NCBI GenBank assembly: GCA_001805105.1
Contig: MHEE01000015.1
Coordinates: 62,001 to 126,000, forward strand
Length of the DNA stretch: 64,000 nt
Reading direction: 5' to 3'
Source: Nitrospirae bacterium GWF2_44_13
Lineage (GTDB): Bacteria > Nitrospirota > Thermodesulfovibrionia > Thermodesulfovibrionales > UBA1546
A model generated the notes under the pieces. The model had not been told where the DNA came from. It did not search any database and worked only from the letters and a program-made list of their open reading frames with translations. The stretch's first letter is position 1, and each line of letters opens with the position of its first letter. Below, one piece after another: positions 1-64,000 of the stretch. The position numbers and the translations under genes are program-made.

Positions 1-126
1 GTCCGCAATCTTTTTCAGGTTTATATCAAAACCTGTTCTCTGGGAAATAACGTCTTTATTCCCAAGTAATATCTTAGCCGTTCCTGTGCCAACCGTCCCG
101 AATCCTATAATGCCTACATTAATCAT
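1..126 (-). CDS. hom: Homoserine dehydrogenase, N-terminal fragment
   Basis: The minus strand encodes the first 42 residues of an NAD(P)-dependent homoserine dehydrogenase, which reduces aspartate semialdehyde to homoserine; the rest runs off the window. The N-terminus shows the dinucleotide-binding glycine motif ([15 protein letters not shown], about residues 6-20) followed by a segment usual in this family. Its ATG overlaps the TGA of the upstream aminotransferase by 4 bp, so the two genes are co-transcribed. This ties the left edge of the window to the aspartate-family pathway whose lysC and thrC genes lie near 43-46 kb. Confidence 0.85.
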
Positions 127-1298
127 CCGCCAAGCACCTTCCTTATTCCCTTTGCAGCCTGTTTTATCCTGTGCTCGTTTTCGACAAGGGCGAAGCGCAC
201 GTATTCATCTCCTCCTTCTCCGAAACCTATTCCCGGAGACACAGCGACCCCGCCTTCCTTTATAAGAAGTTTTGCAAATTCAAGGGAACCCATTTTTCTG
301 AACTGCTCAGGAATTTTTGCCCATACGAACATTGTAGCCTTTGGGGATTCCACATTCCATCCTGCATTATGAAGCCCGTTAATCAGCACATTGCGCCTGG
401 ACTCGTATATTTTCCTGAATTCCTCAACACACTCCTGAGGCCCTCTCAGGGCAACAATGCTTGCAATCTGTATGGGCTGAAACATCCCGTAGTCAAGATA
501 GCTCTTTATCTTTATCAGCGCTCCGACAACATCCTTATTCCCAACGCAGAAACCGACTCTCCATCCGGCCATGGAATAGCTTTTTGTAAGAGAGAAGAAT
601 TCCACTCCCACATCCTTTGCTCCCGGAACCTGCAAAAAGCTCGGCGCCTTGTAATTATCAAAAACAAGGTCTGCATAGGCAAAATCATGAATAACTATTA
701 GATTGTTCTCTTTTGCAAAATCCACAACCTTCTTAAAGAACTCCAACCCTTCAACAACGATTGTTGTCGGATTGTGAGGGAAGTTCATTATAAGCATCTT
801 AGGCCTTGGCCATGTTTTTTTAAATGCCTTTTCCATTTCTGCAAAAAAATCAATCCCCGGCCCTATCGGAATGCTTATAACCTCGCCGCCTGCGATAATC
901 ACACTGTAAGGATGTATCGGGTATGCAGGCGCAGGCGTCATGACAACATCTCCGGGCTGTATAGTTGCAAGGGCCAGGTGCGAAAGCCCTTCCTTTGAAC
1001 CGATAGTTACGACTGTCTCGCTTTCAGGGTCTAAATCAACATCAAATCTCCTCTTGTACCACTCGCATACCGCCATCCTCAACTGGGTAATTCCCTTTGA
1101 CGCGGAATACCTGTGATTTTTGGGATTGTTTGCCGCCTCGCAGAGCTTGTCTATCACATGCTTTGGAGCAGGCATGTCAGGATTCCCCATGCCAAGGTCA
1201 ATTATATCCTCACCGCGTTTTCTCGCCTCCATCTTGAGGCCGTTGACTATGGCAAACACATAAGGCGGAAGCCTCTTTATCCTGTTGAACTCAAACAT
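123..1298 (-). CDS. alaC: AlaC-type PLP aminotransferase
   Basis: This is a 391-residue class I/II fold-type I aminotransferase. The PLP-binding lysine is K239 in [12 protein letters not shown], the NFPHNPTT motif is at 172-179 and the ring-contacting aspartate is near D205 in HDFAYADL. The [15 protein letters not shown] block matches the E. coli AlaC (YfdZ) alanine/pyruvate aminotransferase group; related enzymes act as aspartate or LL-diaminopimelate aminotransferases, so the exact substrate is uncertain. It lies between lipA and hom, with the stop overlapping the hom start (ATGA), which suggests an amino-acid role with homoserine synthesis. The start is the first Met of the conserved N-terminus. 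Confidence 0.82.
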
Positions 1299-1312
1299 TT
1301 AAACTCCCTCTG

Positions 1313-1388
1313 GTGAATTGGTGAATCGGTCAATCGGTGAATCGCAATAATTCATTCATCTATTCACCCATCAACCCATTCACCTATT
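1313..1388. repeat. Octamer array with inverted halves
   Basis: Between alaC and lipA lie four near-copies of GGTGAATC, then a short spacer, then about five copies of the complementary octamer type (CATTCACC and variants). The two halves are reverse complements, so the transcript could fold into one long imperfect hairpin. The second half touches the lipA stop codon. The same unit occurs inside hemH at 57524-57563 and 57841-57872. No T-run follows on the lipA strand, so it is not a typical terminator. Confidence 0.75.
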
Positions 1389-2233
1389 TACCGATTATTA
1401 TTATACATCTCCTCCGCATTCATTGAACTCCTTACAAGCGGAGCTGACGCCGCATATCTAAACCCTATTTTAACAGCTGTTTCTTTATATTCATTAAAAA
1501 TCTCCGGCCTTACATATTCTTTAACAGGAAGATTCTGTTTGCCCGGCCTGAGGTATTGGCCTATTGTCACAGTATCGCAGCCGGCATCTTTGAGGTCTTT
1601 CAATACGCTGACAACCTCATTGAAAGTCTCGCCCAAGCCTACTATCAGCCCTGATTTTACGTTAACATCAAGCGCAATCTTTTTTGCATTTCGTAAAACA
1701 TTTAAGGATCTTTCATAATTTGCCTGAGGCCTTGCATACGGATAAAGCCTTGGCACAGTCTCTACATTATGATTATAGACGTCCGGCGCAGAATCAAGGA
1801 CAGTCTTCAGTGCATCGTAATCACCCTTAAAGTCAGGGGTGAGAACTTCCACCGTAGTCTTCGGAAGATGTTTTTTTACTGCCTTTACCGTTTCAGCAAA
1901 ATGCCCGGCGCCGCCGTCAGGCAAATCATCCCTCGTAACAGAGGTTACAACAACGTACTTCAAGCCCATATCCCTTGCAGCCAGAGCAACCCTTTCCGGT
2001 TCCATTTCATCAAGAGGCTTGGGAGCGGAGGACTCTACAGAGCAGAACCCGCAGTTCCTTGTGCATGCAGAGCCGAGAATCATGAAAGCAGCAGTAGGTT
2101 TTGAAAAGCATTCTCCAATGTTCGGGCATCGCGCCTCTTCGCAGACAGTTGAAAGGCGGTGATTCCTTAAAATCTGTTTTGTATCATGCCCCCCCATAGG
2201 GCTTTTCACTTTTATCCACTCCGGCAATCGCAT
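1388..2233 (-). CDS. lipA: Lipoyl synthase
   Basis: This 281-residue radical SAM enzyme inserts two sulfur atoms into protein-bound octanoate to make the lipoyl cofactor of 2-oxoacid dehydrogenases and the glycine cleavage H protein. Both LipA iron-sulfur sites are visible: the auxiliary cluster cysteines C31, C36 and C42 (CEEARCPNIGEC) and the SAM cluster cysteines C57, C61 and C64 (CTRNCGFC). The family's C-terminal RSS serine motif is present (VRSSMNAEE). The length is normal. It is transcribed towards alaC, separated by the octamer array, and its last codon and stop fall at the edge of that array. Confidence 0.96.
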   Translation of the reverse strand: MRLPEWIKVKSPMGGHDTKQILRNHRLSTVCEEARCPNIGECFSKPTAAFMILGSACTRNCGFCSVESSAPKPLDEMEPERVALAARDMGLKYVVVTSVTRDDLPDGGAGHFAETVKAVKKHLPKTTVEVLTPDFKGDYDALKTVLDSAPDVYNHNVETVPRLYPYARPQANYERSLNVLRNAKKIALDVNVKSGLIVGLGETFNEVVSVLKDLKDAGCDTVTIGQYLRPGKQNLPVKEYVRPEIFNEYKETAVKIGFRYAASAPLVRSSMNAEEMYNNNR

Positions 2234-2365
2234 GGTTATTAAACATAAAAGAAATGAAAAAGTTTGTCAATCACGGAAAGGGAAAACGTCATTTAAGAAT
2301 TAAGCCGCGGACAGGCTTTATGTTAAAATGTTAACTATGCTTTATACGGAGGATATTGTTTCCCA

Positions 2366-3202
2366 ATGAACAGGATGCTGCCTTCTCTTTATATTCTGCT
2401 TGCCCTATTCCTGTGGAGCAGTCTCGGCGTAATCGTAAAACTGTCAGGGGTAGCGGTTCATGTGCTTATCTTTTATTCAGTTATAGTCTCTCTTATTGTT
2501 CAGGGAATAATCCTGTCCCGGAAAACTTACAGGAAAGAGTTCCCAGGACTAAAACTGCTTCAATATCCTTTAATTCTTGGTGCTGCTTCATTAATAAATA
2601 CCTTTACTTACTACCTTGCCTTTAAACATACAACGATAGCAAATGCAGTGCTCACTCATTACACCGCCCCTGTCATTGTCGCTTTTCTTGCTCCGTTATT
2701 CCTGAAAGAGAGAGTAACACGGCCGATTATTATTTCAATCGCCATAGCTTCAGCAGGCCTGTGGATTATGCTCAACGGATTTTCATTTAACGAAGGCGAC
2801 GCCCTTGGAATAACCGCGGGGCTGGTATCGGGATTCGCTTATGCGGTAGTCGTTATCCTCATCAGAATTTACACGCAGAGCTTTAATCCTGTAGTGCTTG
2901 CCTTTTTCTCAAACGCAGTCATCGCAATCCTTCTTGCGCCTTTTGTCAGGGAGTTTCCGGTAAATGCGCTCTGGAGTTTTCTGGTAATGGGGATTGTCCA
3001 TTCTACAATAGCCCCTATTCTCTACTTTAAAGGTCTTCGCTACGTCTCTGCCGGCAGAACCGCTGTGTTTGGTTATATTGAGCCTGTTATCGCGATAATA
3101 TTCGGCATAATATTTTTGAGTGAATTGCCGGGAAAAGGCTCAATTATCGGAGGACTGCTGATAATATTTTCAGGGTATTTAACATTAAGAGAGGGGAAAT
3201 AA
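2366..3202 (+). CDS. EamA/DMT-family transporter
   Basis: This 278-residue integral membrane protein has the ten hydrophobic helices of the drug/metabolite transporter superfamily, arranged as two EamA repeats. The first starts at LFLWSSLGVIVKLSG (about 13-27) and the second near GITAGLVSGFAYAVVV. The motif HYTAPVIVAFLAPLFLKER and the matching end of the second repeat (GYIEPVIAIIFGIIFLSE) are typical. The substrate cannot be deduced; relatives export amino acids or other metabolites. It is divergent from lipA. A GGAGG lies about 14 bases before the ATG, which is rather far. Confidence 0.85.
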   Translation: MNRMLPSLYILLALFLWSSLGVIVKLSGVAVHVLIFYSVIVSLIVQGIILSRKTYRKEFPGLKLLQYPLILGAASLINTFTYYLAFKHTTIANAVLTHYTAPVIVAFLAPLFLKERVTRPIIISIAIASAGLWIMLNGFSFNEGDALGITAGLVSGFAYAVVVILIRIYTQSFNPVVLAFFSNAVIAILLAPFVREFPVNALWSFLVMGIVHSTIAPILYFKGLRYVSAGRTAVFGYIEPVIAIIFGIIFLSELPGKGSIIGGLLIIFSGYLTLREGK

Positions 3203-3249
3203 GCAGATCTTCTCCGGAACTTTTGCTGATTTTTCCGCTTCGGATTCCT

Positions 3250-3921
3250 TTAAATACTCAGAGTCCTTTCGTTATCCTTCAGCCACTTTTGCCTTCTTTT
3301 AAAATCAGGCATGATGCTTTTTACTTTATCCCAAAATAATCTTGAATGGTCTCTTTGTTCTAAATGCACAAGTTCATGCACAATTACATAGTCAATTATT
3401 TCCAGCGGAACCATTATCAAACGCCAGCTGAAATTTACCGTTCCCCTTGATCCGCTTGAGCCCCATCTTTTTTGAGCGCCAGTGATTTTGATTGAAAGCG
3501 GCTTATATCCGGTAAGGCTTGAATACCACTCGCAGCGCTCTTTTATCTTCTTTTCCGCGACCGATTTGTACCACTTTATCACAACATCCCTTGCATAAGG
3601 CACTTTTTCCAGAGATAAAAGCAGATTATCTTTAAGCTCAATATCAACGCCAATACTATCCACAATTTTCAGCATATAGCTCTTTCCGAGACAAAAGAAC
3701 GACTCTCCATTTACAAATTCCTTGGCTTTTGGCTTGGGCCTGCTCTGTATCTCCTGCAACTTTGCTCTAATCCAGCCTCGTTTTTCATTAACCAGATTTT
3801 CCAGGTAATCAACAGGGGTTTTAAACGGCGCTCGAATAACAAGCGTTGCATCGTGCGTCAGCACAAGCGCAATCGTTTTTCTTTTTGAGCGGATTATTCT
3901 GCTGATTTTAATTTCTTCCAT
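3250..3921 (-). CDS. YgjP-type zinc metallopeptidase (DUF45)
   Basis: This 223-residue protein belongs to the M48-related YgjP/WLM group of zinc metallopeptidase-like proteins. The signature HELVH is at 182-186 and the likely third ligand is H192 in RDHSRLFW. The block KRWGSSGSRGTVNFSWRL (152-168) is the conserved core of DUF45. There is no signal peptide, so it is cytoplasmic. Genes of this family often accompany type I restriction loci, but none is seen here. It stands alone between the DMT transporter and a gene-poor stretch; its true substrate is unknown. Confidence 0.85.
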   Translation of the reverse strand: MEEIKISRIIRSKRKTIALVLTHDATLVIRAPFKTPVDYLENLVNEKRGWIRAKLQEIQSRPKPKAKEFVNGESFFCLGKSYMLKIVDSIGVDIELKDNLLLSLEKVPYARDVVIKWYKSVAEKKIKERCEWYSSLTGYKPLSIKITGAQKRWGSSGSRGTVNFSWRLIMVPLEIIDYVIVHELVHLEQRDHSRLFWDKVKSIMPDFKRRQKWLKDNERTLSI

Positions 3922-4306
3922 AAAGTGCGGAACTATTATAACAGACGGAGGAAGTTGAAAAAATAGAAGGTAAAGGTGGGCTGGAATTTCAGATTCTTGG
4001 AATGGCAGGATTTAAGTCGTGAGCGACCCGCCCGCAGGAGGGGTCTGGGGAGGAATGCGAGCGGTTTTCGGACTGGGGTTTTTCGGAAAAAAATGGACGG
4101 GCCAATCTGAATGATTACTGCGGTTTGATTTTCTGTTGAGGTTGTGGCCCAATGAAAATCTGCTGAAATTGCTTGCCCCACGATACGCCATGTGCGCTCT
4201 CGTATAATTTCACAAACGGGCTAACATTAAAAAAGCCGTTAAGTAAAATATATGACTCCCAAAGTAAATCTTGAAGCGTATCGTCGGCAAGCTCAATTTT
4301 CAAACC

Positions 4307-4388
4307 AAAGGCGGTGAGCTACTTTTCCGATTATGATACGCACTTGATGCACTCACGCCCTTTGCCTATGGATAAACTCACCGCCTTT
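4307..4388. repeat. 12-bp perfect inverted repeat with 58-base loop
   Basis: AAAGGCGGTGAG (4307-4318) is repeated in inverted form as CTCACCGCCTTT (4377-4388), followed directly by two more T bases and an AT-rich run. The 58-base loop has no obvious coding content. It could act as a terminator-like structure for plus-strand transcription or be the end of a small non-autonomous element. The core sites expected of an integron attC were not seen. Confidence 0.5.
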
Positions 4389-4597
4389 TTAATTTTCTTA
4401 TCAACATTTTTTCTCTCTGATAGGTAGCGTCTTTTTTTGAGGTATGGACTATGACAGGTTATTCATGAAAAGGCAAGGCAGATATGAAACATCCAACAAC
4501 TACTTGGGGAACACTTCCCATCTTCTCCTTCTTCCCCTCACCGCCCCTAAATACTAATCCTTTCCTCCCATTATTTTCAACATCTTTCTCTCTGATA
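4377..4597. repeat. Degenerate direct duplication
   Basis: A block starting with CTCACCGCC and ending TCAACATTTTTTCTCTCTGATA (4377-4422) recurs at 4537-4597, where the end reads TCAACATCTTTCTCTCTGATA. The shared ends are nearly identical while the middles differ in length. This points to an old local duplication rather than a functional array. Confidence 0.45.
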
Positions 4598-4665
4598 TAA
4601 TATTTCATCTGAGGCACCGGCTCAAGCTTAGATTATGAAAGTAATCTTTTCCGATACATGATAAA

Positions 4666-5172
4666 ATGAATGTCATGGAGAAAAAAGAGAGCAATTTTGC
4701 TTTCATAGACAGCCAGAATCTGAATCTTTCAATACGTGCGCAAGGGTGGTTTCTGGATTATAAAAAATTTCGGAAATACCTTGAAGATAAATACAGCATA
4801 ACCAAAGCCTTTCTATTCCTTGGATATGTTCCTTAAAATTAGGACCTTTATACTTCCTTGCAGGAATCAGGCTATATAGTCATCTTTAAACCTACTCTCA
4901 CTTTGCCGAATGGAAAAGTAAAGGGAAATGTTGATGCCGAACTGGTATTGCACACAATGGTTGAATATCAGAGATATGACAAGGCACTGCTTGTTACAGG
5001 TGATGGAGATTTTTATTGTCTGGTGGATTATTTGATAAAGCAGGAGAAACTGCTTAAGCTGATGGTGCCTAACGAAAAGAAGTTTTCTTCATTGTTTAGA
5101 AAAGTTATGTCGCACGTAGTATTTATGAACAATCTTAAGGAGAAGTTAGAGTACAGAAAGGATCCAAAATAA
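4666..5172 (+). pseudogene. NYN-domain (LabA-like) protein with two in-frame stops
   Basis: One reading frame encodes a NYN/PIN-like nuclease domain of about 169 codons. The N-terminal strand has NFAFIDSQNLNLSI with the metal-binding aspartate, and the second half has KGNVDAELVLHTMVE and KALLVTGDGDFYCLV with the other acidic residues. The frame is interrupted only at 4834-4842 by TAA, AAT, TAG, between GYVP and DLYTSLQESGY, where relatives have unbroken sequence. Both stops could be C-to-T changes of CAA and CAG. The downstream part could start at TTG 4858 but would lack the first catalytic aspartate. NYN proteins are thought to be RNases. Either a recent pseudogene or an assembly/strain variant. 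Confidence 0.75.
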
Positions 5173-5174
5173 AA

Positions 5175-5216
5175 GAGAGGCATTACCGCGGGACGAAACC
5201 CTTTGGATAGCCTCTC
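5175..5216. other. Hairpin downstream of the NYN gene
   Basis: GAGAGGC (5175-5181) pairs with GCCTCTC (5210-5216) around a 28-base GC-rich loop. It lies just after the NYN gene stop and before the 3' end of the tmRNA gene on the other strand. It lacks a clear T-run, so its role as a terminator is only possible. Confidence 0.35.
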
Positions 5217-5296
5217 ATCGTGATTCTGATGTTAGTATAACATACTATTAATTCTTGTCAATAGTGCTTCAAAAAATATAGTACTGGCTTATTGAT

Positions 5297-5642
5297 TGGT
5301 GGAGGCGGCGGGAATTGAACCCGCGTCCGAAAGCACTACTCTCAGGTTTCTACATGTTTGTTCTGCCTACTTAATCTCGGATGCTGAACCGCCGGCAAAC
5401 GGGCTGTTTCATCACCCCATCTCCCTTTATCTTGCCTCAGGTTCAGGAGAAAGACCTGAGACCAGCCTGCTGCCTTCGCTGCATCCAAAACACAGGCAAT
5501 CCCGGTGCAGCGTGCCGCTTTAATTAAGCAGCAAGTGCCAGTTCGTTGTTGGCTTTTGTGTTTTTTCCCATCTTTTAACGTGGTGATGGAGCCACGACAT
5601 GCCGCCTAAGCCTCGTAACCCCCGTCGAGCCCTTTCGCCCCC
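5297..5642 (-). ncRNA. ssrA: tmRNA
   Basis: Transfer-messenger RNA of about 346 nt, which rescues stalled ribosomes with SmpB. The 5' acceptor strand GGGGGCG (5642-5636) pairs with CGCCTCC before the encoded CCA (5299-5297). The T-arm is visible as GGTTCAATTCC, and the 5' end has the typical GGGCTCGACGGGGG block. The tag reading frame ends at TAA (5526-5524). Read back from there, the degradation tag is probably GKNTKANNELALAA, with the resume codon GGA at about 5568; the exact resume codon is inferred. smpB lies immediately upstream on the same strand. Confidence 0.95.
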
Positions 5643-5666
5643 GAGGACACTTATATAATAACATAT

Positions 5667-6110
5667 TTACCTGCTCTTCATCGCCCTTTCTATTTCTCTG
5701 TCAGCTTCTTTTTTCTTGATAGCATCCCTTTTTTCATACTGCCTCTTGCCTTTTGCAAGCCCTATCTCAACCTTTGCGAAAGAGCCTTTGAAATATATCT
5801 TTAAAGGGATAAGCGAGTAACTTTTTTGCGCCACCTGCCCTCTTAATCTCTCTATCTCTTTTTTGTGCAGTAGCAGTTTCCTTGTCCTGAGCGGTTCATG
5901 ATTTGTGATGTTGCCGTGGCTGTAAGGGCTGATGTGGCAATTAATAAGAAAAAACTCGCTATCCTTTGCAAGAACATAGCTGTCTTTCAGGTTCCCCTTC
6001 CCTTCTCTGAGGGATTTTACCTCTGTCCCCAAAAGGGCAATGCCGGCCTCTGTTTTTTCCTCTATGTGATAATCGTGGTATGCCTTCCTGTTCTGGCAGA
6101 CTATGTTCAT
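5667..6110 (-). CDS. smpB: SsrA-binding protein SmpB
   Basis: This 147-residue protein binds the tRNA-like domain of tmRNA and delivers it to stalled ribosomes. The family core is clear: [32 protein letters not shown] at the N-terminus, the HISPY segment, and a basic C-terminal tail ([24 protein letters not shown]) that occupies the empty mRNA channel. The length is normal (family about 150-160). It ends 24 bases before the tmRNA 5' end on the same strand, so both halves of the trans-translation system are neighbours and may share a promoter. Confidence 0.97.
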
Positions 6111-6149
6111 TGATTATGATAACATGTCCCTCTTCCGCATTTCCTTTCT

Positions 6150-6494
6150 TTAAAATCCGAGCGGTTCCCATGTTTTAAACAGATTAACCTCATCCCCGGG
6201 ATTAGGAAGCCCCGCAATCTTCCATGCCTTTACAGGGTTCATGAAGTTTTCGGTTATGCAGTTTTTCGGCTGATGCACATTCTTGCAAACAGCCCGCAGG
6301 ATCGGAAAAAATTTATGCTCTTTATAATATTCCCTCAGAAATTTTATTATGTCCATCTTGTCTTTTGTAAGTTCCTCCACGCCCTCGTTTTCAGCCAGCG
6401 CGCATGCGACATCTTCGTTCCAGTCCTCAGAATTCAGCAGAAAACCGTCAGCATCAAGTTTGATAGTCATTCCCTTATACGCCATTGTCTGCAT
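6150..6494 (-). CDS. DsrC/TusE-family protein lacking the C-terminal cysteines
   Basis: This 114-residue protein has the TusE/DsrC/DsvC fold: KLDADGFLLNSEDWNEDVA near the start and the helix KFLREYYKEHKFFPILRAVCK in the middle. In functional DsrC the C-terminal arm carries two redox cysteines and in TusE one. Here the arm reads KAWKIAGLPNPGDEV and then a 10-residue extension without any cysteine; W replaces the first Cys position. The only cysteines are in the core. Cysteine-free members of the family have been proposed to be regulatory (RspA type). So it cannot carry a trisulfide as DsrC does. It lies at the end of the stress operon, next to smpB. Confidence 0.82.
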   Translation of the reverse strand: MQTMAYKGMTIKLDADGFLLNSEDWNEDVACALAENEGVEELTKDKMDIIKFLREYYKEHKFFPILRAVCKNVHQPKNCITENFMNPVKAWKIAGLPNPGDEVNLFKTWEPLGF

Positions 6495-6527
6495 GCATAC
6501 CTCCTTTTATTATGCTTTAAAATCTCC

Positions 6528-6902
6528 CTATTCCTTAACCCCTCTTGTGCCTCCGAGCGCAGGAAAACCTTCAGGATCAGCATCATTCTGCTTGCTCAGG
6601 ATTTTCAGGCGGCGCTTCATTGTCTGAATTTCCGACGTCTGTGACGCAATAATATCCTCCGCCAATTTTCTTATCAATGGGTCAGTCCCGTGAATCAGCA
6701 CAAGGCGCGCCATTTCCACTGCGCCTTCGTGATGCGGTATCATCATTGCCAGAAAGTCCACATCCGGATTGCCGGTATATCCCGGAGCGTGCATATCCGT
6801 CATCATCTTTTCCATGCCGGCGCCCATCTCCTGCATAAATTTTTTATACTCCGGCGAAAAACCGGATAACTCTGTCTTGCCATGTGTATGGTTATCAGCC
6901 AA
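6528..6902 (-). CDS. DUF305 protein
   Basis: This 124-residue protein has the DUF305 four-helix domain. The signature MMIPHHEGAVEMA has the histidine pair at 57-58, and the chain is rich in Met and His (MGAGMEKMMTDMH), as in copper-binding members such as CopM. Unlike many relatives it has no signal peptide at the chosen start. That start is a TTG preceded by AGGAGG at 9 bases; no better upstream start is visible. It follows the Tat-exported beta-propeller gene closely and is presumably in the same operon. A metal-binding role is inferred, not shown. Confidence 0.85.
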   Translation of the reverse strand: MADNHTHGKTELSGFSPEYKKFMQEMGAGMEKMMTDMHAPGYTGNPDVDFLAMMIPHHEGAVEMARLVLIHGTDPLIRKLAEDIIASQTSEIQTMKRRLKILSKQNDADPEGFPALGGTRGVKE

Positions 6903-6919
6903 TGCGCTTGTCCTCCTTT

Positions 6920-8299
6920 CTATGCCGTCTGCCCTTTATGGCCCGGACGCACATAAACAAGATTGATGCTTTTTTTGCTTCTCAACTCACCTGAAGGAAG
7001 CTTCAGGCTGCCCAAAGGAATCTCGGCAATGAATTTAGGATTGAATGGGTCTGAAACATCAAAGGCGCTTGCAACATTCTGTCCTTCATTTGAAGTCCCG
7101 GGCAGCTCGTCCTGCTCATGCGAGACATAAAGCAGTTTATTTGCAGGATTTGTCCATAAGCCATGAGCCTCTCTGCCATGCGAAAAAAAACTTCCAACGA
7201 CTTTTCGCTGTCCTTGAGAAACACTCCTGTCTATTATGGATATACGGCTTGATGCAGCGCCACGAGGCCCTCCGTCATCCACACGCGCAAGGCTTACATA
7301 AATAACCTTGCCATTTGCATTCTCCACAAACTCAAGGTGATTCGGCCTTGCAAGCTTGCCCAAAGAAACATTGTCCAGCAGATTAAAGTGTTCCGTTGCA
7401 GAGCGCGCGGAAACAGCATCTGATAATTTGTGCGAAAGCCATACCTCTTTCCCGTCAGGAGAGGTCTTAAGGAAAGGTGTAAAGCCGGCCTTGTCCTGTT
7501 GGCTGATGTCAATCGTAACAAGGCGCTGTGGTTTAGAATACCCTCCCTTGCCCTGATTAACCTTCAGGACATCAAGCTTGGGTACTTTCTGGCTCGCCAC
7601 AAAGGCAAGAGTGCCCTTTGCGTTAAACCATACCTGTGCAGGGCCGTTAATCGTATCTATGAACCGCCGGATTGCCTTAGTCTCAACACCGCCTGCCTGT
7701 TTTATTGCCAGTTCAACATCAAGAATGGCTATTTTATCTTCGCCCCTAAGGGCAACCCATAGTTCCTTGCCGTTTCTGCTGAATGTCGGTTCATGCGGCT
7801 CTCTGCCAACAAGTATTCCGCTGGAAATTCTTTCGGAATTTGTTGTAAGTGATGCAAATGGATTCGGAACATTGCCTATCACTTTCTTTTTTACAGTGTC
7901 AATCAAATAGATATTGCTTGACCCTCTGCCGCTTGTTGCAAGCATTCTGCCGTCAGGAGACGGCACCACACCGTGAGCGTCAATGCAGCCATGATACAGC
8001 GGCTTATGTATCATCACCGCATGAGTAGGCATTACGCCTCCGGTAACAAATCTGAACGGCGGGCGAGGGTCTTCATCAAAACTCGTAAGGTTAATGGTGG
8101 TTTCTACGGTATTGCTATTCGGATCTATAACGCTTATGGTATTTGAATCTTCGTTTGCGATAAAAACCCTGTCTGTAGAATCTATGTCAACAACGTCAGC
8201 GGCTACAGCCTCTGACAGTATGCCTTGAAATTGCGATGCAACGGCTATAGCTCCCATGAGCTTTAAAAAATCTCTTCTTGATTTTTCATGCTCATTCAT
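6920..8299 (-). CDS. Tat-exported YVTN-type beta-propeller protein
   Basis: This 459-residue protein starts with a twin-arginine signal (SRRDFLKLMGAIAVASQF, residues 7-24), so it is exported folded. The mature part has repeats of the YVTN/lactonase-like seven-bladed propeller: RVFIANEDSNTISVIDPNSNTVETTI near residue 43, and later LIDTVKKKVIGNVPNPF and further blades. Several conserved histidines occur (THAVMIHK, HGCIDAHGVVPSPDG, GREPHEPTFS). Such proteins are relatives of haem d1 nitrite reductase and of surface-layer propellers, but no haem c motif is present. The function is unknown; the tiny cytochrome gene just upstream could be its partner. Confidence 0.8.
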   Translation of the reverse strand: MNEHEKSRRDFLKLMGAIAVASQFQGILSEAVAADVVDIDSTDRVFIANEDSNTISVIDPNSNTVETTINLTSFDEDPRPPFRFVTGGVMPTHAVMIHKPLYHGCIDAHGVVPSPDGRMLATSGRGSSNIYLIDTVKKKVIGNVPNPFASLTTNSERISSGILVGREPHEPTFSRNGKELWVALRGEDKIAILDVELAIKQAGGVETKAIRRFIDTINGPAQVWFNAKGTLAFVASQKVPKLDVLKVNQGKGGYSKPQRLVTIDISQQDKAGFTPFLKTSPDGKEVWLSHKLSDAVSARSATEHFNLLDNVSLGKLARPNHLEFVENANGKVIYVSLARVDDGGPRGAASSRISIIDRSVSQGQRKVVGSFFSHGREAHGLWTNPANKLLYVSHEQDELPGTSNEGQNVASAFDVSDPFNPKFIAEIPLGSLKLPSGELRSKKSINLVYVRPGHKGQTA

Positions 8300-8354
8300 A
8301 GTTACCCTCCCCTGTAGGATTCATGCAATACAGCGTTATAAATATATGCTTAGG

Positions 8355-8503
8355 CTACTTCCTTACTTCTCCGGTGAAAATATAATCGTTGTCTTTCTTT
8401 GCGCTGTGGCAGTCAATGCAGCCCTTTACCCTGCCTGCCGCAACTGCAAAAGAAAAAACAACAAATGGCAGCGATAGTAAAAGATAAGTCTTTTTCGTAA
8501 CAT
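8355..8503 (-). pseudogene. Tiny monohaem c-type cytochrome, frame shifted in an A-run
   Basis: The minus strand carries AGGAGG just before ATG at 8503. The downstream frame encodes a hydrophobic signal peptide (LLLSLPFVVFSFAVAA), then a single haem-c motif CIDCH and about 17 more residues to a TAG at 8355. The ATG is in another frame: the run of five A after ATGTTACG would need one extra A to join them. A protein of about 49 residues would result (one haem). Either there is a one-base sequencing or assembly error in the A-run, a slippage-dependent gene, or a recent pseudogene. It sits between the beta-propeller gene and the 140-residue unknown in the same operon. Confidence 0.55.
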
Positions 8504-8515
8504 GTCCTCCTCTAT

Positions 8516-8938
8516 TTATTTTTTGAAATACCCCAGCCTCTTCATCTCTGTGAATGCCCAGTCATCTGCCAGAAGCTCATCATCTCCAACATCAATAAGG
8601 CTTGCTGCATACTCGCTTAAAAAGAGATATGCGAGTTTTTTCTGGTCAGAATTGAGCATGTCTGCCCTGTCAAATGCTACACTTTTTATCTGGCCTCTGA
8701 TCCTGAGGGCGTTGACCCTTTCACCTATAACCTCATCAGGTATCGTCTCCTTGATAAGCATTTTACAGCCTGATGGCGTCTTTAGGACAAGCTTCATCGG
8801 CCTGTTACTGTCTACATCGGGGATACTGTTTTGCCTGCACCATTCAGAGATATCATCCACAAATACTATATCCTCCTGAAACAGGCAATACTGCTCCATC
8901 AGATATCTGAAAAGCTCAAAATAATCTTTCGTATTCAC
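8516..8938 (-). CDS. Hypothetical protein, 140 residues
   Basis: I do not recognise this protein. It is acidic and soluble, with no signal peptide or membrane segment. The N-terminal half is helical and aromatic (DYFELFRYLMEQYCLFQED), with a predicted strand-rich centre (MKLVLKTPSGCKMLIKE). Its ATG overlaps the TGA of the upstream 83-residue gene by 4 bp, so the two are translationally coupled and probably act together. It belongs to the operon running from sodB to the DsrC-like gene. Confidence 0.7.
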   Translation of the reverse strand: MNTKDYFELFRYLMEQYCLFQEDIVFVDDISEWCRQNSIPDVDSNRPMKLVLKTPSGCKMLIKETIPDEVIGERVNALRIRGQIKSVAFDRADMLNSDQKKLAYLFLSEYAASLIDVGDDELLADDWAFTEMKRLGYFKK

Positions 8939-9186
8939 CTGAATCCTTTCTGCATCTGTCTCATACGGCTTGCAAGTTCTCTCAGTGCATCTGCAATGGT
9001 CATACCCTTTCTCATCAGTCTTTTTACATATTCTGCCTTTGACAGTTCGTTTATTATCTTTTCAGCAGATTCATTTCTCAGACAAATGTTTTCTCCTGTC
9101 TCAATCTGCTGCATAATGCATCTTTCTATCTGTTCAGGCGTAAATTTCTTTGCAAGCTCCTTTATCTCTCTCACTTCTGTAGCCAT
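8935..9186 (-). CDS. Hypothetical protein, 83 residues
   Basis: This is a small helical protein without a recognised domain. It contains two cysteines (ERCIMQQIETGENICLR) and a basic C-terminal helix (KRLMRKGMTIADALRELASRMR). It lies 9 bases after tpx and overlaps the next gene by 4 bp (ATGA), so it is part of the oxidative-stress operon. The function is unknown; a redox or RNA-binding role would be a guess. Confidence 0.68.
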   Translation of the reverse strand: MATEVREIKELAKKFTPEQIERCIMQQIETGENICLRNESAEKIINELSKAEYVKRLMRKGMTIADALRELASRMRQMQKGFR

Positions 9187-9195
9187 AACACCACC

Positions 9196-9711
9196 TCACA
9201 AAAGCAGTTTATTTATCTCTTTAAGCGTCATGTCATAATCAGGATGCTCTGTAAGTTCAGGGACTATCTCGATGTATCTTATTGTGTCATCCCTGTCTAT
9301 GATGAATATGGAGCGGGCAAGGAGCCTGAGTTCCTTAATCAAAACCCCGTAGGCTGTGCCGAAGGATGAATCCCTGTGATCCGAAAACGCTTTGACCTTG
9401 TCTATGGCGGCAGTTGTGCAGAACCTCGATATGGCAAAAGGCAGATCCATGCTTATATTCAGGACAACCACGCTCTCCGGAAATTTTGCAGCCTCCTGAT
9501 TGAACCTCCTTGCCTGTATGTCGCATACAGGGGTATCAAGAGAGGGGGTAACGCTTATAACCTTAATCTTCCCTTCAAAGTCCTTCAGCCTTATCTCTTT
9601 GAGATTCCCGTCAAGCACAGTAAAATCAGGGGCCTTGTCCCCAACCCTCAGATGTGCGCCTGTCAGGGTTACAGGATTACCGTGAGCGTTTACAACATCC
9701 CTTCTCTCCAT
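9196..9711 (-). CDS. tpx: Thiol peroxidase
   Basis: This 171-residue atypical 2-Cys peroxiredoxin reduces H2O2 and alkyl hydroperoxides. The peroxidatic cysteine is C63 in TPSLDTPVCDIQ and the resolving cysteine is C98 in SRFCTTAAIDKV, the spacing typical for Tpx. The N-terminal GNPVTLTG and the motif GVLIKELRLLARSIFIID are also family hallmarks. It is cytoplasmic. The chosen start (MERRDVV) aligns with the usual Tpx N-terminus. It lies in the operon with sodB and the ferritin-like gene, in keeping with peroxide defence. Confidence 0.95.
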   Translation of the reverse strand: MERRDVVNAHGNPVTLTGAHLRVGDKAPDFTVLDGNLKEIRLKDFEGKIKVISVTPSLDTPVCDIQARRFNQEAAKFPESVVVLNISMDLPFAISRFCTTAAIDKVKAFSDHRDSSFGTAYGVLIKELRLLARSIFIIDRDDTIRYIEIVPELTEHPDYDMTLKEINKLLL

Positions 9712-9736
9712 TAGTTTCTCCCTTTCTTTGATTCAA

Positions 9737-10186
9737 TTAAACCCTCTTTTTGAATTCATGCTCTTTCCAAAAACCCTTTTCAGCCAGAGCATTGATGATA
9801 TTCTTTCTGCCGATTATTCCCACAAGCTTTTTATTCTCAACAACCGGCAGGACAGAGAGACTTGAAGAATTTCCGCAGAAGAGATCCACTATTTCCTCTA
9901 TAGGCGTATCAGCCGCCACTGTAATAGGTTTTGAGCAGACACCTTCGTGCTCAGCATGTCCGCAGGACATAAGGCTCTCTGCGCTGAATTCATGAATAGT
10001 TCTCCCCTCTTTTATGGCTCTCAATACGTCATATTCAGAGACAATTCCCATCACCACCAGATTATCGTCTACAACAGGCAGAGCCGGATAACCGCACATA
10101 AGTTTTTCAACAAGCTCCTGGCCCTTCAGTTTCGCCGGCAGACTTACTCTTGGATGCATAATATCTTTTGCGCGTATACAAGACAT
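9737..10186 (-). CDS. Two-CBS-domain protein
   Basis: This 149-residue protein consists of a tandem pair of CBS motifs. The first spans about 5-65 (IMHPRVSLPAKLKGQELVE and ALPVVDDNLVVMGIVSEYDVLRAI), the second about 80-140 (PITVAADTPIEEIVDLF and LSVLPVVENKKLVGIIGRKNIINAL). Such Bateman modules bind adenosine nucleotides and usually regulate a partner. There is no fused catalytic domain. In this operon, between the ferritin-like gene and tpx, it may sense energy or redox state; this is inference. Confidence 0.88.
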   Translation of the reverse strand: MSCIRAKDIMHPRVSLPAKLKGQELVEKLMCGYPALPVVDDNLVVMGIVSEYDVLRAIKEGRTIHEFSAESLMSCGHAEHEGVCSKPITVAADTPIEEIVDLFCGNSSSLSVLPVVENKKLVGIIGRKNIINALAEKGFWKEHEFKKRV

Positions 10187-10213
10187 ATTGACCTCCTTTT
10201 GATGTTTAATTTG

Positions 10214-10678
10214 TTATGTAACAAAAACAGTTGCCCTTTTCAGTTCGTTAAGGTTTGAGAGCAGCTTGTGATGCTTTTGTTCATCTGCTATGAGATATGA
10301 CAGTATGTAGCGCGTTACGAACAGTTCGCTGTTCTTGAGCGCTTCATCAGCAAGTTCCAGAGATTTTGCCTCTGCCGCAAGGTGCTTGTTGAGCCCGCTT
10401 GAAAGCAAGGCAAGGTCATCAGGACTCAGGATAAAAGCTTCTTTCGTAAGACTGTCTATAAGCATCTGCTGCATAACCTTGTGCTTCTGAGAGTCGTGCT
10501 TTATCATCTCCATAGTCATTCTTATTAGTTTGTTGTCAGTTTTTTCCATAAGTTCTTCTGAAAATTTTATTGTGGCATCTTCGAGTTTCTGCCATTCCCT
10601 CAGGGTATGCAGAAGTTTTCCTGATAATTCCACAGGCCTTTTTATTTTTTCTTTCTTTGACGGCGCTCTCTCAGGCAT
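10214..10678 (-). CDS. Ferritin-like helical protein
   Basis: This 154-residue four-helix protein resembles the ferritin/rubrerythrin fold. Potential metal-ligand motifs are visible: KLEDATIKFSEEL, IKHDSQKHKVMQ, HLAAEAKSLELADEAL and IADEQKHHKLLSNL, i.e. alternating Glu and ExxH-like pairs in each helix. There is no rubredoxin domain. It lies directly downstream of sodB (24 bases), so a role in iron storage or peroxide removal is likely. The N-terminus is short and basic, with no signal peptide. Confidence 0.75.
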   Translation of the reverse strand: MPERAPSKKEKIKRPVELSGKLLHTLREWQKLEDATIKFSEELMEKTDNKLIRMTMEMIKHDSQKHKVMQQMLIDSLTKEAFILSPDDLALLSSGLNKHLAAEAKSLELADEALKNSELFVTRYILSYLIADEQKHHKLLSNLNELKRATVFVT

Positions 10679-10701
10679 ACGTGCCTCCTTGTACTGTGAT
10701 T

Positions 10702-11280
10702 TTATTTAAGCCTTCCCTCAGCCGCCTTCCAGTCAATATTCTTAAAGAACGCCTCGATATAGTCAGCCCTCTTAAGCCCGTAATCAAGCATGAAGGCGTG
10801 TTCGAAAACATCCATGATGAGAATCAGGCTGCATCCTGCGGGATGGGATACGTCGTGCTCATTTATCCAGAAATTAATCAGCCTTCCGCTCTGGCTGTCG
10901 TGATAGAGAGCAACCCAGCCGATGCCTCTCATGGTTCCTGTTCCCCTGAAATCCTTGTCCCACGCCTCATAACTGCCGAGGCCCTCTGCAAGTTTCTTGG
11001 CGAGCTTGCCGCTTTTGTCAAGACCGCCCTTCCCTCCGAGGTTCTCAAAGTAATACTCATGAAGCCTCATTCCGTTAAATTCCCAGCCAAGCCTCCTCTT
11101 GAGTTCCGCAAATTCAGGTGTAGCAGTTTTACCGTCTCTCAGCATCTGGTCGAGGGCGTCCAGAACCTTGTTCGTGTTGGCAACATACCCTTGATAGAGC
11201 GTGAAATGGTTCTTCAACAATATCTCGCTGAACCCCTCCATGCCTATGAGTTTTGAATAGTCCTTTGCTGCGTATGGCAT
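10702..11280 (-). CDS. sodB: Iron/manganese superoxide dismutase
   Basis: This 192-residue SOD dismutates superoxide to H2O2 and O2 in the cytoplasm. All four metal ligands are seen: H25 (LKNHFTLYQGYV), H74 (MRLHEYYFENL), D157 and H161 (IMDVFEHAFMLDYG). The DVFEHAF motif differs slightly from the usual DVWEHAY, so the metal cannot be assigned with certainty. It is the first full gene of a long operon (ferritin-like, CBS, tpx and others) on the minus strand. Its ribosome binding site (AAAAGGAGG) overlaps the end of the upstream short open frame. Confidence 0.94.
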   Translation of the reverse strand: MPYAAKDYSKLIGMEGFSEILLKNHFTLYQGYVANTNKVLDALDQMLRDGKTATPEFAELKRRLGWEFNGMRLHEYYFENLGGKGGLDKSGKLAKKLAEGLGSYEAWDKDFRGTGTMRGIGWVALYHDSQSGRLINFWINEHDVSHPAGCSLILIMDVFEHAFMLDYGLKRADYIEAFFKNIDWKAAEGRLK

Positions 11281-11285
11281 AACCC

Positions 11286-11390
11286 TTACCTCCTTTTAAT
11301 TTCGGCAGTTGCAGGTTCAGCAACTCCTGACAGAATCGCCGCACTGCCGATAAGTTTGATTTTTAAAAAATCTCTCCAGTCCAAAGACAT
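11286..11390 (-). CDS. 34-residue open frame resembling a Tat signal peptide
   Basis: The frame starts with MSLDWRDFLK, then a hydrophobic stretch GSAAILSGVAEPATA and ends after a few more residues with TAA inside the sodB ribosome binding site. It looks like a twin-arginine signal (RRDFLK) in which the first Arg is Trp, without a mature protein. It may be a remnant of an exported protein, or a leader peptide coupled to sodB translation. A weak TAGG precedes the ATG. Listed with low confidence. Confidence 0.35.
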   Translation of the reverse strand: MSLDWRDFLKIKLIGSAAILSGVAEPATAEIKRR

Positions 11391-11445
11391 AACCTAATAT
11401 ATTCCCCCTTTCGATTAATGCTACTCCTGAATGAAAAGAGATCCC

Positions 11446-11483
11446 ATGATTTAAATCATATCACCGGTTTATTGGTGTTGCAA
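11446..11483 (-). promoter_or_regulatory. sodB operon promoter with FNR-like palindrome
   Basis: On the minus strand TTGCAA (11483-11478) and TATGAT (11460-11455) are spaced by 17 bases, a good sigma-70-type promoter. A perfect 14-base palindrome ATGATTTAAATCAT (11446-11459) overlaps the -10 box. It matches the FNR/DNR consensus TTGAT-N4-ATCAA at 8 of 10 fixed positions. A site over the -10 would favour repression. It stands upstream of the sodB leader frame and sodB. Confidence 0.6.
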
Positions 11484-11590
11484 CATGGAATTGTGAAATT
11501 ATTTTGGAATGGCAGGCAGGTTTCTGAAGGCCCCAGAAATTAATACCGGCTAATATGCTCAGGCTTGTCCTAAGTCTTTGGATAAATAGG

Positions 11591-12625
11591 CTATTTTCTG
11601 CTGTATTTGTGAACGGCCTCAACCATTGCAATTGCACTTTTTACAGGCGTCTCCGGAAGTATCCCATGCCCGAGATTGAATATATGCCCTTTTGCGCTTT
11701 TCCCTTTTAATAATATATCCCGAACTTTCTTCTCAATCTCTTCTTCCGGCAAAAAAAGTGCGCAAGGATCAATGTTGCCCTGAACAGCAACTTTTTTGCC
11801 GAGTCTCCTTATCGCATCAGCGATATCAATTCTCCAGTCAATGCCTATAACATCAGCTCCCGACTTTTTCACCTCTTTAATAATTCCGGCGCAGTTATTC
11901 GCAAAATAGATTACAGGCGTTTCAGGATGCTGCTTCTTGAGGCTGGTTACAATCTTTTTCACATATGGAAGTTCAAATTCTTTATAGTCATCAGGCGCAA
12001 GTATGCCTGCCCATGAGTCAAATATCTGGACAGCCTGAGCGCCTGCAATTATCTGGCTTGAAAGGTATGAGATAACTGTCTTAGTCAGTTTTTTCATCAG
12101 ATAATCAAATACTGCCCTGTTCTGAAACAGCATCTTTTTTGTATTTAGAAAGTTCTTTGAGCTTCCGCCTTCAATCATATACGTGGCAAGCGTAAATGGA
12201 GCGCCGGAAAATCCGATGAGAGGAACTTTTTTCTCAAGCTCTTTCCTCAGAATCTTTATCGTATCCAGAACAAACGGCATTGAATCTTCAGTGTCCGGCA
12301 CTACAAGCCTGTCAACAGCGGATTTTGTCCTGACCGGTTCGCTTAAAACAGGCCCTTTTTTTTCCGAGAATTCAAGGTGCATCCCCATTGCCTCAACAGG
12401 AATGAGGATATCCGAAAAAAGTATTGCTGCATCAACGCCTAATATGTCAACCGGCTGAAGAGTTACTTTTGCGGCAAGTTCAGGGGTTTTGCAGAGAGTA
12501 AGAAAATCAACCTGCTCCCTTATGGCCTGATACTCAGGAAGGTATCTGCCTGCCTGACGCATAAACCATACAGGAGTGTAATCCACTTCTTTACCGCGGC
12601 ACGCTTTAAGAAATGTATCGTTCAT
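11591..12625 (-). CDS. hemE: Uroporphyrinogen decarboxylase
   Basis: This 344-residue TIM-barrel enzyme decarboxylates the four acetates of uroporphyrinogen III to give coproporphyrinogen III. The hallmark [15 protein letters not shown] (about 19-33) holds the substrate-binding Arg and the catalytic pocket; the [12 protein letters not shown] and [16 protein letters not shown] motifs follow. The C-terminal [12 protein letters not shown] is intact. Its start overlaps the stop of the upstream radical SAM gene by 4 bp. Since hemY and hemH are also in this window, the protoporphyrin route to haem is likely complete in this organism. Confidence 0.97.
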
Positions 12626-13695
12626 TTTACCACCTTCTTTTTTAGTTTTATTGGAACATAGCCGCAGAACGGCTCTTCTTCAAGATAATCGCCGTGTATT
12701 GAATAAGACCTTGCCCTGCATCCTCCGCAGACGTTTATATATTCGCATGAACCGCACTTGCCTTTATATTTCTTGAAATCGCGAAGCTCTCTGAAGAGTT
12801 CTGAATTTTCCCATATATCCTTAAATGATGTTTCTCTTATATTCCCCGCAGGCTTCGGGAAATAACTGCATGGAAGCACGTTGCCGTCAACATCAATCAA
12901 ACATATAAGCTGTCCTGCAATGCAGCCTTTTGCGCCGCCTGTGGAAAACTTCAAAGTCCTTTTTTCAAACTTAGCGCCCTCTTCTTTAGATTTTTGCAGA
13001 ACCACTCTGTAATAGTGGGGCGCGCATGTCGGCCTTACAAGCATATCTTTTTCATCCTTCTCCATCTCATAATGCCATTCAAGAATTTCTTCATAAGCCT
13101 CTTTGGAAATGAGTTCATTCATTATCTCCTCGCCCCTTCCCGTAGGCACTATCATGAACATATACCATGCAGTTGCGCCGAGTTCTTTTGCAAGTTTGTA
13201 CACCTTGGGTATTTCTTCCTGATTTCTCTTTGAGAAAGAGGAATTGACGATAAATTCTATCCCGTGCTTCTTAAAAAGCCTTGCAGCATTTATCGTCCCT
13301 GCAAATGCTCCCTTCTGGTTTCTGAAGTCATCATGAACCTTTTCATCAGAGCCGTCAATGCTTATAGAGACTATTTTAATTCCTGAACTCTTTATCTTTT
13401 CGCAGGACTCATCTGTAACCAGCGTGCCGTTTGTGGCAAGGCACATCCTCAGCCCTTTTTCTGTGCCGTATTTAGCAATCTCAAAGACATCTTCCCTTAC
13501 CAGCGGTTCGCCTCCTGAAAGAACAATAACGGGCTTTGCATAGCTTACAATGTCATCAATTATCCTGAAAGCCTCTGATGTCGGGAAGTCAGAATGCCCT
13601 TTTATCTCCATCTCTGACGATGAACGGCAGTGCACGCAACGCAGGTTGCATCTCCGCGTTATTTCCCATGCTATCCACTTAGGCGCAAATTCCAT
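12622..13695 (-). CDS. SPASM radical SAM protein, AhbD/NirJ-like
   Basis: This 357-residue protein has the radical SAM cluster motif C16-x3-C20-x2-C23 (CNLRCVHC), the GGEPL motif, and a C-terminal SPASM-type set of cysteines (CSYFPK, then [16 protein letters not shown] and a final C). The sequence resembles the AhbC/AhbD/NirJ group, which trims tetrapyrrole side chains in siroheme-dependent haem or haem d1 synthesis. Coupling with hemE (ATGA overlap) supports a tetrapyrrole role. Which reaction it catalyses is not clear, because classical hemE, hemY and hemH are also present. Confidence 0.8.
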
Positions 13696-13704
13696 AGATG
13701 ATTA

Positions 13705-15366
13705 TTATAGCTGTACCTCTTGTAATTTTTCATTCCAGATGTTTTTCTCTATTACATCAAGCAGCGGGTTAAACGTGGACTGTCTAAGAGCTGATATATA
13801 AATTGCATTGTAGCGGAGCGCTATATTTTTAATCTCATCCTCCGCGGCCTTATCTGCCTTGTTGAATACGATTATTCTCTTTTTGTCTGACAGGTTAAGC
13901 TCCCTGAGTATGTTTTCAACGGACTCCATCTGCTGTTCAAACCTCGGATTGGATATGTCCACAAGATGCAAAAGCAGGTCTGCGTCCTGAAGCTCTTCAA
14001 GCGTTGATTTAAAGGCTGCCATTAAATCTTTCGGAAGGTCTCTTATGAAACCCACTGTGTCGGTGATAATAACATCCCTTTCTTTTGGAAATCTGAGACG
14101 CCTGCTTGCCGTGTCAAGCGTTGCAAACATCTTTTCCTCCACAAACACTCCGCTTTTTGTAAGGGAATTCAGAAGAGTTGATTTGCCGGCATTTGTATAT
14201 CCTATGATTGAAACAATCGGAATCATTTTTTCAACCCTTCTCTGTTTCCTCTGCTTCCTTGCCTCACTCAGAGATTTAAGTTCCTTCTCAAGGAGGGTTA
14301 TCCTGCCCCTTACGCGCCTTCTGTCTATCTCAAGTTTCATCTCGCCGGGGCCTCTTCCTCCGATTCCTCCCATCAAGCGGGACATTGCTGTTCCCTTGCC
14401 TGTCAGTCTCGGCAGCCTGTATTTAAGCTGTGCAAGCTCTACCTGAACCTTTCCGTCCCTGCTGTGCGCCCTTCTTGCGAATATGTCCAATATGAGTTGG
14501 GAACGGTCAATAACCTTGAGTTCTGTAAGTGCTCCTATTTCCTTCACCTGAGACGGATTCAGGTCCTGATCAAATATCAGAAGCGTTGCGCCTTTGTTCA
14601 GGGCATTGATTATCACATCTTTAAGTTTGCCCTCGCCCATAAGATACTTAGGGTTTATATCTTTGGGTCGCTGGATTACTGCATCAAGCACAAGCACATC
14701 ACTCGAAAAAGCCAGCTCTCTTAACTCTTCAAGCGAATCTTCCTGTTCATATTTCGTCTTCTTGGATACACTTACAAGAATTGCCCTTTCGCGCAAGTCC
14801 TTTCCCGACCGGGTCGGGATCTCCGACTGGTCAAACAGCCTTTTTCTGTCCATTTCTTCTTCAAGCGACTCTATGAAAGAGATGAAATCAAGGTTAAACC
14901 TGTGAAAATTTACGGGAGGCAAGATTTCAATGGGCTTTTCTGAGCCCTGTGGCATAAGATGCGCAGTATAAATATTGTCAGGAAGAGAGTCTTTCACTCC
15001 GATTGCGGCAACTATATCAAGCCTGAGAAGGGCAAGGTCTGTGAGGTCATCCTGACTGAGAGGCTCATTTTTCAGATGGGTATGCACAAGGCGCATGCCG
15101 CGCAGCGCGCGCCTGCCGAGCGGAAAATCTTCAAGCCCGGGAATAAAAACGCTCTTTGCATCGCCGGCTATGACATGGCTAATCCTTCCGTCTCTGGTTA
15201 TAAGAAGCCCTATCTGTTTTCCGATTTCCGATGAAAGCTCGGTGAGATGTCTTGCCAGTTCAGGGGTTATTACCCTATCGGCAGGAACCTTCCTGCGGTA
15301 AATCTTTTCGAGGGAGTAGAGTGAACTCTTTTTTAATCCCGCTATATGTCCGTAAACAGTGGCTAT
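13705..15366 (-). CDS. hflX: GTPase HflX with N-terminal extension
   Basis: HflX is a ribosome-associated GTPase that splits stalled or stress-inactivated ribosomes. The HflX glycine-rich linker (GGIGGRGPGEMKLEIDRRR) and G1 motif GYTNAGKST are clear, followed by DTVGF and NKAD. The first ATG of the frame is at 15096, but conserved coding sequence continues 90 codons upstream (SSLYSLEKIYRRKVPADRV and on to PGLEDFPLGRRALRG). In that frame the only start next to the GGAGG is ATA at 15366. A TTG at 15374 would fit if the run of six A had one more A. The long N-terminal domain is known in related bacteria. The start is therefore uncertain. Confidence 0.88.
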   Translation of the reverse strand: MATVYGHIAGLKKSSLYSLEKIYRRKVPADRVITPELARHLTELSSEIGKQIGLLITRDGRISHVIAGDAKSVFIPGLEDFPLGRRALRGMRLVHTHLKNEPLSQDDLTDLALLRLDIVAAIGVKDSLPDNIYTAHLMPQGSEKPIEILPPVNFHRFNLDFISFIESLEEEMDRKRLFDQSEIPTRSGKDLRERAILVSVSKKTKYEQEDSLEELRELAFSSDVLVLDAVIQRPKDINPKYLMGEGKLKDVIINALNKGATLLIFDQDLNPSQVKEIGALTELKVIDRSQLILDIFARRAHSRDGKVQVELAQLKYRLPRLTGKGTAMSRLMGGIGGRGPGEMKLEIDRRRVRGRITLLEKELKSLSEARKQRKQRRVEKMIPIVSIIGYTNAGKSTLLNSLTKSGVFVEEKMFATLDTASRRLRFPKERDVIITDTVGFIRDLPKDLMAAFKSTLEELQDADLLLHLVDISNPRFEQQMESVENILRELNLSDKKRIIVFNKADKAAEDEIKNIALRYNAIYISALRQSTFNPLLDVIEKNIWNEKLQEVQL

Positions 15367-15479
15367 TTTTTCAAACCTCCAGTTTCATTGTATCAAAGTC
15401 CGGCAAACCTTTACAATAAAATGTATAAGTTCCATACAAATACATTAAGTGACGTTGCTGTTATAGTAGAATATAAAGA

Positions 15480-16076
15480 ATGAGCACAGGCGAAGAAAAG
15501 GCATGGGAAGACTTAAACAACCTCAATCCTTCTGATGTATGCAGGAAGGCACGGGTTTTCTACGACGGAAAAAACAGCTACATACTGAAGTCGCTGGGAA
15601 TGGATTTCTCGGTTCATCCCGGCAAGAGAGAGATTAAAAATATTCAGCCTGAAGGAGAAATAATTCTCAAAAAATACGGTTACTTTTTCAACCTGTCCGC
15701 TTTATGCTATCTCATCAACTCAAGAGACATTCCCCTCTCGGAAAAACTTGTCAAACCTGTGGGACTTAAAGGTGGAGAGATTTTTTTTAGGGGCAGCCAT
15801 GTGCTTCCACTGGAGAGGATCGCTGAAAAGTATGGCAACGACAAGGCAAGCTTTATTGAAAAAGGCAAAAACCTCAATGGTAATATCATGAATTACGGCG
15901 ATGCATCCGTTGAACTCTTGCCCCTGCCCCGCATACCCGTAACATTAATCCTCTGGCTCTCTGACGATGAGTTCCCTTCAAGGGCAGACGTGCTCCTTGA
16001 TTCAACCTGCGAACAGCACCTGCCGCTTGATATTATATGGTCAATCGCAATGATGTCTGTGCTGGTGATGCTGTGA
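15480..16076 (+). CDS. DUF3786 protein
   Basis: This 198-residue cytoplasmic protein resembles the DUF3786 family. It contains the characteristic GYFFNLSALCYLINS, GGEIFFRGSHVLPLE and LWLSDDEFPSRADVLLDSTCEQHLPLDIIW blocks. The function is unknown; relatives occur in anaerobes beside corrinoid or iron-sulfur enzymes. Its stop overlaps the GTG start of the next radical SAM gene by 4 bp, so the two products probably cooperate. It is divergent from hflX. Confidence 0.82.
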   Translation: MSTGEEKAWEDLNNLNPSDVCRKARVFYDGKNSYILKSLGMDFSVHPGKREIKNIQPEGEIILKKYGYFFNLSALCYLINSRDIPLSEKLVKPVGLKGGEIFFRGSHVLPLERIAEKYGNDKASFIEKGKNLNGNIMNYGDASVELLPLPRIPVTLILWLSDDEFPSRADVLLDSTCEQHLPLDIIWSIAMMSVLVML

Positions 16077-17722
16077 ACCGTAAACTTATAGAAAAAGCAG
16101 ATAAACTTTTATCTAAAGAAAAAGGCACAATATTAAAAGACCCCGGCGGCAGGATTAATGTCTGCCTTATTTATCCGAATACTTATCATGTCGGAATGTC
16201 AAATCTCGGATTTCAGGGGATATACACGCTTCTTAACGACAGGAGCGACACATTATGCGAAAGGGCATTTCTGCCTGATGAGGATGATATTGATGAGTAT
16301 GTCAGGACCGATACAAAGCCTTTTGCTCTTGAGTCAAAAAGGCCTCTGAATAATTTTGATATTCTGGCTTTTTCGGTTTCATTTGAAAACGATTATCTGA
16401 ATATCTTAAAAATACTTAAGCTTGCCAATATACCTCTCAGGGCATCTGACAGGAATCAAACACATCCGCTTCTTATAATCGGAGGAGTATGTGCATTTTT
16501 TAACCCTGAACCATTGGCTGATTTCTTTGACGTCTGCTTTGTCGGAGAAGCAGAAGAGATGCTTAATGAATTCATTGATACATATAAAAAATCAGAGACA
16601 AGGCCGGAGCTTTACGGACAAGCAGCCGCAATAGAAGGCGTCTATGTACCCGGATTGTATAACATCAAATTTAACAACGGAATACACAGCAGGGAGGCAT
16701 TGGATGGAGCCCCTGAAACAATTAAGAGGCGGTACATCAAAGATATTTCTGCTCACAGATTCAGGCAGTCAATTGTAACCCCTGAAACAGAGTTTTCCGG
16801 CATGTATCTCATTGAGGCGATGCGCGGGTGTCCGTGGAAATGCAGGTTCTGTGTTGCAGGACATATTTACAGCCCTGCAAGAAAAAAAGAACTGCCTGAA
16901 ATAAAAAAAGATATCAGCGATGCCATGAATATAACCGGCAGGGTCGGCCTTATAGGCCCTTCCCTCACAGATTATCCCCATATCAGCGAGGTTCTTAAAA
17001 CAGAAGGTGTGGATTTTTCCATCACGTCATTAAGGGCAAGCAGAAAGACTGCTGAACTTGCAGGGTTGTTAAAAGGGCGCAAAAGTGTCTCGATCGCGCC
17101 TGAGGCAGGGACAGAGAGGTTGAGAAGAGTCATTAACAAGAAGATAACGGAGGATGACATCATTGAGACATCAAGGCTTATATTTTCTGAGGGCATGGAA
17201 AAGCTCAGGCTGTATTTTATGGCCGGACTTCCCACAGAGAATGACGATGATATTAAAGGCATTGTAAGCCTCGTAAAGAAGATAAGAGCCATATCAAAAA
17301 AAGGAACTATAGCCCTGACCTTAAGCCCCTTCGTGCCAAAACCATTCACTCCGTTCCAATGGCACGGCATGGAAAAGATTGAGATTGTAAAAAAGAGGCT
17401 TAAGGCTGTAAAGAGTTCTCTGCTGCCGATAAAGGGGATAAAGGTATTCCACGATGTTCCGAAGTACGCTTACATGCAGGGCTTTTTCTCAATGGGCGAC
17501 AGGCGTGTTTCAAGGGTGCTTGAAACTATGCTCAAAATACATGACTGGAAAAAAGCATGCATTGAGGCAGGCATAGGCCCTGATTTTTATGTCATGAGGA
17601 ATAAGGATTTTTCAGAAAATCTCCCGTGGGATTTTATTGATTCAGGCATATCCAAAGAGCGGTTGTGGGATGAATACCTGAAAGCTCTTTCCGAATCAAT
17701 CACCCGAAAAAGCCCATTCTAA
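16073..17722 (+). CDS. B12-binding-type radical SAM protein (YgiQ/TIGR03960-like)
   Basis: About 549 residues from a GTG start that overlaps the DUF3786 stop (GTGA); an upstream ATG at 16037 would overlap more and is less likely. The N-terminal third resembles a B12-binding fold (VCLIYPNTYHVGMSNLGFQGIY). The radical SAM motif is C253, C257, C260 (CPWKCRFC). Later motifs SIAPEAGTERLR and LSPFVPKPFTPFQWHGME are typical of the TIGR03960 family. These often precede a small DUF2344 partner; none is seen here. The substrate is unknown, possibly an RNA or cofactor modification. Confidence 0.85.
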   Translation: MNRKLIEKADKLLSKEKGTILKDPGGRINVCLIYPNTYHVGMSNLGFQGIYTLLNDRSDTLCERAFLPDEDDIDEYVRTDTKPFALESKRPLNNFDILAFSVSFENDYLNILKILKLANIPLRASDRNQTHPLLIIGGVCAFFNPEPLADFFDVCFVGEAEEMLNEFIDTYKKSETRPELYGQAAAIEGVYVPGLYNIKFNNGIHSREALDGAPETIKRRYIKDISAHRFRQSIVTPETEFSGMYLIEAMRGCPWKCRFCVAGHIYSPARKKELPEIKKDISDAMNITGRVGLIGPSLTDYPHISEVLKTEGVDFSITSLRASRKTAELAGLLKGRKSVSIAPEAGTERLRRVINKKITEDDIIETSRLIFSEGMEKLRLYFMAGLPTENDDDIKGIVSLVKKIRAISKKGTIALTLSPFVPKPFTPFQWHGMEKIEIVKKRLKAVKSSLLPIKGIKVFHDVPKYAYMQGFFSMGDRRVSRVLETMLKIHDWKKACIEAGIGPDFYVMRNKDFSENLPWDFIDSGISKERLWDEYLKALSESITRKSPF

Positions 17723-18303
17723 AAGACATATTTCATAGCAAAAAATCCGCCTATAAGCAGCGTCATAAATGCGTATGACAGGATATTGAAATACCTGTCA
17801 ATAAATGAACGTATAGACGGGCCATAATGGAATATCAGCAGGGAGACAAGGAAAAATCTTGCTCCCCTGCTAAGTACAGAGGCAATGAAGAAAACCATGA
17901 AATCAGCTCTTAAAAATCCGGCTGATATCGTAAAAACCTTATATGGAATAGGCGTAAAACCGGCGATGCTCACTGCCCACGCCTCGTATTTAATAAAATA
18001 ATTCCTTACGACTTCAAAACCCGCAGGGTCTATGTATTGAAATAATATGCCTTTTGCAAGCTCCCAGAACTGCCATCCGAGAAAGTATCCCAGAACGCCG
18101 CCCAAAACAGACCCAAGGGTACAAACTGCCGCATATTTAAATGCCTTTTTGGGTATAGACAGGCTTAACGCTATCAACAGCACATCAGGAGGGATTGGAA
18201 AAAACGATGATTCCGCAAATGCAAGCAGAAACAACGCAGGCATACCATAAGGGGTATTTGCCCAGTGTAAAACCCAATCGTATAATCTCTTTAAAAATCG
18301 CAT
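17719..18303 (-). CDS. DedA/YqaA-family membrane protein
   Basis: This SNARE-associated/DedA-like protein has about five membrane helices and the family signatures ESSFFPIPPDVLLIALSL and GWQFWELAKG, then FTPIPYKVFTISAGFLRADFM. DedA proteins are thought to be lipid scramblases or flippases. The start MRFLKRLYDW is chosen; the frame could extend 11 codons to a TTG, but that would place the GGAGG inside the gene. It converges with and slightly overlaps the radical SAM gene at its end. Confidence 0.83.
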   Translation of the reverse strand: MRFLKRLYDWVLHWANTPYGMPALFLLAFAESSFFPIPPDVLLIALSLSIPKKAFKYAAVCTLGSVLGGVLGYFLGWQFWELAKGILFQYIDPAGFEVVRNYFIKYEAWAVSIAGFTPIPYKVFTISAGFLRADFMVFFIASVLSRGARFFLVSLLIFHYGPSIRSFIDRYFNILSYAFMTLLIGGFFAMKYVF

Positions 18304-18747
18304 AAAATAAGATTGCTCATCAAATTGAGCCTCCAATTATAGTTTTATTCGGCTATTAAGGTCAACCAGATTTGTCATTGCGAACAGAGTGAAGCAATCT
18401 CGCTTTACCATATCATGATGGTCTCAGTGAGGAATCTCAACTGAGATTGCCATGTCGCCCCAATCCCGAATGCTTTCGGGACGGACTCCTCGCGATGACA
18501 TCAAAATCTCGATTGTTATGTATCTAAAATTGTATCATTAAATCAAATAGTTAAAGATATTAATATCAAGTGTTACTTTATGTAATTACCTTGCTTTTCC
18601 TCTTGTTTATGCTTGTTAAAACGACAGGGCTTTACCGGCTTTGACTGCTTTTTTATCAAAAAACTCAAAAATCTATTGAAATTTTATGTCTTTGTAAGGT
18701 ATTTTATTAGGCTAAAACTAAATCCTTAATACTTGGAGGATATTTGA
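18304..18747. other. Intergenic region upstream of ppdK
   Basis: About 440 bases without a gene. The left part holds the REP/MITE-like element (18374-18499); the right part is AT-rich and probably carries the ppdK promoter, with a TTGAAA about 70 bases before the ATG and GGAGG at 18736-18740. No further structured RNA was recognised. Confidence 0.6.
18374..18499. mobile_element. REP/MITE-like palindromic element
   Basis: The 126-base element starts GTCATTGCGAACAGAGTGAAG and ends with CTCGCGATGAC, with internal GCAATCTC and GAGATTGCC arms and a CCCGAATGCTTTCGGG hairpin. This is the widespread type 'GTCATTGCGAG...CAATCTC...GAGATTGCC...CTCGCAATGAC' seen in many environmental bacteria. It has no coding capacity and is presumably mobilised in trans by a RAYT-like or other transposase. 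Confidence 0.75.
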
Positions 18748-21417
18748 ATGTCAAAGACAGCTAAAAAATACGTTTACTTTTTCGGCAATGGAAAAGCGGA
18801 TGGAAAAGGTGATATGAAGGACCTTCTCGGAGGCAAAGGCGCAGGGCTTGCCGAGATGACTAACCTCAGAGTGCCTGTTCCTGCCGGGTTTACGATTACC
18901 ACAGATGCATGCAACGAATATTTTAAGAACAAAAAGAAGTATCCGCAGGGAATGTGGGAGCAGGTTCTTGCAAATCTGAAAAAAACAGAAAAGGCAATGG
19001 GCATGAAATTTGGTGACCATGCCAATCCCCTGCTCGTTTCAGTTCGTTCAGGAGCAAAATTCTCCATGCCCGGCATGATGGACACCGTATTGAACCTTGG
19101 GCTTAATGATACAACAATGAAGTCGCTTATTAAAAAAACCAAAAATGACCGATTCGCCTATGATGCGTACAGAAGGTTTATAACAATGTTCGGAAATATT
19201 GTTATGGGTGTTGACAGGCAGAAATTTGAAAGAGCCCTTGAAGAGATAAAAGAAAGAAGGGGCGTACATCTTGATACGGACCTTACCGCAGCTGACCTTA
19301 AAGGCGTTGTGGATGAATTTAAGGTTATTTATAAACGCAGCACAGGAGAAACCTTCCCTTCTGATCCCTATGAGCAGCTTAAAAAGGCTATAAATGCGGT
19401 GTTCAGCTCATGGTTCGGAGATAGGGCTGTAAAATACAGAAAACTTAACAACATACCTGAAAACCTCGGCACTGCGTGCAATGTGCAGGCAATGGTCTTC
19501 GGGAACATGGGAGAAAACTCCGGCACAGGCGTTGGTTTTACAAGAGACCCCTCCACAGGCCAAAGAAAGTTCTTTGCTGAATGCCTTATCAATGCGCAGG
19601 GAGAAGACGTTGTTGCAGGAATCAGAACCCCGCTTCACATCAACGAGCTGAAGAAAAGGCTTCCAAAGGCATACAATGAACTTGACAGGATATATAAGAA
19701 ACTCGAAAAGCATTACAAAGACATGCTCGACATAGAGTTTACTGTCCAGGAAGGGAAACTCTATATGCTTCAGACAAGGGTCGGAAAAAGGACAGCTGCA
19801 TCAGCCTTAAGGATAGCCATTGACATGGTAAAAGAGGGGCTGATAGACAAAAAGACAGCCATATTAAGAATAGACCCCCAGCAGATTGACCAGCTTCTCC
19901 ATCCGATGATAGATCCAAAAGCAAAAATCAGCGTAATAGCAAAAGGGCTTCCCGCCTCGCCCGGCGCTGCAGTTGGAAAGGTAGTCTTTACAGCAGACGA
20001 AGCAGAGAAAGCCGCGGAAAGAGGCGAAAAAGTAATCCTTGTAAGGACAGAGACATCACCAGAGGATATCGGCGGAATGCATGCTGCGCAGGGCATTCTA
20101 ACGGCAAGGGGCGGAATGACATCACATGCCGCTGTTGTAGCAAGGGGAATGGGCAAATGCTGCATTGCAGGCTGCGGCGCGATAAATATAAACGAGAGCC
20201 AGAGATATTTCACAGTTAACACATTCAACCTCAAAGAAGGAGACTATCTCACGCTTAACGGCACAACAGGAGAGGTCATTCTCGGCGAGGCTCCGCTTAT
20301 AACGCCTGAACTTACAGGCGATTTCGGCATATTTATGAAATGGGTTGATGGATTCAGAAAAATCGGGGTCCGGACAAACGCAGACACTCCTCATGATGCA
20401 GCAGTAGCAAGAGATTTCGGGGCGCAGGGAATCGGGCTTTGCAGAACAGAGCACATGTTCTTTGAGCCTGAAAGGATAATCGCGGTTCGTGAGATGATAC
20501 TTGCGGATGACACAGAGGGAAGACAGGCAGCGCTTGCCAAACTCCTCCCGATGCAGAAAGGAGACTTCAAAGGCATATTCAAGGCAATGAAAGGCCTTCC
20601 TGTCACAATCAGGCTTCTTGACCCTCCTCTGCATGAATTCCTTCCGCATACCGATGAAGAACTTAAAGCGCTTGCGCATCAGATTGAAGTCCCTGTTGAC
20701 AAGCTTAAATCCAGAAACAAGGTATTGCATGAGTTCAATCCGATGCTCGGGCACAGAGGATGCAGGCTCGGCATAACCTATCCTGAGATATACGCAATGC
20801 AGGCGCAGGCAATTATGGAAGCAGCATGCGAGCTTGCAAAGCAGAAGATTAAGGTAATTCCTGAGATAATGATACCATTGGTGGGACATGTGAATGAGCT
20901 TAAGATGATGAGAGAACTCGTCATTAAAGTTGCAGCTGACGTCCAGAAGAAATATAAAATAAAAGTAAATTACACTGTAGGAACAATGATAGAACTTCCA
21001 AGGGCTGCAATAACAGCGGATGAGATTGCAGCGCAGGCAGACTTCTTCTCATTCGGCACAAATGACCTCACGCAAACGACATTCGGCCTTTCAAGGGATG
21101 ACGCAGGAAGATTCCTGCCCTTTTACGTTGAAAAGGGAATACTTGAGGATGACCCGTTTATCACGCTTGATCAGGGCGGCACAGGCTTGATGATGAAGAT
21201 TGCGATTGAGAAGGGACGGAAGGTCAAGAAAGACCTTAAGATGGGAATCTGCGGAGAGCACGGCGGCGACCCAAGGTCTGTTGAGTTCTGCCACAAGATC
21301 GGCTTAAACTACGTAAGCTGCTCGCCATACAGGGTCCCGATTGCAAGACTTGCAGGAGCACAGGCAGCATTGAAGGAGAAAATGGGCGGCAAAGACCTAA
21401 GCAAATCAACAGTATAA
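18748..21417 (+). CDS. ppdK: Pyruvate, phosphate dikinase
   Basis: This 889-residue enzyme interconverts pyruvate, ATP and phosphate with PEP, AMP and diphosphate. Domains: N-terminal ATP-grasp (KYVYFFGNGKADGKGDMKDLLGGKGAGLAEM at the start; SVRSGAKFSMPGMMDTVLNLG), central swivelling phosphohistidine domain with H460 (GGMTSHAAVVARGMG), and C-terminal TIM barrel with catalytic C835 (GICGEHGGDP). The length and residues match clostridial PPDK. In an anaerobe it probably serves gluconeogenesis or pyrophosphate-linked glycolysis. It is monocistronic, with GGAGG 8 bases before the ATG and a strong terminator. Confidence 0.98.
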   Translation: MSKTAKKYVYFFGNGKADGKGDMKDLLGGKGAGLAEMTNLRVPVPAGFTITTDACNEYFKNKKKYPQGMWEQVLANLKKTEKAMGMKFGDHANPLLVSVRSGAKFSMPGMMDTVLNLGLNDTTMKSLIKKTKNDRFAYDAYRRFITMFGNIVMGVDRQKFERALEEIKERRGVHLDTDLTAADLKGVVDEFKVIYKRSTGETFPSDPYEQLKKAINAVFSSWFGDRAVKYRKLNNIPENLGTACNVQAMVFGNMGENSGTGVGFTRDPSTGQRKFFAECLINAQGEDVVAGIRTPLHINELKKRLPKAYNELDRIYKKLEKHYKDMLDIEFTVQEGKLYMLQTRVGKRTAASALRIAIDMVKEGLIDKKTAILRIDPQQIDQLLHPMIDPKAKISVIAKGLPASPGAAVGKVVFTADEAEKAAERGEKVILVRTETSPEDIGGMHAAQGILTARGGMTSHAAVVARGMGKCCIAGCGAININESQRYFTVNTFNLKEGDYLTLNGTTGEVILGEAPLITPELTGDFGIFMKWVDGFRKIGVRTNADTPHDAAVARDFGAQGIGLCRTEHMFFEPERIIAVREMILADDTEGRQAALAKLLPMQKGDFKGIFKAMKGLPVTIRLLDPPLHEFLPHTDEELKALAHQIEVPVDKLKSRNKVLHEFNPMLGHRGCRLGITYPEIYAMQAQAIMEAACELAKQKIKVIPEIMIPLVGHVNELKMMRELVIKVAADVQKKYKIKVNYTVGTMIELPRAAITADEIAAQADFFSFGTNDLTQTTFGLSRDDAGRFLPFYVEKGILEDDPFITLDQGGTGLMMKIAIEKGRKVKKDLKMGICGEHGGDPRSVEFCHKIGLNYVSCSPYRVPIARLAGAQAALKEKMGGKDLSKSTV

Positions 21418-21468
21418 TGATTAATATTTCCTGTCCTTAAAAAAGGATTATTAGGATTAAATGAATTC

Positions 21469-21504
21469 AAAAGGGCATAGACGAAAAAGTCTATGCCCTT
21501 TTTG
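21469..21504. terminator. Bidirectional rho-independent terminator
   Basis: AAAAGGGCATAGAC (21469-21482), a GAAAAA loop and GTCTATGCCCTTTTT form a 14-bp stem with a T-run on the plus strand. The A-run on the left gives T on the minus strand too. It ends ppdK (plus) and nadA (minus), which converge here. Confidence 0.9.
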
Positions 21505-21526
21505 TTATACAGATAAAGAAATAACC

Positions 21527-22513
21527 TTATTTGATTGCCAGCATCCTGTCAAGCGCCATTTTTGCGGGTATCCTGATATTGTCCGGAACTTTGATGATGT
21601 AGTTGTTCTCTTTTAATGCCCTCAGAACGCTCTTAAGCGTTGTCTTTTTCATGTTCGGACATATCATGTCTTTTCTTAAGGGGTAAAACACCTTATCGGG
21701 ATTTTCCTTTCTCAGCCGATACAGAAGGCCGACCTCTGTCCCTGCAATAAACTCCTTTGCAGAAGATGACGCTGCAAATCTGAGCATTCCTGACGTGCTT
21801 GTAACATGGTCAGCCATATCAAGCACCTCAATCCTGCATTCAGGATGCGCCATTAAAACAGCATTGGGATGCTCTGCCCTCGCCTTCTTAACATCTTCCG
21901 GCGTTACCCTCTCATGAACATGACAGAAACCATCCCATGCAATCACCTGCTTTTTAGTATTCCTCGCTGCCCACATGGAAAGATTTTTGTCAGGGATGCA
22001 TATCACCTTATCCGATGGAAGGGATTCTATCACCTTCACGACATTTGCAGATGTGCAGCATATATCGCTTTCTGCCTTTATGTCTGCGGTCGTATTCACA
22101 TAAGCAACAACAGGGACTCCTGGATGCTGTGCCTTTATGTCGCGGAGGGTGAATTCAGGAGGATAAACGTAGGGCGGCGGATTGTCAAACCCCGGAAAAC
22201 TTTTTCTTACAGGTCTTGGAGAATCAACCCTTATCATGTCTGCCATTGGACAGCCTGCACCGATTTCTGTAAGGAGTACTGTCTTCTCAGGTGAGAGGAT
22301 TGAGGCGCTTTCAGCCATAAAATGAACTCCTGCAAAGACTATCACATCGCCTTCTATTGCGGCTGCTGTCCTTGAAAGCTCAAGAGAGTCGCCCACAAGA
22401 TCAGCTATGTCCTGAACTTCGCCCCTCTGATAGTTGTGGGACAGGATTATTGCACGCCTCTGTTCTTTCAGCTTCAGAATTTCTTCTTGAAGGGAGATAT
22501 TTTCTGCGAACAT
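21527..22513 (-). CDS. nadA: Quinolinate synthase
   Basis: This 328-residue [4Fe-4S] enzyme condenses iminoaspartate with dihydroxyacetone phosphate to quinolinate for NAD synthesis. The three cluster cysteines are C88 (GAGCPMADM), C152 or C153 (SDICCTSANVV) and C285 (MICPNMKKT). The DSLELSRTAA and HPECRIEV motifs are present. Odd: between CPMADM and HPGVPVVAYVN there are about 40 residues rich in Pro and aromatic residues, where relatives I recall have a shorter helix; an insertion is possible. It follows the lytic transglycosylase directly. No nadB or nadC is visible here. Confidence 0.96.
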   Translation of the reverse strand: MFAENISLQEEILKLKEQRRAIILSHNYQRGEVQDIADLVGDSLELSRTAAAIEGDVIVFAGVHFMAESASILSPEKTVLLTEIGAGCPMADMIRVDSPRPVRKSFPGFDNPPPYVYPPEFTLRDIKAQHPGVPVVAYVNTTADIKAESDICCTSANVVKVIESLPSDKVICIPDKNLSMWAARNTKKQVIAWDGFCHVHERVTPEDVKKARAEHPNAVLMAHPECRIEVLDMADHVTSTSGMLRFAASSSAKEFIAGTEVGLLYRLRKENPDKVFYPLRKDMICPNMKKTTLKSVLRALKENNYIIKVPDNIRIPAKMALDRMLAIK

Positions 22514-23242
22514 CTAAAACCTGACTGAATTGGCTTTGTTATTGTAAAGAGGGAAATTTGTGAAGAGGACTGTGCCGTCGTTCATTATTATCTTGTAGAT
22601 AGGCTCTGATTTTTTCATTCTATTCGAGCCCGAAAAAGAGATGCCAGTTGTTCCCTTATACAGAGCAAGCACTTTTCTTACATACTGTTTTGTCTCTGTG
22701 ATTGGAGGAACAGAGCCGTGCCTTTCAACGGCCTTTGGCCCTGCATTATACGCTGCAAGCGCAAGTGTTAAGTTGCCGTTAAATCTTTCAATGAGGTATC
22801 TGAGGTATCTTGCGCCTCCGTCTATGTTTTCTTCCGGGTCAAACGGATTTTTCACCTGAAGGTCATTTGCGGTTCCCGGCATTAGCTGCATAAGCCCCAT
22901 CGCGCCTTTTTTTGAAACTGCGTGAGGATTGCCGTTCGATTCTGCCTTTATAACAGCGCTGACAAGAGAAGGATCCAATTCGTGCTCTTTTGCTTTTTGA
23001 TTAATAATGGGGTGAAGGCTTTCGTTATGTGCCGTCGAAACATTATATGCGACTTTCACAGGCTTGCTATTTTTTGTCTTTATAATCTTAGCTGCCTTTT
23101 TACCCTGCGGTACATCCGTATAAAGAACAGAGCCGTCTTCCGCGACATACTTATAGATACCCGCTTCTGCGATGCCGCAGGCCAAGAACAAAACCACTAA
23201 TATTCTTAGAATAGCCATTCTGTCTAAATATAACCCTTTCAC
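22514..23242 (-). CDS. Lytic transglycosylase, SLT domain with DUF4124 N-terminus
   Basis: This is a 242-residue exported enzyme. It has a signal peptide (ILRILVVLFLACGIAEA), a DUF4124-type segment (GIYKYVAEDGSVLYTDVPQG) and a catalytic SLT domain with E101 (VIKAESNGNPHAVS) and GAMGLMQLMPGTA, then AAYNAGPKAVE. The C-terminal tail ends with a second short strand block (YKIIMNDGTVLFTNFP) like the DUF4124. It cleaves peptidoglycan between MurNAc and GlcNAc. The start may instead be the Met at residue 9. Its stop abuts the nadA ATG. Confidence 0.9.
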   Translation of the reverse strand: MKGLYLDRMAILRILVVLFLACGIAEAGIYKYVAEDGSVLYTDVPQGKKAAKIIKTKNSKPVKVAYNVSTAHNESLHPIINQKAKEHELDPSLVSAVIKAESNGNPHAVSKKGAMGLMQLMPGTANDLQVKNPFDPEENIDGGARYLRYLIERFNGNLTLALAAYNAGPKAVERHGSVPPITETKQYVRKVLALYKGTTGISFSGSNRMKKSEPIYKIIMNDGTVLFTNFPLYNNKANSVRF

Positions 23243-23267
23243 CTTGTACCTGTCAACTCGTTGCTAA

Positions 23268-24740
23268 TCAATTCCGGCCTGACAATGACTTCTCGGAATT
23301 ATCTTTCCTCCTTCCGAATAAAGCGCTTTTTCTCCATAGCCAGAAAAGGCTCTTTATACTTTTCATTGCAATCAGGAAATCGTTCAGGTTTCTTAGTTCC
23401 AAAAGTTTCTTAAGAATGAATGAAGGCCTGGAATAAAATCTCCTGAATGCCGTCTGCCTGAGTTCCAGAATCTCATCCCTTGTCATTGTATATGGAATAA
23501 ATGCAGCTCCCTGATAAGTGAAATCAGAAAGCTCATCAGACATCGTCCCGTATTTTTCAAGGTTATCATAGAGATGTGTTCCGGGAAACGGGGTTATCGC
23601 ATGGAAGTTGGCTATATCAGGATTAAGCTCTATTGCAAATTTAATTGTCCGGAGACCCTCCTCAAAGGTCTCACCGGGAATGCCAAACATAAAAGGAGCG
23701 CTGACCTTAATCCCTGCTTCTTTAGCCCATTTTACGGCATTCCGTGTCTGTTCAAGCGTTATTCCTTTTCTGATTGTATTAAGGTTTTTTTGAACGCCGC
23801 TTTCTGCGCCAAAGAGTATCGCCCAGCAGCCTGCTTCCTTAAATGCCTTAAGCAAAGGCTTATCCACCTGATTAACACATGCGGATGCAAACCATGTGAA
23901 ATCAAGCCCGCTGCGTTTTATCTCCTCAGCAAGCCTCATTGCCCTTTCGTAGTCAGCAGCCAGAGTATCGTCTATGAATTTTATTTCCCTGAATCCCTGC
24001 TTAATGCAGTGTTCAATTTCTCTAATGACATTTTCAACGCTTCTGTATCTGATGCCTGTCTTGCGCTCCTTGTCCATCTGAAAACAGTAAATGCACCTTC
24101 TGTTGCACCCTCTTGAGGTTATAAGAACAGCGACAGGTTTTCTTCTGTATGTTGCGGGCGGAGGAATATACTTATTTACATCGCCTAAGAGTTCTCTTGC
24201 GGGAAACGGAAGAGAATCAAGGTCTTCAATTAATGGCCGGGGAGGGTTTTTTATAATCCTTTCGCCTTCCCTGTAAACAACTCCGAGAACTCCTTCGAGG
24301 GTTCTTTTTGTCTGAAGCCTTTCAATTATTTCAAGACTCGTAAACTCGCCCTCTCCTGTGACTATTGCATCAACTGATTCTCCTGCATCCTCAAGGCAGC
24401 GCTCCTGTCTGGCGATGGGATACGGTCCGCCGGCAGATATAAAGGCCTCTCTGCCAAGCAATTTTTTAATATCTCCTGCTGTCTTTTTAGCCCTTCCCCA
24501 GCCAAAAGTAGTTGAATAAATTCCTATGAACTCAGGACTGAATTTCCTTGCCTCAGCAAGTATTTCTTCATGTGTCCTGAAGGCGCCATTAAAAAACTTT
24601 ACTTCATGGCCTTCTTTCTGAAGAACGGCAGCAACGTAAAGCGTTCCAAGCGGCTGCCAGTAGTTAATCTGAGAGCTTGCTGTTTTTGAAGAGAAGATGT
24701 CTCCAGGAACCCATGCCGGAATGATTAATGAGCATCTCAT
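23268..24740 (-). CDS. B12-binding radical SAM protein
   Basis: This 490-residue protein starts with a cobalamin-binding-like domain (about 1-145: VNYWQPLGTLYVAAVLQKEGHEV-like region, then FSPEFIGIYSTTFGWG and SAGGPYPIARQERCL). The radical SAM motif is CNRRCIYCFQMD around residue 214. The C-terminal part is helical and basic. Relatives often modify lipids or polysaccharides in cell-surface clusters, and the flanking Glf-like and glycosyltransferase genes fit this. The exact substrate is unknown. Confidence 0.82.
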   Translation of the reverse strand: MRCSLIIPAWVPGDIFSSKTASSQINYWQPLGTLYVAAVLQKEGHEVKFFNGAFRTHEEILAEARKFSPEFIGIYSTTFGWGRAKKTAGDIKKLLGREAFISAGGPYPIARQERCLEDAGESVDAIVTGEGEFTSLEIIERLQTKRTLEGVLGVVYREGERIIKNPPRPLIEDLDSLPFPARELLGDVNKYIPPPATYRRKPVAVLITSRGCNRRCIYCFQMDKERKTGIRYRSVENVIREIEHCIKQGFREIKFIDDTLAADYERAMRLAEEIKRSGLDFTWFASACVNQVDKPLLKAFKEAGCWAILFGAESGVQKNLNTIRKGITLEQTRNAVKWAKEAGIKVSAPFMFGIPGETFEEGLRTIKFAIELNPDIANFHAITPFPGTHLYDNLEKYGTMSDELSDFTYQGAAFIPYTMTRDEILELRQTAFRRFYSRPSFILKKLLELRNLNDFLIAMKSIKSLFWLWRKSALFGRRKDNSEKSLSGRN

Positions 24741-24750
24741 AGCAAATTAC

Positions 24751-24780
24751 GATACACGATGCATGACTCATGATACATGA
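24751..24780. repeat. Heptamer array at the end of the Glf-like gene
   Basis: Four heptamers in a row: GATACAC, GATGCAT, GACTCAT, GATACAT. The array crosses the stop codon of the Glf-like gene (24768-24770), so the last codons of the protein (NHVS) come from the repeat. A further pair of heptamers (ATCCTGT, ATCCTGC) lies about 20 bases inside the gene at 24801-24814. Confidence 0.65.
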
Positions 24781-26186
24781 TTTTCAGCCTTCTTTTCTTC
24801 ATCCTGTATCCTGCATTTTTTAATTATCTTTTTTGCTGTTTTTATCCCTGATTCTATGGCATGATCCATGTTGTAATACCTGAACATTCCGCTCCGGCCT
24901 GTGATATGGAGATTTTTGAATCCGCCAAGATACTCATATATCTCATCACATCTTTCCCTGTATCCAATCTCAAACAGCGGATAGGCATTCGGCACTCTTA
25001 GCACAGCGCTGTCTATTACTTCGTGCTTTTTGATAAATTTCATGTTCTCCAGATTTTCAACAGTAACGGCGGTAAGCTCTTCATCACTCTTATTCCATAT
25101 CCTGTCACCCTTAAAACTGAAAAACTCCGCCACAAGAATAGACTTGCCCTCCGGAGCCATTTTCCCGCTCCAGTTCGCTGGCTCATGGATTCTGCCAAAA
25201 GGTACCTTCTGTTCCGGTATGTATATCCACGTCTGATCTGTAACCCTCTTCCTATTTATCATCACAGCAGCTATCACAAGGTCTCTGAATCTGAGTTGTG
25301 AGGCAGCGGTCAATATATTTTCAGGAGGAGCAGGATGCAGCATCTTCAGCAGTTTTGTTATTGGTATGCTTGATATAAATTCCATTCCATTTTCTGTTAC
25401 AAACCGCTCACGGCTATTTATTACAACACTCTCTACTTTAAAATCTGAATGGTTTATGCGCTCTATGCGTGAATCCGTAAGGACACTGTTGTTCCCTGCT
25501 TCTATGTCCTCTTTGAGCCTGTCAGAGATACGGCCGATGCCCAGTTGAGGGTACAGAAAAACATCAACATGGGAAGCCACATCTTTAGCGTTAAGTTTGA
25601 AAAATGCGTTTTTAACTGCGCTTGCCAGCGACAATCCCCTGATACGCCGGGCAACCCATTCTGCGCTTATCCTGCTGCAGTCAATACCCCATACTTTTTC
25701 GCTGTACTCCCTGAAGTAGATATTAAACATCTTCCTGCCGAAGTTGCTGACCACCCAATCCTCAAGGGAAATGTTCTGAGGTTTTCTTATCAGGTTTTTT
25801 ATTTTTTCCGCAGCATAGTCAGCCAATATTTCCATTGTCGTGGATACGCCAAGGCCTAATATTGCATTGAAAGGTTTAAGCGGGTAATCAAAGTATTTAT
25901 TCCGCATGTAGATTTTGCTTTTGCGCTGGACAGAGATTATCTCTTCCCTCATCAGTTCTTTTACAAAATTATTTAGTTCTCTATCCTTTGTGAAAAACCT
26001 GTGTCCGCCGAGGTCAAATCTGAACCCGTCGTGAATTATTGTCTTTGAAAGCCCGCCAACAGTAGAATCACTTTCAAACACCTTAACCCCAAGTTCCGCC
26101 TTGGTTAAGACATATCCCGCAGAAAGCCCTGCGAGCCCGCCGCCAAGTATTATTGTTGTATTTTTTCCCAGAATTTGATCAAGCAT
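24768..26186 (-). CDS. UDP-galactopyranose mutase-like FAD protein
   Basis: This 472-residue flavoprotein has the Rossmann FAD motif GGGLAGLSAGYVL (about 16-28), then VGGLSKTIIHDGFRFDLGGHRFF, as in the Glf/amine-oxidase-like 'FAD-dependent oxidoreductase' family of surface-polysaccharide loci. The C-terminal FAD contact NLHITGRSGMFRYYNMDHAIESG is clear. It probably acts on a nucleotide sugar or a lipid-linked sugar, but it may not be a true mutase. Its C-terminal end overlaps a heptamer array, so the last residues may be variable. It is followed by the radical SAM gene. Confidence 0.78.
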   Translation of the reverse strand: MLDQILGKNTTIILGGGLAGLSAGYVLTKAELGVKVFESDSTVGGLSKTIIHDGFRFDLGGHRFFTKDRELNNFVKELMREEIISVQRKSKIYMRNKYFDYPLKPFNAILGLGVSTTMEILADYAAEKIKNLIRKPQNISLEDWVVSNFGRKMFNIYFREYSEKVWGIDCSRISAEWVARRIRGLSLASAVKNAFFKLNAKDVASHVDVFLYPQLGIGRISDRLKEDIEAGNNSVLTDSRIERINHSDFKVESVVINSRERFVTENGMEFISSIPITKLLKMLHPAPPENILTAASQLRFRDLVIAAVMINRKRVTDQTWIYIPEQKVPFGRIHEPANWSGKMAPEGKSILVAEFFSFKGDRIWNKSDEELTAVTVENLENMKFIKKHEVIDSAVLRVPNAYPLFEIGYRERCDEIYEYLGGFKNLHITGRSGMFRYYNMDHAIESGIKTAKKIIKKCRIQDEEKKAENHVS

Positions 26187-26216
26187 GGAAAGACCAGAGT
26201 TATAACTTGAAGATTT

Positions 26217-26447
26217 TTATGCACATCCGCACGATATGCCAGTTATATGTGTTGCAAAATATCCGTTCTTCGCCTCTACATTTGCATTATAACCCGACAT
26301 AGCAGCAAAGGCCTTTATCCTCTTCGCATCGCTTTGCGTCATGATTAGGATTTCTATGTCAATTTCTTTCTCACGATATTCTTCAAATATCTTCTTCAGC
26401 TTTGTTAGTATCTCCTGTGGCCCTATTTCTCTTGCATCAATTACCAT
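26217..26447 (-). CDS. TusA-like small protein lacking the active-site Cys
   Basis: A 76-residue protein with the TusA-type beta-alpha fold (IDAREIGPQEILTKLKKIFEEY then KRIKAFAAMSGYNANVEAKNGYFA). In TusA the first helix starts with a CP motif; here it is GP, so the sulfur-carrying cysteine is missing. Two cysteines sit at the very C-terminus (SCGCA). It is next to a YeeE-type transporter, and YeeE genes are often paired with TusA-like genes. The role is probably sulfur transfer, possibly using the C-terminal pair. Confidence 0.6.
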   Translation of the reverse strand: MVIDAREIGPQEILTKLKKIFEEYREKEIDIEILIMTQSDAKRIKAFAAMSGYNANVEAKNGYFATHITGISCGCA

Positions 26448-26486
26448 GTTTTAGTTTACAAATACTACAAGTTATTTTTCCATAAA

Positions 26487-26525
26487 AAAGACCTGAGGAG
26501 TCCTATTTGATCCCCTCAGGTCTTT
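26487..26525 (-). terminator. Terminator of the YeeE gene
   Basis: AAAGACCTGAGG (26487-26498) and CCTCAGGTCTTT (26514-26525) form a 12-bp stem with a 15-base loop. On the minus strand it is followed by a run of six T. It lies 22 bases after the YeeE stop, so the TusA-like gene would need readthrough or its own promoter. Confidence 0.85.
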
Positions 26526-26546
26526 AGCAATCAAAGAGTCAGGTTA

Positions 26547-27635
26547 TTATTCTATATCGCTCATTGGCTTGATGAACTTATAATAAACCATTGTCCAGTT
26601 GCCAAGAATAATAGCTATGGCCGCCACAATACTGCCGACGGAGAGAGTAACCGCGCCTGTAAGCCCCTGCCCAATATTGCATCCACCTGCTGTAGCAGCG
26701 CCGAAGCCCATCATAATGCCGCCGCCAAGAACCGTGAGCAGTTCTTTTGCATCACGCGGTGTCTTCCATGCAAACTCCTTAAGTATCTTTGCGCTTATAG
26801 CAGCGCCGATGGGAACTCCGACAATATAAAACGACGCCCATGTAACCTTATAGCCAAAAAGATCAAACATAGGAAAGAATTTAGAATGAGCATCGCCGGT
26901 AAGTATTATAAAAAACACCTCGGCTGTTGGCGTAGTGAAGTTAAGTCCACGCGCAAATCCGGGAGAACCAAAATATTCTGATGCCCAAAAGGTGAGCACA
27001 CCTGCCCCCCCCACAAGCAGTGCTGTCACTGACCAGTAGAATCCTTTCTGTTTTTTGAGAGCAAAAGGCTTGCTCTTCAGAGCAAACAGAAAAAAAACAA
27101 CGCTTAGAACAGCAATTATAGCCCACTTGATGGTTATATCTTCTCCGCCGATGATACCGTGGAGCGTTATCCCTGGCTCACCTATACGCACGCCTCTTAA
27201 AGCATCATAGAGAGGCTTGAGAATTCCGTTAGTGGTGGCGCCGATGCCAAGGAAAAAACCGAAAACCGCAAACCACGAGGCAAGCTGGCCCTCACCCATG
27301 CGGTAGATAATACCGCTTCCGCAGCCTCCGGCAAGCACAATGCCAAGCCCGAAAACGTATCCTCCGATGATATTAGCCAAAGGATAGAATGACTGTGCCT
27401 TCAGGTGGATGATATCCATGTCATTGAGCGCATTTGAACCGATAAGCATTACTACCAGAGCAAGAAGATATGCATGAAATAACGCGAACTCCTTGATGAA
27501 AATCGTGTCACGGAAAGCGCTGTTCATACAGAACCTTCCTCGTTGGAGGATGAACCCGAATATAGCGCCAATCAAGAGTCCGGAAATTATAAACCCGAAT
27601 GTAACCGAACTCAGGGTTTCCACTGCTGTTTCCAT
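26547..27635 (-). CDS. YeeE/YedE-family sulfur transporter
   Basis: This 362-residue inner-membrane protein has the YeeE/YedE (thiosulfate importer) duplicated fold with about nine helices. The conserved pathway cysteines are C36 (GRFCMNSAFRD), C105 (LAGGCGSGI) and C319 (AGGCNIGQGLTG). These relay thiosulfate through the membrane in YeeE. It is probably a thiosulfate or related sulfur-compound importer. It lies with the TusA-like gene, and the DsrE/F/H-like genes follow 2 kb upstream. Confidence 0.88.
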   Translation of the reverse strand: METAVETLSSVTFGFIISGLLIGAIFGFILQRGRFCMNSAFRDTIFIKEFALFHAYLLALVVMLIGSNALNDMDIIHLKAQSFYPLANIIGGYVFGLGIVLAGGCGSGIIYRMGEGQLASWFAVFGFFLGIGATTNGILKPLYDALRGVRIGEPGITLHGIIGGEDITIKWAIIAVLSVVFFLFALKSKPFALKKQKGFYWSVTALLVGGAGVLTFWASEYFGSPGFARGLNFTTPTAEVFFIILTGDAHSKFFPMFDLFGYKVTWASFYIVGVPIGAAISAKILKEFAWKTPRDAKELLTVLGGGIMMGFGAATAGGCNIGQGLTGAVTLSVGSIVAAIAIILGNWTMVYYKFIKPMSDIE

Positions 27636-27759
27636 ACCTTCCCCCCTGAGAAAATTTTGTTTAAAATATCACAGCACCTTCATTTTGTCAACAAACGCAA
27701 AAGGGCATAAAGTTTAATTTTATTAATTACCTGTATCCATGGCGCTGATTTCAGCTAGT

Positions 27760-29454
27760 TTATTGCCTGCTGTACACAGAAACAAAAACCTGAAATCTGA
27801 ACATCTCATCCGATACCATAAATCTTTTGACCCTGCGGTAATCTTTTATCCTGCTTTCAATATAAGCCTGCAGTTTCAGGGTTTTATCTCCATGAATTAA
27901 CGCCACCACTGCCGAATCTTCTTTCCCTTTAATTTCCGAATAATAATCGGGATTTTTATATTCCCATGTAAACCTGAGCGGTGAGATTTCTACTTCCTGT
28001 TGGCTTGGCGGTATTGATCTCATATACCGATACCTGATTTTTTTTGATGTGAAGATATCAAGAATGGGGACAGAGACCGCTATGTTCGCGTCAGGTTCCC
28101 CTGTTTGAACAGCGAACACCTCCAGTGTACCGCCATCCAGTGAGTCTATGTATTCACCTGCATCTCTGAGATTCACAAGGCTTATCTTTTCTGTCATCGG
28201 AAGATAGGCAAAAACCGCCACAACAATAGAGACGCATGCAATACAGAATGCAAAAAACTTAATCATCTCTCTGTTTTTAACATTCATCAGGCCATAGGAA
28301 GCCATGAGGCTTAACATAGGAAAAATCATCATGATATAGCGCGACCTCTTAAGCTGGAACAGGAATACGAGGAGAACCATCCATAATATAATCAGATACT
28401 TAAAATCCTTTTTTCTGATTGCCAAATAAACAGAATATCCGGCTGCAATAGTGATAAGGGGATGTGTTTGAAAGAAAAAGGTTGATAAAAAACTCTCGCC
28501 CCATCTCTTTAGTCCTGGCTTCTGAAAGTTGAGCAAAAATCTTATCTGCTCCGAAAACACATCAAGCTTGTAAAGGATAACTGCTCCTGCTAACAATCCC
28601 GAAACCGACATAACAAGCATTCCCCTGATTATGATTTTTTTCCTCTCGCCCGATTCCCTGATAATGTAAACTACGAGTATTACAACCAGAACAGAAAGCA
28701 TAAGCCACGCTGAATACTTCGTAAGCAAGGTAAATGCAATGGAACATGCGGAGGCAGCGGTAAATAATTTGCCATGCACAAGCGCTTTAATGAACAGGAA
28801 AACTGAAAGTGCAACAAAAAAAATCACCGGCACATCAACCATCATCAATGGAACGTTGACAAGGATGCAAGGAATGCCCAGAAAAAGAATTCCGCCAATC
28901 AAACCTGTATCCCTGTTCCAGATTGCGCTGCCGATGAGATATGTAAGAGCCGCTGTCAACGAAAAAAGGATGCTCGTAAAAATCTGGATGTGGATTCTTG
29001 CCTCACCGAAAAAATTAAATATCAAGCCGTAAAGAAAGGGCATCACCGGCATGTCTGTCCACGCGGGTATTGCCTTTCCCCATTCCCTGAGAAAATATCC
29101 CACCCCGTAAACCTCAAGATGTTTTGCCTGCGTGAAGTATCTTGATGCATCCAGAATAATCTCAGGTTCTCTCCAGAAGAGAGATGATATTGCAAATGAA
29201 AAAGTAAAAAGAAAGAGCTCAGGATGCTTATCGACAAATGGGAGCCTCGAAAGCAAGTAAGCGATCAAAATGGAAAAAATGAGAATAAGAAAGATTTTTG
29301 CAGGGTCAGCATATAAAAAAGCCCGTTCCCAGCTTGCAAGCCTGTTGTCGTCTAAACCTCTTAGCAGGAAAAGAACTACAAAAGTATAAAGTATCAGGAA
29401 AGAGATAAGAAGAATATAATTATTTCTCTTAAACCACTGCGAATCACTATTCAT
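27760..29454 (-). CDS. ArnT/PMT-type (GT39-like) glycosyltransferase
   Basis: This 564-residue membrane protein has about ten to twelve helices and a periplasmic C-terminal domain. The first loop carries acidic and aromatic residues typical of GT-C enzymes (FWREPEIILDASRYFTQAKHL). It is likely to transfer a sugar from a polyprenyl-phosphate donor to a lipid or protein outside the membrane. The substrate is unknown. It lies in the operon between the sulfur-relay genes and the YeeE gene. Confidence 0.75.
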   Translation of the reverse strand: MNSDSQWFKRNNYILLISFLILYTFVVLFLLRGLDDNRLASWERAFLYADPAKIFLILIFSILIAYLLSRLPFVDKHPELFLFTFSFAISSLFWREPEIILDASRYFTQAKHLEVYGVGYFLREWGKAIPAWTDMPVMPFLYGLIFNFFGEARIHIQIFTSILFSLTAALTYLIGSAIWNRDTGLIGGILFLGIPCILVNVPLMMVDVPVIFFVALSVFLFIKALVHGKLFTAASACSIAFTLLTKYSAWLMLSVLVVILVVYIIRESGERKKIIIRGMLVMSVSGLLAGAVILYKLDVFSEQIRFLLNFQKPGLKRWGESFLSTFFFQTHPLITIAAGYSVYLAIRKKDFKYLIILWMVLLVFLFQLKRSRYIMMIFPMLSLMASYGLMNVKNREMIKFFAFCIACVSIVVAVFAYLPMTEKISLVNLRDAGEYIDSLDGGTLEVFAVQTGEPDANIAVSVPILDIFTSKKIRYRYMRSIPPSQQEVEISPLRFTWEYKNPDYYSEIKGKEDSAVVALIHGDKTLKLQAYIESRIKDYRRVKRFMVSDEMFRFQVFVSVYSRQ

Positions 29455-29466
29455 TAATTATAAGCA

Positions 29467-29652
29467 CTACCACGAGATAACCTTCTCACTTGAGAAAATC
29501 CGGTCTATTATATTTTCGTATGATACTGATTTTTTTGTGAGATCAATCACCTTTACAACATTATCTTCTGACTGAGCTGCTATTATCCTGTCCGATAAGG
29601 CTGTAGGGCCGTCGTTAAGTATGTGAAGTATCATCATGCCTTTCCCTTTCAT
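29467..29652 (-). CDS. DsrH/TusB-like small protein
   Basis: A 61-residue protein resembling the DsrH/TusB family, but shorter (family about 95). It begins MILHILNDGPTALSDRIIAAQ and ends with the family's C-terminal Trp (KVISW). The usual central cysteine of DsrH is missing. It is next to two DsrE/F-like genes, overlapping the first by 4 bp (ATGA). The trio corresponds to the DsrEFH/TusBCD sulfur relay. The missing Cys makes its own activity doubtful; it may be structural. Confidence 0.6.
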   Translation of the reverse strand: MKGKGMMILHILNDGPTALSDRIIAAQSEDNVVKVIDLTKKSVSYENIIDRIFSSEKVISW

Positions 29653-29951
29653 AAAACAATCACCCTGTCTGCCTCATGCACCATTTCCGCATTGTTCATC
29701 TGGCTTCCGCATACAATCTCATCAGTGATGCCTTCCCTTGACACTCCTAATCCCTTTGCATTGTAATCACAAAAACTCATCTTGACGCCATTCATTCCGC
29801 ACAATTCCCTGAAAGAAGAGTTTTCAAGAAGCCTTGTTCCTTCATCCATGTTGAAGATTATGACCTCATGCCCTTTTGAAAGCGCAGCCCTTGTGATGCC
29901 GATTATATCCGACAGGTGCCTGTCAGTATTTATTAAGATGCCGAGTTTCAT
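29649..29951 (-). CDS. DsrE-like sulfur-relay protein
   Basis: This 100-residue protein has the DsrE/TusD-type fold. It starts MKLGILINTDRHLSDIIGITRAALSKGHEV and has a candidate persulfide-carrying cysteine in the segment VKMSFCDYNAKGLGV, aligned with the active Cys of TusD/DsrE. Other cysteines (RELCGM, EIVCGS) are present. It is the only one of the three genes here with the conserved active cysteine position. It overlaps the DsrH-like gene by 4 bp. Confidence 0.75.
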   Translation of the reverse strand: MKLGILINTDRHLSDIIGITRAALSKGHEVIIFNMDEGTRLLENSSFRELCGMNGVKMSFCDYNAKGLGVSREGITDEIVCGSQMNNAEMVHEADRVIVL

Positions 29952-30011
29952 ATCCGTTTCTCATGAATTCTTTTTTGAAATATTTATGCTTTAAATTAAA
30001 CATGGCACAGC

Positions 30012-30281
30012 CTAATACGGAATCACAATATTGTATTCGGTCAGGGCTTGCGCAATTTCTTCGGTGGCCATTTGTGTAAACTTATTTTCCGGATTATTTG
30101 AATATATTTTTGCATTCATATCACCGAGAGTCTCTACGCTCATCTCAATATTTTCGTCAGATGCAAGCCTTGTATCCATAATAAATACGCTTACCGAATT
30201 ATCGGCAAGTGTAAGCCCCAGCGCCATCCTTAAGGCTTCATGCTGCCTGTCTCTTACCAGCACCGCAACTTTTTTCGTCAT
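30012..30281 (-). CDS. DsrE/F-like protein without cysteine
   Basis: This 89-residue protein has the fold of DsrE/DsrF-like proteins: KKVAVLVRDRQHEALRMALGLTLADNSVSVFIMD. It has no cysteine at all, so it cannot carry a persulfide. It lies just upstream of the DsrE-like gene. It may form the hetero-oligomer of the DsrEFH type with the DsrE-like protein carrying sulfur alone; this is inference. Confidence 0.65.
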   Translation of the reverse strand: MTKKVAVLVRDRQHEALRMALGLTLADNSVSVFIMDTRLASDENIEMSVETLGDMNAKIYSNNPENKFTQMATEEIAQALTEYNIVIPY

Positions 30282-30348
30282 TTTCCCTTTTTGGCTATCA
30301 GTCTATAGCTCTGATTTTTTGTAATATAAATTACAGGATAAAACAAAG

Positions 30349-31371
30349 TCAATTTTGCCTGATAATATCTGCTACTTCTTTGGCTCCTGTCATCTCCATA
30401 CATTTAATGCCTTTGCACTTTTTCCTGTAGCACGGAGAGCATTCAAGCCCCTTTCGGATTATGACATGCGACTTGCCGTAAGGGCCTGTCCTCAGCGGGT
30501 TCGTAGGCCCGAATATGGCAAATACAGGCACATTCAGCGCAGCAGCGATATGCATTGGCCCCGAGTCATTTGTGACTACAAACCTTGCATTTCGCATTAT
30601 CTCTATAAGCTCTTTCAGGTTCGTTTTTCCCACAATTGATACGGCATTGCTGCCGGAATTCTTTACTACAATGCCAGCTATGTCAATATCCGATTCCCCG
30701 CCTACAATAACGGATCTTATGGATAACATAGATGCAAGCTCTCCGAATCTTTCCGGATGCCATCTCTTTGTCTCCCATCGCGCGCCGGGAACAATTACAG
30801 CGTATTTATCAGGAAGCTGAAAGCTGAAAGGTGAAAGCTGAGAGGTGAAAGAGAGAGGGAATGGGAACTTCACCTCGGAAGTGTCGCATCCGAGAAATTT
30901 TGCCATCTCAAGATACCTGTCCACTGCATGAACATCCTTGCCTGCCTTAACAGTGTGTGTATAAAATATCCTGCTGCCTTCCCTCGCCTCTTTAAAACCT
31001 ATTCTTACAGGCGCGCCGGTCGCCTTTGCAAGAATCCCGCTTCTGAGAAGGCCCTGCAGGTCAATAACAATATCATATCTCTCTGCCTTTAAAGATTTAA
31101 ACAAAGACCTCAGTTCTTTTATCGTAGCCCCTGCGCCCTTAATCCTCTTCCAATCGTCCTTATTAATAATCCAGAGCTTGTTTATCATTGGATGCCCCTC
31201 AAGCAGCCCTTCAAGCCCCCTTGCGATAATCCAGTGAATCTCTGCTTTGGGGAAGCTGTCTCTGAGCACATTTAGAAATGGAAGGCTGTGCACAATATCT
31301 CCAAGCGAGCTTGGTTTTATGACAAGGATTTTCCGGAGCGGTTTCTTGAGTTTCAAAACATCCATTGACAT
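30349..31371 (-). CDS. Heptosyltransferase (GT9, WaaC-like)
   Basis: This 340-residue GT9 enzyme has the N-terminal motif ILVIKPSSLGDIVHSLPFL (about 15-33), and in the second domain the ADP-heptose-binding VVTNDSGPMHIAAALNVPV, followed by FGPTNPLRTGP. It adds heptose to lipid A-Kdo in the LPS core. Odd: the segment LSFTSQLSPFSFQL between the domains is encoded by a heptamer array (30815-30849). The gene is the first of an operon that continues with the DsrE/F/H-like genes. Confidence 0.88.
   Translation of the reverse strand: MSMDVLKLKKPLRKILVIKPSSLGDIVHSLPFLNVLRDSFPKAEIHWIIARGLEGLLEGHPMINKLWIINKDDWKRIKGAGATIKELRSLFKSLKAERYDIVIDLQGLLRSGILAKATGAPVRIGFKEAREGSRIFYTHTVKAGKDVHAVDRYLEMAKFLGCDTSEVKFPFPLSFTSQLSPFSFQLPDKYAVIVPGARWETKRWHPERFGELASMLSIRSVIVGGESDIDIAGIVVKNSGSNAVSIVGKTNLKELIEIMRNARFVVTNDSGPMHIAAALNVPVFAIFGPTNPLRTGPYGKSHVIIRKGLECSPCYRKKCKGIKCMEMTGAKEVADIIRQN
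30815..30849. repeat. Heptamer array inside the heptosyltransferase gene
   Basis: Five heptamers in tandem on the plus strand: AGCTGAA twice, AGGTGAA, AGCTGAG, AGGTGAA. The array is translated in frame on the minus strand (TSQLSPFSFQL) in the interdomain linker. The same architecture recurs in the WaaF domain at 35132-35166. Confidence 0.75.
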
Positions 31372-31427
31372 TGCACTGTATTTTACAATATCAGGCTCGA
31401 AATATTTTTCAGTCTGAACTTTGGGTT

Positions 31428-31682
31428 CTATTTCCTCTCCTCAAAATTCTTTATAAACTGTCCTATTTGAATTCCGAGATAAACGCATTTTATGCCGTCC
31501 ATGCATTCATCAGCGTCTTTCTTTTCAATATGAGTCGTAAGCTCGCGGCTGTCTTTTTTGAATTTGACAAGAAAAGCATTCTTTGCCCTGTCAAATTCAA
31601 TGGATACCGAGACATCGTAATTTACAATCTCGGGATACATCTCCATTATCTTATCCTTCAAGGCAACATTTGAATATCCCAT
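31428..31682 (-). CDS. Hypothetical protein, 84 residues
   Basis: I do not recognise this small soluble protein. It has an alternating strand and helix pattern (VSVSIEFDRAKNAFLVKFKKDSRELTTHIEKKDADEC) and ends with a helix. One region with two cysteines (ECMDGIKC) is present. It lies between the rubrerythrin-like gene and the heptosyltransferase gene, on the same strand. Confidence 0.6.
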   Translation of the reverse strand: MGYSNVALKDKIMEMYPEIVNYDVSVSIEFDRAKNAFLVKFKKDSRELTTHIEKKDADECMDGIKCVYLGIQIGQFIKNFEERK

Positions 31683-31708
31683 TATTCCTCCTCATTACTT
31701 GTCATTAT

Positions 31709-32212
31709 TCACGCCCACGGCGTTCCTCCGTCAACAATGCTGTGCTCTTCCCACATAAACCAGTTCCCCGTATCGGAAAGAAACGAATAAGAATTTGAAA
31801 AAATACTATAATGCTGTTCCTCTTCTTTTATCAACCTCTCAAAGAGAATCCTTTCTTTTTCAGTCTTCGCCTCTGACAGCGCTTTCTTATAAAACTCAAT
31901 CCCTTCCTTTTCCATCTGAGACGCTATTCTGAAAGCCTCAAGCTCATCATCTGTTGCCCCAACTTTTTTCATCATCTCGTCCTTCAGGGTCTCAAAAACC
32001 GTCTTGATATTTTTCATCGGACTGACATCTTTAACGGTTATATCAATGCCCCTAAATATCTGAGTAAGCATATTAAGATGCCTTTTTTCGTCTTCCCTTA
32101 CGGTCAGGAACATTTTTTTGCCGACAGAATTTTTTGTCTTATCCGCCGCCGCCTTATAGAATTTTATTGCGTCTGTCTCCATCTTGATAGCAACCTCAAT
32201 TGCATTTGTCAT
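31709..32212 (-). CDS. Rubrerythrin-like ferritin-family protein
   Basis: This 167-residue protein has the ferritin-like diiron fold. Both helix pairs carry Glu and ExxH motifs: VAIKMETDAIKFYKAAADKT, VREDEKRHLNML, then ASQMEKEGIEFYKKAL and LIKEEEQHYSIF. There is no rubredoxin domain. It could detoxify peroxide or store iron. It has an excellent ribosome binding site (GAGGAGGAGG) and a short open frame just upstream. Confidence 0.88.
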   Translation of the reverse strand: MTNAIEVAIKMETDAIKFYKAAADKTKNSVGKKMFLTVREDEKRHLNMLTQIFRGIDITVKDVSPMKNIKTVFETLKDEMMKKVGATDDELEAFRIASQMEKEGIEFYKKALSEAKTEKERILFERLIKEEEQHYSIFSNSYSFLSDTGNWFMWEEHSIVDGGTPWA

Positions 32213-32228
32213 CGCCTCCTCCTCAAAG

Positions 32229-32330
32229 TTATAATTCCGTGAGTTTTTGCCTTATCTTTTTCAGATATTCAATATGCTTGTGCTCCCATTGAGAAGGTTC
32301 TCCAAGCATTTCTTCTTCCCCTGTTAACAT
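32229..32330 (-). CDS. Small open frame (33 residues)
   Basis: A short frame (MLTGEEEMLGEPSQWEHKH and then a helical, basic stretch IEYLKKIRQKLTEL) lies 16 bases before the rubrerythrin-like gene. It has a GAAAGAGA before the ATG, a weak ribosome site. It may be a small protein in the same operon or a chance frame. The amphipathic acidic/basic pattern is not typical of random sequence, so it is listed. Confidence 0.35.
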   Translation of the reverse strand: MLTGEEEMLGEPSQWEHKHIEYLKKIRQKLTEL

Positions 32331-32350
32331 TATCGGTCTCTTTCAAAGTA

Positions 32351-32974
32351 TTATTCAAATCTTACAAATTCACTAAGGTCTCTTCTGAAGGCCCGCGGAA
32401 GAAGCGTTACCCCTGATTTTAGATAACCGACCGCTATCAGCATCGGTATTATTTTGTCTGCAGGAATATTGAATTCTTTTTTAATGCATCCCTCGTCAAA
32501 ACCATCCATGGGATGCGTTTCAAGGCCGAGCCCTTTTGCAGCGATCATTATGTTCATTGCAAAAAGTGAGGTGTTCTTCACCGCAAATATTTTCCTCGTA
32601 AGGCTGTCTTCCGTCCCGTAGAGATTCTGCGTCATGCCCTTATAAGTCTCCCGCATTTCCGGCTTCATGTAACCCAATTCCTGCCAGCTATTGAGCATCC
32701 TGTCTATATTTTCTTCCACGCCTTTTGGATCGGCAATCATAATCAGCACTGCAGAGGCCTCTTCAGCCTTGGGCTGGTTAAAGGCGCATTGCCTTAATGC
32801 CTTTTTCCTTTCAGGATTTTTCACAACGACAACTCTCCATGGCTGAAGATTGAAAGACGAAGGCGACAGATTTGCTATCGCAAGCAACTTTTTGATTTGG
32901 CCGTCAGAAAGCTCCTTGCCGGGTTCAAAGAAATTGATTGAACGCCTTTCTTTAATTGCCTGAATTAGGTCCAT
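32351..32974 (-). CDS. Nitroreductase-family protein
   Basis: This is a 207-residue FMN-dependent nitroreductase-fold enzyme. The motifs MDLIQAIKERRSINFF at the start, LSPSSFNLQPWRVVVV (about 37-52) and, near the end, AAKGLGLETHPMDGFDEG are typical. The start MDLIQ at 32974 is chosen because of AGGAGG at 7 bases; the frame continues 12 codons upstream to an alternative Met without ribosome binding site. The substrate is unknown; quinones or nitro compounds are common. Confidence 0.87.
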   Translation of the reverse strand: MDLIQAIKERRSINFFEPGKELSDGQIKKLLAIANLSPSSFNLQPWRVVVVKNPERKKALRQCAFNQPKAEEASAVLIMIADPKGVEENIDRMLNSWQELGYMKPEMRETYKGMTQNLYGTEDSLTRKIFAVKNTSLFAMNIMIAAKGLGLETHPMDGFDEGCIKKEFNIPADKIIPMLIAVGYLKSGVTLLPRAFRRDLSEFVRFE

Positions 32975-33078
32975 GTCAGCCCTCCTGATTAGCAAAATGC
33001 AGAGCCGCAATCTCGTGTCCCAATAAAAATACGCTCTGCTAATTAAAAGCTTAACATATCCGATATTAATGTCAATAC

Positions 33079-33100
33079 CCCCGAGCGGCTCGGGGCAGCG
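33079..33100. repeat. Short palindrome before the NUDIX gene
   Basis: CCCCGAGCGGCTCGGGG forms a 7-bp hairpin, followed by CAGC. A related palindrome around GCTCGGGGCAGC lies at the 3' end of the NUDIX gene (33664-33688). The two flank the gene. Confidence 0.5.
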
Positions 33101-33101
33101 C

Positions 33102-33130
33102 TTTACACCCTTATTTATGAAAGTTATACT
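33102..33130 (+). promoter_or_regulatory. Promoter of the NUDIX gene
   Basis: TTTACA (33102-33107) and TATACT (33125-33130) are spaced by 17 bases, a good sigma-70-type promoter. It lies 30 bases upstream of the NUDIX start. Confidence 0.65.
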
Positions 33131-33159
33131 ATTTAACTAAAAAAAGCGGGAGGGGAATA

Positions 33160-33690
33160 TTGTCTGATACCACCGAAGAATTCTTGGAGATAACTGACAG
33201 TCACGGCAAAACAATTAGAATTGCACCGAGATCTGAGGTGCACGGGAACCCCTCTCTAATCCATAGGGTTGTACATGTGCTTGTCTTCAACAAAAAAGGA
33301 GACCTTTTCCTCCAAAAGCGTTCAGAGACCAAGGATGTAGCGCCCGGCAAATGGGATACGTCAGTTGGAGGCCATGTCAATCCCGGAGAGAATCTGCTTG
33401 AGGCGGCAAAAAGGGAAATGGAAGAAGAACTCGGCATATCAGAATGCAGCCCTGAGTTCCTCTATTCGTACATTCACACAAACCCTTATGAAACAGAGCT
33501 TGCATATACATATTCATGTGTCTATGACGGCAAAATATCATTTAATAAAGAAGAGATTGACGAGGTTAGGCTTTGGAAAATCAACGAGATAAAAAATCAT
33601 CTCGGCAGGAATATATTCAGCGACAATTTTGAACATGAAATTTCTACTTATCTGCAATTCTCCCCGGGATGCTCGGGGCAGCATCCATAA
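33160..33690 (+). CDS. NUDIX hydrolase
   Basis: This 176-residue enzyme carries the NUDIX box GGHVNPGENLLEAAKREMEEELG (about 68-90) with all the metal-binding Glu residues. The N-terminal HRVVHVLVFNKKGDLFLQKRSETKDVAPGKWD resembles the isopentenyl-diphosphate isomerase/YfcD-like branch of the family. The start is a TTG with GGGAGG about 7 bases upstream. The last residues (SPGCSGQHP) come from a palindromic repeat and look foreign. The substrate is unknown. Confidence 0.88.
   Translation: MSDTTEEFLEITDSHGKTIRIAPRSEVHGNPSLIHRVVHVLVFNKKGDLFLQKRSETKDVAPGKWDTSVGGHVNPGENLLEAAKREMEEELGISECSPEFLYSYIHTNPYETELAYTYSCVYDGKISFNKEEIDEVRLWKINEIKNHLGRNIFSDNFEHEISTYLQFSPGCSGQHP
33664..33688. repeat. Palindrome coding the NUDIX C-terminus
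   Basis: GGATGCT and AGCATCC form a stem around CGGGGC. The palindrome is read as the last codons of the NUDIX gene. The core GCTCGGGGCAGC is also found at 33089-33100, before the gene. Confidence 0.5.
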
Positions 33691-33701
33691 TAGTAACAGT
33701 C

Positions 33702-34337
33702 TTATATGCCTCGCCTGTCGCTTCCGTAGATATATTTGTGCATCTGAAGATTCAGCCTTACATCAAGCCTGTCTTCAAGTATCCACTTAACAAGTGATTC
33801 AGGCAGAAGAATTCCAAAAGCCGGAGAAAAGAACACCTGACATTTAGATCCCAGATTATATTTATGCATCACATCTTTTGACCACTCATAGTCCTCTCTG
33901 TCGGTGATCACGAATTTTATCTCGTCAGTAGGTTTTATGTAATCAAGGTTAGAGAGGTCCATCTCCTCCCACATGCCGCTGCCTGGCGTTTTTATATCAA
34001 GAACAATAACCGCCCTGCTGTCAATATCCTTTATGCTCATAGTGCCGTTTGTCTCTATCAGGACTTTATATCCTTCGCCTATGAGGCGTTCTGTCAGCCG
34101 AAAGGTCTCTTCCTGAAGCAGAGGCTCTCCACCGGTGATTGTAACGAGGTGGACGCCTATCAGCTCAACTTCGCTTATGATTTCAGCTTCGGTAAGCTCC
34201 ATCCCCTCCTCATATGCGTATGCCGTATCACAATACAAACACCTGAGATTGCATCCCGTCAGTCTTATGAAAGTACACGGCATGCCTGCATATGATGATT
34301 CGCCCTGTATGCTTGTAAATATCTCGCAGATTTTCAT
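33702..34337 (-). CDS. queE: 7-carboxy-7-deazaguanine synthase
   Basis: This 211-residue radical SAM enzyme makes 7-carboxy-7-deazaguanine for queuosine and related modifications. Motifs: IFTSIQGESSYAGMPCTFIRL at the start, the SAM cluster C29-x3-C33-x2-C36 (CNLRCLYC), and the TITGGEPLLQ motif. The usual N-terminal 'EIFxSIQGEG' is ES here. It is divergent from the WaaF-GmhB gene and converges with the NUDIX gene. No other que genes are nearby. Confidence 0.94.
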   Translation of the reverse strand: MKICEIFTSIQGESSYAGMPCTFIRLTGCNLRCLYCDTAYAYEEGMELTEAEIISEVELIGVHLVTITGGEPLLQEETFRLTERLIGEGYKVLIETNGTMSIKDIDSRAVIVLDIKTPGSGMWEEMDLSNLDYIKPTDEIKFVITDREDYEWSKDVMHKYNLGSKCQVFFSPAFGILLPESLVKWILEDRLDVRLNLQMHKYIYGSDRRGI

Positions 34338-34437
34338 TGTATATTGTTTATTATTTCACAAAAACCACTCAAAACTCAATTCCTCACTTCTTCTTGCTTA
34401 AGTTTTTTTCAGGATTACTAAAATGTTAAACTAAACC

Positions 34438-35970
34438 ATGTTTGACAAAAACTGCAAAAACCTGCTGGTAAGAGGCGTCAACTGGATCGGAGACGCCGTA
34501 ATGACAATGCCGGCGCTCAGGGCGCTGAGAAAGGAATTGCCGGATACTAAGATATCCCTTCTCGTTAAACCATGGGTTGCGCCACTATTTGAAAACAACC
34601 CGTTCATAGACGACATTCTTCACTATGAAGATAAATACAGCAGCATAAGTGGTAAATTCAGGCTGTCTTCAGTTCTTAGAACAAAAAACTTTTGCAGTTC
34701 AATACTTTTTCAGAACGCGTTTGATGCCGCTTTAATCGCTTTTCTTTCAGGCATACCGCAGAGAATAGGTTATAACAGGGATTTGAGAGGCTTTCTTCTT
34801 ACGGATTCAATTCCTTTTAATAATGATGACAGAAAGATGCATCACATAGCATATTACCTGAACATTCTCCGGCAGGCAGGCATAAACGCTGAATTTTCTT
34901 TGCCTTATATCTATTTATCTCTCAACGAGAGACTCAGAGCAAGAGATGCCCTTAAGGGACTGAAAAGGCCTGTTGTCGGCGTCAACCCTGGAGCTTCCTA
35001 CGGCTCAACAAAGAGATGGCAGCCTGAAAAGTTTGCAGAGGTGACAAGAAAAATAATCTCGGAGCTCGGCGGAAGTGTCGTTATATTTGGAGGACAATCG
35101 GAAATTGAAATAGCAGAAGAAATCGTTCATGAATCCCAAATCTCAAATGTCAAATCTCAAATTCTAACCATGACAGGAAAAACAGACCTCAGAGAACTGT
35201 CAGCCCTTATATCCGAGTGCGACACGCTTCTTACAAACGACTCAGGGCCAATGCATATTGGTTATGCTGTCAGAACTCCCTTGGTAGCTATATTCGGTTC
35301 AACAGACCCTGAATTAACAGGCCCGGCGGGTATCGGAAACACAGTAATCAAAAAAAATACGGACTGCAGCCCCTGCTTTGAAAGAACATGCGGCAGGAAT
35401 AAGATGGACTGTATGGATGCTATAACAACTAACGAGGTTTTTGACGCCATAGAGCGTTCTATCCCAAAAAACAAGGCAGTTTTTTTTGACCGGGACGGCA
35501 CACTGTGTAAAGATGCAGAATATCTGAACAATTTTGACAATCTGGAAATATTCAAAGAAGTCTCAGCGTTAATCCATCTCAAGGACAAAGGCTATAAGCT
35601 AATCGGCATTAGCAACCAATCCGGTATTGCACGGGGCATAGTCAGCGAGAACTTCACAAGAGAGGTAAACAGAATTTTTATAGAGCAATACGGTTTTGAT
35701 GATTTTTATTACTGTCCTCACCACCCTGATGAGCATTGCCCATGCAGAAAACCAGAGCCTGAAATGCTTCTAAGGGCCAGGGCTAAGCATGGCATTGACC
35801 TTAAACAATCCTACGTAATCGGTGATAAAGAGATTGATATGCTGCTTGCAAAATCAGCGGGCGCAAAAGGCATTCTTGTCCTGACGGGACAGGGCGCTGA
35901 ATCAGCCAATGCGGATTATGTTGCAAAGGACCTGAATGAAGCAGTAAAATGGATTCTCGGCAATCCCTGA
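34438..35970 (+). CDS. Heptosyltransferase II-GmhB fusion
   Basis: A 510-residue fusion. Residues 1-340 are a GT9 heptosyltransferase (RGVNWIGDAVMTMPALRAL at the start; TNDSGPMHIGYAVRTPLVAIFGSTDP later). Residues about 345-510 are an HAD-superfamily D,D-heptose 1,7-bisphosphate phosphatase (GmhB): the catalytic DRD at 351-353 (AVFFDRDGTL), GISNQSGIARG, the zinc loop CPHHPDEHCPCRKPEP, and IGDKEIDM. The two activities are a donor-precursor step and a transfer step of the LPS inner core. A heptamer array lies at 35132-35166 in the first domain. Confidence 0.92.
   Translation: MFDKNCKNLLVRGVNWIGDAVMTMPALRALRKELPDTKISLLVKPWVAPLFENNPFIDDILHYEDKYSSISGKFRLSSVLRTKNFCSSILFQNAFDAALIAFLSGIPQRIGYNRDLRGFLLTDSIPFNNDDRKMHHIAYYLNILRQAGINAEFSLPYIYLSLNERLRARDALKGLKRPVVGVNPGASYGSTKRWQPEKFAEVTRKIISELGGSVVIFGGQSEIEIAEEIVHESQISNVKSQILTMTGKTDLRELSALISECDTLLTNDSGPMHIGYAVRTPLVAIFGSTDPELTGPAGIGNTVIKKNTDCSPCFERTCGRNKMDCMDAITTNEVFDAIERSIPKNKAVFFDRDGTLCKDAEYLNNFDNLEIFKEVSALIHLKDKGYKLIGISNQSGIARGIVSENFTREVNRIFIEQYGFDDFYYCPHHPDEHCPCRKPEPEMLLRARAKHGIDLKQSYVIGDKEIDMLLAKSAGAKGILVLTGQGAESANADYVAKDLNEAVKWILGNP
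35132..35166. repeat. Heptamer array inside the heptosyltransferase domain
   Basis: Five heptamers: AATCCCA, AATCTCA, AATGTCA, AATCTCA, AATTCTA. The array is translated in frame as SQISNVKSQIL, between the HES and the TMTGKTDL segment. In other heptosyltransferases this loop is short. The array unit differs from that of the other heptosyltransferase gene, but the position in the protein is comparable. Confidence 0.75.
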
Positions 35971-35987
35971 AAATTAAGGAGGTTTTT

Positions 35988-36791
35988 ATGATAAAGATAG
36001 CAGTCGCCGGAGCGGCAGGAAGAATGGGAAGCAGGATTACGGTTCTTTCAAAAGAGTATCCCGAACTGAAACTTGCAGGGGCCTTTGAAAAGAAGGGGCA
36101 TTCTGAAACAGGGAAGGATATAGGAACAATAACAGGCATAGGTGAAACAGGGGTGAAGCTCTCAGACAGCCTTGGAAGCATCATTGACAATGCAGATGTA
36201 ATAATTGATTTTACATCTCCTGCCTCTACAATGGAGAATATCAGGCTTGCATCAACAAAAGGAAAGGCAATGGTCATAGGCACAACAGGACTGTCAAAAG
36301 ATGAGATAAAGGAAATTAAAATCCTGTCAAAAAAAATTCCGTGCGTAGTGGCATCCAATATGAGCACAGGCGTTAATCTACTTTTAAAAATATTGCACGA
36401 TGTGGCAAGGGTCTTGGGCGATGAATATGACATAGAGATTGTTGAGTCGCATCACAGGTTAAAGAAAGACGCTCCGAGCGGAACCGCTTTAAAGATGGCG
36501 CAGGTTATTGCTGATGCGGTAAACAGAAACCTTGATGAAGTGGCGGTTTACTCACGGAAGGGTATCATAGGCGAAAGAACGAAGAAGGAGATTGGCATAC
36601 AGACAATACGCGCAGGCGACATTGTAGGAGAGCACACTGTCATGTTCGGAGGGCTCGGAGAGAGAATAGAGATAACGCACAAGGCCTCAAGCAGAGATAC
36701 ATTTGCGCGGGGCGCACTAAAGGCTGCAAGCTGGGTCTCAGGAAAACAGGCAGGGCTCTACGACATGCAGGATGTGCTGGGACTAAAATAA
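35988..36791 (+). CDS. dapB: 4-hydroxy-tetrahydrodipicolinate reductase
   Basis: This 267-residue enzyme reduces HTPA in the diaminopimelate/lysine pathway. The nucleotide-binding motif VAGAAGRMG (6-14), the TGLSKDEI segment and the catalytic ESHHRLKKDAPSGTA (His-His and Lys) are clear. The C-terminal SRDTFARGALKAASWV matches the family. The start at 35988 is chosen for GGAGG at 5 bases; an upstream Met at 35949 overlaps the previous gene. It follows the WaaF-GmhB gene by 17 bases. Confidence 0.97.
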   Translation: MIKIAVAGAAGRMGSRITVLSKEYPELKLAGAFEKKGHSETGKDIGTITGIGETGVKLSDSLGSIIDNADVIIDFTSPASTMENIRLASTKGKAMVIGTTGLSKDEIKEIKILSKKIPCVVASNMSTGVNLLLKILHDVARVLGDEYDIEIVESHHRLKKDAPSGTALKMAQVIADAVNRNLDEVAVYSRKGIIGERTKKEIGIQTIRAGDIVGEHTVMFGGLGERIEITHKASSRDTFARGALKAASWVSGKQAGLYDMQDVLGLK

Positions 36792-36821
36792 TGCCACACC
36801 CTGTCTCCTTGGTATAATTAC

Positions 36822-37610
36822 ATGAAAGCCGGTTTTTATCAGTTTGCTCCAAGATTTGGAGATATGAAATATAATCTCCAAAAGGTTATTGATGCTGCCG
36901 CACCCGTAGAGACAGACCTGTTGGTTCTTCCTGAACTATTTAACACAGGCTATCAGTTCACCTCAAAAGAAGAGGCAAAATCACTTTCTGAAAAAATCCC
37001 GTCGGGCGACACCGCAAACACACTCATCAAACTGTCAGCAAAGAAAAAGGTTTATATCGCGGCAGGTATCGCTGAGTACAGCGAAGGAAAGATATATAAT
37101 TCAGCCGTGCTTACGGGTCCGGACGGATTAATCGGCGTTTACAGAAAAATACATCTTTTCTATGAAGAAAAACTCTGGTTTTCTCCGGGCGATACCGGAT
37201 TTAAAGTATGGCAAACACCCCTCGGAAATATCGGGATAATGATATGCTTTGACTGGTTCTTCCCTGAATCCGCGCGGACACTTGCATTTAGAGGCGCTGA
37301 TGTCATCGCCCATCCTTCGAATCTCATCCTTCCGCACTGCCCTGATGCCATGGTGACAAGATGCATTGAAAACAAGGTGTTCACCGTGACTGCAAACAGA
37401 ACCGGCAGCGAACAAAGAGGAGACAAAGAAAAGCTCATGTTTATAGGCAAGAGCCAGATTACTTCACCCAAGGGGGAAATACTCTACAGGGCGTCGGGAG
37501 ACAGAGAAGAACTTACTGTCATTGAGATAGCAGTTGAGAAGGCAAGAGACAAAAATCTTAATTCCATGAACAACCTGTTTAGCGACAGAAAAAAAGAATT
37601 TTATGAATAA
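36822..37610 (+). CDS. Nitrilase-superfamily carbon-nitrogen hydrolase
   Basis: This 262-residue amidohydrolase has the catalytic triad E38 (VLPELFNTGY), K109 (YRKIHLF) and C142 (MICFDWFFPE). The RGADVIAHPSNLILP motif is typical of omega-amidase/YafV-like and N-carbamoyl-type enzymes. The substrate is uncertain. It is followed by a glycosyltransferase gene that overlaps its end by 8 bp, so it belongs to the same operon. Confidence 0.86.
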   Translation: MKAGFYQFAPRFGDMKYNLQKVIDAAAPVETDLLVLPELFNTGYQFTSKEEAKSLSEKIPSGDTANTLIKLSAKKKVYIAAGIAEYSEGKIYNSAVLTGPDGLIGVYRKIHLFYEEKLWFSPGDTGFKVWQTPLGNIGIMICFDWFFPESARTLAFRGADVIAHPSNLILPHCPDAMVTRCIENKVFTVTANRTGSEQRGDKEKLMFIGKSQITSPKGEILYRASGDREELTVIEIAVEKARDKNLNSMNNLFSDRKKEFYE

Positions 37611-38586
37611 GCGCGTCTCTGTTATTATCCCTAACTATAATGGAAGTTCTACCATCGGCAGATGCCTTGAAGCTGCATTCTCTTCAGAATATGACAACTT
37701 TGAAGTTATAGTCGCGGATGACTGCTCAACAGATAATTCAGCAGAGATAATAAAAAAATTTTCGTGCAAACTTATTTCCTTGGATAAACACTCAGGTGCA
37801 TCAAAGGCAAGGAATATAGGCGCAAAGAACAGCAGCGGCCAGATTCTCTTTTTTATTGATGCAGACTGCCTTCTCCAGAAATATACTCTTACCTCGGTCA
37901 ATAAAGCCTTTCTTGCAAGTGAAGATGCAATCATCGGCGGAACCTATACAGTTATTCCTTACGACAAAGATTTCTTCAGCACATTCCAGTCCATATTCAT
38001 AAACCACTCTGAAACAAAAAGAGAGCCGCCTGATTATATACCGACACATGCAATGGTTATCAGCAGAGATATCTTTATGAAAAGCGGAGGATTTCAGGAA
38101 AACTTCCTGCCCATACTTGAAGATGTTGAATTCAGCCACAGGCTCAGGAAGATGGGCTACAAACTCACAATGAACTCTGAAATACTTGTCTGGCATATAT
38201 TCAATTTTACGCTGATAAAATCATTAAAAAACGCGCTCAGAAAGTCTCTATACTGGACTATCTACTCGCTTAAAAATAAAGATTTACTGGCAGATTCAGG
38301 CACAGCATCTTACGAGCTAAAGATTAATGTTGCAACTCTTTTTTTGAGCGCATTGCTGGCAATGCTTTTTTTTTATTTTAAGAATACGGCCTTTCTTATC
38401 TCTATTCTTCTTATATGTGCAGTAAACTTGAATGCAAGCAAAGGGTTGATAAAGGCATTTTACAAAGCGAAAGGTTTGTCATTTGTCATTTCTGCAACGC
38501 TTTATTACACGCTGATATACCCTCTTCCCTTAGGCGCAGGAGCATTTTTAGGAATTCTGAAATATATCCTGAACACTAAGAGATAA
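37603..38586 (+). CDS. Family 2 glycosyltransferase
   Basis: This 327-residue GT2 enzyme has an N-terminal GT-A domain: SVIIPNYNGSSTIGRCLEAAF, VIVADDCSTDNSAEI and FFIDADCLL (the DxD motif is DAD near residue 84). Two or three hydrophobic helices follow at the C-terminus (ATLFLSALLAMLFFYF, then LSFVISATLYYTLIYPLPLGAG), which anchor it in the membrane. It probably builds a surface glycan or glycolipid. It overlaps the nitrilase gene, and a radical SAM gene follows. Confidence 0.85.
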   Translation: MNKRVSVIIPNYNGSSTIGRCLEAAFSSEYDNFEVIVADDCSTDNSAEIIKKFSCKLISLDKHSGASKARNIGAKNSSGQILFFIDADCLLQKYTLTSVNKAFLASEDAIIGGTYTVIPYDKDFFSTFQSIFINHSETKREPPDYIPTHAMVISRDIFMKSGGFQENFLPILEDVEFSHRLRKMGYKLTMNSEILVWHIFNFTLIKSLKNALRKSLYWTIYSLKNKDLLADSGTASYELKINVATLFLSALLAMLFFYFKNTAFLISILLICAVNLNASKGLIKAFYKAKGLSFVISATLYYTLIYPLPLGAGAFLGILKYILNTKR

Positions 38587-38591
38587 GCACA

Positions 38592-39668
38592 ATGTATACA
38601 TCTTTTAGGCATATTAATTCCATATTCTTAAAGACACGGCCCATCCATCTTACCTTCTTTGTCACGAGAAAATGCAATTCAAGATGCCCGTTCTGTTTTT
38701 ATCTTAAAAGCTCAGAAAGCAAAGTTTCCGCAGAGGAATTGTCTCTGGATGAAATTCAGAAGATTTCTAAATCTCTTGGCAGCCTGCTCTGGCTCGCATT
38801 TTCAGGGGGCGAGATATATCTTAGAGACGACCTTGCCGAGATAAGCAAAGTTTTCTACAAAAATAATAGGCCTGCAATAATGCTTTACCCAACAAACGGA
38901 CTTCTTCCTGAATTAATCAGAGACAGGACAGAAGAAATACTCAGGCACTGCAAGAAGAGCGTGATAGCTGTAAAGCTTTCAATTGACGGCTTGAATGAGG
39001 CTCATGACAAACTCCGCAATACCCCTCACAGCTTTGATAAAACCATGGAAACTTACTCCCTGCTTGAAAAACTCCTTGAGAAATATCCGAACTTTGAACT
39101 CGGCGTTAATACCGTTTTCTGCTCTGAAAATCAGGATTCGATGGACGGGATAATAGATTTCGTGAGCGGGCTGAAAAACATAAAAACGCATACCATTTCC
39201 CTTATACGCGGCAGCCTTGAAGATGAAAGCTACAAAAAAATAGATTACAAAAAGTATCTCCATGCAATAAAAAGGCTGGAGGAAAATCTTAAGAATAAAA
39301 CTTCAGCTACATACCGCTTCAGAGGCGCGCGCATAAAAGCCGCTCAGGATATTCTCCAGCGCAACTTGATACACCGCACTTTGCTTGAGCAAAAAAGACT
39401 GAACCAGTGCTATGCAGGCAGGCTGAACCTTGTCCTTACAGAAAGCGGAGATGTGTATCCATGCGAAATTCTTACAGAGAATCTGGGGAATGTGCGGGAT
39501 TACAGATATGACATTAAAAAAATCCTGCGCTCAGAAAAAGCAAGGAAAGTTCTCACGGCAATTCAGGACAAAAAATGTTTCTGCACGCACGAATGCTACT
39601 TCATGACAAATATCCTTTTCAATCCAAGGCTCTATCCCAAACTGGCGAAGGAATATATACAACTGTAG
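38592..39668 (+). CDS. SPASM radical SAM protein
   Basis: This 358-residue protein has the SAM cluster motif C28-x3-C32-x2-C35 (CNSRCPFC), the AFSGGEIYLRDDL segment and SIDGLNEAHDKLRN. The C-terminal part has a SPASM-like cysteine set (CYAGRLNLVLTESGDVYPCEIL and CFCTHECYF), which binds auxiliary clusters. Family members modify peptides or carbohydrates. It lies 5 bases after the glycosyltransferase gene; a role in surface glycan or lipid synthesis is possible. Confidence 0.84.
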   Translation: MYTSFRHINSIFLKTRPIHLTFFVTRKCNSRCPFCFYLKSSESKVSAEELSLDEIQKISKSLGSLLWLAFSGGEIYLRDDLAEISKVFYKNNRPAIMLYPTNGLLPELIRDRTEEILRHCKKSVIAVKLSIDGLNEAHDKLRNTPHSFDKTMETYSLLEKLLEKYPNFELGVNTVFCSENQDSMDGIIDFVSGLKNIKTHTISLIRGSLEDESYKKIDYKKYLHAIKRLEENLKNKTSATYRFRGARIKAAQDILQRNLIHRTLLEQKRLNQCYAGRLNLVLTESGDVYPCEILTENLGNVRDYRYDIKKILRSEKARKVLTAIQDKKCFCTHECYFMTNILFNPRLYPKLAKEYIQL

Positions 39669-39869
39669 GCTTTGATATGCAGGAGGCTACGGCTGAATTA
39701 AGGCAAGATTCACGGGTCTGTCAGAATAGGGGCTGAAGACTTCATGAAATGGAGCGGATAGCCCCGCATAAGAACTTGTGAGAGCTTAATATGTAGTGCT
39801 AACGCCGCACTTTTACAAAGGTAGTTTAATATTGCCGAAGGACAGCCACAGCCTCGTGTAAAGCGGTGT
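39669..39869. other. 200-base intergenic region with hairpins
   Basis: No gene seen. GGGGCT and AGCCCC (39729-39765) enclose a second hairpin (GAAGACTTC). A small stem GTGCTAACGCCGCAC lies at 39797-39811. The region could hold a structured RNA, but it fits none of the RNA families I can recall (RNase P, 6S, SRP, cobalamin or group II). It lies between convergent genes. Confidence 0.4.
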
Positions 39870-40874
39870 TTATTTTTCTTTTACGACAACATCAGACAGA
39901 TAAAGCAGTAGTTCCTTTATCCCTTTGCCTGTTGCCGCTGACACAGGGAAAAACTCAATATTTTTTGACTTACAGTATTTTGAGAGCTTTCTGAGCCTCT
40001 TCTTTTCTATGGCAATGTCTGTTTTTGTTCCTACAACTGCCTGGGGCTTCTCTAAGAGTTTTGCACTGAAAAGCTCAAGTTCTTTGTTTATCTTTTTTAA
40101 GTCTTCCACAGGGTCGGTTTCAGGCATATCAGAGGCATCAACAAGGTGAAGCAGCATTGAGGTGCGCTCTACGTGCCTTAAAAACTGAAACCCTAATCCT
40201 GCGCCCTTGTGCGCTCCTTCTATAAGTCCTGGAATGTCTGCGACAACAAAACTCCTGAAATCTTTGAGTTTCACAACTCCGAGATTCGGCGTAAGGGTCG
40301 TGAACGGATAATCCGCAATCTTCGGCCTTGCGGATGATATAACGGATATCAATGTTGATTTGCCTGCGTTGGGAAGCCCTATCAAGCCGACATCAGCAAG
40401 GAGTTTTAACTCAATAACAAGATTTTTTTCTTCGCCTTCTTCTCCGGGCTGTGCGAATTTGGGCGCCTGCCTCGTCGGAGTTGCAAAGTGAGCATTTCCC
40501 TGACCGCCCCTGCCCGCTTTTGCTATTACGATTTCTACGCCTTCGCCGTCAAGGTCTGCGAGCACTTCTTCTGTATCCGCGTCTTTTATAACAGTGCCGA
40601 CAGGCACGGGAATAATCCTGTCCTCGCCGTCTTTGCCGTGCATCTTTTTGCCCATGCCGTGCTGGCCTCTTTTTGCTCTATATTCTCTCTGATATCTGAG
40701 GTCAAGGAGAGTATTCAGTTCCCTACTTGCTCTGAAGATGATATGCCCTCCCCTTCCGCCGTCTCCGCCGCTCGGGCCTCCTTTCGGGACATACTTCTCC
40801 CTTCTGAATGCAACGCATCCCCTTCCGCCGTCTCCGGCCTTAACATATATTTTCGTATAATCAACAAATTGCAT
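39870..40874 (-). CDS. obgE: GTPase ObgE
   Basis: This 334-residue essential GTPase acts in large-subunit ribosome assembly and stress signalling. The glycine-rich Obg domain is at 1-155 (VDYTKIYVKAGDGGRGCVAFRREKYVPKGGPSGGDGG) and the G domain follows with GLPNAGKST, DIPGLIEGA and TKTDI. There is no C-terminal OCT domain, as in many proteins of this class. Upstream of its start lie the promoter region and the GrlR-like gene, divergent. Confidence 0.96.
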   Translation of the reverse strand: MQFVDYTKIYVKAGDGGRGCVAFRREKYVPKGGPSGGDGGRGGHIIFRASRELNTLLDLRYQREYRAKRGQHGMGKKMHGKDGEDRIIPVPVGTVIKDADTEEVLADLDGEGVEIVIAKAGRGGQGNAHFATPTRQAPKFAQPGEEGEEKNLVIELKLLADVGLIGLPNAGKSTLISVISSARPKIADYPFTTLTPNLGVVKLKDFRSFVVADIPGLIEGAHKGAGLGFQFLRHVERTSMLLHLVDASDMPETDPVEDLKKINKELELFSAKLLEKPQAVVGTKTDIAIEKKRLRKLSKYCKSKNIEFFPVSAATGKGIKELLLYLSDVVVKEK

Positions 40875-40979
40875 AGTAATATCGTAACATTTTCTTTATT
40901 TCGATTGTCATTCTGAGTTCTGCGGCTAAAAGCATCAGCCTTATCAGGCGATTTTTCTTTGATTTTCATATAAAAAATC

Positions 40980-41009
40980 TTGACAGCTTGTAATCCCACC
41001 CAATATAAT
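40980..41009 (+). promoter_or_regulatory. Consensus promoter of the GrlR-like/SAS pair
   Basis: TTGACA (40980-40985) and TATAAT (41004-41009) are perfect sigma-70 hexamers, spaced by 18 bases. This is stronger than the other promoters found in this window. It lies 70 bases before the GrlR-like start codon; no clear operator repeat is seen in the leader. Confidence 0.8.
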
Positions 41010-41079
41010 TCAACAAATCATATAATACGCTTAAGATATGATGGCGCGCATCACAAAATGACAGGTGGGAGTTAGAAAA

Positions 41080-41409
41080 ATGTTTAATGGTTTATGGACG
41101 GTTGATTTTATCTCAACAATTAACCGCTATGGGAAAGGTGTTTTAGTGCTAAGCGACGGACGCTTACTTGGTGGTGATCATGGTTTTTATTATTCTGGAA
41201 CTTATATTGTTAAGGGCAACAATATCCAAGCAACAATAAGTGTCATACAATATGACGAAAATATCGTCTCTGTTTTTGGAAATATAACCCACTTTCAATT
41301 AACGATAGATGGCGAAATAAATGAGTATCAATTTTCTGCGGTTGGAACAATTGCCAATAATCCCCAAGTAAAAATTAAAGTCGTTGGAACCAAGAGAGAA
41401 GATTTATAA
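41080..41409 (+). CDS. GrlR-like domain protein
   Basis: This 109-residue protein has the signature of the GrlR family (named after the negative regulator of the enteropathogenic T3SS): FNGLWTVDFISTINRYGKGVLVLSDGRLLGGDHGFYYSGTY, with the GGDxxFYYSGTY motif. GrlR-like proteins are small lipocalin-type beta barrels that bind a partner protein. The start at 41080 has GGGAG at 8 bases; an upstream GTG at 41065 is possible. The gene is AT-rich compared with its neighbours. The next gene starts 2 bases after its stop, so it may serve as regulator or antidote of the alarmone synthetase. Confidence 0.75.
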   Translation: MFNGLWTVDFISTINRYGKGVLVLSDGRLLGGDHGFYYSGTYIVKGNNIQATISVIQYDENIVSVFGNITHFQLTIDGEINEYQFSAVGTIANNPQVKIKVVGTKREDL

Positions 41410-41411
41410 CC

Positions 41412-42038
41412 ATGAAAATTGATACGCCCTCAATCGTAAAGCAGTACGAAGAAAATCGTAAAACTTATGAAAATTTGGCCGATTCAGTTCACTATTTATT
41501 ATCTAAACATATCACTGCGCGTGGAATAAAAACCCATTCGATTAGTTATAGGATAAAAGAAATCGGTTCTCTTCTAGATAAAATTAGAAGAAAGCGCATC
41601 GAAAACCCATTTAATCAAATCCATGATTTGGTAGGGGTTCGAGTTGTTTGTTTATTTCTGATAGACTTAGAAGCGATTCGGGAAGTTATAGAAGAAGAAT
41701 TCGAAGTGTTTGAAAAAGATGACAAAGTAAATGAAACAGAGTTAAATATTTTTGGTTACATGTCATTGCATTTGAAAGCAAAATTGAAGTCTTCGTTTGA
41801 ATCCCCATTCGGAGAAGACATAAAAAAGATACCCTTTGAAATACAAGTTAGGACAATAGCACAAGATGCATGGGCATCAATATCTCATTATCTGGATTAC
41901 AAAAAGGATGGTGCTATTCCTCTCCAGTTAAAGCGAGATTTTCACGCTCTAAGTGGTCTTTTTTATGTTGCGGACACACACTTTTCATTTATACGACAGG
42001 AACAATCAACTCTGTTTCTTAATGAAAATAAGAAATAA
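41412..42038 (+). CDS. Small alarmone synthetase (RelA/SpoT domain)
   Basis: This 208-residue single-domain protein has the RelA/SpoT synthetase fold without hydrolase or regulatory domains. Motifs: SISYRIKEIGSLLDKI (43-58), HDLVGVRVVCLF (71-82), GYMSLHLKA (115-123), EIQVRTIAQDAWASISHYLDYK (143-164). These hold the expected ATP- and GDP-binding residues, so it is probably active. Housekeeping small synthetases and toxic ones (toxSAS) share this fold. The coupling to a GrlR-like gene, high AT content and a VapBC pair next door favour a toxin- or defence-like module. The last 40 residues are helical. Confidence 0.86.
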   Translation: MKIDTPSIVKQYEENRKTYENLADSVHYLLSKHITARGIKTHSISYRIKEIGSLLDKIRRKRIENPFNQIHDLVGVRVVCLFLIDLEAIREVIEEEFEVFEKDDKVNETELNIFGYMSLHLKAKLKSSFESPFGEDIKKIPFEIQVRTIAQDAWASISHYLDYKKDGAIPLQLKRDFHALSGLFYVADTHFSFIRQEQSTLFLNENKK

Positions 42039-42202
42039 ATATTAAGAATATTGAATATCATGGACACACCCACATTTTTCGGAAACGCTAAGAAACTACA
42101 GTTTTCTACCTCGGACACTTCGCGCATGCGGATAAGAAAAGCGCCAACCATCTCGTTCTTTCGGGTCAACATATCCCAAGAAATGCTTTATTATTTTAAT
42201 GT

Positions 42203-42255
42203 TTGACGCCTCCACACTTCGCGTGTTATCATGTAGTCACAAGTGTAATCACAGG
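42203..42255 (+). promoter_or_regulatory. Promoter and candidate operator of the vapBC-type pair
   Basis: TTGACG (42203-42208) and TATCAT (42227-42232) are spaced by 18 bases. Directly downstream lies a direct repeat, TAGTCACAAG and TAATCACAGG (42234-42255), suitable as the binding site of the ribbon-helix-helix antitoxin. The start codon of the antitoxin is at 42264. Confidence 0.55.
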
Positions 42256-42263
42256 AGGCAGAT

Positions 42264-42512
42264 ATGATTAGAACGCAGATACAATTAACGGAAGAACAGG
42301 CAAAAAACTTAAAGAAAATTGCCACATCCCGTCATCTTTCAGTAGCAGAACTTATCAGACGTGCAGTTGATAACATAATAACAACAAATGTCATGGTTGA
42401 TGCAGATGAGAGGCGGAAGAGAGCCATCAATATAGTAGGCAAGTTCCATTCAGGCAAGCATGATATCTCCAGAGAACACGACAAATACCTTGCGGAAGCA
42501 TTTAGCGAATGA
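42264..42512 (+). CDS. Ribbon-helix-helix antitoxin
   Basis: An 82-residue protein with a CopG/RHH DNA-binding N-terminus (IRTQIQLTEEQAKNLKKIATSRHLSVAELIRRAVDNII) and a C-terminal tail that should wrap the toxin (HSGKHDISREHDKYLAEAFSE). It overlaps the PIN-domain gene by 4 bp (ATGA). Together they form a VapBC-type toxin-antitoxin pair. GGAGG lies 8 bases before the ATG. Confidence 0.9.
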   Translation: MIRTQIQLTEEQAKNLKKIATSRHLSVAELIRRAVDNIITTNVMVDADERRKRAINIVGKFHSGKHDISREHDKYLAEAFSE

Positions 42513-42907
42513 TAGTTTTTATTGACACATCAGCCTTTTTCGCCCTGCTTGACAGAGAAGATGCTAATAATAGAAAGGCAAAAACCATACTGGATAAAAT
42601 TCTTATTCCCCAAAACACCCTCATTACCAGCAACTATGTCTTAGTTGAAAGCTTTTCACTTTTACAACATCGCCTTGGGCTTCAGGCTGTGAGAGAATTC
42701 CACGAAGATATGCTGCCATTGATAAATATTGAATGGGTCAATAAATCAACTCATCAGTCCGGAGTTAGCGCACTTCTTGCCGCATCAAGGCGAAAACTAA
42801 GTCTCGTTGATTGCGTTAGTTTTGAGGTTATGCGTAATATGGGAATCAAGAAAGTTTTTACTTTTGACCCTCATTTTGAAGAGCAAGGCTTCGTAATTAT
42901 TTCTTAA
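42509..42907 (+). CDS. PIN-domain toxin (VapC-like)
   Basis: This 132-residue PIN-domain ribonuclease has the acidic active-site residues D6 (FIDTSAFFALL), E47 (NYVLVESFSLL), D101 (LSLVDCVSFEVM) and D120 (TFDPHFEEQGF). Its family (VapC/PIN) cleaves tRNA or rRNA and is kept inactive by the RHH protein encoded upstream. All catalytic residues are present, so it is likely to be active. Confidence 0.92.
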   Translation: MIVFIDTSAFFALLDREDANNRKAKTILDKILIPQNTLITSNYVLVESFSLLQHRLGLQAVREFHEDMLPLINIEWVNKSTHQSGVSALLAASRRKLSLVDCVSFEVMRNMGIKKVFTFDPHFEEQGFVIIS

Positions 42908-42918
42908 CTCTAAACTAT

Positions 42919-44145
42919 CTAACCCTTTTTCTCTGCCAGTCCAAACGCATCGTGTAGAACCCTGACAGCAAGTTCCGCATATTTGGCGTCTATAACGCAG
43001 GATACCTTTATCTCCGACGTGCTTATCATCATTATATTCACATTATGCTTTGCAAGCGTTTCAAATATCTGCGAGGCAACACCGGAATGAGTCCTCATGC
43101 CTACGCCGACAATGGATATCTTAGCAATATCCTCTTTCATGTCAACGCCCTTTGCGCTGAGTTCTTTGGCTATTCCTTCCGTCAGCTTCAATGCCTTTTT
43201 TGCGTCTGTCTTTGGAACCGTGAATGATATGTCTGCCGCTTTTCCGTCACTGCTCACATTCTGGACAATTATATCAACGACTATGCCGGCGTCCGCAATT
43301 CCCTTGAAAAGTCTTGCGGCTATACCCGGCTTATCAGGCACTCCCATTACAGTAATCTTTGCCTGGTTTTTGTCATAAGCAACTCCTGATACAACGACTT
43401 TCTCCATATCCTCATCCTCCTTGGTAACAAGCGTCCCCTGATTATCATTAAAACTTGACCTCACAACAACAGGCACTTCGTATTTCATGGCAAATTCAAC
43501 AGACCTCGTCTGAAGCACCTTTGCGCCGAGGCTTGCAAGCTCAAGCATCTCTTCATAGGAAATCTTGTCTAACTTTCTCGCCTCCGGAACAATATTGGGG
43601 TCTGTCGTATAAACACCGTCCACATCCGTGTATATCTCGCATAAGTCCGCATTCAGCGCCGAAGCTATCGCAACTGCGGAAAGGTCGGATCCTCCCCGCC
43701 CAAGCGTCGTAACATCAGAACCGCTTTCTGTTATACCCTGAAAGCCGGCCACAACAATTATATATCCTTCATCTAATGCCTTCTTTGCCCTTTCTCCGGC
43801 TATTTTTTCTATCTTTGCCTTTGTATGCACATCATCCGTTATTATCCCCATCTGCCTTCCGGTAAACGCCATTGCTTTATGGCCCAGCTCTTCTATTGCT
43901 ATGGCTGTAAGGGCGCAGGTAACTCGTTCCCCTGATGAAAGCATAAGATCCATCTCTCTTTCACTCGGAGCGGATGATACCTGATGGGCGAGATTTATCA
44001 GCTTGTCTGTTTCTCCAGCCATCGCAGAGACAACAACCGCAACTTTATGCCCTTCTTTGGCAGTCTTCACAACGCGCTTGGCAACAGCTTTTATCCTCTC
44101 AACATTAGCAACAGATGTCCCGCCGTACTTCTGGACAATAAGCAT
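42919..44145 (-). CDS. lysC: Aspartate kinase
   Basis: This 408-residue enzyme phosphorylates aspartate as the first step of the aspartate family. The kinase domain starts [19 protein letters not shown]; the [11 protein letters not shown] and [10 protein letters not shown] motifs follow. The C-terminus has two ACT domains ([22 protein letters not shown] and [19 protein letters not shown]), which give feedback control by lysine or threonine. Its ATG overlaps the stop of the upstream gene by one base (TAATG). Confidence 0.97.
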
Positions 44146-45359
44146 TATTTAACTCCTTTAATAAAATAATCCATCAGCTTATATCCCTCTTCAAAAACCA
44201 TTATATTTTTCCTTTTCAGGATTGATTCATCAAAAGCAGCGCCTTCATTCTTTTGCTTTTGTTTATTGTCATAGATAACAAACGGCACCGGTTCATCCGT
44301 ATGCGTCCTCAACTCTACCGGCGTAGGATGGTCAGGCATCAGCAGAATCCTGAATTCCTCAAATGATTTTATGCCCCGCATAACTGTGCCTACAACAAGC
44401 GCATCAAAATCCTCTATGGCCTTTATCTTGTTCTTATAGTTTCCTGAATGCCCTGCTTCATCAGGCGCCTCAACGTGTATGTACACAAAATCAACCTCTT
44501 TAAGCGCCGTCAACGCTGCCTCTGCCTTGCCGACATAATTAGTATCAAGCCAGCCCGTAACACCGGGCACCTGAAGTATCTCAAACCCGGCGTATATGCC
44601 AAGCCCTTTTGTAAGGTCAACAGCAGAAACCATTGCGCCTTCAACAGAATATTTCTCTCTGAATCTTGACAGCCCCGGTTTTTTCCCCTGTCCCCAGAGC
44701 CATATGCTGTTTGCAGGGTTTTTGCCCTTATTTATACGCTCTTTGTTTATGTAGTGGCTTTCAAGGACATCCACAGAATCAAGCATTAATTCTCTGAGAG
44801 TTTCCTCGCCTGAGCCAATCGGCAGATAGCCTGAAATATCCCTTCCTATTATGTCATGCGGCGGAGTGCATTCAGCATTTGACTTGCCATCTGACCATAC
44901 CATCAGATGCCTGTAACTTACGCCTCTGTAAAATTTTATCTGTGAGGTGCCGAGTCCTTTGTTTATATCATTGATGAGTATTCCCGCCTCTTCAGTTGAG
45001 ATATGGCCTCCGCTGTAATCCTCCATTACTGCCTGTGTCTTATCTTTATTAAACTTCAGAGTTATGAGATTGCACCTGTAAGCAACGTCAGTCTCTTTGA
45101 GCTCTACTCCGATGCTTGCTGCCTCAAGAGACGCCCTGCCCGTATAAAATTTTCTCGGGTCATAACCGAGCACGCTCAGATTAGCAACATCTGAACCGGG
45201 ATGAAAGCCCTCAGGGATTGTCCTGACCCTGCCGATTATTCCTTCGCAGGCAAGCTTGTCCATATTCGGGGTAAATGCCTCCTGCAGGGGGGTTTTACCG
45301 CCAAGCTCATTTAACGGCCTGTCTGCCATGCCGTCGCCTATGATTACAACGTATTTCAT
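44145..45359 (-). CDS. ApgM-type phosphoglycerate mutase-like, proposed homoserine kinase
   Basis: This 404-residue alkaline-phosphatase-superfamily protein resembles the archaeal-type cofactor-independent phosphoglycerate mutase ([33 protein letters not shown] at the start). In gene neighbourhoods with threonine synthase and homoserine dehydrogenase such proteins were named 'proposed homoserine kinase' (TIGR02535). Here it lies between thrC and lysC, and no thrB is visible. So it most likely supplies O-phosphohomoserine. The motif [15 protein letters not shown] and the C-terminal [14 protein letters not shown] are typical. Confidence 0.82.
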
Positions 45360-45378
45360 CTGTGAATTTATTTGCTGT

Positions 45379-46476
45379 CTAAATTATCCTTTCTATTATC
45401 TTTTCTACTTCGCCTATATCTGCCTTAACCTTCAAGGGGTCTTTTGATACCCTGAATACCGTGTCCGGGTCTTTAAGCCCATGACCCGTAAGTGTGCACA
45501 CAACAGAATCTCCGGGCTTGAAATAGCCTTCTTTATGCAGCTTCATCACACCTGCCAGTGACGCGGCAGACGCAGGCTCGCAGAATATGCCTTCTGTTGA
45601 TGCGATAAGATTGTATGCCTTTAATATTTCTTCGTCTGTAACAGCCTCAATCCTTCCGCCTGATTCATCCCGTGCAGATGTTGCGCCTTTCCAGCTTGCA
45701 GGATTGCCGATTCTTATGGCTGTTGCTATTGTCTCAGGCCTTGCTATAGGATGTCCCTTAACAATAGGAGCAGCGCCTGCAGCCTGAAAACCAAGCATAA
45801 CCGGCAATGAAGAAATCTTACCTCGCCTGTGATATTCCTTGTAACCTTTCCAGTATGCGGTTATATTTCCAGCATTGCCGACGGGCAGCGCGTGATATTT
45901 CGGTGAAAAGCCAAGCTGGTCGCATACCTCAAAGGCGGCTGTCTTCTGCCCCTCCAGCCTGAATGGATTTATTGAGTTCACAAGCGTTATCGGGTATCTT
46001 TGCGCAAGCTCTTTTACTATGCTTAAGGCCTCGTCAAAATTTCCCTCTATCTGGATTACATGCGCGCCGTGAACGAGAGCCTGAGAAAGCTTGCCGAGGG
46101 CAATCTTCCCCTGCGGAATAAGCACTACCGACTTTATTCCCGCCCTTGCCGCGTAGGCAGCGGCAGAAGCTGATGTATTCCCTGTTGATGCGCACATTAC
46201 TGCTTTTGAACCGGCCTCAACAGCCTTTGATAATGCAAGAGTCATCCCCCTGTCTTTGAAAGAACCCGTGGGGTTAGCGCCCTCGCATTTAAAATAAATG
46301 TCAAGGCCAATGCCTCTTTTATTTATATTTGCAGCCTTTATGAGAGGAGTGTCTCCTTCATTAAGCGTAATAACAGGCGTTTCATTGCTTACCGGAAGAA
46401 ACTCTCTGTATTCTTCTACTATGCCTCTCCAATTATTTTTGGCCCTCTTCGGACTTTTACATTCTCCTATTTCCAT
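45379..46476 (-). CDS. thrC: Threonine synthase
   Basis: This 365-residue PLP enzyme converts O-phosphohomoserine to threonine. The PLP lysine is K74 ([11 protein letters not shown]), followed by [19 protein letters not shown] and the phosphate-binding [13 protein letters not shown]. Type and length match bacterial class I-like short ThrC. It is followed by the mutase-like gene and lysC, so the operon carries aspartate to threonine except for asd and hom. Confidence 0.95.
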
Positions 46477-46488
46477 TAATTCTCCGTT

Positions 46489-46725
46489 TTACTCTATGAT
46501 GTCTCCCTCAACAAGCTCAACGTCTACTCCCTGCTCCCGCAGATATTTTATGCCTTTCTCAAGATTTTCCTCTTTCCCCTCAAGTTCAAGAACCATCTCG
46601 CCGACTGTCTCCGTAACTCTTGCCCTTCTGATATTAGGCATGACGTCATACTCCTTAGCCATTGTAAATATGACAGGCTCTTTTATAAGGCGTTGCGGAA
46701 ATGTCAGCTTAACCCGCTTTTTCAT
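46489..46725 (-). CDS. NIL-domain protein
   Basis: A 78-residue NIL domain (VKLTFPQRLIKEPVIFTMAKEYDVMPNIRRARVTE), an ACT-like fold known as ligand-binding domain in methionine ABC transporters. Stand-alone NIL proteins are linked to homocysteine synthesis in methanogens and anaerobes. It overlaps the MoaD-like gene by 4 bp (ATGA). In this operon it may sense or bind a sulfur amino acid. Confidence 0.88.
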   Translation of the reverse strand: MKKRVKLTFPQRLIKEPVIFTMAKEYDVMPNIRRARVTETVGEMVLELEGKEENLEKGIKYLREQGVDVELVEGDIIE

Positions 46726-47012
46726 ATAACCTCCTGTGAATTCCCGCCTGCAATCGCAGGCACTATGGAAACCTCATCGCCGTCTTTGACCACTGTTGCT
46801 TCTGCCTGTAGAAATCTGATATCTTCCTCATTTACATAGATGTTGACAAATCTCCGTATCTTGCCGCCTTCGGATATCCTTTCGCCTATGCCGGGAAATT
46901 TTTTCTCCAATTCGTTGACAAGATTTATTATTGTGCCGGGCGTTCCTTCAACCTCTTCCTTGCCCTGCGTTAATCTTTGCAGCGGAGTCGGAATTCTAAC
47001 TTTTACAGCCAT
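46722..47012 (-). CDS. MoaD/ThiS-like sulfur carrier with C-terminal extension
   Basis: This 96-residue ubiquitin-like protein (VKVRIPTPLQRLTQGKEEVE and VNIYVNEEDIRFLQAEATVVKDGDEVSIVPAIAGG) belongs to the MoaD/ThiS/CysO group. The GG is at 89-90 and is followed by six residues (NSQEVI). Such a tail must be removed before the C-terminal glycine can be activated to a thiocarboxylate; a JAMM protease gene is found 1.3 kb away in the same operon. The neighbours point to a sulfur donor for cysteine or homocysteine, as in CysO/CysM/Mec of mycobacteria and HcyS of Wolinella. Confidence 0.88.
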   Translation of the reverse strand: MAVKVRIPTPLQRLTQGKEEVEGTPGTIINLVNELEKKFPGIGERISEGGKIRRFVNIYVNEEDIRFLQAEATVVKDGDEVSIVPAIAGGNSQEVI

Positions 47013-47044
47013 ATCTTCACCTCCAAGTTAATTAATTTGATTTT

Positions 47045-48280
47045 TTATTTTTGAATTTTTTTTAGTATTTCCTCAAATGCCGCAAGATTGGGCTTTATGT
47101 AATGCACCTCTGTAGTTTGTCCTGTAAGCGCCTCCTGCGTCTTAAGCCCGTTGCCCGTAATGCAGATAACAGTAATTTCATCCCTGCCTATCTTTCCTGA
47201 CTCAATCAGTTTCTTTGTGCACGCAACAGTAACGCCTCCTGCTGTCTCGGCAAAAATGCCCTCGGTTTTTGCAAGAAGTTTTATCCCGTCTATTATCTCC
47301 TTATCAGAGACATCTTCACCGTATCCGCCTGTCTCTCTTACAACCTGACACGCATAAAACCCGTCTGCCGGGTTGCCTATTGCAAGAGACTTCGCAATCG
47401 TATCGGGTTTCACAGGCCTTATTACGTCTGTGCCCTGCTTTATGGCAGCGACTATCGGAGAACACCCGGTTGCCTGTGCGGCAAAAACCTTTGTATCAAG
47501 TTTTTTTAATATCCCGATCTTTTTAAATTCTTTGAATGACTTCCACACCTTTGTCAATAATGAACCGCTCGCGCACGGCACAACCACATTATCCGGCGCC
47601 TTCCAGTCTAACTGCTCTATAATCTCAAAACCCTGTGTCTTTGAGCCTTCAGCATAGAACGGCCTGATATTTATATTTACAAACGCCCATTTGTATTTAT
47701 TGGCAATCTCGCTGCAGAGCCTGTTAACCTCATCGTAATTTCCGTCAACTGCCACCAGATTCGGCTCATACACCAGTGATGCGACAATCTTGCTCGCCTC
47801 AAGATTTGCGGGTATAAAAACAAACCTCTTGAACCCTGCCTTGGCGCCGTGCGCGGACACGGAATGCGCGAGATTCCCCGTAGATGCGCAGGCAACCGTA
47901 TCAAATCCAAACTCTTTTGCCTTTGTGAGGGCAACTGCTACAACTCTGTCCTTGAACGACAGGGTCGGATGCGCAACGGTATCATCCTTTACGTATAATT
48001 CACTAACGCCGAGTTCTTTCGCAAGATTATCGGCTTTTATCAGAGGCGTAAACCCTGACTCCAGTCCCACCTGCGGCTCTCCGTCTATGGGAAGAAGCTC
48101 CTTATACCGCCAGAGATTTTCCCCTCTGCTCTTTATGTTCTTTTTCGTCAGTACTTTTTTTATTTTCTTGTAGTCATAGACAACTTCCAGCGGGCCGAAA
48201 CAGAATTCACAGACATATATAGGGTCAACAGGATATTCCCTGCCGCATTCTCTGCACTTAAGACCGCTTACATATCCCAT
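47045..48280 (-). CDS. Threonine synthase-like PLP enzyme with zinc ribbon
   Basis: This 411-residue PLP enzyme (fold type II) starts with a four-cysteine ribbon (C9, C12, C24, C27), then the PLP lysine K110 (HPTLSFKDRVV), CASTGNLAHSVSAHGA and CASGSLLTKVWKSF. It resembles the longer threonine synthase group. It is the second such enzyme in the operon and lies next to the MoaD-like, NIL and JAMM genes, so it may use a thiocarboxylate sulfur instead of water as nucleophile, giving homocysteine or cysteine. The start is the ATG at 48280, with GGGAGG at 5 bases. Confidence 0.85.
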   Translation of the reverse strand: MGYVSGLKCRECGREYPVDPIYVCEFCFGPLEVVYDYKKIKKVLTKKNIKSRGENLWRYKELLPIDGEPQVGLESGFTPLIKADNLAKELGVSELYVKDDTVAHPTLSFKDRVVAVALTKAKEFGFDTVACASTGNLAHSVSAHGAKAGFKRFVFIPANLEASKIVASLVYEPNLVAVDGNYDEVNRLCSEIANKYKWAFVNINIRPFYAEGSKTQGFEIIEQLDWKAPDNVVVPCASGSLLTKVWKSFKEFKKIGILKKLDTKVFAAQATGCSPIVAAIKQGTDVIRPVKPDTIAKSLAIGNPADGFYACQVVRETGGYGEDVSDKEIIDGIKLLAKTEGIFAETAGGVTVACTKKLIESGKIGRDEITVICITGNGLKTQEALTGQTTEVHYIKPNLAAFEEILKKIQK

Positions 48281-48364
48281 AAACACCTCCCGAAATCGTA
48301 TTGAAAAAGAAGTAGTATTTTACTCTAAAATGAAACAAAAATTAAAGAGAGCTTCCATGGTTGG

Positions 48365-48772
48365 CTATTTCACGGAAATCCGGACTTCCTTTACTGCGCC
48401 TTCCCTTATCAAAAACCCTTTTACAACAGGTTCCTGCTCCATAAGACTGACTATCACATAAACACAATCGTCATAAAATGCAAGGCTTACATCCTTTGCC
48501 GATGGATATGCAGGCGATGAAGGATGAGAATGGAATATTGCAAGCATTTTGTGGTTGTTCTCTCGCATGTTTTTTATGGCATTGATATGCTCTCTTGAAT
48601 CAAATTCGTAACTCACGGGAGACTTTTCAATATTAGACATTTTATAAACCTTAAAGGCCTCTTCTCCATTTCCCGCAAGAATGCCGCACGCCTCATTCGG
48701 ATGCGCTGCTCTGCAATGAGAAACCATCTCGTCAAAAATGTGCTGAGGAACTATCAAAGAATCGGCAATCAT
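48365..48772 (-). CDS. JAMM-family (Mec/HcyD-like) metalloprotease
   Basis: This 135-residue zinc protease has the JAMM motif: E27 (HPNEACGIL), H81 and H83 (IFHSHPSSP), S91 and D94 (PSAKDVSLA). Single-domain enzymes of this type (Mec in mycobacteria, HcyD in Wolinella) remove the residues after the GG of sulfur carriers such as CysO. The MoaD-like protein of this operon has precisely such a tail. The gene lies upstream of the second threonine-synthase-like gene on the same strand, 84 bases apart. Confidence 0.93.
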   Translation of the reverse strand: MIADSLIVPQHIFDEMVSHCRAAHPNEACGILAGNGEEAFKVYKMSNIEKSPVSYEFDSREHINAIKNMRENNHKMLAIFHSHPSSPAYPSAKDVSLAFYDDCVYVIVSLMEQEPVVKGFLIREGAVKEVRISVK

Positions 48773-48783
48773 ATCCTGTTTCG

Positions 48784-49083
48784 CTATATTTTTAACTTAT
48801 CGGCAGTAAGCAATTGCGCGCCGTGATGGACAGTTAACACCTCAACTTCGTTTCCCATAAAGCGATAGACTATTCTATAATTTCCAAGAATGACTTCTCT
48901 TATTTCCTGCTTGTTAATTTCAGGAACAACACGGCCTGAAAGAGGGAACATTTCAAGTCTGTCTACGGTTTCAAATGCCTGTATCGCGAATAATTGGGCG
49001 TATCGCATGGCATCACGGGCAATAAATTCACAGATAGAGTCCAGATCGTCAAGCGCCTGAGTAGTCCAGTTTACGACAGCCAT
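48784..49083 (-). CDS. RelE/ParE-family toxin
   Basis: This 99-residue protein has the ParE/RelE fold (WTTQALDDLDSICEFIARDAMRYAQLFAIQAFETVDRLEMFPLSGRVVPEI and EIREVILGNYRIVYRFMGNEVEVLTVHHGAQLL). The features match ParE-type toxins, which poison gyrase, or RelE-type mRNA endonucleases. The antitoxin gene overlaps it by 13 bases upstream. It lies 12 bases before the JAMM gene on the same strand. Confidence 0.9.
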   Translation of the reverse strand: MAVVNWTTQALDDLDSICEFIARDAMRYAQLFAIQAFETVDRLEMFPLSGRVVPEINKQEIREVILGNYRIVYRFMGNEVEVLTVHHGAQLLTADKLKI

Positions 49084-49262
49084 TTTTTCATGCGGTCTTT
49101 TGCTTCGATGTGAGAAATCTTTTGTCCCGAATCAGCCTGTTGAATTCCTTTTTCAACCTTATAGAGAAAATACAGTTTTTCAAGAGTATCCTCAAAAGTA
49201 ATGTCTTGAGGAAGTTCTTCAATAGCCTTCAAGACTTTCTCTTTGACGGTAGCCTCTGCCAT
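49071..49262 (-). CDS. Antitoxin partner of the RelE/ParE toxin
   Basis: A 63-residue acidic protein (MAEATVKEKVLKAIEELP then DITFEDTLEKLYFLYKVEKG). It resembles the short antitoxins found before RelE/ParE genes. The start at 49262 is chosen for GGAGGTG at 6 bases; the open frame extends further upstream without ribosome site. It overlaps the toxin gene by 13 bases. Confidence 0.82.
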   Translation of the reverse strand: MAEATVKEKVLKAIEELPQDITFEDTLEKLYFLYKVEKGIQQADSGQKISHIEAKDRMKKWLS

Positions 49263-49453
49263 ATTGACACCTCCACAACACTTATTAATCTCAGCTAATC
49301 TTATCATGAAACAAAGAATTGCCGCAATCGGCAAATAGATATTCTTCTTGACTGAATTATTAAATTGCCATAATGTATCACATAAGACGCAGGCGACATG
49401 AAAGATAATGTTAGCATCCAATAAGTTTGAAGAAGTGAAAGGTGGTGAGAAAA

Positions 49454-49897
49454 ATGGATTGGACTGAAGTACTAGGGATATTTGTCGGAATCATTACTAT
49501 AGTTGCTGCAATCTACGGCATAACACAGTTCATTGATTGGCGCATTGAAAGAAAAATACGCGAAGAGCCCTTTCTTCGAAAAATATCAGCATCACTTCAC
49601 CCAACCGTGATATTTGACGAAGGCGGATCAATACTTTATGACCAAGGTGCAATGCAGATAATCAATAAGATAGAAATCAATCGACAAAAAGATAAACATT
49701 CTCTTCCGGAGGAAATCGTAATTAATCCAAAACGACATCTTGCTCATGCACCGCTACTTCAAACACTTGAGAATGAGCTTATTGATATATCAGCGACAAG
49801 GGGCAAGGGCTTTGAGTGGCGATATCGCTTGGACTACCAAATGTATAATGATGTTTTTAATGATAAGCGTCGGTTTCGTTTAGAAGTACTGGTGTGA
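49454..49897 (+). CDS. Hypothetical membrane-anchored protein
   Basis: This 147-residue protein has one N-terminal membrane helix (VLGIFVGIITIVAAIYGITQFI) and a soluble, presumably cytoplasmic, domain of about 110 residues. I do not recognise the domain. GGTGG precedes the ATG; an upstream GTG at 49442 is possible. It is divergent from the TA pair and AT-rich, so it may be an accessory gene. Confidence 0.6.
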   Translation: MDWTEVLGIFVGIITIVAAIYGITQFIDWRIERKIREEPFLRKISASLHPTVIFDEGGSILYDQGAMQIINKIEINRQKDKHSLPEEIVINPKRHLAHAPLLQTLENELIDISATRGKGFEWRYRLDYQMYNDVFNDKRRFRLEVLV

Positions 49898-49962
49898 TTC
49901 TCAGTTCATCAATATCATGAGAAAACATAGTGAAAACATAGGGTCGCAACCAATTAGTCATA

Positions 49963-50430
49963 TTACTTGCTCTTTACTCCCCTAATCTTATCAAGCGTGT
50001 CCTGATAAAGTTCCTTCTTTGAAGGATTAAGCTCTATCGCCTTAAGAGCCAGTTCCTCTGCCTCAGTGAGGTTTTCCTTTTTTGTGTAATAAAGCCATGC
50101 AAGATTGTTATGAGCATCGGCATTTTGAGAATCTTTTTTAATCGCTTTTCTATAAGCCGACTCTGCCTCGTCAAAATCATTTTTCTGAAAATAGATATTC
50201 CCGATATAAAGATACGCCAGCGGAAGTTTTTTTGACGCAAGTTTGTATTCCTTCAACGCGTTGTCAATTTCTCCTTTTTTCTCGTACGCTACTCCGAGGT
50301 TTATGTGCTCTTCCGGGCTTAACGGATCGTCAAGGATGATTATTCGCGGGAGAGAGCAGGCAACAAACAGCATACAGCATACAGTAGACAGTAAACAGCG
50401 GGTTAGAATTTTTACTTTTAAACTTTTCAC
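49963..50430 (-). CDS. TPR lipoprotein
   Basis: This 155-residue protein has a lipoprotein signal (LLSTVCCMLFVACSLP) and three tetratricopeptide repeats (EEHINLGVAYEKKGEIDNALKEYKLA, AYLYIGNIYFQKNDFDEAESAYRKA, DAHNNLAWLYYTKKENLTEAEELALKA). The GTG start at 50430 overlaps the stop of the C39-peptidase-like gene (GTGA); the open frame runs 14 codons further upstream. The signal peptide is encoded by a heptamer array (50361-50400). This gene is the usual third partner in PA2779/PA2778 loci. Confidence 0.86.
   Translation of the reverse strand: MKSLKVKILTRCLLSTVCCMLFVACSLPRIIILDDPLSPEEHINLGVAYEKKGEIDNALKEYKLASKKLPLAYLYIGNIYFQKNDFDEAESAYRKAIKKDSQNADAHNNLAWLYYTKKENLTEAEELALKAIELNPSKKELYQDTLDKIRGVKSK
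50361..50400. repeat. Heptamer array coding a lipoprotein signal peptide
   Basis: CAACAAA, CAGCATA twice, CAGTAGA, CAGTAAA and a partial CAGCG follow each other. On the minus strand this array encodes the hydrophobic core and lipobox region of the TPR lipoprotein (RCLLSTVCCMLFVA). So repeat expansion seems to have created or changed the signal peptide. Confidence 0.75.
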
Positions 50431-51002
50431 TTTCTTTTGATAAGCAGCGTCCAGAATTTTGTCTTCTCCCATGTCTTTATAAAATCCCCTTCAGATATGA
50501 ACTTGCCTTTGTCTTTTCCTGAATTCACAATCACTCCATCCTCGTTATACCCTACAACAACCATGAAATGATTTGCCTGCACTGCCCAAAAGCCATAATC
50601 AACAAGCACAATAAGCGGATAACCTGAATCTATATTTTTTTTCAGGTCCTGCATATTCCCTGAATATTGTTCTGCAAGCAGTCCCTTCTTTTGAGGATAA
50701 ATTACCATGTCAATATTCAGAGTGCCTTTTGCGGACTTGCTGTATATTTCCTTTGCAATATCATCAGGGGTAATGTTTACTTTCCAGTAGTTCATAACGC
50801 CTGCAAGAGACGCGGGCCCGCACTGATATGCCTCCTGAGCATAGAAGGGAACATTTGAGATAATACGGTTTTGTTCAGACCCCTGCAAAACGGTTGAAGG
50901 AGCGCATGAATGCAGGAAAAATGAGATAAGAGCGAGAAATAAATAAGCAGGCATGGAGATAATCCATGCCTGCTTATTTACAGACTGAAATTTTAGCCTC
51001 AT
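50427..51002 (-). CDS. C39-like cysteine peptidase lipoprotein (PA2778 family)
   Basis: This 191-residue exported protein has a lipoprotein signal (LFLALISFFLHSCAPS) and a C39-type papain fold: catalytic Cys in QEAYQCGPASLAGVMNYW and His in ANHFMVVVGYN; the third position reads VNSGK. The domain matches the PA2778 family of presumed peptidases. It lies between the PA2779-like gene and the TPR gene, an arrangement known from other proteobacteria. The substrate is unknown. Confidence 0.88.
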   Translation of the reverse strand: MRLKFQSVNKQAWIISMPAYLFLALISFFLHSCAPSTVLQGSEQNRIISNVPFYAQEAYQCGPASLAGVMNYWKVNITPDDIAKEIYSKSAKGTLNIDMVIYPQKKGLLAEQYSGNMQDLKKNIDSGYPLIVLVDYGFWAVQANHFMVVVGYNEDGVIVNSGKDKGKFISEGDFIKTWEKTKFWTLLIKRK

Positions 51003-51004
51003 TT

Positions 51005-51397
51005 TTATTTCGTTACTACTACTCTGTGCCCTGTAAGCTGAATCAACAGCACAACAAGTATTACTATCACAAGAAGAGCTATCACTATGCCGAGGCCGTC
51101 GCCTCCAGCCTTGATATCGTCTATCTGGAGCGCCAGATTGTGCATCTGCTGGTCGCTGAGGCTGCTTAACTTGCTCTGTATTTCATCCTGAGCAAATCCT
51201 AACTTCTCCAGCCTCTCTCTGACCATTTTCATTTCAAGAACCTTCTGGATTTTTCCAAGGTCGGCTGTCCTGTCAACCTGTGACATGACAATGATTTCAG
51301 ACGGCGCAATGCCCGCGTCAGCCTTAGGCGCAATCCCGATGATAAACATTGCAATTATCAGATACCAGGATACATGCTTCATTAACGGTATTCTCAT
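51005..51397 (-). CDS. PA2779-family protein
   Basis: This 130-residue protein has a signal peptide (VSWYLIIAMFIIGIAPKADAG), a helical central domain (VMSQVDRTADLGKIQKVLEMKMVRERLEKLGF), and a C-terminal membrane helix (GLGIVIALLVIVILVVLLIQLTG). This layout is that of PA2779/DUF6627 proteins. The gene has a good GGAGGTGA. It stands in the order PA2779, C39 peptidase, TPR, as in Pseudomonas. The function is unknown, probably in exported-peptide handling. Confidence 0.85.
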   Translation of the reverse strand: MRIPLMKHVSWYLIIAMFIIGIAPKADAGIAPSEIIVMSQVDRTADLGKIQKVLEMKMVRERLEKLGFAQDEIQSKLSSLSDQQMHNLALQIDDIKAGGDGLGIVIALLVIVILVVLLIQLTGHRVVVTK

Positions 51398-51439
51398 GCT
51401 AATTCACCTCCTCTAATTTTATTTTTTTCACGTATAAAA

Positions 51440-51928
51440 CTACTGCTTCTTTATGCCTTCTCTCGTTATAGCCACCTTGCCTGTCCTTACAAATTCCTTT
51501 ATGCCCATAGGACGCATAAGCTCCACAAACGCCTCTATCTTCTTTTCATCGCCTGTGATTTCTATCGTATATGTCTTCTGGCTTGAATCCACAATCCTTC
51601 CCCTGAATATCTCGGTCAGATTTAACACTTCTGCCTTGTCCTGCTGCCTCGGAGATACTTTTAAGAGCACCATTTCGCGCTCAACATGGTCCAGCTCTGT
51701 CATGTCAGTGACTTTTATGACATCAATAAGTTTATTGAGCTGTTTCGTAATCTGCTCAATAACCGAGTCATCCCCTGTTGTTACTATTGTCATAACAGAA
51801 ACCTGGGGGTCTATAGTCTCTCCTACAGAAAGGCTTTCAATGTTATAGCCTCTTCCGCTGAAAAGCCCTGATACCCTTGAAAGCACGCCGAATTTATTTT
51901 CAACAAGAACAGAGATTGTATGTCTCAT
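51440..51928 (-). CDS. ilvN: Acetolactate synthase small subunit
   Basis: This 162-residue regulatory subunit gives valine feedback control of acetolactate synthase. The N-terminal ACT domain (HTISVLVENKFGVLSRVSGLFSGRGYNIESLSVGET) is typical and the C-terminal IlvH-type domain follows (VHREMVLLKV-like: EREMVLLKVSPRQQDKAEV). It is 15 bases downstream of ilvB. Confidence 0.96.
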   Translation of the reverse strand: MRHTISVLVENKFGVLSRVSGLFSGRGYNIESLSVGETIDPQVSVMTIVTTGDDSVIEQITKQLNKLIDVIKVTDMTELDHVEREMVLLKVSPRQQDKAEVLNLTEIFRGRIVDSSQKTYTIEITGDEKKIEAFVELMRPMGIKEFVRTGKVAITREGIKKQ

Positions 51929-51943
51929 TCCTTCACCTCAGAT

Positions 51944-53686
51944 TTATTTGACTGCCTTTAATTTCTTCTCGGCCTTTTTTTCTGCCTGTTCAAAAAGCAT
52001 CTGGTCTATTGGCGCGCCTGCGGGCACCATCGGATAAACTTTTTCCTTCCAGTCAACAACAAAATCCATAAACACGGTCTTCTTTATCCTAAAAGCCTCT
52101 TTGAGCACGGGTTCAACCTCGCTCGGTTTTGTGGCCCTTAATCCCACAGCGCCGTATGCCTCGGCAATCTTTACAAAATCAGGCACGCTCTCATCAAGCT
52201 TGGTATGAGAATATCTTTCATCGAAGAAGAGTTCCTGCCACTGTCTTACCATGCCAAGGTATCTGTTGTTTAGTATGGCTACTTTAACAGGAAGCTTATT
52301 TATAACCGCAGTGGCAAGCTCCTGTATGTTCATCTGTATGCTTCCGTCGCCTGCAATGTCAATAACAAGCTTTTCAGGATGTGCAAACTGCGCTCCGATT
52401 GCAGCGGGAAAACCATAACCCATGGTGCCGAGCCCGCCGGATGTAAGAAGTGTTCTCGGTTTATCAAATTTATAAAACTGTGCGGTCCACATCTGGTTCT
52501 GCCCGACTTCTGTTGTTATAATCGCATCTCCCTTTGTAAGCTCATATATCTTCTCAACGACAAACTGCGGTTTTATAATATCATTGCTGTGAGTATAGGC
52601 CATCGGCCTTTCTGCGCGCCATGCAGCTATCTGCTTGAGCCATGCCTTCCTGACCTCGCCCCACTGTTCCTTTACCTCTTCCTTTAATACCTTATTCATA
52701 ACTGCAAGAACTCTTTTTACGTCACCCACTACAGGGACATCAACCCTCACATTCTTTTTTATTGATGTCGGGTCAATGTCTATGTGAATTATCTTTGCAT
52801 TGGGCGCGAATGCATCAACCTTGCCTGTCACCCTGTCGTCAAAGCGCATTCCTACGGCAATAATAAGATCTGAATCCTGAACTGCCTTATTGGCATAATA
52901 AGTCCCGTGCATTCCAAGCATGCCAAGTGAAAGTTTATGTGAACCCGGAAATCCTCCAAGCCCCATAAGTGTCATAGTCACAGGGATGTCAGCATGCTCT
53001 GCGAACTCTCTGAGTTCTTTGGCAGCTCCTGAGAGTATCACGCCGCCTCCGGCAATTATCACAGGTTTCTTTGATTTTGCTATGAGATGGGCGCCCTGCG
53101 TAATCATCCACTTATTGCCTTCATAAGTGGGCTTGTAGCTCCTTATGTCAAGTTCAGGCCAGACAAAATCAGCTTTTCCTACAGTTACATCTTTCGGAAG
53201 ATCTATAAGCACAGGGCCAGGCCTGCCTGAAGACGCTATATAAAATGCCTCTTTCACTATCCTCGCAAGGTCATTCACATCCTTAACAAGATAGTTATAT
53301 TTTGTGCAGGGCCTTGTTATGCCTACTATATCAGCCTCCTGAAATGCATCATTGCCGATAAGCATTGTCGGCACCTGCCCTGAAAAAACTACAAGCGGTA
53401 TGGAATCCATTGAGGCGGTAGCAATGCCTGTAACTGTATTTGTCGCGCCGGGGCCTGATGTCACAAGGGCAACGCCAACTTTTCCGGATGACCTTGCATA
53501 ACCGTCTGCCGCATGAACAGCGCCCTGTTCGTGCCTTGTGAGTATCAGACGTAAATCCTTATTGTCATAAAGGGCGTCAAAGATGTTAAGCACAACGCCT
53601 CCGGGATAACCGAAGATATGCTTAACTCCTTCCTTTTTCAGACATTCAATTAATATCTCCGAGCCTGTAATCTTCATATCGCACAC
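51944..53686 (-). CDS. ilvB: Acetolactate synthase large subunit
   Basis: This 580-residue TPP-dependent enzyme makes acetolactate or acetohydroxybutyrate for branched-chain amino acids. The N-terminal PYR domain has the catalytic Glu ([15 protein letters not shown]), the central part is the FAD-binding domain, and the PP domain has the TPP/Mg motif [15 protein letters not shown]. The length is normal. It is transcribed with ilvN; ilvD is upstream. No ilvC is seen in this window. Confidence 0.97.
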
Positions 53687-53761
53687 AGCTCCTTTTAAAA
53701 TTTAAATAATTTTACCACAAAAGATTATGAAAATGTCCATACTGACCCGTAGATCGAAACG

Positions 53762-55414
53762 CTACTTCATCACAGCCCCTGTTCCCGCTGAAGTTACCAT
53801 CCTTGCGTATCTTGAAAGATAGCCCTTTGTTATCTTAGGCTTTGGCGGTTTCCATTTGCTGAGCCTTTCCTTTATCTCTTTTTCAGAGACAAGAAGGTCA
53901 ACCCTTCTTCCCGGAATGTCAATTTTTATTCTGTCGCCGTTTTTGATAATTGCTATGATTCCGCCTTCCATTGCTTCAGGCGATATGTGCCCTATGCATG
54001 GGCCTCTTGTTCCGCCTGAAAACCTTCCGTCCGTTATCAGGGCCACTGATTCGCTTAACCCCATGCCCGCGATTGTTGCTGTTGGAGAGAGCATCTCTCT
54101 CATCCCCGGCCCTCCCTTAGGCCCCTCATACCTTAAGACAACAACATCACCTGCCTTTATCTTCCCGTTAAGAATTGTCTTCATTCCCTCTTCCTCAGAG
54201 TTAAACACCTTTGCGCTGCCTTCAAACTTCATCATTTTCTTGCTCACTGCAGACTGTTTTACAACTGCTCCGTCAGGCGCGAGATTGCCCCTCAGGATTG
54301 CAATGCCTCCTTCTTTATGGTAAGCCTTGCTCAGAGGCCTTATAACGTTTTCATTTATAATCTCTGCGGAATCAGCAATCTCAAAAATACTCCTGCCGCT
54401 TACTGTCATGCAATTATTCAAACTCCCCCTTAATCTCTTCATCAGGGCCGGAATGCCTCCTGCCCATTCAAGGTCTTCAAGGTAATGCTCGCCGCCGGGA
54501 AGCATATTTGCAAGATGAGGGGTTTTCTTGCTCAGGATATCAAAGGCCTCAAGCGGGAGTTCCACTCCTGCATCATGCGCAATTGCAGGGATGTGAAGAA
54601 CAGTATTGGTTGAGCCGCCTAATGCAAGGTCAGCCATTATCGCATTCTCAAACGCCTTCAGGGTCATTATTTTTCTCGGCGTGATATTTTTCTTTACCAG
54701 TTTAACAATGCGCTCTCCGCTTGCAAAGGCAATTCTCCTCTTGTCGGCGGATACGGCAAGCGCAGTGGCGCATCTTGGAAGGCTCATCCCGAGCGCTTCT
54801 GTAACGCATGCCATTGTATTTGCAGTATACATGCCCTGACATGAGCCTGCGCCCGGGCAGGCGCACATTTCAAGAGCTTCAAGCTCATCATTTTTTATCA
54901 AACCTTTTTTATACTTTCCAACTGCTTCAAAGGTGTCATTGACAAGCGAGAGCCTTTTGCCCCTTAGATGCCCTGAAATCATAGGGCCCGCAGTAACGAC
55001 TATTGAGGGGATGTTAATCCTTGCGGCAGCCATGAGCATTCCGGGCGTAATCTTGTCGCAGTTAGTAAGAAGCACAAGGCCGTCAAGCTGATGCGCCTGA
55101 GCTATCGTCTCCACCATGTCGGCAATCAGTTCCCTTGACGGAAGAGAATAATGCATGCCGCTGTGTCCCATTGCAATGCCGTCGCAAATGCCGGGAATTC
55201 CAAAAAAGAAAGGATAACCTCCTCCTGTATGCACTCCTTTTTCTATGAATCTCTCCAGATCCCTCATACCGATGTGTCCCGGAATAATATCGGTGAAACT
55301 TGTTGCGACGCCGATAAACGGCTTTTTCATTTCGCTCTTTGGAATGCCTGTCGCATAAAGGAGCGCCCTGTGCGGAACACGCTCAAGCCCCTGTTTTATA
55401 GCTCTGCTTCTCAT
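53762..55414 (-). CDS. ilvD: Dihydroxy-acid dehydratase
   Basis: This 550-residue Fe-S dehydratase makes 2-oxo acids for valine, leucine and isoleucine. The cluster cysteines are in [11 protein letters not shown] and [18 protein letters not shown]; the [21 protein letters not shown]-type motif is seen as [20 protein letters not shown]. The start at 55414 (MRSRAIKQG) has GGAGG at 11 bases. A Met 13 codons upstream lies within the palindromic element and is thus less likely. Confidence 0.96.
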
Positions 55415-55448
55415 GAAAAGATCTTCCTCCTTATTATTGCCCTTTGGA

Positions 55449-55512
55449 GTCATTCCGCACCTGATGCGGAATCCAGTTCTTTTTTCTGGATTCCTGCTTT
55501 CGCAGGAATGAC
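55449..55512. mobile_element. REP-like palindromic element
   Basis: A 64-base nested palindrome: GTCATTCC and GGAATGAC at the ends, GGAATCCAG and CTGGATTCC inside, with a TGCTTTCGCA mini-hairpin. The type GTCATTCC...CTGGATTCC...GGAATGAC is common in environmental genomes. It lies between the DUF465 gene and ilvD. Confidence 0.8.
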
Positions 55513-55522
55513 GTATTCTATT

Positions 55523-55753
55523 CTAGTTCGTTGAATGGCTTTTCTTATACTCCCTTATAATCTCTGCCATTCTGTCTTTTTTTACGAGCTTTAACTTCTG
55601 AATCCTTTTCCTCTCTACCTCTTCTTCCGGTGTAAAATGGACTTTCTTGTCAATCTCCGCAAGCACCTCTTTAAGGCTTTTATGCTCGTCACCAAGTTTT
55701 TTGTACTCCTCATTTTCCTTTAAAAGAATTTCCGTTATCTCCTGTTCTTTCAA
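55523..55753 (-). CDS. DUF465 (YdcH-like) small protein
   Basis: This 76-residue coiled-coil protein matches the YdcH/DUF465 family: a helix with EITEILLKENEEYKKLGDEHKSLKEVL and KRIQKLKLVKKDRMAEIIREYK. The function is unknown. It follows hemY by one base on the same strand. Confidence 0.9.
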   Translation of the reverse strand: MKEQEITEILLKENEEYKKLGDEHKSLKEVLAEIDKKVHFTPEEEVERKRIQKLKLVKKDRMAEIIREYKKSHSTN

Positions 55754-55754
55754 T

Positions 55755-57125
55755 TTATATTTCCTCCTTTCTTATTATTGTCTCTGCCAATTTAAATGAA
55801 TTTTCTATGCAGTCATTAACGCCTATCCCCCTGTATGCATTCCCGGTTAAATACAGGTTTTTGTATTTTAATAACATCCCGTCAACTGCTTTCAGTTTCC
55901 TGTCATGCCCTATATTATACTGCGGAATTGCCTTTTCGTGTCTGTAAATTTTTACAAAATCAGGCTGAATTTTTATATCCATTATATCCTTCAGTTCTTC
56001 TGCGGCAACATCAATCAGCCTGCTGTCGCCCTGCATCGCAAGTTCGGATGCCCTTGCGCCTCCCATCATGCTCCTTAAAAGCACATATCCGTCAGGAGCT
56101 CTTCCGGGAAAAATGCTTGAATCCCACAAAGTCCCGAGGATTTTTCTGCGCTCTTTATATGGGATGAGAAAACCAAATCCATCCAGTTTATGAGCAATGC
56201 GTTCTTTCCTGTATCCAAAACACACAATAGAGACAGAAGGATACGGTATCTCTGAAAGAACCGACGAGAGAGGCCTGTCAAGGTTTTTTAAAATCTCCGC
56301 TGCTGAATATGCAGGGGATGCTATTACAAGAATCTCCGTCTCTACAACCATGCCGTCAGAGAGATGGACAGCATAACCCTTATTCTTTCTTTCAACGGAA
56401 ACCACTTTGCTTCCAACTCTTAGTTTTTCTTTAAGATAACCTTTCAAGGAATCTATTATCATTCCCATGCCGTTGTGAAAAGATGTAAGAGTGCCTCCGG
56501 GACCGGCGCTGACTTTTCGATTTCCTGATTTCTTAGCCTCTCTTTGCAGTTTTATCATACCTTTTATAAGGCTTCCGTATTTCTCTTCAAGATTAAAAAT
56601 CTTTGGGAAACAACTTTTAAGGCTTAGTGATTCAGGATTCCCCGCATAAATGCCTGATGCCATAGGATCAATGAGTTTTTCGTATGCCTCTTTGCCGAGC
56701 CTTCTCCTCGCAAAATCAGCAAGGGTTTCATCATCTGAGCTGCCCCTCGGAGCGAAAAACTCATACATTACCCTTAAGCGGCCGTAAAGGCTCAAGAGAT
56801 CGGAGGTAAGAAACGATACAGGAGATTCAGGCAGAAGGTTTAATTTCCCGCCAGAAAAAACATATCTTTTTCTGGCTGCATCACTGCTTCTAAACGGATT
56901 AATCAGAAGTTTAGTGGCAAGCTCTAAAGTCTTGGGCCTGTTGTCGAGGAAACCGTTAACTCCGCCTTCGCAGAGAAAACCGTTCACTTTTTCCGTCCAT
57001 ATCTTTCCGCCAGGCCTTTTTTCGGATTCGAATACTACTACATCTGCCGCTGGTTCAGATTCAAGAAGCGTAAATGCCAGCGAAAGCCCTGAAATACCGC
57101 CGCCTGCAATGACTATTCTATCCAA
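55755..57125 (-). CDS. hemY: Protoporphyrinogen oxidase
   Basis: This 456-residue FAD enzyme oxidises protoporphyrinogen IX to protoporphyrin IX. The dinucleotide motif IAGGGISGLSLAFTLLE is at the start, and the C-terminal NLYLTGNAYRGIGVNDCIENS is the second FAD contact. It overlaps hemH by 13 bases. An oxygen-dependent HemY is notable in a probable anaerobe; alternative electron acceptors are conceivable. Confidence 0.92.
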   Translation of the reverse strand: MDRIVIAGGGISGLSLAFTLLESEPAADVVVFESEKRPGGKIWTEKVNGFLCEGGVNGFLDNRPKTLELATKLLINPFRSSDAARKRYVFSGGKLNLLPESPVSFLTSDLLSLYGRLRVMYEFFAPRGSSDDETLADFARRRLGKEAYEKLIDPMASGIYAGNPESLSLKSCFPKIFNLEEKYGSLIKGMIKLQREAKKSGNRKVSAGPGGTLTSFHNGMGMIIDSLKGYLKEKLRVGSKVVSVERKNKGYAVHLSDGMVVETEILVIASPAYSAAEILKNLDRPLSSVLSEIPYPSVSIVCFGYRKERIAHKLDGFGFLIPYKERRKILGTLWDSSIFPGRAPDGYVLLRSMMGGARASELAMQGDSRLIDVAAEELKDIMDIKIQPDFVKIYRHEKAIPQYNIGHDRKLKAVDGMLLKYKNLYLTGNAYRGIGVNDCIENSFKLAETIIRKEEI

Positions 57126-58171
57126 CCAAGCTCCTTCACATTCTTTATTACTATGTCTTTCAGCGCTTCAATAAAAAGCGGATGAGTATTTAACGATTCT
57201 GTCCGTTTCAGATTAATTCCAAGGCCTTTTGCCATCTGCATATATAATATATCAATCTCATATAACGTCTCAATATGGTCAGACACAAAACTTATCGGGA
57301 CCATGAGAATATTTTTAATATTCCTGCCTGCAAGCTCTTTGAGTGTTTCTTCTGTTGAAGGCCTAAGCCATTTTACAGGCCCGCTCCTGGATTGAAAACT
57401 CAGGTTCCATTTTATCGGTATCCGCTTTACAATCTCTTCAATAGTTCTCTCAATATGACGCACATAAGGGTCGCCCTCATCAATAAACTTTTCAGGAAGG
57501 CTGTGGGCGCTGAAGAGAACATGGATGGGTGGATGGGTGAATGGGTGAATGGGTGAATCGGCGTTGAATAATTCCATTCCCTTCCTTATCACATCAACAA
57601 GCGCTTCAATATAAAACGGATGGCCATACCATGAAGGCGCGCAGAAAACTTCCACTTCCGTGTAATGTTTTGATGCAACCTCTCTGAATTTTGATAAAGA
57701 CGAGCCTGATGTTGCCAGAGAATACTGGGGATAAAGGCTGAGTCCAATAAGTTTTCTAACCCCGTCATTATAAATCTGAGGCATCACGTCTTCTATTAAA
57801 GGATGCCAGTAACGCATCCCGACGTAAACTTTAAAAACCGGTGAATGGGTGAATGGGTGAATGGGTGAATCGGGAGATTTCTCGGAATTCGGAGTTAGTA
57901 GTTCGGAGACTTCCGCTGAACGCTTTAGCGCCTCTTCCAGCGCCTTTGCTTGTGCATTGGTAATATCAAGTAGGGGAGATTTGCCTCCTATGAGGCGGTA
58001 ATAACTCTCCGTCTTTTTATATCTCAGTGTTGATATGAGCCGTGCAAGAGGTTTCTGCATAAATGGAGGGCCCAGTTGAATTATCTTTCTGTCTGAAAAT
58101 AAATTATAAAGGAACGGCCTCACAGCCTGAATAGAATCAGGACCGCCGAGATTTAGAAGAATAATTCCTAT
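57113..58171 (-). CDS. hemH: Ferrochelatase with repeat-coded insertions
   Basis: This 352-residue enzyme inserts Fe2+ into protoporphyrin IX. The N-terminal GIILLNLGGPDSIQAVRPFLYNLFSD (conserved) extends 16 codons beyond the first GTG (58123). The only start there is ATA at 58171, or an ATT. The motifs KVYVGMRYWHP and VLFSAHSLPEKFI are present, the latter with the catalytic His. Two segments rich in His, Pro, Phe and Thr (SPIHPFTHSP and SPIHPFTHPP) are encoded by octamer arrays and are absent from other ferrochelatases. The reading frame stays open across both. It follows the response-regulator gene. Confidence 0.88.
   Translation of the reverse strand: MGIILLNLGGPDSIQAVRPFLYNLFSDRKIIQLGPPFMQKPLARLISTLRYKKTESYYRLIGGKSPLLDITNAQAKALEEALKRSAEVSELLTPNSEKSPDSPIHPFTHSPVFKVYVGMRYWHPLIEDVMPQIYNDGVRKLIGLSLYPQYSLATSGSSLSKFREVASKHYTEVEVFCAPSWYGHPFYIEALVDVIRKGMELFNADSPIHPFTHPPIHVLFSAHSLPEKFIDEGDPYVRHIERTIEEIVKRIPIKWNLSFQSRSGPVKWLRPSTEETLKELAGRNIKNILMVPISFVSDHIETLYEIDILYMQMAKGLGINLKRTESLNTHPLFIEALKDIVIKNVKELGWIE
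57524..57563. repeat. Octamer array 1 inside hemH
   Basis: Five octamers: GATGGGTG twice, AATGGGTG twice, AATCGGCG. The minus-strand reading gives DSPIHPFTHPPIH, just before VLFSAHSLP. The unit is the same as at 57841-57872 and at 1313-1388. Confidence 0.8.
57841..57908. repeat. Octamer and heptamer arrays 2 inside hemH
   Basis: Four octamers GTGAATGG (57841-57872, last one GTGAATCG) are followed after a few bases by a heptamer set CTCGGAA, TTCGGAG, TTAGTAG, TTCGGAG (57881-57908). Together they encode about 25 residues between a helix and KVYVGMRYWHP. Two unit types lie next to each other, which suggests independent or successive events at a permissive site. Confidence 0.75.
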
Positions 58172-58193
58172 CGGCTCCTTTAAATACCCTTTC

Positions 58194-58583
58194 TCAGTCC
58201 GTGGTATCGTATCTCTCCCCTTTCTGCTGAGTTATTTCATCAATTACCTCCAGAATGTCCTTTACACCAGCAGGCTTGGTAAGGTAACCATCAAACCATT
58301 CTTTGCCAAGCTTCTCCTCTTCCTCTATCATCGCATATGCCGTAAGGGCTATTATCGGTATCTTTGCAGTGGACTGTTCTGATTTAAGTATCTTTGCTGC
58401 CTCAATACCATCCATCTTAGGCATCCGTATATCCATAAGTATGAGGTCAGGGATTTCCCTCTTGGCAGTCTCAACAGCCTCTTCACCGTCCCTTGCAAGA
58501 ATAGTGATATGGCCCCCGGATTCCACTATGATATTTAAAAGCTTCAGGTTCTCTTTATTGTCGTCGACTACCAATATTTTCAT
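58194..58583 (-). CDS. Single-domain response regulator
   Basis: This 129-residue CheY-like receiver has the acidic pocket DD at 7-8, the phosphoacceptor D51 ([13 protein letters not shown]), and the conserved Lys in YLTKPAG. There is no output domain. It overlaps the histidine kinase stop by 4 bp (ATGA), so they work as a pair. Hits to DivK-like regulators are expected. Confidence 0.93.
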
Positions 58584-60196
58584 TTCCTCACCGGTATTAT
58601 AAATATAAACCTGCTTCCCTTTCCTTCCTCACTCTCAACCCATATTCTTCCGCCGTGAAGTTCAACAATCCTTTTGCTGATGCTGAGCCCAAGCCCTGTG
58701 CCTTCGTATTTCTTTGTTAGTGTGGATTCAAGCTGCTGGAAGGGTTGAAAGAGTTTTTTCGTGCCTTCAGGAGAAATGCCGATGCCTGTATCCTCTACGG
58801 AGATTTCGAAGAAATCGAAATCTCCGAGTTCAGAGTCAGGAGTCTGGGGAGGCTGAATACCCCTAACCCCTAAATCCTCACTCTTTACTCGTCGTGCAAC
58901 GACGCGCACCGAGCCTCCATCAGGCGTAAACTTAAAGGAATTTCCGAGAAGGTTCAAGAGCACCTCTTTTATCTTCACAGCATCAGCAGTTACAGCCCCT
59001 ACATCATCAGGAATATCAGCGGTTAATTTAATTTTGTGTTTTATTGCCTTCTCCTTAAACATCAGCAGGCTTCCCTGAACAACCTCTTTAATGTCAAACT
59101 CTCCCAATTCAAGTTCCATTCTGCCAGACTCTATCTTTGAAAGGTCAAGGATATCATTTATAAGCCGCAACAGATGTTTTCCGCTCTTCCATATAGACTG
59201 AACATATTCTTTCTGCTGCTCTGTAACATTGCCTGCCAGTCCTTCAGTCAAAACTTCCGAAAAGCCTATAACTGAATTCAACGGCGTCCTTAATTCATGC
59301 GACATATTTGCAAGGAATTCTGATTTCGCCCTGCTTGCAGCCTCTGCCTGAAGTTTTGCCTTCTCAAGTTCCGCTGTCCTTTCCTTTACTTTTTGTTCAA
59401 GCCCTTCAAGCAGTTCTTTATTCTCTTTAAAAAGAAAACTCAGAGACTGGGACATATCATTGAATGCCTTTGATATATTGCCAATCTCATCAGCAGTCTT
59501 TACATCAACCCTTACATCAAAATTCACTGTCTGGATTTCTCCTGCTGCATCTTTTAATTTCCATATAGGCTTGATAATACTGCTCCTTACATAAAACACA
59601 ATACAGCCCGCTGCAATAAAGAAAAATCCGAGCACACAAAACCTTAAGGTGTCAAAATCCTTTATCTCTTTCTTGTAATGCGTTCTAAGGGACTTTACAA
59701 AGGCTTCAACCTTAGGGAGATTATCACGGATGGCTGAATGGCATTTTTTACATGCCTCATTTTTTCTTTCAGAAGAAAATTTTAATATATCTTGCAGGAC
59801 AGGCTTCTGGGTTTTGCTCCACAGCTCAATCAATGTCTTAACCTGTGAAATTGATTCTTTGTTATGCTCAGGCATTGGCTCCAGTCCGAGTTTTTCGCTT
59901 CCATCTCTCAGTCCATAAAGCGCATCTTCATATTCAGCCATTCTACTTTCAGCATTTTTTATGAATATCTCTTTCTCATGAGACTGAGGGAGAAGAAGTA
60001 AAGACATAATCTGATATGACATGCTAAGGGACAGCATCCTCTGCCTGCCGGCAACGTTTATCCTTGTGGCTTCGTCTTTTATATGATGGGTGAAGACAAA
60101 ACCCGCATAGACGTAAACAGCAAGAAACGTAACCATTATGCTGCTGATGAAGATAAACTTTGCGGTGAGGGATTTGAATTTAAACATTGTTTTCAT
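58580..60196 (-). CDS. Sensor histidine kinase with haem-c-type periplasmic domain
   Basis: This 538-residue sensor has TM1 (about 12-35), a periplasmic PilJ/NarX-like helical domain ([19 protein letters not shown]), TM2 (185-203), HAMP, a coiled coil, HisKA with H300 ([10 protein letters not shown]) and a HATPase domain (N-box 415-423, DTGIG 469-473). The periplasmic domain contains C149-x2-C152-H153 (ACKKCHSAI), a haem c-binding motif, which would make it a redox or gas sensor. A 20-residue insertion (about 437-459) between the N and G1 boxes comes from heptamer repeats. The following receiver overlaps by 4 bp. Confidence 0.88.
58826..58893. repeat. Heptamer arrays inside the histidine kinase gene
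   Basis: GAGTTCA, GAGTCAG, GAGTCTG (58826-58846), and after 12 bases ACCCCTA twice, AATCCTC, ACTCTTT, ACTCGTC (58859-58893). They encode the linker [20 protein letters not shown] between two boxes of the ATPase domain. In relatives this loop is short or contains other short-repeat sequences. Confidence 0.65.
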
Positions 60197-60217
60197 TATT
60201 AAACCATATTCATCGTA

Positions 60218-61279
60218 TCAACCCTTATATCTTTCGTATATCTCGTCAAACTGCTTATGAATGTCTTTAAATGCGGCAAGCACATCAGGGTCGAAATGCT
60301 CCGGCATAGTCCTGCCGTCGCCTTCTGTGATTATCTTGAATGTTTTTAAATGATCAAATCCATATTTATAAGGCCTGCTGCTTCTCAACGCATCATACTG
60401 GTCGCATATGTTATATATCCTTCCCTCTATCGGAATGCCCTCGCCCTTTAACCCTCGTGGATAACCTGCTCCATCCCATCTTTCGTGGTGGCTTAAAGCG
60501 ATTATCTCTGCCATCTGAATAATACCTGAGGTTCTGCCACTGAGGATATTGGCGCCAATAGTTGTATGAGTCTTCATCAATGCGAATTCCTCTGTCGTAA
60601 GTTTCGCGGGTTTAAGTAGAATCTCTGCCGGAATACCTGTCTTGCCTATGTCATGCATGGGTGATGCATAAAATATTGTTTCAACTGTTTCTGCCTGCCA
60701 TCCCAGTTCCCTTGCAAGGAACTCTGAATAATAGCCCGCCCTTTTTATATGCGAAGCTGTGTCTTCGTCTTTGTATTCAGCAACCTTTGTAAGTTTATGT
60801 ATCGTATCTATGTAGCTTTCCCTGAGCTGGGCTGTCTTTTTACCGACCTCTGCTTCAAGGAGTTCGTTGTACCCTTTCAGAAAATCCTCAAACTCCTTAA
60901 TCTTCAGCAGATTCTTTGTTCTGATTGTAAGCTCGGAGATATCAATAGGCTTTGAAAGAAAGTCATTGGCTCCCATCCCGAGCCCTTTAACCCTGGATTC
61001 CTTATCTGCAAGGGCTGTTACCATCACAACAGGGATCTGTTTTGTAGCAGCATCTTCCTTCAGCCTTTTGCATACCTCGTAGCCGTCCATCTTCGGCATC
61101 ATAATATCAAGAAAAATCAGGTCCGGCTTAAAAGATTTTGCCTTAGCTAACGCTTCAGCGCCATCTGCTGCTGTCTCAAAAGCATAGCTGTAGTGTTTAA
61201 GCATTGCAATTATGAGCTTCAGGTTTACTTCATCATCATCGGCTATAAGGATTCTTTGTTTTTTTGTTTCTTCAGCCAT
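60218..61279 (-). CDS. HD-GYP response regulator (c-di-GMP phosphodiesterase type)
   Basis: This 353-residue protein has a receiver domain (D58 in [11 protein letters not shown]) and an HD-GYP domain: H177, HD at 209-210 ([10 protein letters not shown]), H238, HH at 264-265 and GYP at 272-274 ([20 protein letters not shown]). All metal-binding residues are seen, so it probably degrades cyclic di-GMP. It lies 21 bases before the histidine kinase gene, its probable partner. Confidence 0.94.
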
Positions 61280-61300
61280 ACGTTCTCCATGTATATCATA

Positions 61301-63502
61301 TCACCAAGCGTCAGGCTTGAATACCACCACAGCCAGCGGCGGCAGTGTGATGCTTATAGAATAAGGCTTTCCGTTCCACGAAATATCTTCCGATGAAACA
61401 CCGCCTGCATTTCCTGTATTACTCCCTCCGTATTCAGACGAATCACTGTTTAAAATCTCTATATATAGACCCGATTCAGACACGCCTATTCTGTAATTAT
61501 ATCTCGGCGCCGGAGTAAAATTACACACAGCCACAAGAAAATCTTCATCCCCTTTCCCCTTTCTTATAAATGATATTACGCTCTGCTCCGTATCGTGAAA
61601 ATCTATCCAGTCAAACCCTGAATAACTGAAATCAACCTCATAGAGAGGCGGCTCTGTTCTGTAAAGCCTGTTCAGGTCTCTTATATAATGCTGAAGCTTT
61701 TGATGAGGCTCATACTGAAGAAGGTGCCAGTCAAGGCTGTGGTCAAAGTCCCATTCATCCCACTGCCCGAATTCACCTCCCATAAAAAGCAGCTTCTTGC
61801 CCGGATGTCCGTACATGAAACCATACAGCAGTCTCAAGTTTGCGAATTTCTGCCACATATCCCCGGGCATCTTACCGAGCATTGAACTCTTCCCGTGCAC
61901 GACCTCATCATGGGAAAGGACAAGCATAAAATTCTCCGTAAAGGCATAAAGAAGGCTGAATGTAAGATTGTTGTGGTGATGTTTCCTGTGAACAGGGTCT
62001 TTTGAAAAATATTCAAGAATGTCATGCATCCATCCCATATTCCATTTGAAACTGAAACCGAGCCCGCCGAGATGCGTCGGCCTTGATACGCCTGTCCACG
62101 CAGTTGATTCCTCTGCAATCGTGAGGATGCCGGGATGCTGCCGGTGAACAATTTCGTTAAATCTTTTCAGGAAATCTATCGCCTCAAGGTTCTCCCTTCC
62201 TCCGAATATATTTGGAACCCATTCACCTTCTTTTTTTGAATAATCAAGGTAAATCATTGAGGCCACAGCATCAACACGCAAACCATCTATGTGATATTTT
62301 TCGAGCCAGAAAAGCGCGCTTGATATCAGAAAATTCCTTACCTCATTTCTCCCGTAGTTGAATATCAGCGTGCCCCAGTCTTTGTGCTCGCTCTTCCTCG
62401 GGTCTTCATGTTCATAGAGCGCCGTGCCGTCAAAATTTCCAAGGCCATGCGCATCTTTTGGAAAATGCGCGGGAACCCAGTCAAGGATAACACCGATATT
62501 GTTCCGGTGGCATTTATCCACAAAGTACATAAAGTCTTCAGGCGCGCCGTGCCTGCTTGTCGGAGCAAAATACCCTACTGTCTGATAACCCCACGAAGCG
62601 TCCAGCGGATGCTCTGTTACAGGCATGAGTTCAATGTGGGTATATCCCATATCCTTTACATAGCCGATCAGCTTATCTGTAAGTTCCCTGTAAGTGAGAA
62701 AACGGTTTTCTTCCTCCGGCACACGCATCCAGGAGCCGAGGTGAACTTCATAAACAGAGACAGGAGATTCAAACCAGTTTTTTCTTGAGCGCATTTCAAG
62801 CCATTCGCTGTCATTCCATCTGTATCTGTTTATGTCATATACGACAGATGCGCTTTTGGGCCTGGCCTCAAAATAAAACGCATACGGGTCTGCCTTCAGA
62901 AATATTTCACCGGACTTTGATTTTATCTCAAACTTATAAATCTCCCCTTCATCAAGCCCCGGCACAAATATCTCCCACACGCCTGATGAGCCAAGGACGC
63001 GCATCTGATGCCTTCTTCCATCCCAGTTGTTGAAATCACCCGCAACGCTGACCCGTTTCGCATTCGGAGCCCACACTGCAAAATGAATGCCTTTAAGCCC
63101 ATTAACCGCCATAACATGCGAACCGAGTTTTTCGTATTTTTTGTAGTGGCTTCCCTCGCCTATCAGATGAAGGTCAAAATCCGAAAGCACGGGCAGGAAG
63201 GAATAAGGGTCAAAAAATTCAGCAATGCGGTTATCGGATGTTTTTATCTTGAGTTTATATTGGAAAAAATCTTTCTTTTTTTCAAAGTCCTTCTCAAAAA
63301 AGCCTGCCTTGTGGGTCTTTTCCATTTCATGGGATTTGTTTTGGACGACATCAACAACCCATGCCTTATCAGCTTCAGGAATGAATGCGCGGACTGTTAT
63401 TGCCTTTTTGCCATCGGTTTTTACTTCATGAATACCGAGCGCTTGAAAGGGATCCCAGTGCTCTGCTTTAATAATCAGCTTGATATGTTCTTTAAGCGTC
63501 AT
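61301..63502 (-). CDS. glgB: 1,4-alpha-glucan branching enzyme
   Basis: This 733-residue GH13 enzyme makes alpha-1,6 branches in glycogen. It has an N-terminal CBM48 ([22 protein letters not shown]) and the catalytic barrel: [29 protein letters not shown] (nucleophile D), [11 protein letters not shown] (acid/base E), [10 protein letters not shown]. The start at 63502 overlaps the ubiX stop by 4 bp (ATGA); a Met 8 codons upstream lies inside ubiX. It is the only glycogen gene in the window. Confidence 0.96.
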
Positions 63503-64000
63503 TTCTTGCTGCCAACAGTTCCCCATCTCTTATAAATGTCATGCTCCACTCCGACAGCGTCAAGGATTTTACCCGCGATGAAATCAACAATATCCTCAAT
63601 CTTCTTGGGTTTGTGATAAAAGGCTAAAACAGGAGGCGCAATCTTTACCCCGATTCTTGAGAGCTTGAGCATGTTTTCAAGATGTATTGCGTTAAACGGC
63701 ATCTCCCTCGGCGAAAGAAGCAGTGTTCTTCCCTCTTTTATCGTCACATCAGCAGCCCGCTCTATGAGGTTATTTGCATAACCATTTGCAATGCCTGAAA
63801 GCGTCTTCATGGAACACGGCACAACAAGCATCCCGTCTGTTTTAAATGAACCGCTTGAAACAGGAGCGGCAAGGTCGTATTCGCTGTGGTAATGGATTTG
63901 TTTTGAGTTGAAATGCTTTCTGATTTTTCTCTCAGTCTCCGCACTTGTCTTTCCACTAAAATCAATTCCGGTTTCATCCTTGATTATAGAGAAAGACTGC
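63499..64000 (-). CDS. ubiX: Flavin prenyltransferase UbiX, partial
   Basis: The C-terminal 166 residues of UbiX are encoded; the N-terminus lies beyond the window edge. It makes prenylated FMN for the UbiD decarboxylases. Motifs: [58 protein letters not shown], and [20 protein letters not shown]. Its stop overlaps the glgB start. Confidence 0.94.

What the first reader, a model, noticed from the sequence alone, without database searches (positions are those of the whole stretch)
1313..58893. A family of 7- and 8-bp tandem arrays, mostly inside intact genes
At about eight sites (1313-1388, 24751-24814, 30815-30849, 35132-35166, 50361-50400, 57524-57563, 57841-57908, 58826-58893) four or more copies of a 7- or 8-bp unit lie in tandem. 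Each site has its own unit. Seven of the sites are in or at the ends of open reading frames and keep the frame. The units resemble the short tandem heptamers (STRR) of cyanobacteria, but such arrays inside housekeeping genes are unusual. They may come from slippage or from a dedicated process, and may create protein variation (phase or length variation).
Basis: partly seen in the sequence, partly recalled or inferred. Interest (0 to 1): 0.85.

Follow-up and report, generated by a model that had tools for sequence, protein, structure and literature searches.

The report
Heptamer-armed DNA hairpins inside housekeeping genes
A little-known bacterium has its genome peppered with small hairpin-shaped DNA elements built from short 7- or 8-letter repeats; many are read through as extra loops in housekeeping enzymes, and in sister species the same spots are often filled by quite different repeats.

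Summary
The arrays are real and far beyond chance, but each site does not have its own unit. In 862 kb (43%) of this genome (Nitrospirota, probably Thermodesulfovibrionales) only periods 7 and 8 and their multiples are enriched, and most arrays belong to a few genome-wide families. Many are arms of palindromic elements: 33 of 35 left-type and 33 of 43 right-type GATnCAn arrays face each other, commonest form (GATGCAY)4-GAT-T7-ATC-(YTGTATC)4, 69 bp. Of 109 arrays, 66 lie wholly inside called ORFs; hosts include MurD, Alr, CarB, TsaD and HemH. All 19 in-ORF GATnCAn elements are read from one strand (open frames predict about 60-68%), the 16 internal ones as one recurring peptide. In congeners the same slot holds a 7/8-bp array in 28 of 37 comparisons (control 27 of 904), in about 14 a different family. 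No Y1 transposase or RVT_1 reverse transcriptase was found in this genome; what spreads the elements is unknown. One phage, seen in three metagenomes, carries ten heptamer arrays in a shared 6.9 kb: the longest has 16, 16 and 11 units, nine short ones keep their length. The elements behave like Rickettsia palindromic elements but differ in architecture. Phase variation is not supported.

The parts
1312..1392 (.). Two-arm octamer element: left arm GGTGAATY x4, short spacer, inverted right arm (as reverse complement GGTGAATR); between lipoyl-synthase-like ORF 1388..2233(-) and aminotransferase-like ORF 123..1298(-), touching the 3' end of the former
   Evidence: no congener ortholog among the loci searched. 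The two gene names are read from the translations; no family search was run on them
24751..24815 (.). Degenerate GATnCAn two-arm element overlapping the 3' end of ORF 24768..26186(-) (amine-oxidase-like), whose last codons and stop it supplies (by eye)
   Evidence: congeners: G007 same family, G002 octamer hairpin, G005 AGCTGAC heptamers
30349..31371 (-). Host gene: glycosyltransferase family 9 (heptosyltransferase)
   Evidence: Pfam PF01075, E 3.4e-57
30814..30858 (-). AGCTGAA heptamer array (about five units) inside that gene, read as FTSQLSPFSFQL
   Evidence: G002 same unit with a nested palindrome; G005, G006 and G007 AGTTGAA at the same slot and length
34438..35970 (+). Host gene: heptosyltransferase fused to a HAD-like domain
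   Evidence: Pfam
35132..35166 (+). AATCTCA heptamer array, read as ESQISNVKSQI
   Evidence: G003 and G006 same unit, G005 TCGTCAC heptamers, G007 no array
50355..50405 (-). CAGCATA/CAGTAGA heptamer array in the N-terminal part of ORF 49963..50472(-), a TPR protein with a lipoprotein-like start
   Evidence: other heptamer families in G005, G003, G001 and G006 (by eye), absent from paralogous copies in G002:C133 and G001:C27
57113..58123 (-). Host gene: ferrochelatase hemH
   Evidence: Pfam PF00762, E 8.6e-96; PDB relatives
57525..57563 (-). Octamer array, ferrochelatase loop 2 (SPIHPFTHPPIH)
   Evidence: same octamer in G002, another palindrome in G005, none in G004
57840..57871 (-). Octamer array, ferrochelatase loop 1 (SPIHPFTHSPVF)
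   Evidence: octamer also in G002, other palindromes in G004 and G005
57873..57935 (-). Degenerate CGGAGTT-type heptamers next to the octamers in the same loop (by eye)
58580..60196 (-). Host gene: sensor histidine kinase-like
   Evidence: translation only; named by eye, no family search run on it
58826..58893 (-). Degenerate two-arm heptamer slot in that gene; weak as an array
   Evidence: only 2.1 copies; in congeners a GATGCAT-type element (G004), ACTGTGA-type heptamers (G005), TTTCGGA-type heptamers (G002), by eye

Best explanation
The arrays are whole or partial arms of several families of small, non-autonomous, dispersed palindromic elements whose arms are mostly 3-5 tandem copies of a 7- or 8-bp unit. 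Shown: families with fixed units that recur genome-wide and in relatives; GATnCAn arrays head-to-head around a short AT-rich spacer, commonest form 4+4 units, 69 bp; the two arms usually differ in class (pyrimidine or purine) at one unit position, so that the stem is mismatched about every 7 nt; elements lie between genes and in frame inside enzymes; the same slot often holds a different family in sister species. Inferred: elements spread by copying into positions that tolerate them (gene ends, surface loops), selection removes insertions in the wrong frame or orientation, old elements are overwritten or deleted and new ones take the slot, and whole units are gained or lost afterwards by slippage. 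Phages can carry such arrays. The enzyme that spreads them is unknown; no Y1 (RAYT/IS200) transposase and no RVT_1 reverse transcriptase was detected in this genome.
For: Only periods 7 and 8, shared families. Octamer 54 matches vs 0 control; hairpin pattern 59 (overlapping registers) in own genome, 14 of 61 genomes, control 0. 33 of 35 left and 33 of 43 right arrays paired head-to-head, 0 pairs in the opposite order. Arm classes opposite in 27 of 33 by strict majority (29 of 33 with ties broken) and 28 of 36 in a second set. 66 of 109 arrays wholly in called ORFs; 19 of 19 in-ORF elements R-first; same peptide frame in the 16 internal ones. Hosts by Pfam. Slot test 28 of 37 vs control 27 of 904; MurD and HemH slots across genera. 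The MurD element peptide recurs in other long open frames. Phage carriage and unit-level length change. HemH inserts fall in a low-confidence loop and a coil of an otherwise confident model.
Against: No near-identical copies: best pair 13 of 16 variable sites among 17 full elements, unit order only weakly shared (P 0.02), so no sign of a recent burst. No transposase identified (only PF01797 and PF00078 were searched); RVT_1 does occur in congeners G004 and G006 and in G008. No clean insertion with a target-site duplication was shown. In G008 only 2 of 6 elements follow the arm rule. The folding difference between strands holds inside ORFs (17 of 19) but not outside (7 of 12, mean -20.4 vs -20.0). 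Two left and ten right GATnCAn arrays have no partner, and the ferrochelatase octamer arrays have none. Gene calls are my own hexamer-scored ORFs; three of the 19 in-ORF elements overlap the called start. 10 of 37 slot comparisons show the same unit and 9 no array, so some arrays are simply inherited or lost.
Confidence: 0.62

Rival explanations
1. Repair-driven rewriting: hairpins at these slots are cut or stall replication, and the gap is filled by copying from another array elsewhere, so one family replaces another without any transposase.
For: Same slot, different family, with flanks of 73-96% identity; no Y1 transposase or RVT_1 found in the own genome; composite slots with two families side by side.
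Against: Does not by itself explain the oriented 69-bp form or the partly recurrent outer boundary. End-joining and hairpin-nuclease genes were not searched.
Confidence: 0.17
2. Local replication slippage at unconstrained sites, with 7- and 8-bp steps favoured by the polymerase (a hypothesis quoted for heptamers in PMC4692102, passages seen).
For: Only 7 and 8; whole-unit change of 35 bp in a long phage array, and 4+4 vs 1+1 units in MurD.
Against: Slippage alone should give site-specific units, not genome-wide families; GGTGAATN recurs in genomes whose fetched stretches have about 42% and 65% G+C; paired inverted arms; nine short phage arrays kept their length.
Confidence: 0.12
3. Adaptive contingency loci: array length is varied to switch or tune proteins.
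For: Arrays lie in coding sequence and differ between species.
Against: Hosts identified are mostly housekeeping enzymes (MurD, CarB, TsaD, Alr, HemH); commonest length is 23 codons; families, not only lengths, differ.
Confidence: 0.03
4. Regulatory or terminator hairpins kept by selection.
For: Per base, arrays are denser outside called ORFs: 32 intergenic and 11 partly, with 88.4% of the sample coding.
Against: 66 of 109 are inside ORFs, in-ORF elements on the strand whose transcript folds less well in 17 of 19.
Confidence: 0.04
5. Assembly or binning artefact.
For: The window is from an 18-contig genome without a name here; no reads were seen.
Against: Same families in many separate assemblies, with modest numbers also in the one-contig genome G026 (5 period-7 and 1 period-8 arrays in 100 kb), and in phage contigs of three metagenomes.
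Confidence: 0.01

Closest known systems
Rickettsia palindromic elements (RPEs)
   Same: Palindromic, multi-family, inserted in frame in unrelated housekeeping genes, read as a conserved peptide; orthologous sites can hold different RPE groups (passages of PMC3767692 and PMC10969869).
   Different: Here commonly 69 bp with arms made of 7/8-bp tandem units, in Nitrospirota; RPEs are given as 100-150 bp (table rows seen: 84-192) from Rickettsia and Wolbachia. No sequence comparison with RPEs was run.
Heptamer arrays of cyanobacteria (STRR, name recalled) and of Xanthomonas/Nostoc (GGGNATC type)
   Same: Tandem 7-bp units, often about four, spread over the genome, some inverted pairs (passages of PMC4692102).
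   Different: Those are mostly intergenic (7-11% overlap genes in Xanthomonas); here 66 of 109 lie wholly in called ORFs, octamers occur too, and the units differ.
TAACTGA heptamer repeats of Beggiatoaceae
   Same: Genome-wide heptamer arrays with a patchy distribution over phyla (abstract and one section of PMC4679880).
   Different: Direct repeats mostly just upstream of start codons in the Beggiatoaceae genome, proposed as regulator sites; not hairpins in genes.
REPINs mobilised by RAYT transposases
   Same: Two inverted repeats forming a hairpin, non-autonomous (passages of PMC3116915).
   Different: No Y1 transposase found in this genome; arms are tandem arrays; elements are largely inside genes.
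MITEs
   Same: Small, non-autonomous, inverted repeats, sometimes fused in frame to genes (passages of PMC10969869).
   Different: No target-site duplication or cognate transposase shown here.

Membership tests
Rickettsia palindromic elements | Palindromic repeat in many copies | tested here: met
   33 two-arm GATnCAn elements in 862 kb
Rickettsia palindromic elements | In-frame insertion in unrelated protein genes with a recurring peptide | tested here: met
Rickettsia palindromic elements | Length about 100-150 bp | tested here: not met
   commonest 69 bp (9 of 33); 14 of 25 have 4+4 units
Rickettsia palindromic elements | Host is Rickettsia or Wolbachia | tested here: not met
   named relatives are Nitrospirota
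Rickettsia palindromic elements | Sequence kinship with a known RPE group | not tested
   no RPE sequence was compared
STRR heptamers of cyanobacteria | Tandem 7-bp units | tested here: met
   45 period-7 arrays, but also 14 of period 8
STRR heptamers of cyanobacteria | Mainly outside genes | tested here: not met
   66 of 109 wholly in ORFs, 11 partly, 32 intergenic
STRR heptamers of cyanobacteria | Same units present in cyanobacteria | tested here: inconclusive
   octamer pattern in 0 of 20 genomes titled as cyanobacteria (1 of 30 handles positive, a Nitrospirae bin); heptamer units not tested there
REPIN/RAYT | Cognate Y1 (RAYT) transposase in the genome | tested here: not met
   PF01797: 0 matches in own genome; rings in 5 of 14 control genomes
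REPIN/RAYT | Inverted doublet that can form a hairpin | tested here: met
MITE | Target-site duplication | tested here: inconclusive
   slots are mostly rewritten rather than empty vs filled; flanks only inspected
Reverse-transcriptase-made repeats | RVT_1 gene in the genome | tested here: not met
   PF00078: 0 in own genome, 5 of 16 genomes positive, among them G004, G006 and G008, which have the hairpins; rings in 3 of 14 controls
Contingency (phase-variable) repeats | Frequent frame-changing length variants within a population | not testable with these tools
   no reads; nine short arrays did not vary between three near-identical phage copies

The most novel reading that the evidence does not exclude
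A dedicated copying process, carried in part by phages and spread patchily across a phylum, writes hairpins from a small dictionary of 7- and 8-bp units into fixed genomic slots and overwrites one family by another, so that housekeeping proteins keep exchanging the sequence of their surface loops between sister species.
Probability: 0.2. Interest if true: 0.92.

Novelty: new variant of a known kind. Interest (0 to 1): 0.74.

Why it matters
Tandem heptamers are reported as the most abundant short arrays between genes in a wide range of prokaryotes, with no clear clue to their function (passage of PMC6344855). Here they appear as arms of oriented palindromes that sit in frame in housekeeping genes and are replaced family by family at the same slot, which gives a concrete system for testing how heptamer periodicity arises and how such elements spread. 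It would also extend RPE-like protein-coding palindromes to another phylum and show natural loop replacement in MurD, ferrochelatase and other well-studied enzymes.

Tried and rejected
Each-site-has-its-own-unit: rejected. Reverse-transcriptase or telomerase-like end extension, which would explain inverted arms: weakened, no RVT_1 in the own genome (though three array-bearing relatives have one), and the arms differ in class, which equal extension would not give. RAYT/IS200 mobility: not supported. Recent whole-element copying: unit-order test gives only a weak signal. Joint growth of both arms: equal arms in 17 of 36, P 0.07; length correlation 0.42, P 0.004, in a set with one 1+1 outlier. 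Known RNA family: only tmRNA in the window at the gathering threshold. Orientation bias: with open frames of the 12 elements outside ORFs as expectation (60% R-first) P is 6e-5 for 19 of 19; with those of the 19 in-ORF elements (34 of 50, my arithmetic from the same call) it is about 7e-4; both rest on few elements. Literature: of the eight searches of the open-licence library only one search used Nitrospirae/Thermodesulfovibrio terms; the 12 of 107 papers it listed showed none on such elements by title. This is not proof of absence. PMC6749651 (satellites in prokaryotes) was seen in passages only.

Rows dropped or chosen: the HemH alignment used 24 of the 30 loci (L055 and L064-L068 left out), 56 of 61 genomes having a match; one search used the window protein and 40 of 80 loci; one search used the 30 loci returned, where 41 of 41 genomes have some match (in G004 only a weak, probably paralogous one; in G012 in pieces). 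The slot test used two 20-kb regions, one picked because it is array-dense. Stretches of G001-G008, G046, G065, G074, G083 and G154 were picked because they hold arrays or match array regions, so their densities are biased. In one search one 'different unit' row (window 24751, G007) is by eye the same family, and one 'no array' row (MurD, G006) is a 1+1 form of the same family. Family names of arrays and listings were read by eye.
Full report
WHAT WAS CHECKED. Tandem Repeats Finder confirms arrays at seven; the eighth (58826) has only 2.1 clear copies. A lag-match scan of 862,119 bases of the same genome (window plus stretches of contigs C15, C9 and C12) gives 45 arrays of period 7 and 14 of period 8; other periods from 3 to 25 give 0-2 apart from the multiples 14, 16 and 21, and three Markov-3 simulations give 0 throughout. 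At a looser cut there are 109 arrays, 90 of period 7 and 19 of period 8.

THE UNITS FORM FAMILIES. Sixty of the 109 arrays are of the GATGCAT/GATACAG type and 13 of the GGTGAATN type. GGTGAATNGGTGAATN has 54 (partly overlapping) matches in the genome, its reversed control none. In 295 genomes drawn from the phylum, three tandem copies occur in 20 (12 of 135 genera), control 0; in family f24, outside the window's class, the three genomes searched have 138, 363 and 613 overlapping matches, although the stretches fetched from them have about 65% G+C.

ANATOMY. GATnCAn arrays come as hairpins: 33 of 35 left-type and 33 of 43 right-type arrays face an inverted partner within 45 bp, and no pair has the opposite order. 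Among 25 elements with at least three units per arm, 14 have 4+4 units; the commonest spacer is 7 nt (13 of 25) and T-rich. The consensus is (GATGCAY)4 GAT TTTTTTT ATC (YTGTATC)4, 69 bp; 9 of 33 have exactly that length. One arm usually has a pyrimidine at position 7, the other, in its own direction, a purine (27 of 33 by strict majority; 28 of 36 in a second set), so that this position is mismatched in the stem. In G008 only 2 of 6 follow the rule. The two strands of the MurD copy fold at -32.4 and -17.5 kcal/mol; the Y-first strand is the stronger in 17 of 19 in-ORF elements (means -26.5 and -19.3) but only in 7 of 12 others (-20.4 and -20.0). The octamer element at 1312 shows the same arm opposition by eye.

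LOCATION. With ORFs scored by hexamers (806 genes, 88.4% coding) 66 of 109 arrays lie wholly inside ORFs, 11 partly and 32 between genes; per base they are still denser between genes. Of 33 two-arm GATnCAn elements 19 are inside ORFs, all read R-first; the rest are 11 outside (6 Y-first, 4 R-first on the + strand, 1 ambiguous) and 3 partly inside. Open frames alone predict 60% R-first from the elements outside ORFs, or 68% from those inside, so stop codons alone hardly explain 19 of 19 (P about 6e-5 or 7e-4, the second figure by my arithmetic). Sixteen are internal and read in one peptide frame, e.g. IQDAGYKIQDNINHASCIMHHAS; three overlap the called start. In the sample nine octamer arrays inside ORFs are read as the ATTCACC strand, the only stop-free one. 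Pfam hosts of the GATnCAn elements include MurD, alanine racemase, CarB, TsaD, HypF, a MiaB-like enzyme, UDG and a P-type ATPase; the MurD element peptide also finds several other long open frames by tblastn (capped list). In ferrochelatase the inserts fall largely where the alignment to solved structures has gaps; in an AlphaFold2 model (mean pLDDT 90.6) loop 1 is the one region under 50 (blocks of 57, 49 and 75) and loop 2 is a coil at 80-88.

SLOT RE-OCCUPATION. Ten array slots were compared with seven congeners, 37 comparisons in all: 28 have a 7/8-bp array in the relative (10 same unit, 3 near, 15 different, one of which is by eye the same family), 9 have none; random slots in the same regions have one in 27 of 904. 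At C15:441097 the window's genome has the GATGCAT element, G002 and G003 AAAATTC-like, G005 and G007 GTGAAAA-like heptamers, G001 octamers. In MurD slot B the peptide of the GATGCAT element is present in G000, G013 and G008 (three genera), a 1+1 form in G006, while G001, G002, G003, G005 and G007 have other inserts. HemH, the heptosyltransferase at 35132, the TPR protein and the kinase also show family changes between congeners; the heptosyltransferase at 30815 shows a nearer change, AGCTGAA to AGTTGAA at equal length.

DYNAMICS. In MurD the window's genome has 4+4 units and G006 1+1 with the same 7-nt spacer, 42 bp apart. A scan of viral contigs for three tandem GATRCAN units followed by GAT gave 33 stretches, 7 of them with a two-arm element; the octamer gave 2. 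Three stretches, from three metagenomes, are 99.6-99.9% identical over their long BLAST matches. One of them (L396) encodes a terminase, portal, head protease and major head protein, so it is a phage. Over a shared 6.9 kb the three differ by 8-13 substitutions, by one 35-bp indel in the longest of ten heptamer arrays (16, 16 and 11 units), and by one 12-bp indel near, not in, another array; the nine short arrays have no indel. No match to 8.1 kb of it in the annotated phage collection at megablast sensitivity.

MACHINERY. Y1 transposases and RVT_1 reverse transcriptases were not found in this genome; the searches ring in 5 and 3 of 14 control genomes. RVT_1 is present in G004, G006 and G008. 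Full elements are diverged: no pair above 13 of 16 variable sites, unit order only weakly conserved. So there is no sign of a recent burst, and the agent of spread is open; other transposases, end joining and hairpin nucleases were not searched.

DISTRIBUTION. The GATnCAn hairpin pattern occurs in 14 of 61 genomes, all in family f1: 8 of 8 of the genus and 6 of 8 others; 0 of 45 of other families; control 0. The period 7/8 excess is strong in the genus, G008, G046 and f24 (stretches picked for arrays), modest in G011 and G026, and 0-1 per 100 kb in G009, G019, G027 and G028.

READING. The elements work like Rickettsia palindromic elements, whose literature also reports different groups at one orthologous site, but are shorter, heptamer-armed and in another phylum; I do not file them as RPEs. 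They share periodicity with STRR-type heptamers but not the intergenic preference. I rate them a new variant of protein-coding palindromes with the mobility mechanism unresolved.

Noticed in passing
window 39681-39855: A repeat of about 175 bp with dozens of partial or full copies over the eight genomes of the genus, between convergent ORFs; no Rfam match even at a relaxed threshold.
   Followed up: partly
window 55449-55515: A 67-bp palindrome (TCATTCCGCA...GGAATGACG) with dozens of copies, most of the listed ones in G005.
   Followed up: no
L396, L390, L399 (IMG/VR contigs): A phage seen in three metagenomes with 10-13 heptamer arrays of many families in 8-14 kb; one array differs by five units between copies.
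   Followed up: partly
G074, G083, G065 (family f24): Genomes whose fetched stretches have about 65% G+C, with 138-613 overlapping three-unit octamer matches each, against 25 in the window's genome.
   Followed up: partly
L087:16996-17060 (C15:442996) and the heptosyltransferase of G002 (L231): A small G+C-rich palindrome (CCTCGGCGA..) sits inside or at the end of heptamer arrays, a nested insertion.
   Followed up: partly
L219, L220, L375 (G002, G003, G004): Other G+C-rich palindromes (read as PPLVKGGKGG or PSPSGGEGKGEG) occupy the same protein slots as the heptamer elements, one of them also in another genus (G014).
   Followed up: partly
in-ORF GATnCAn elements of the window's genome: All 19 are read from the R-first strand, the more weakly folding one in 17 of 19; open frames alone predict 60-68%.
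   Followed up: yes
L370 (G002:C133), L371 (G001:C27): Probable paralogues of the TPR protein lack the heptamer segment altogether.
   Followed up: partly
window 5297-5642 (-): tmRNA gene (Rfam RF00023).
   Followed up: no
G000:C15, about 413650-413713: Run of N in the assembly.
   Followed up: no
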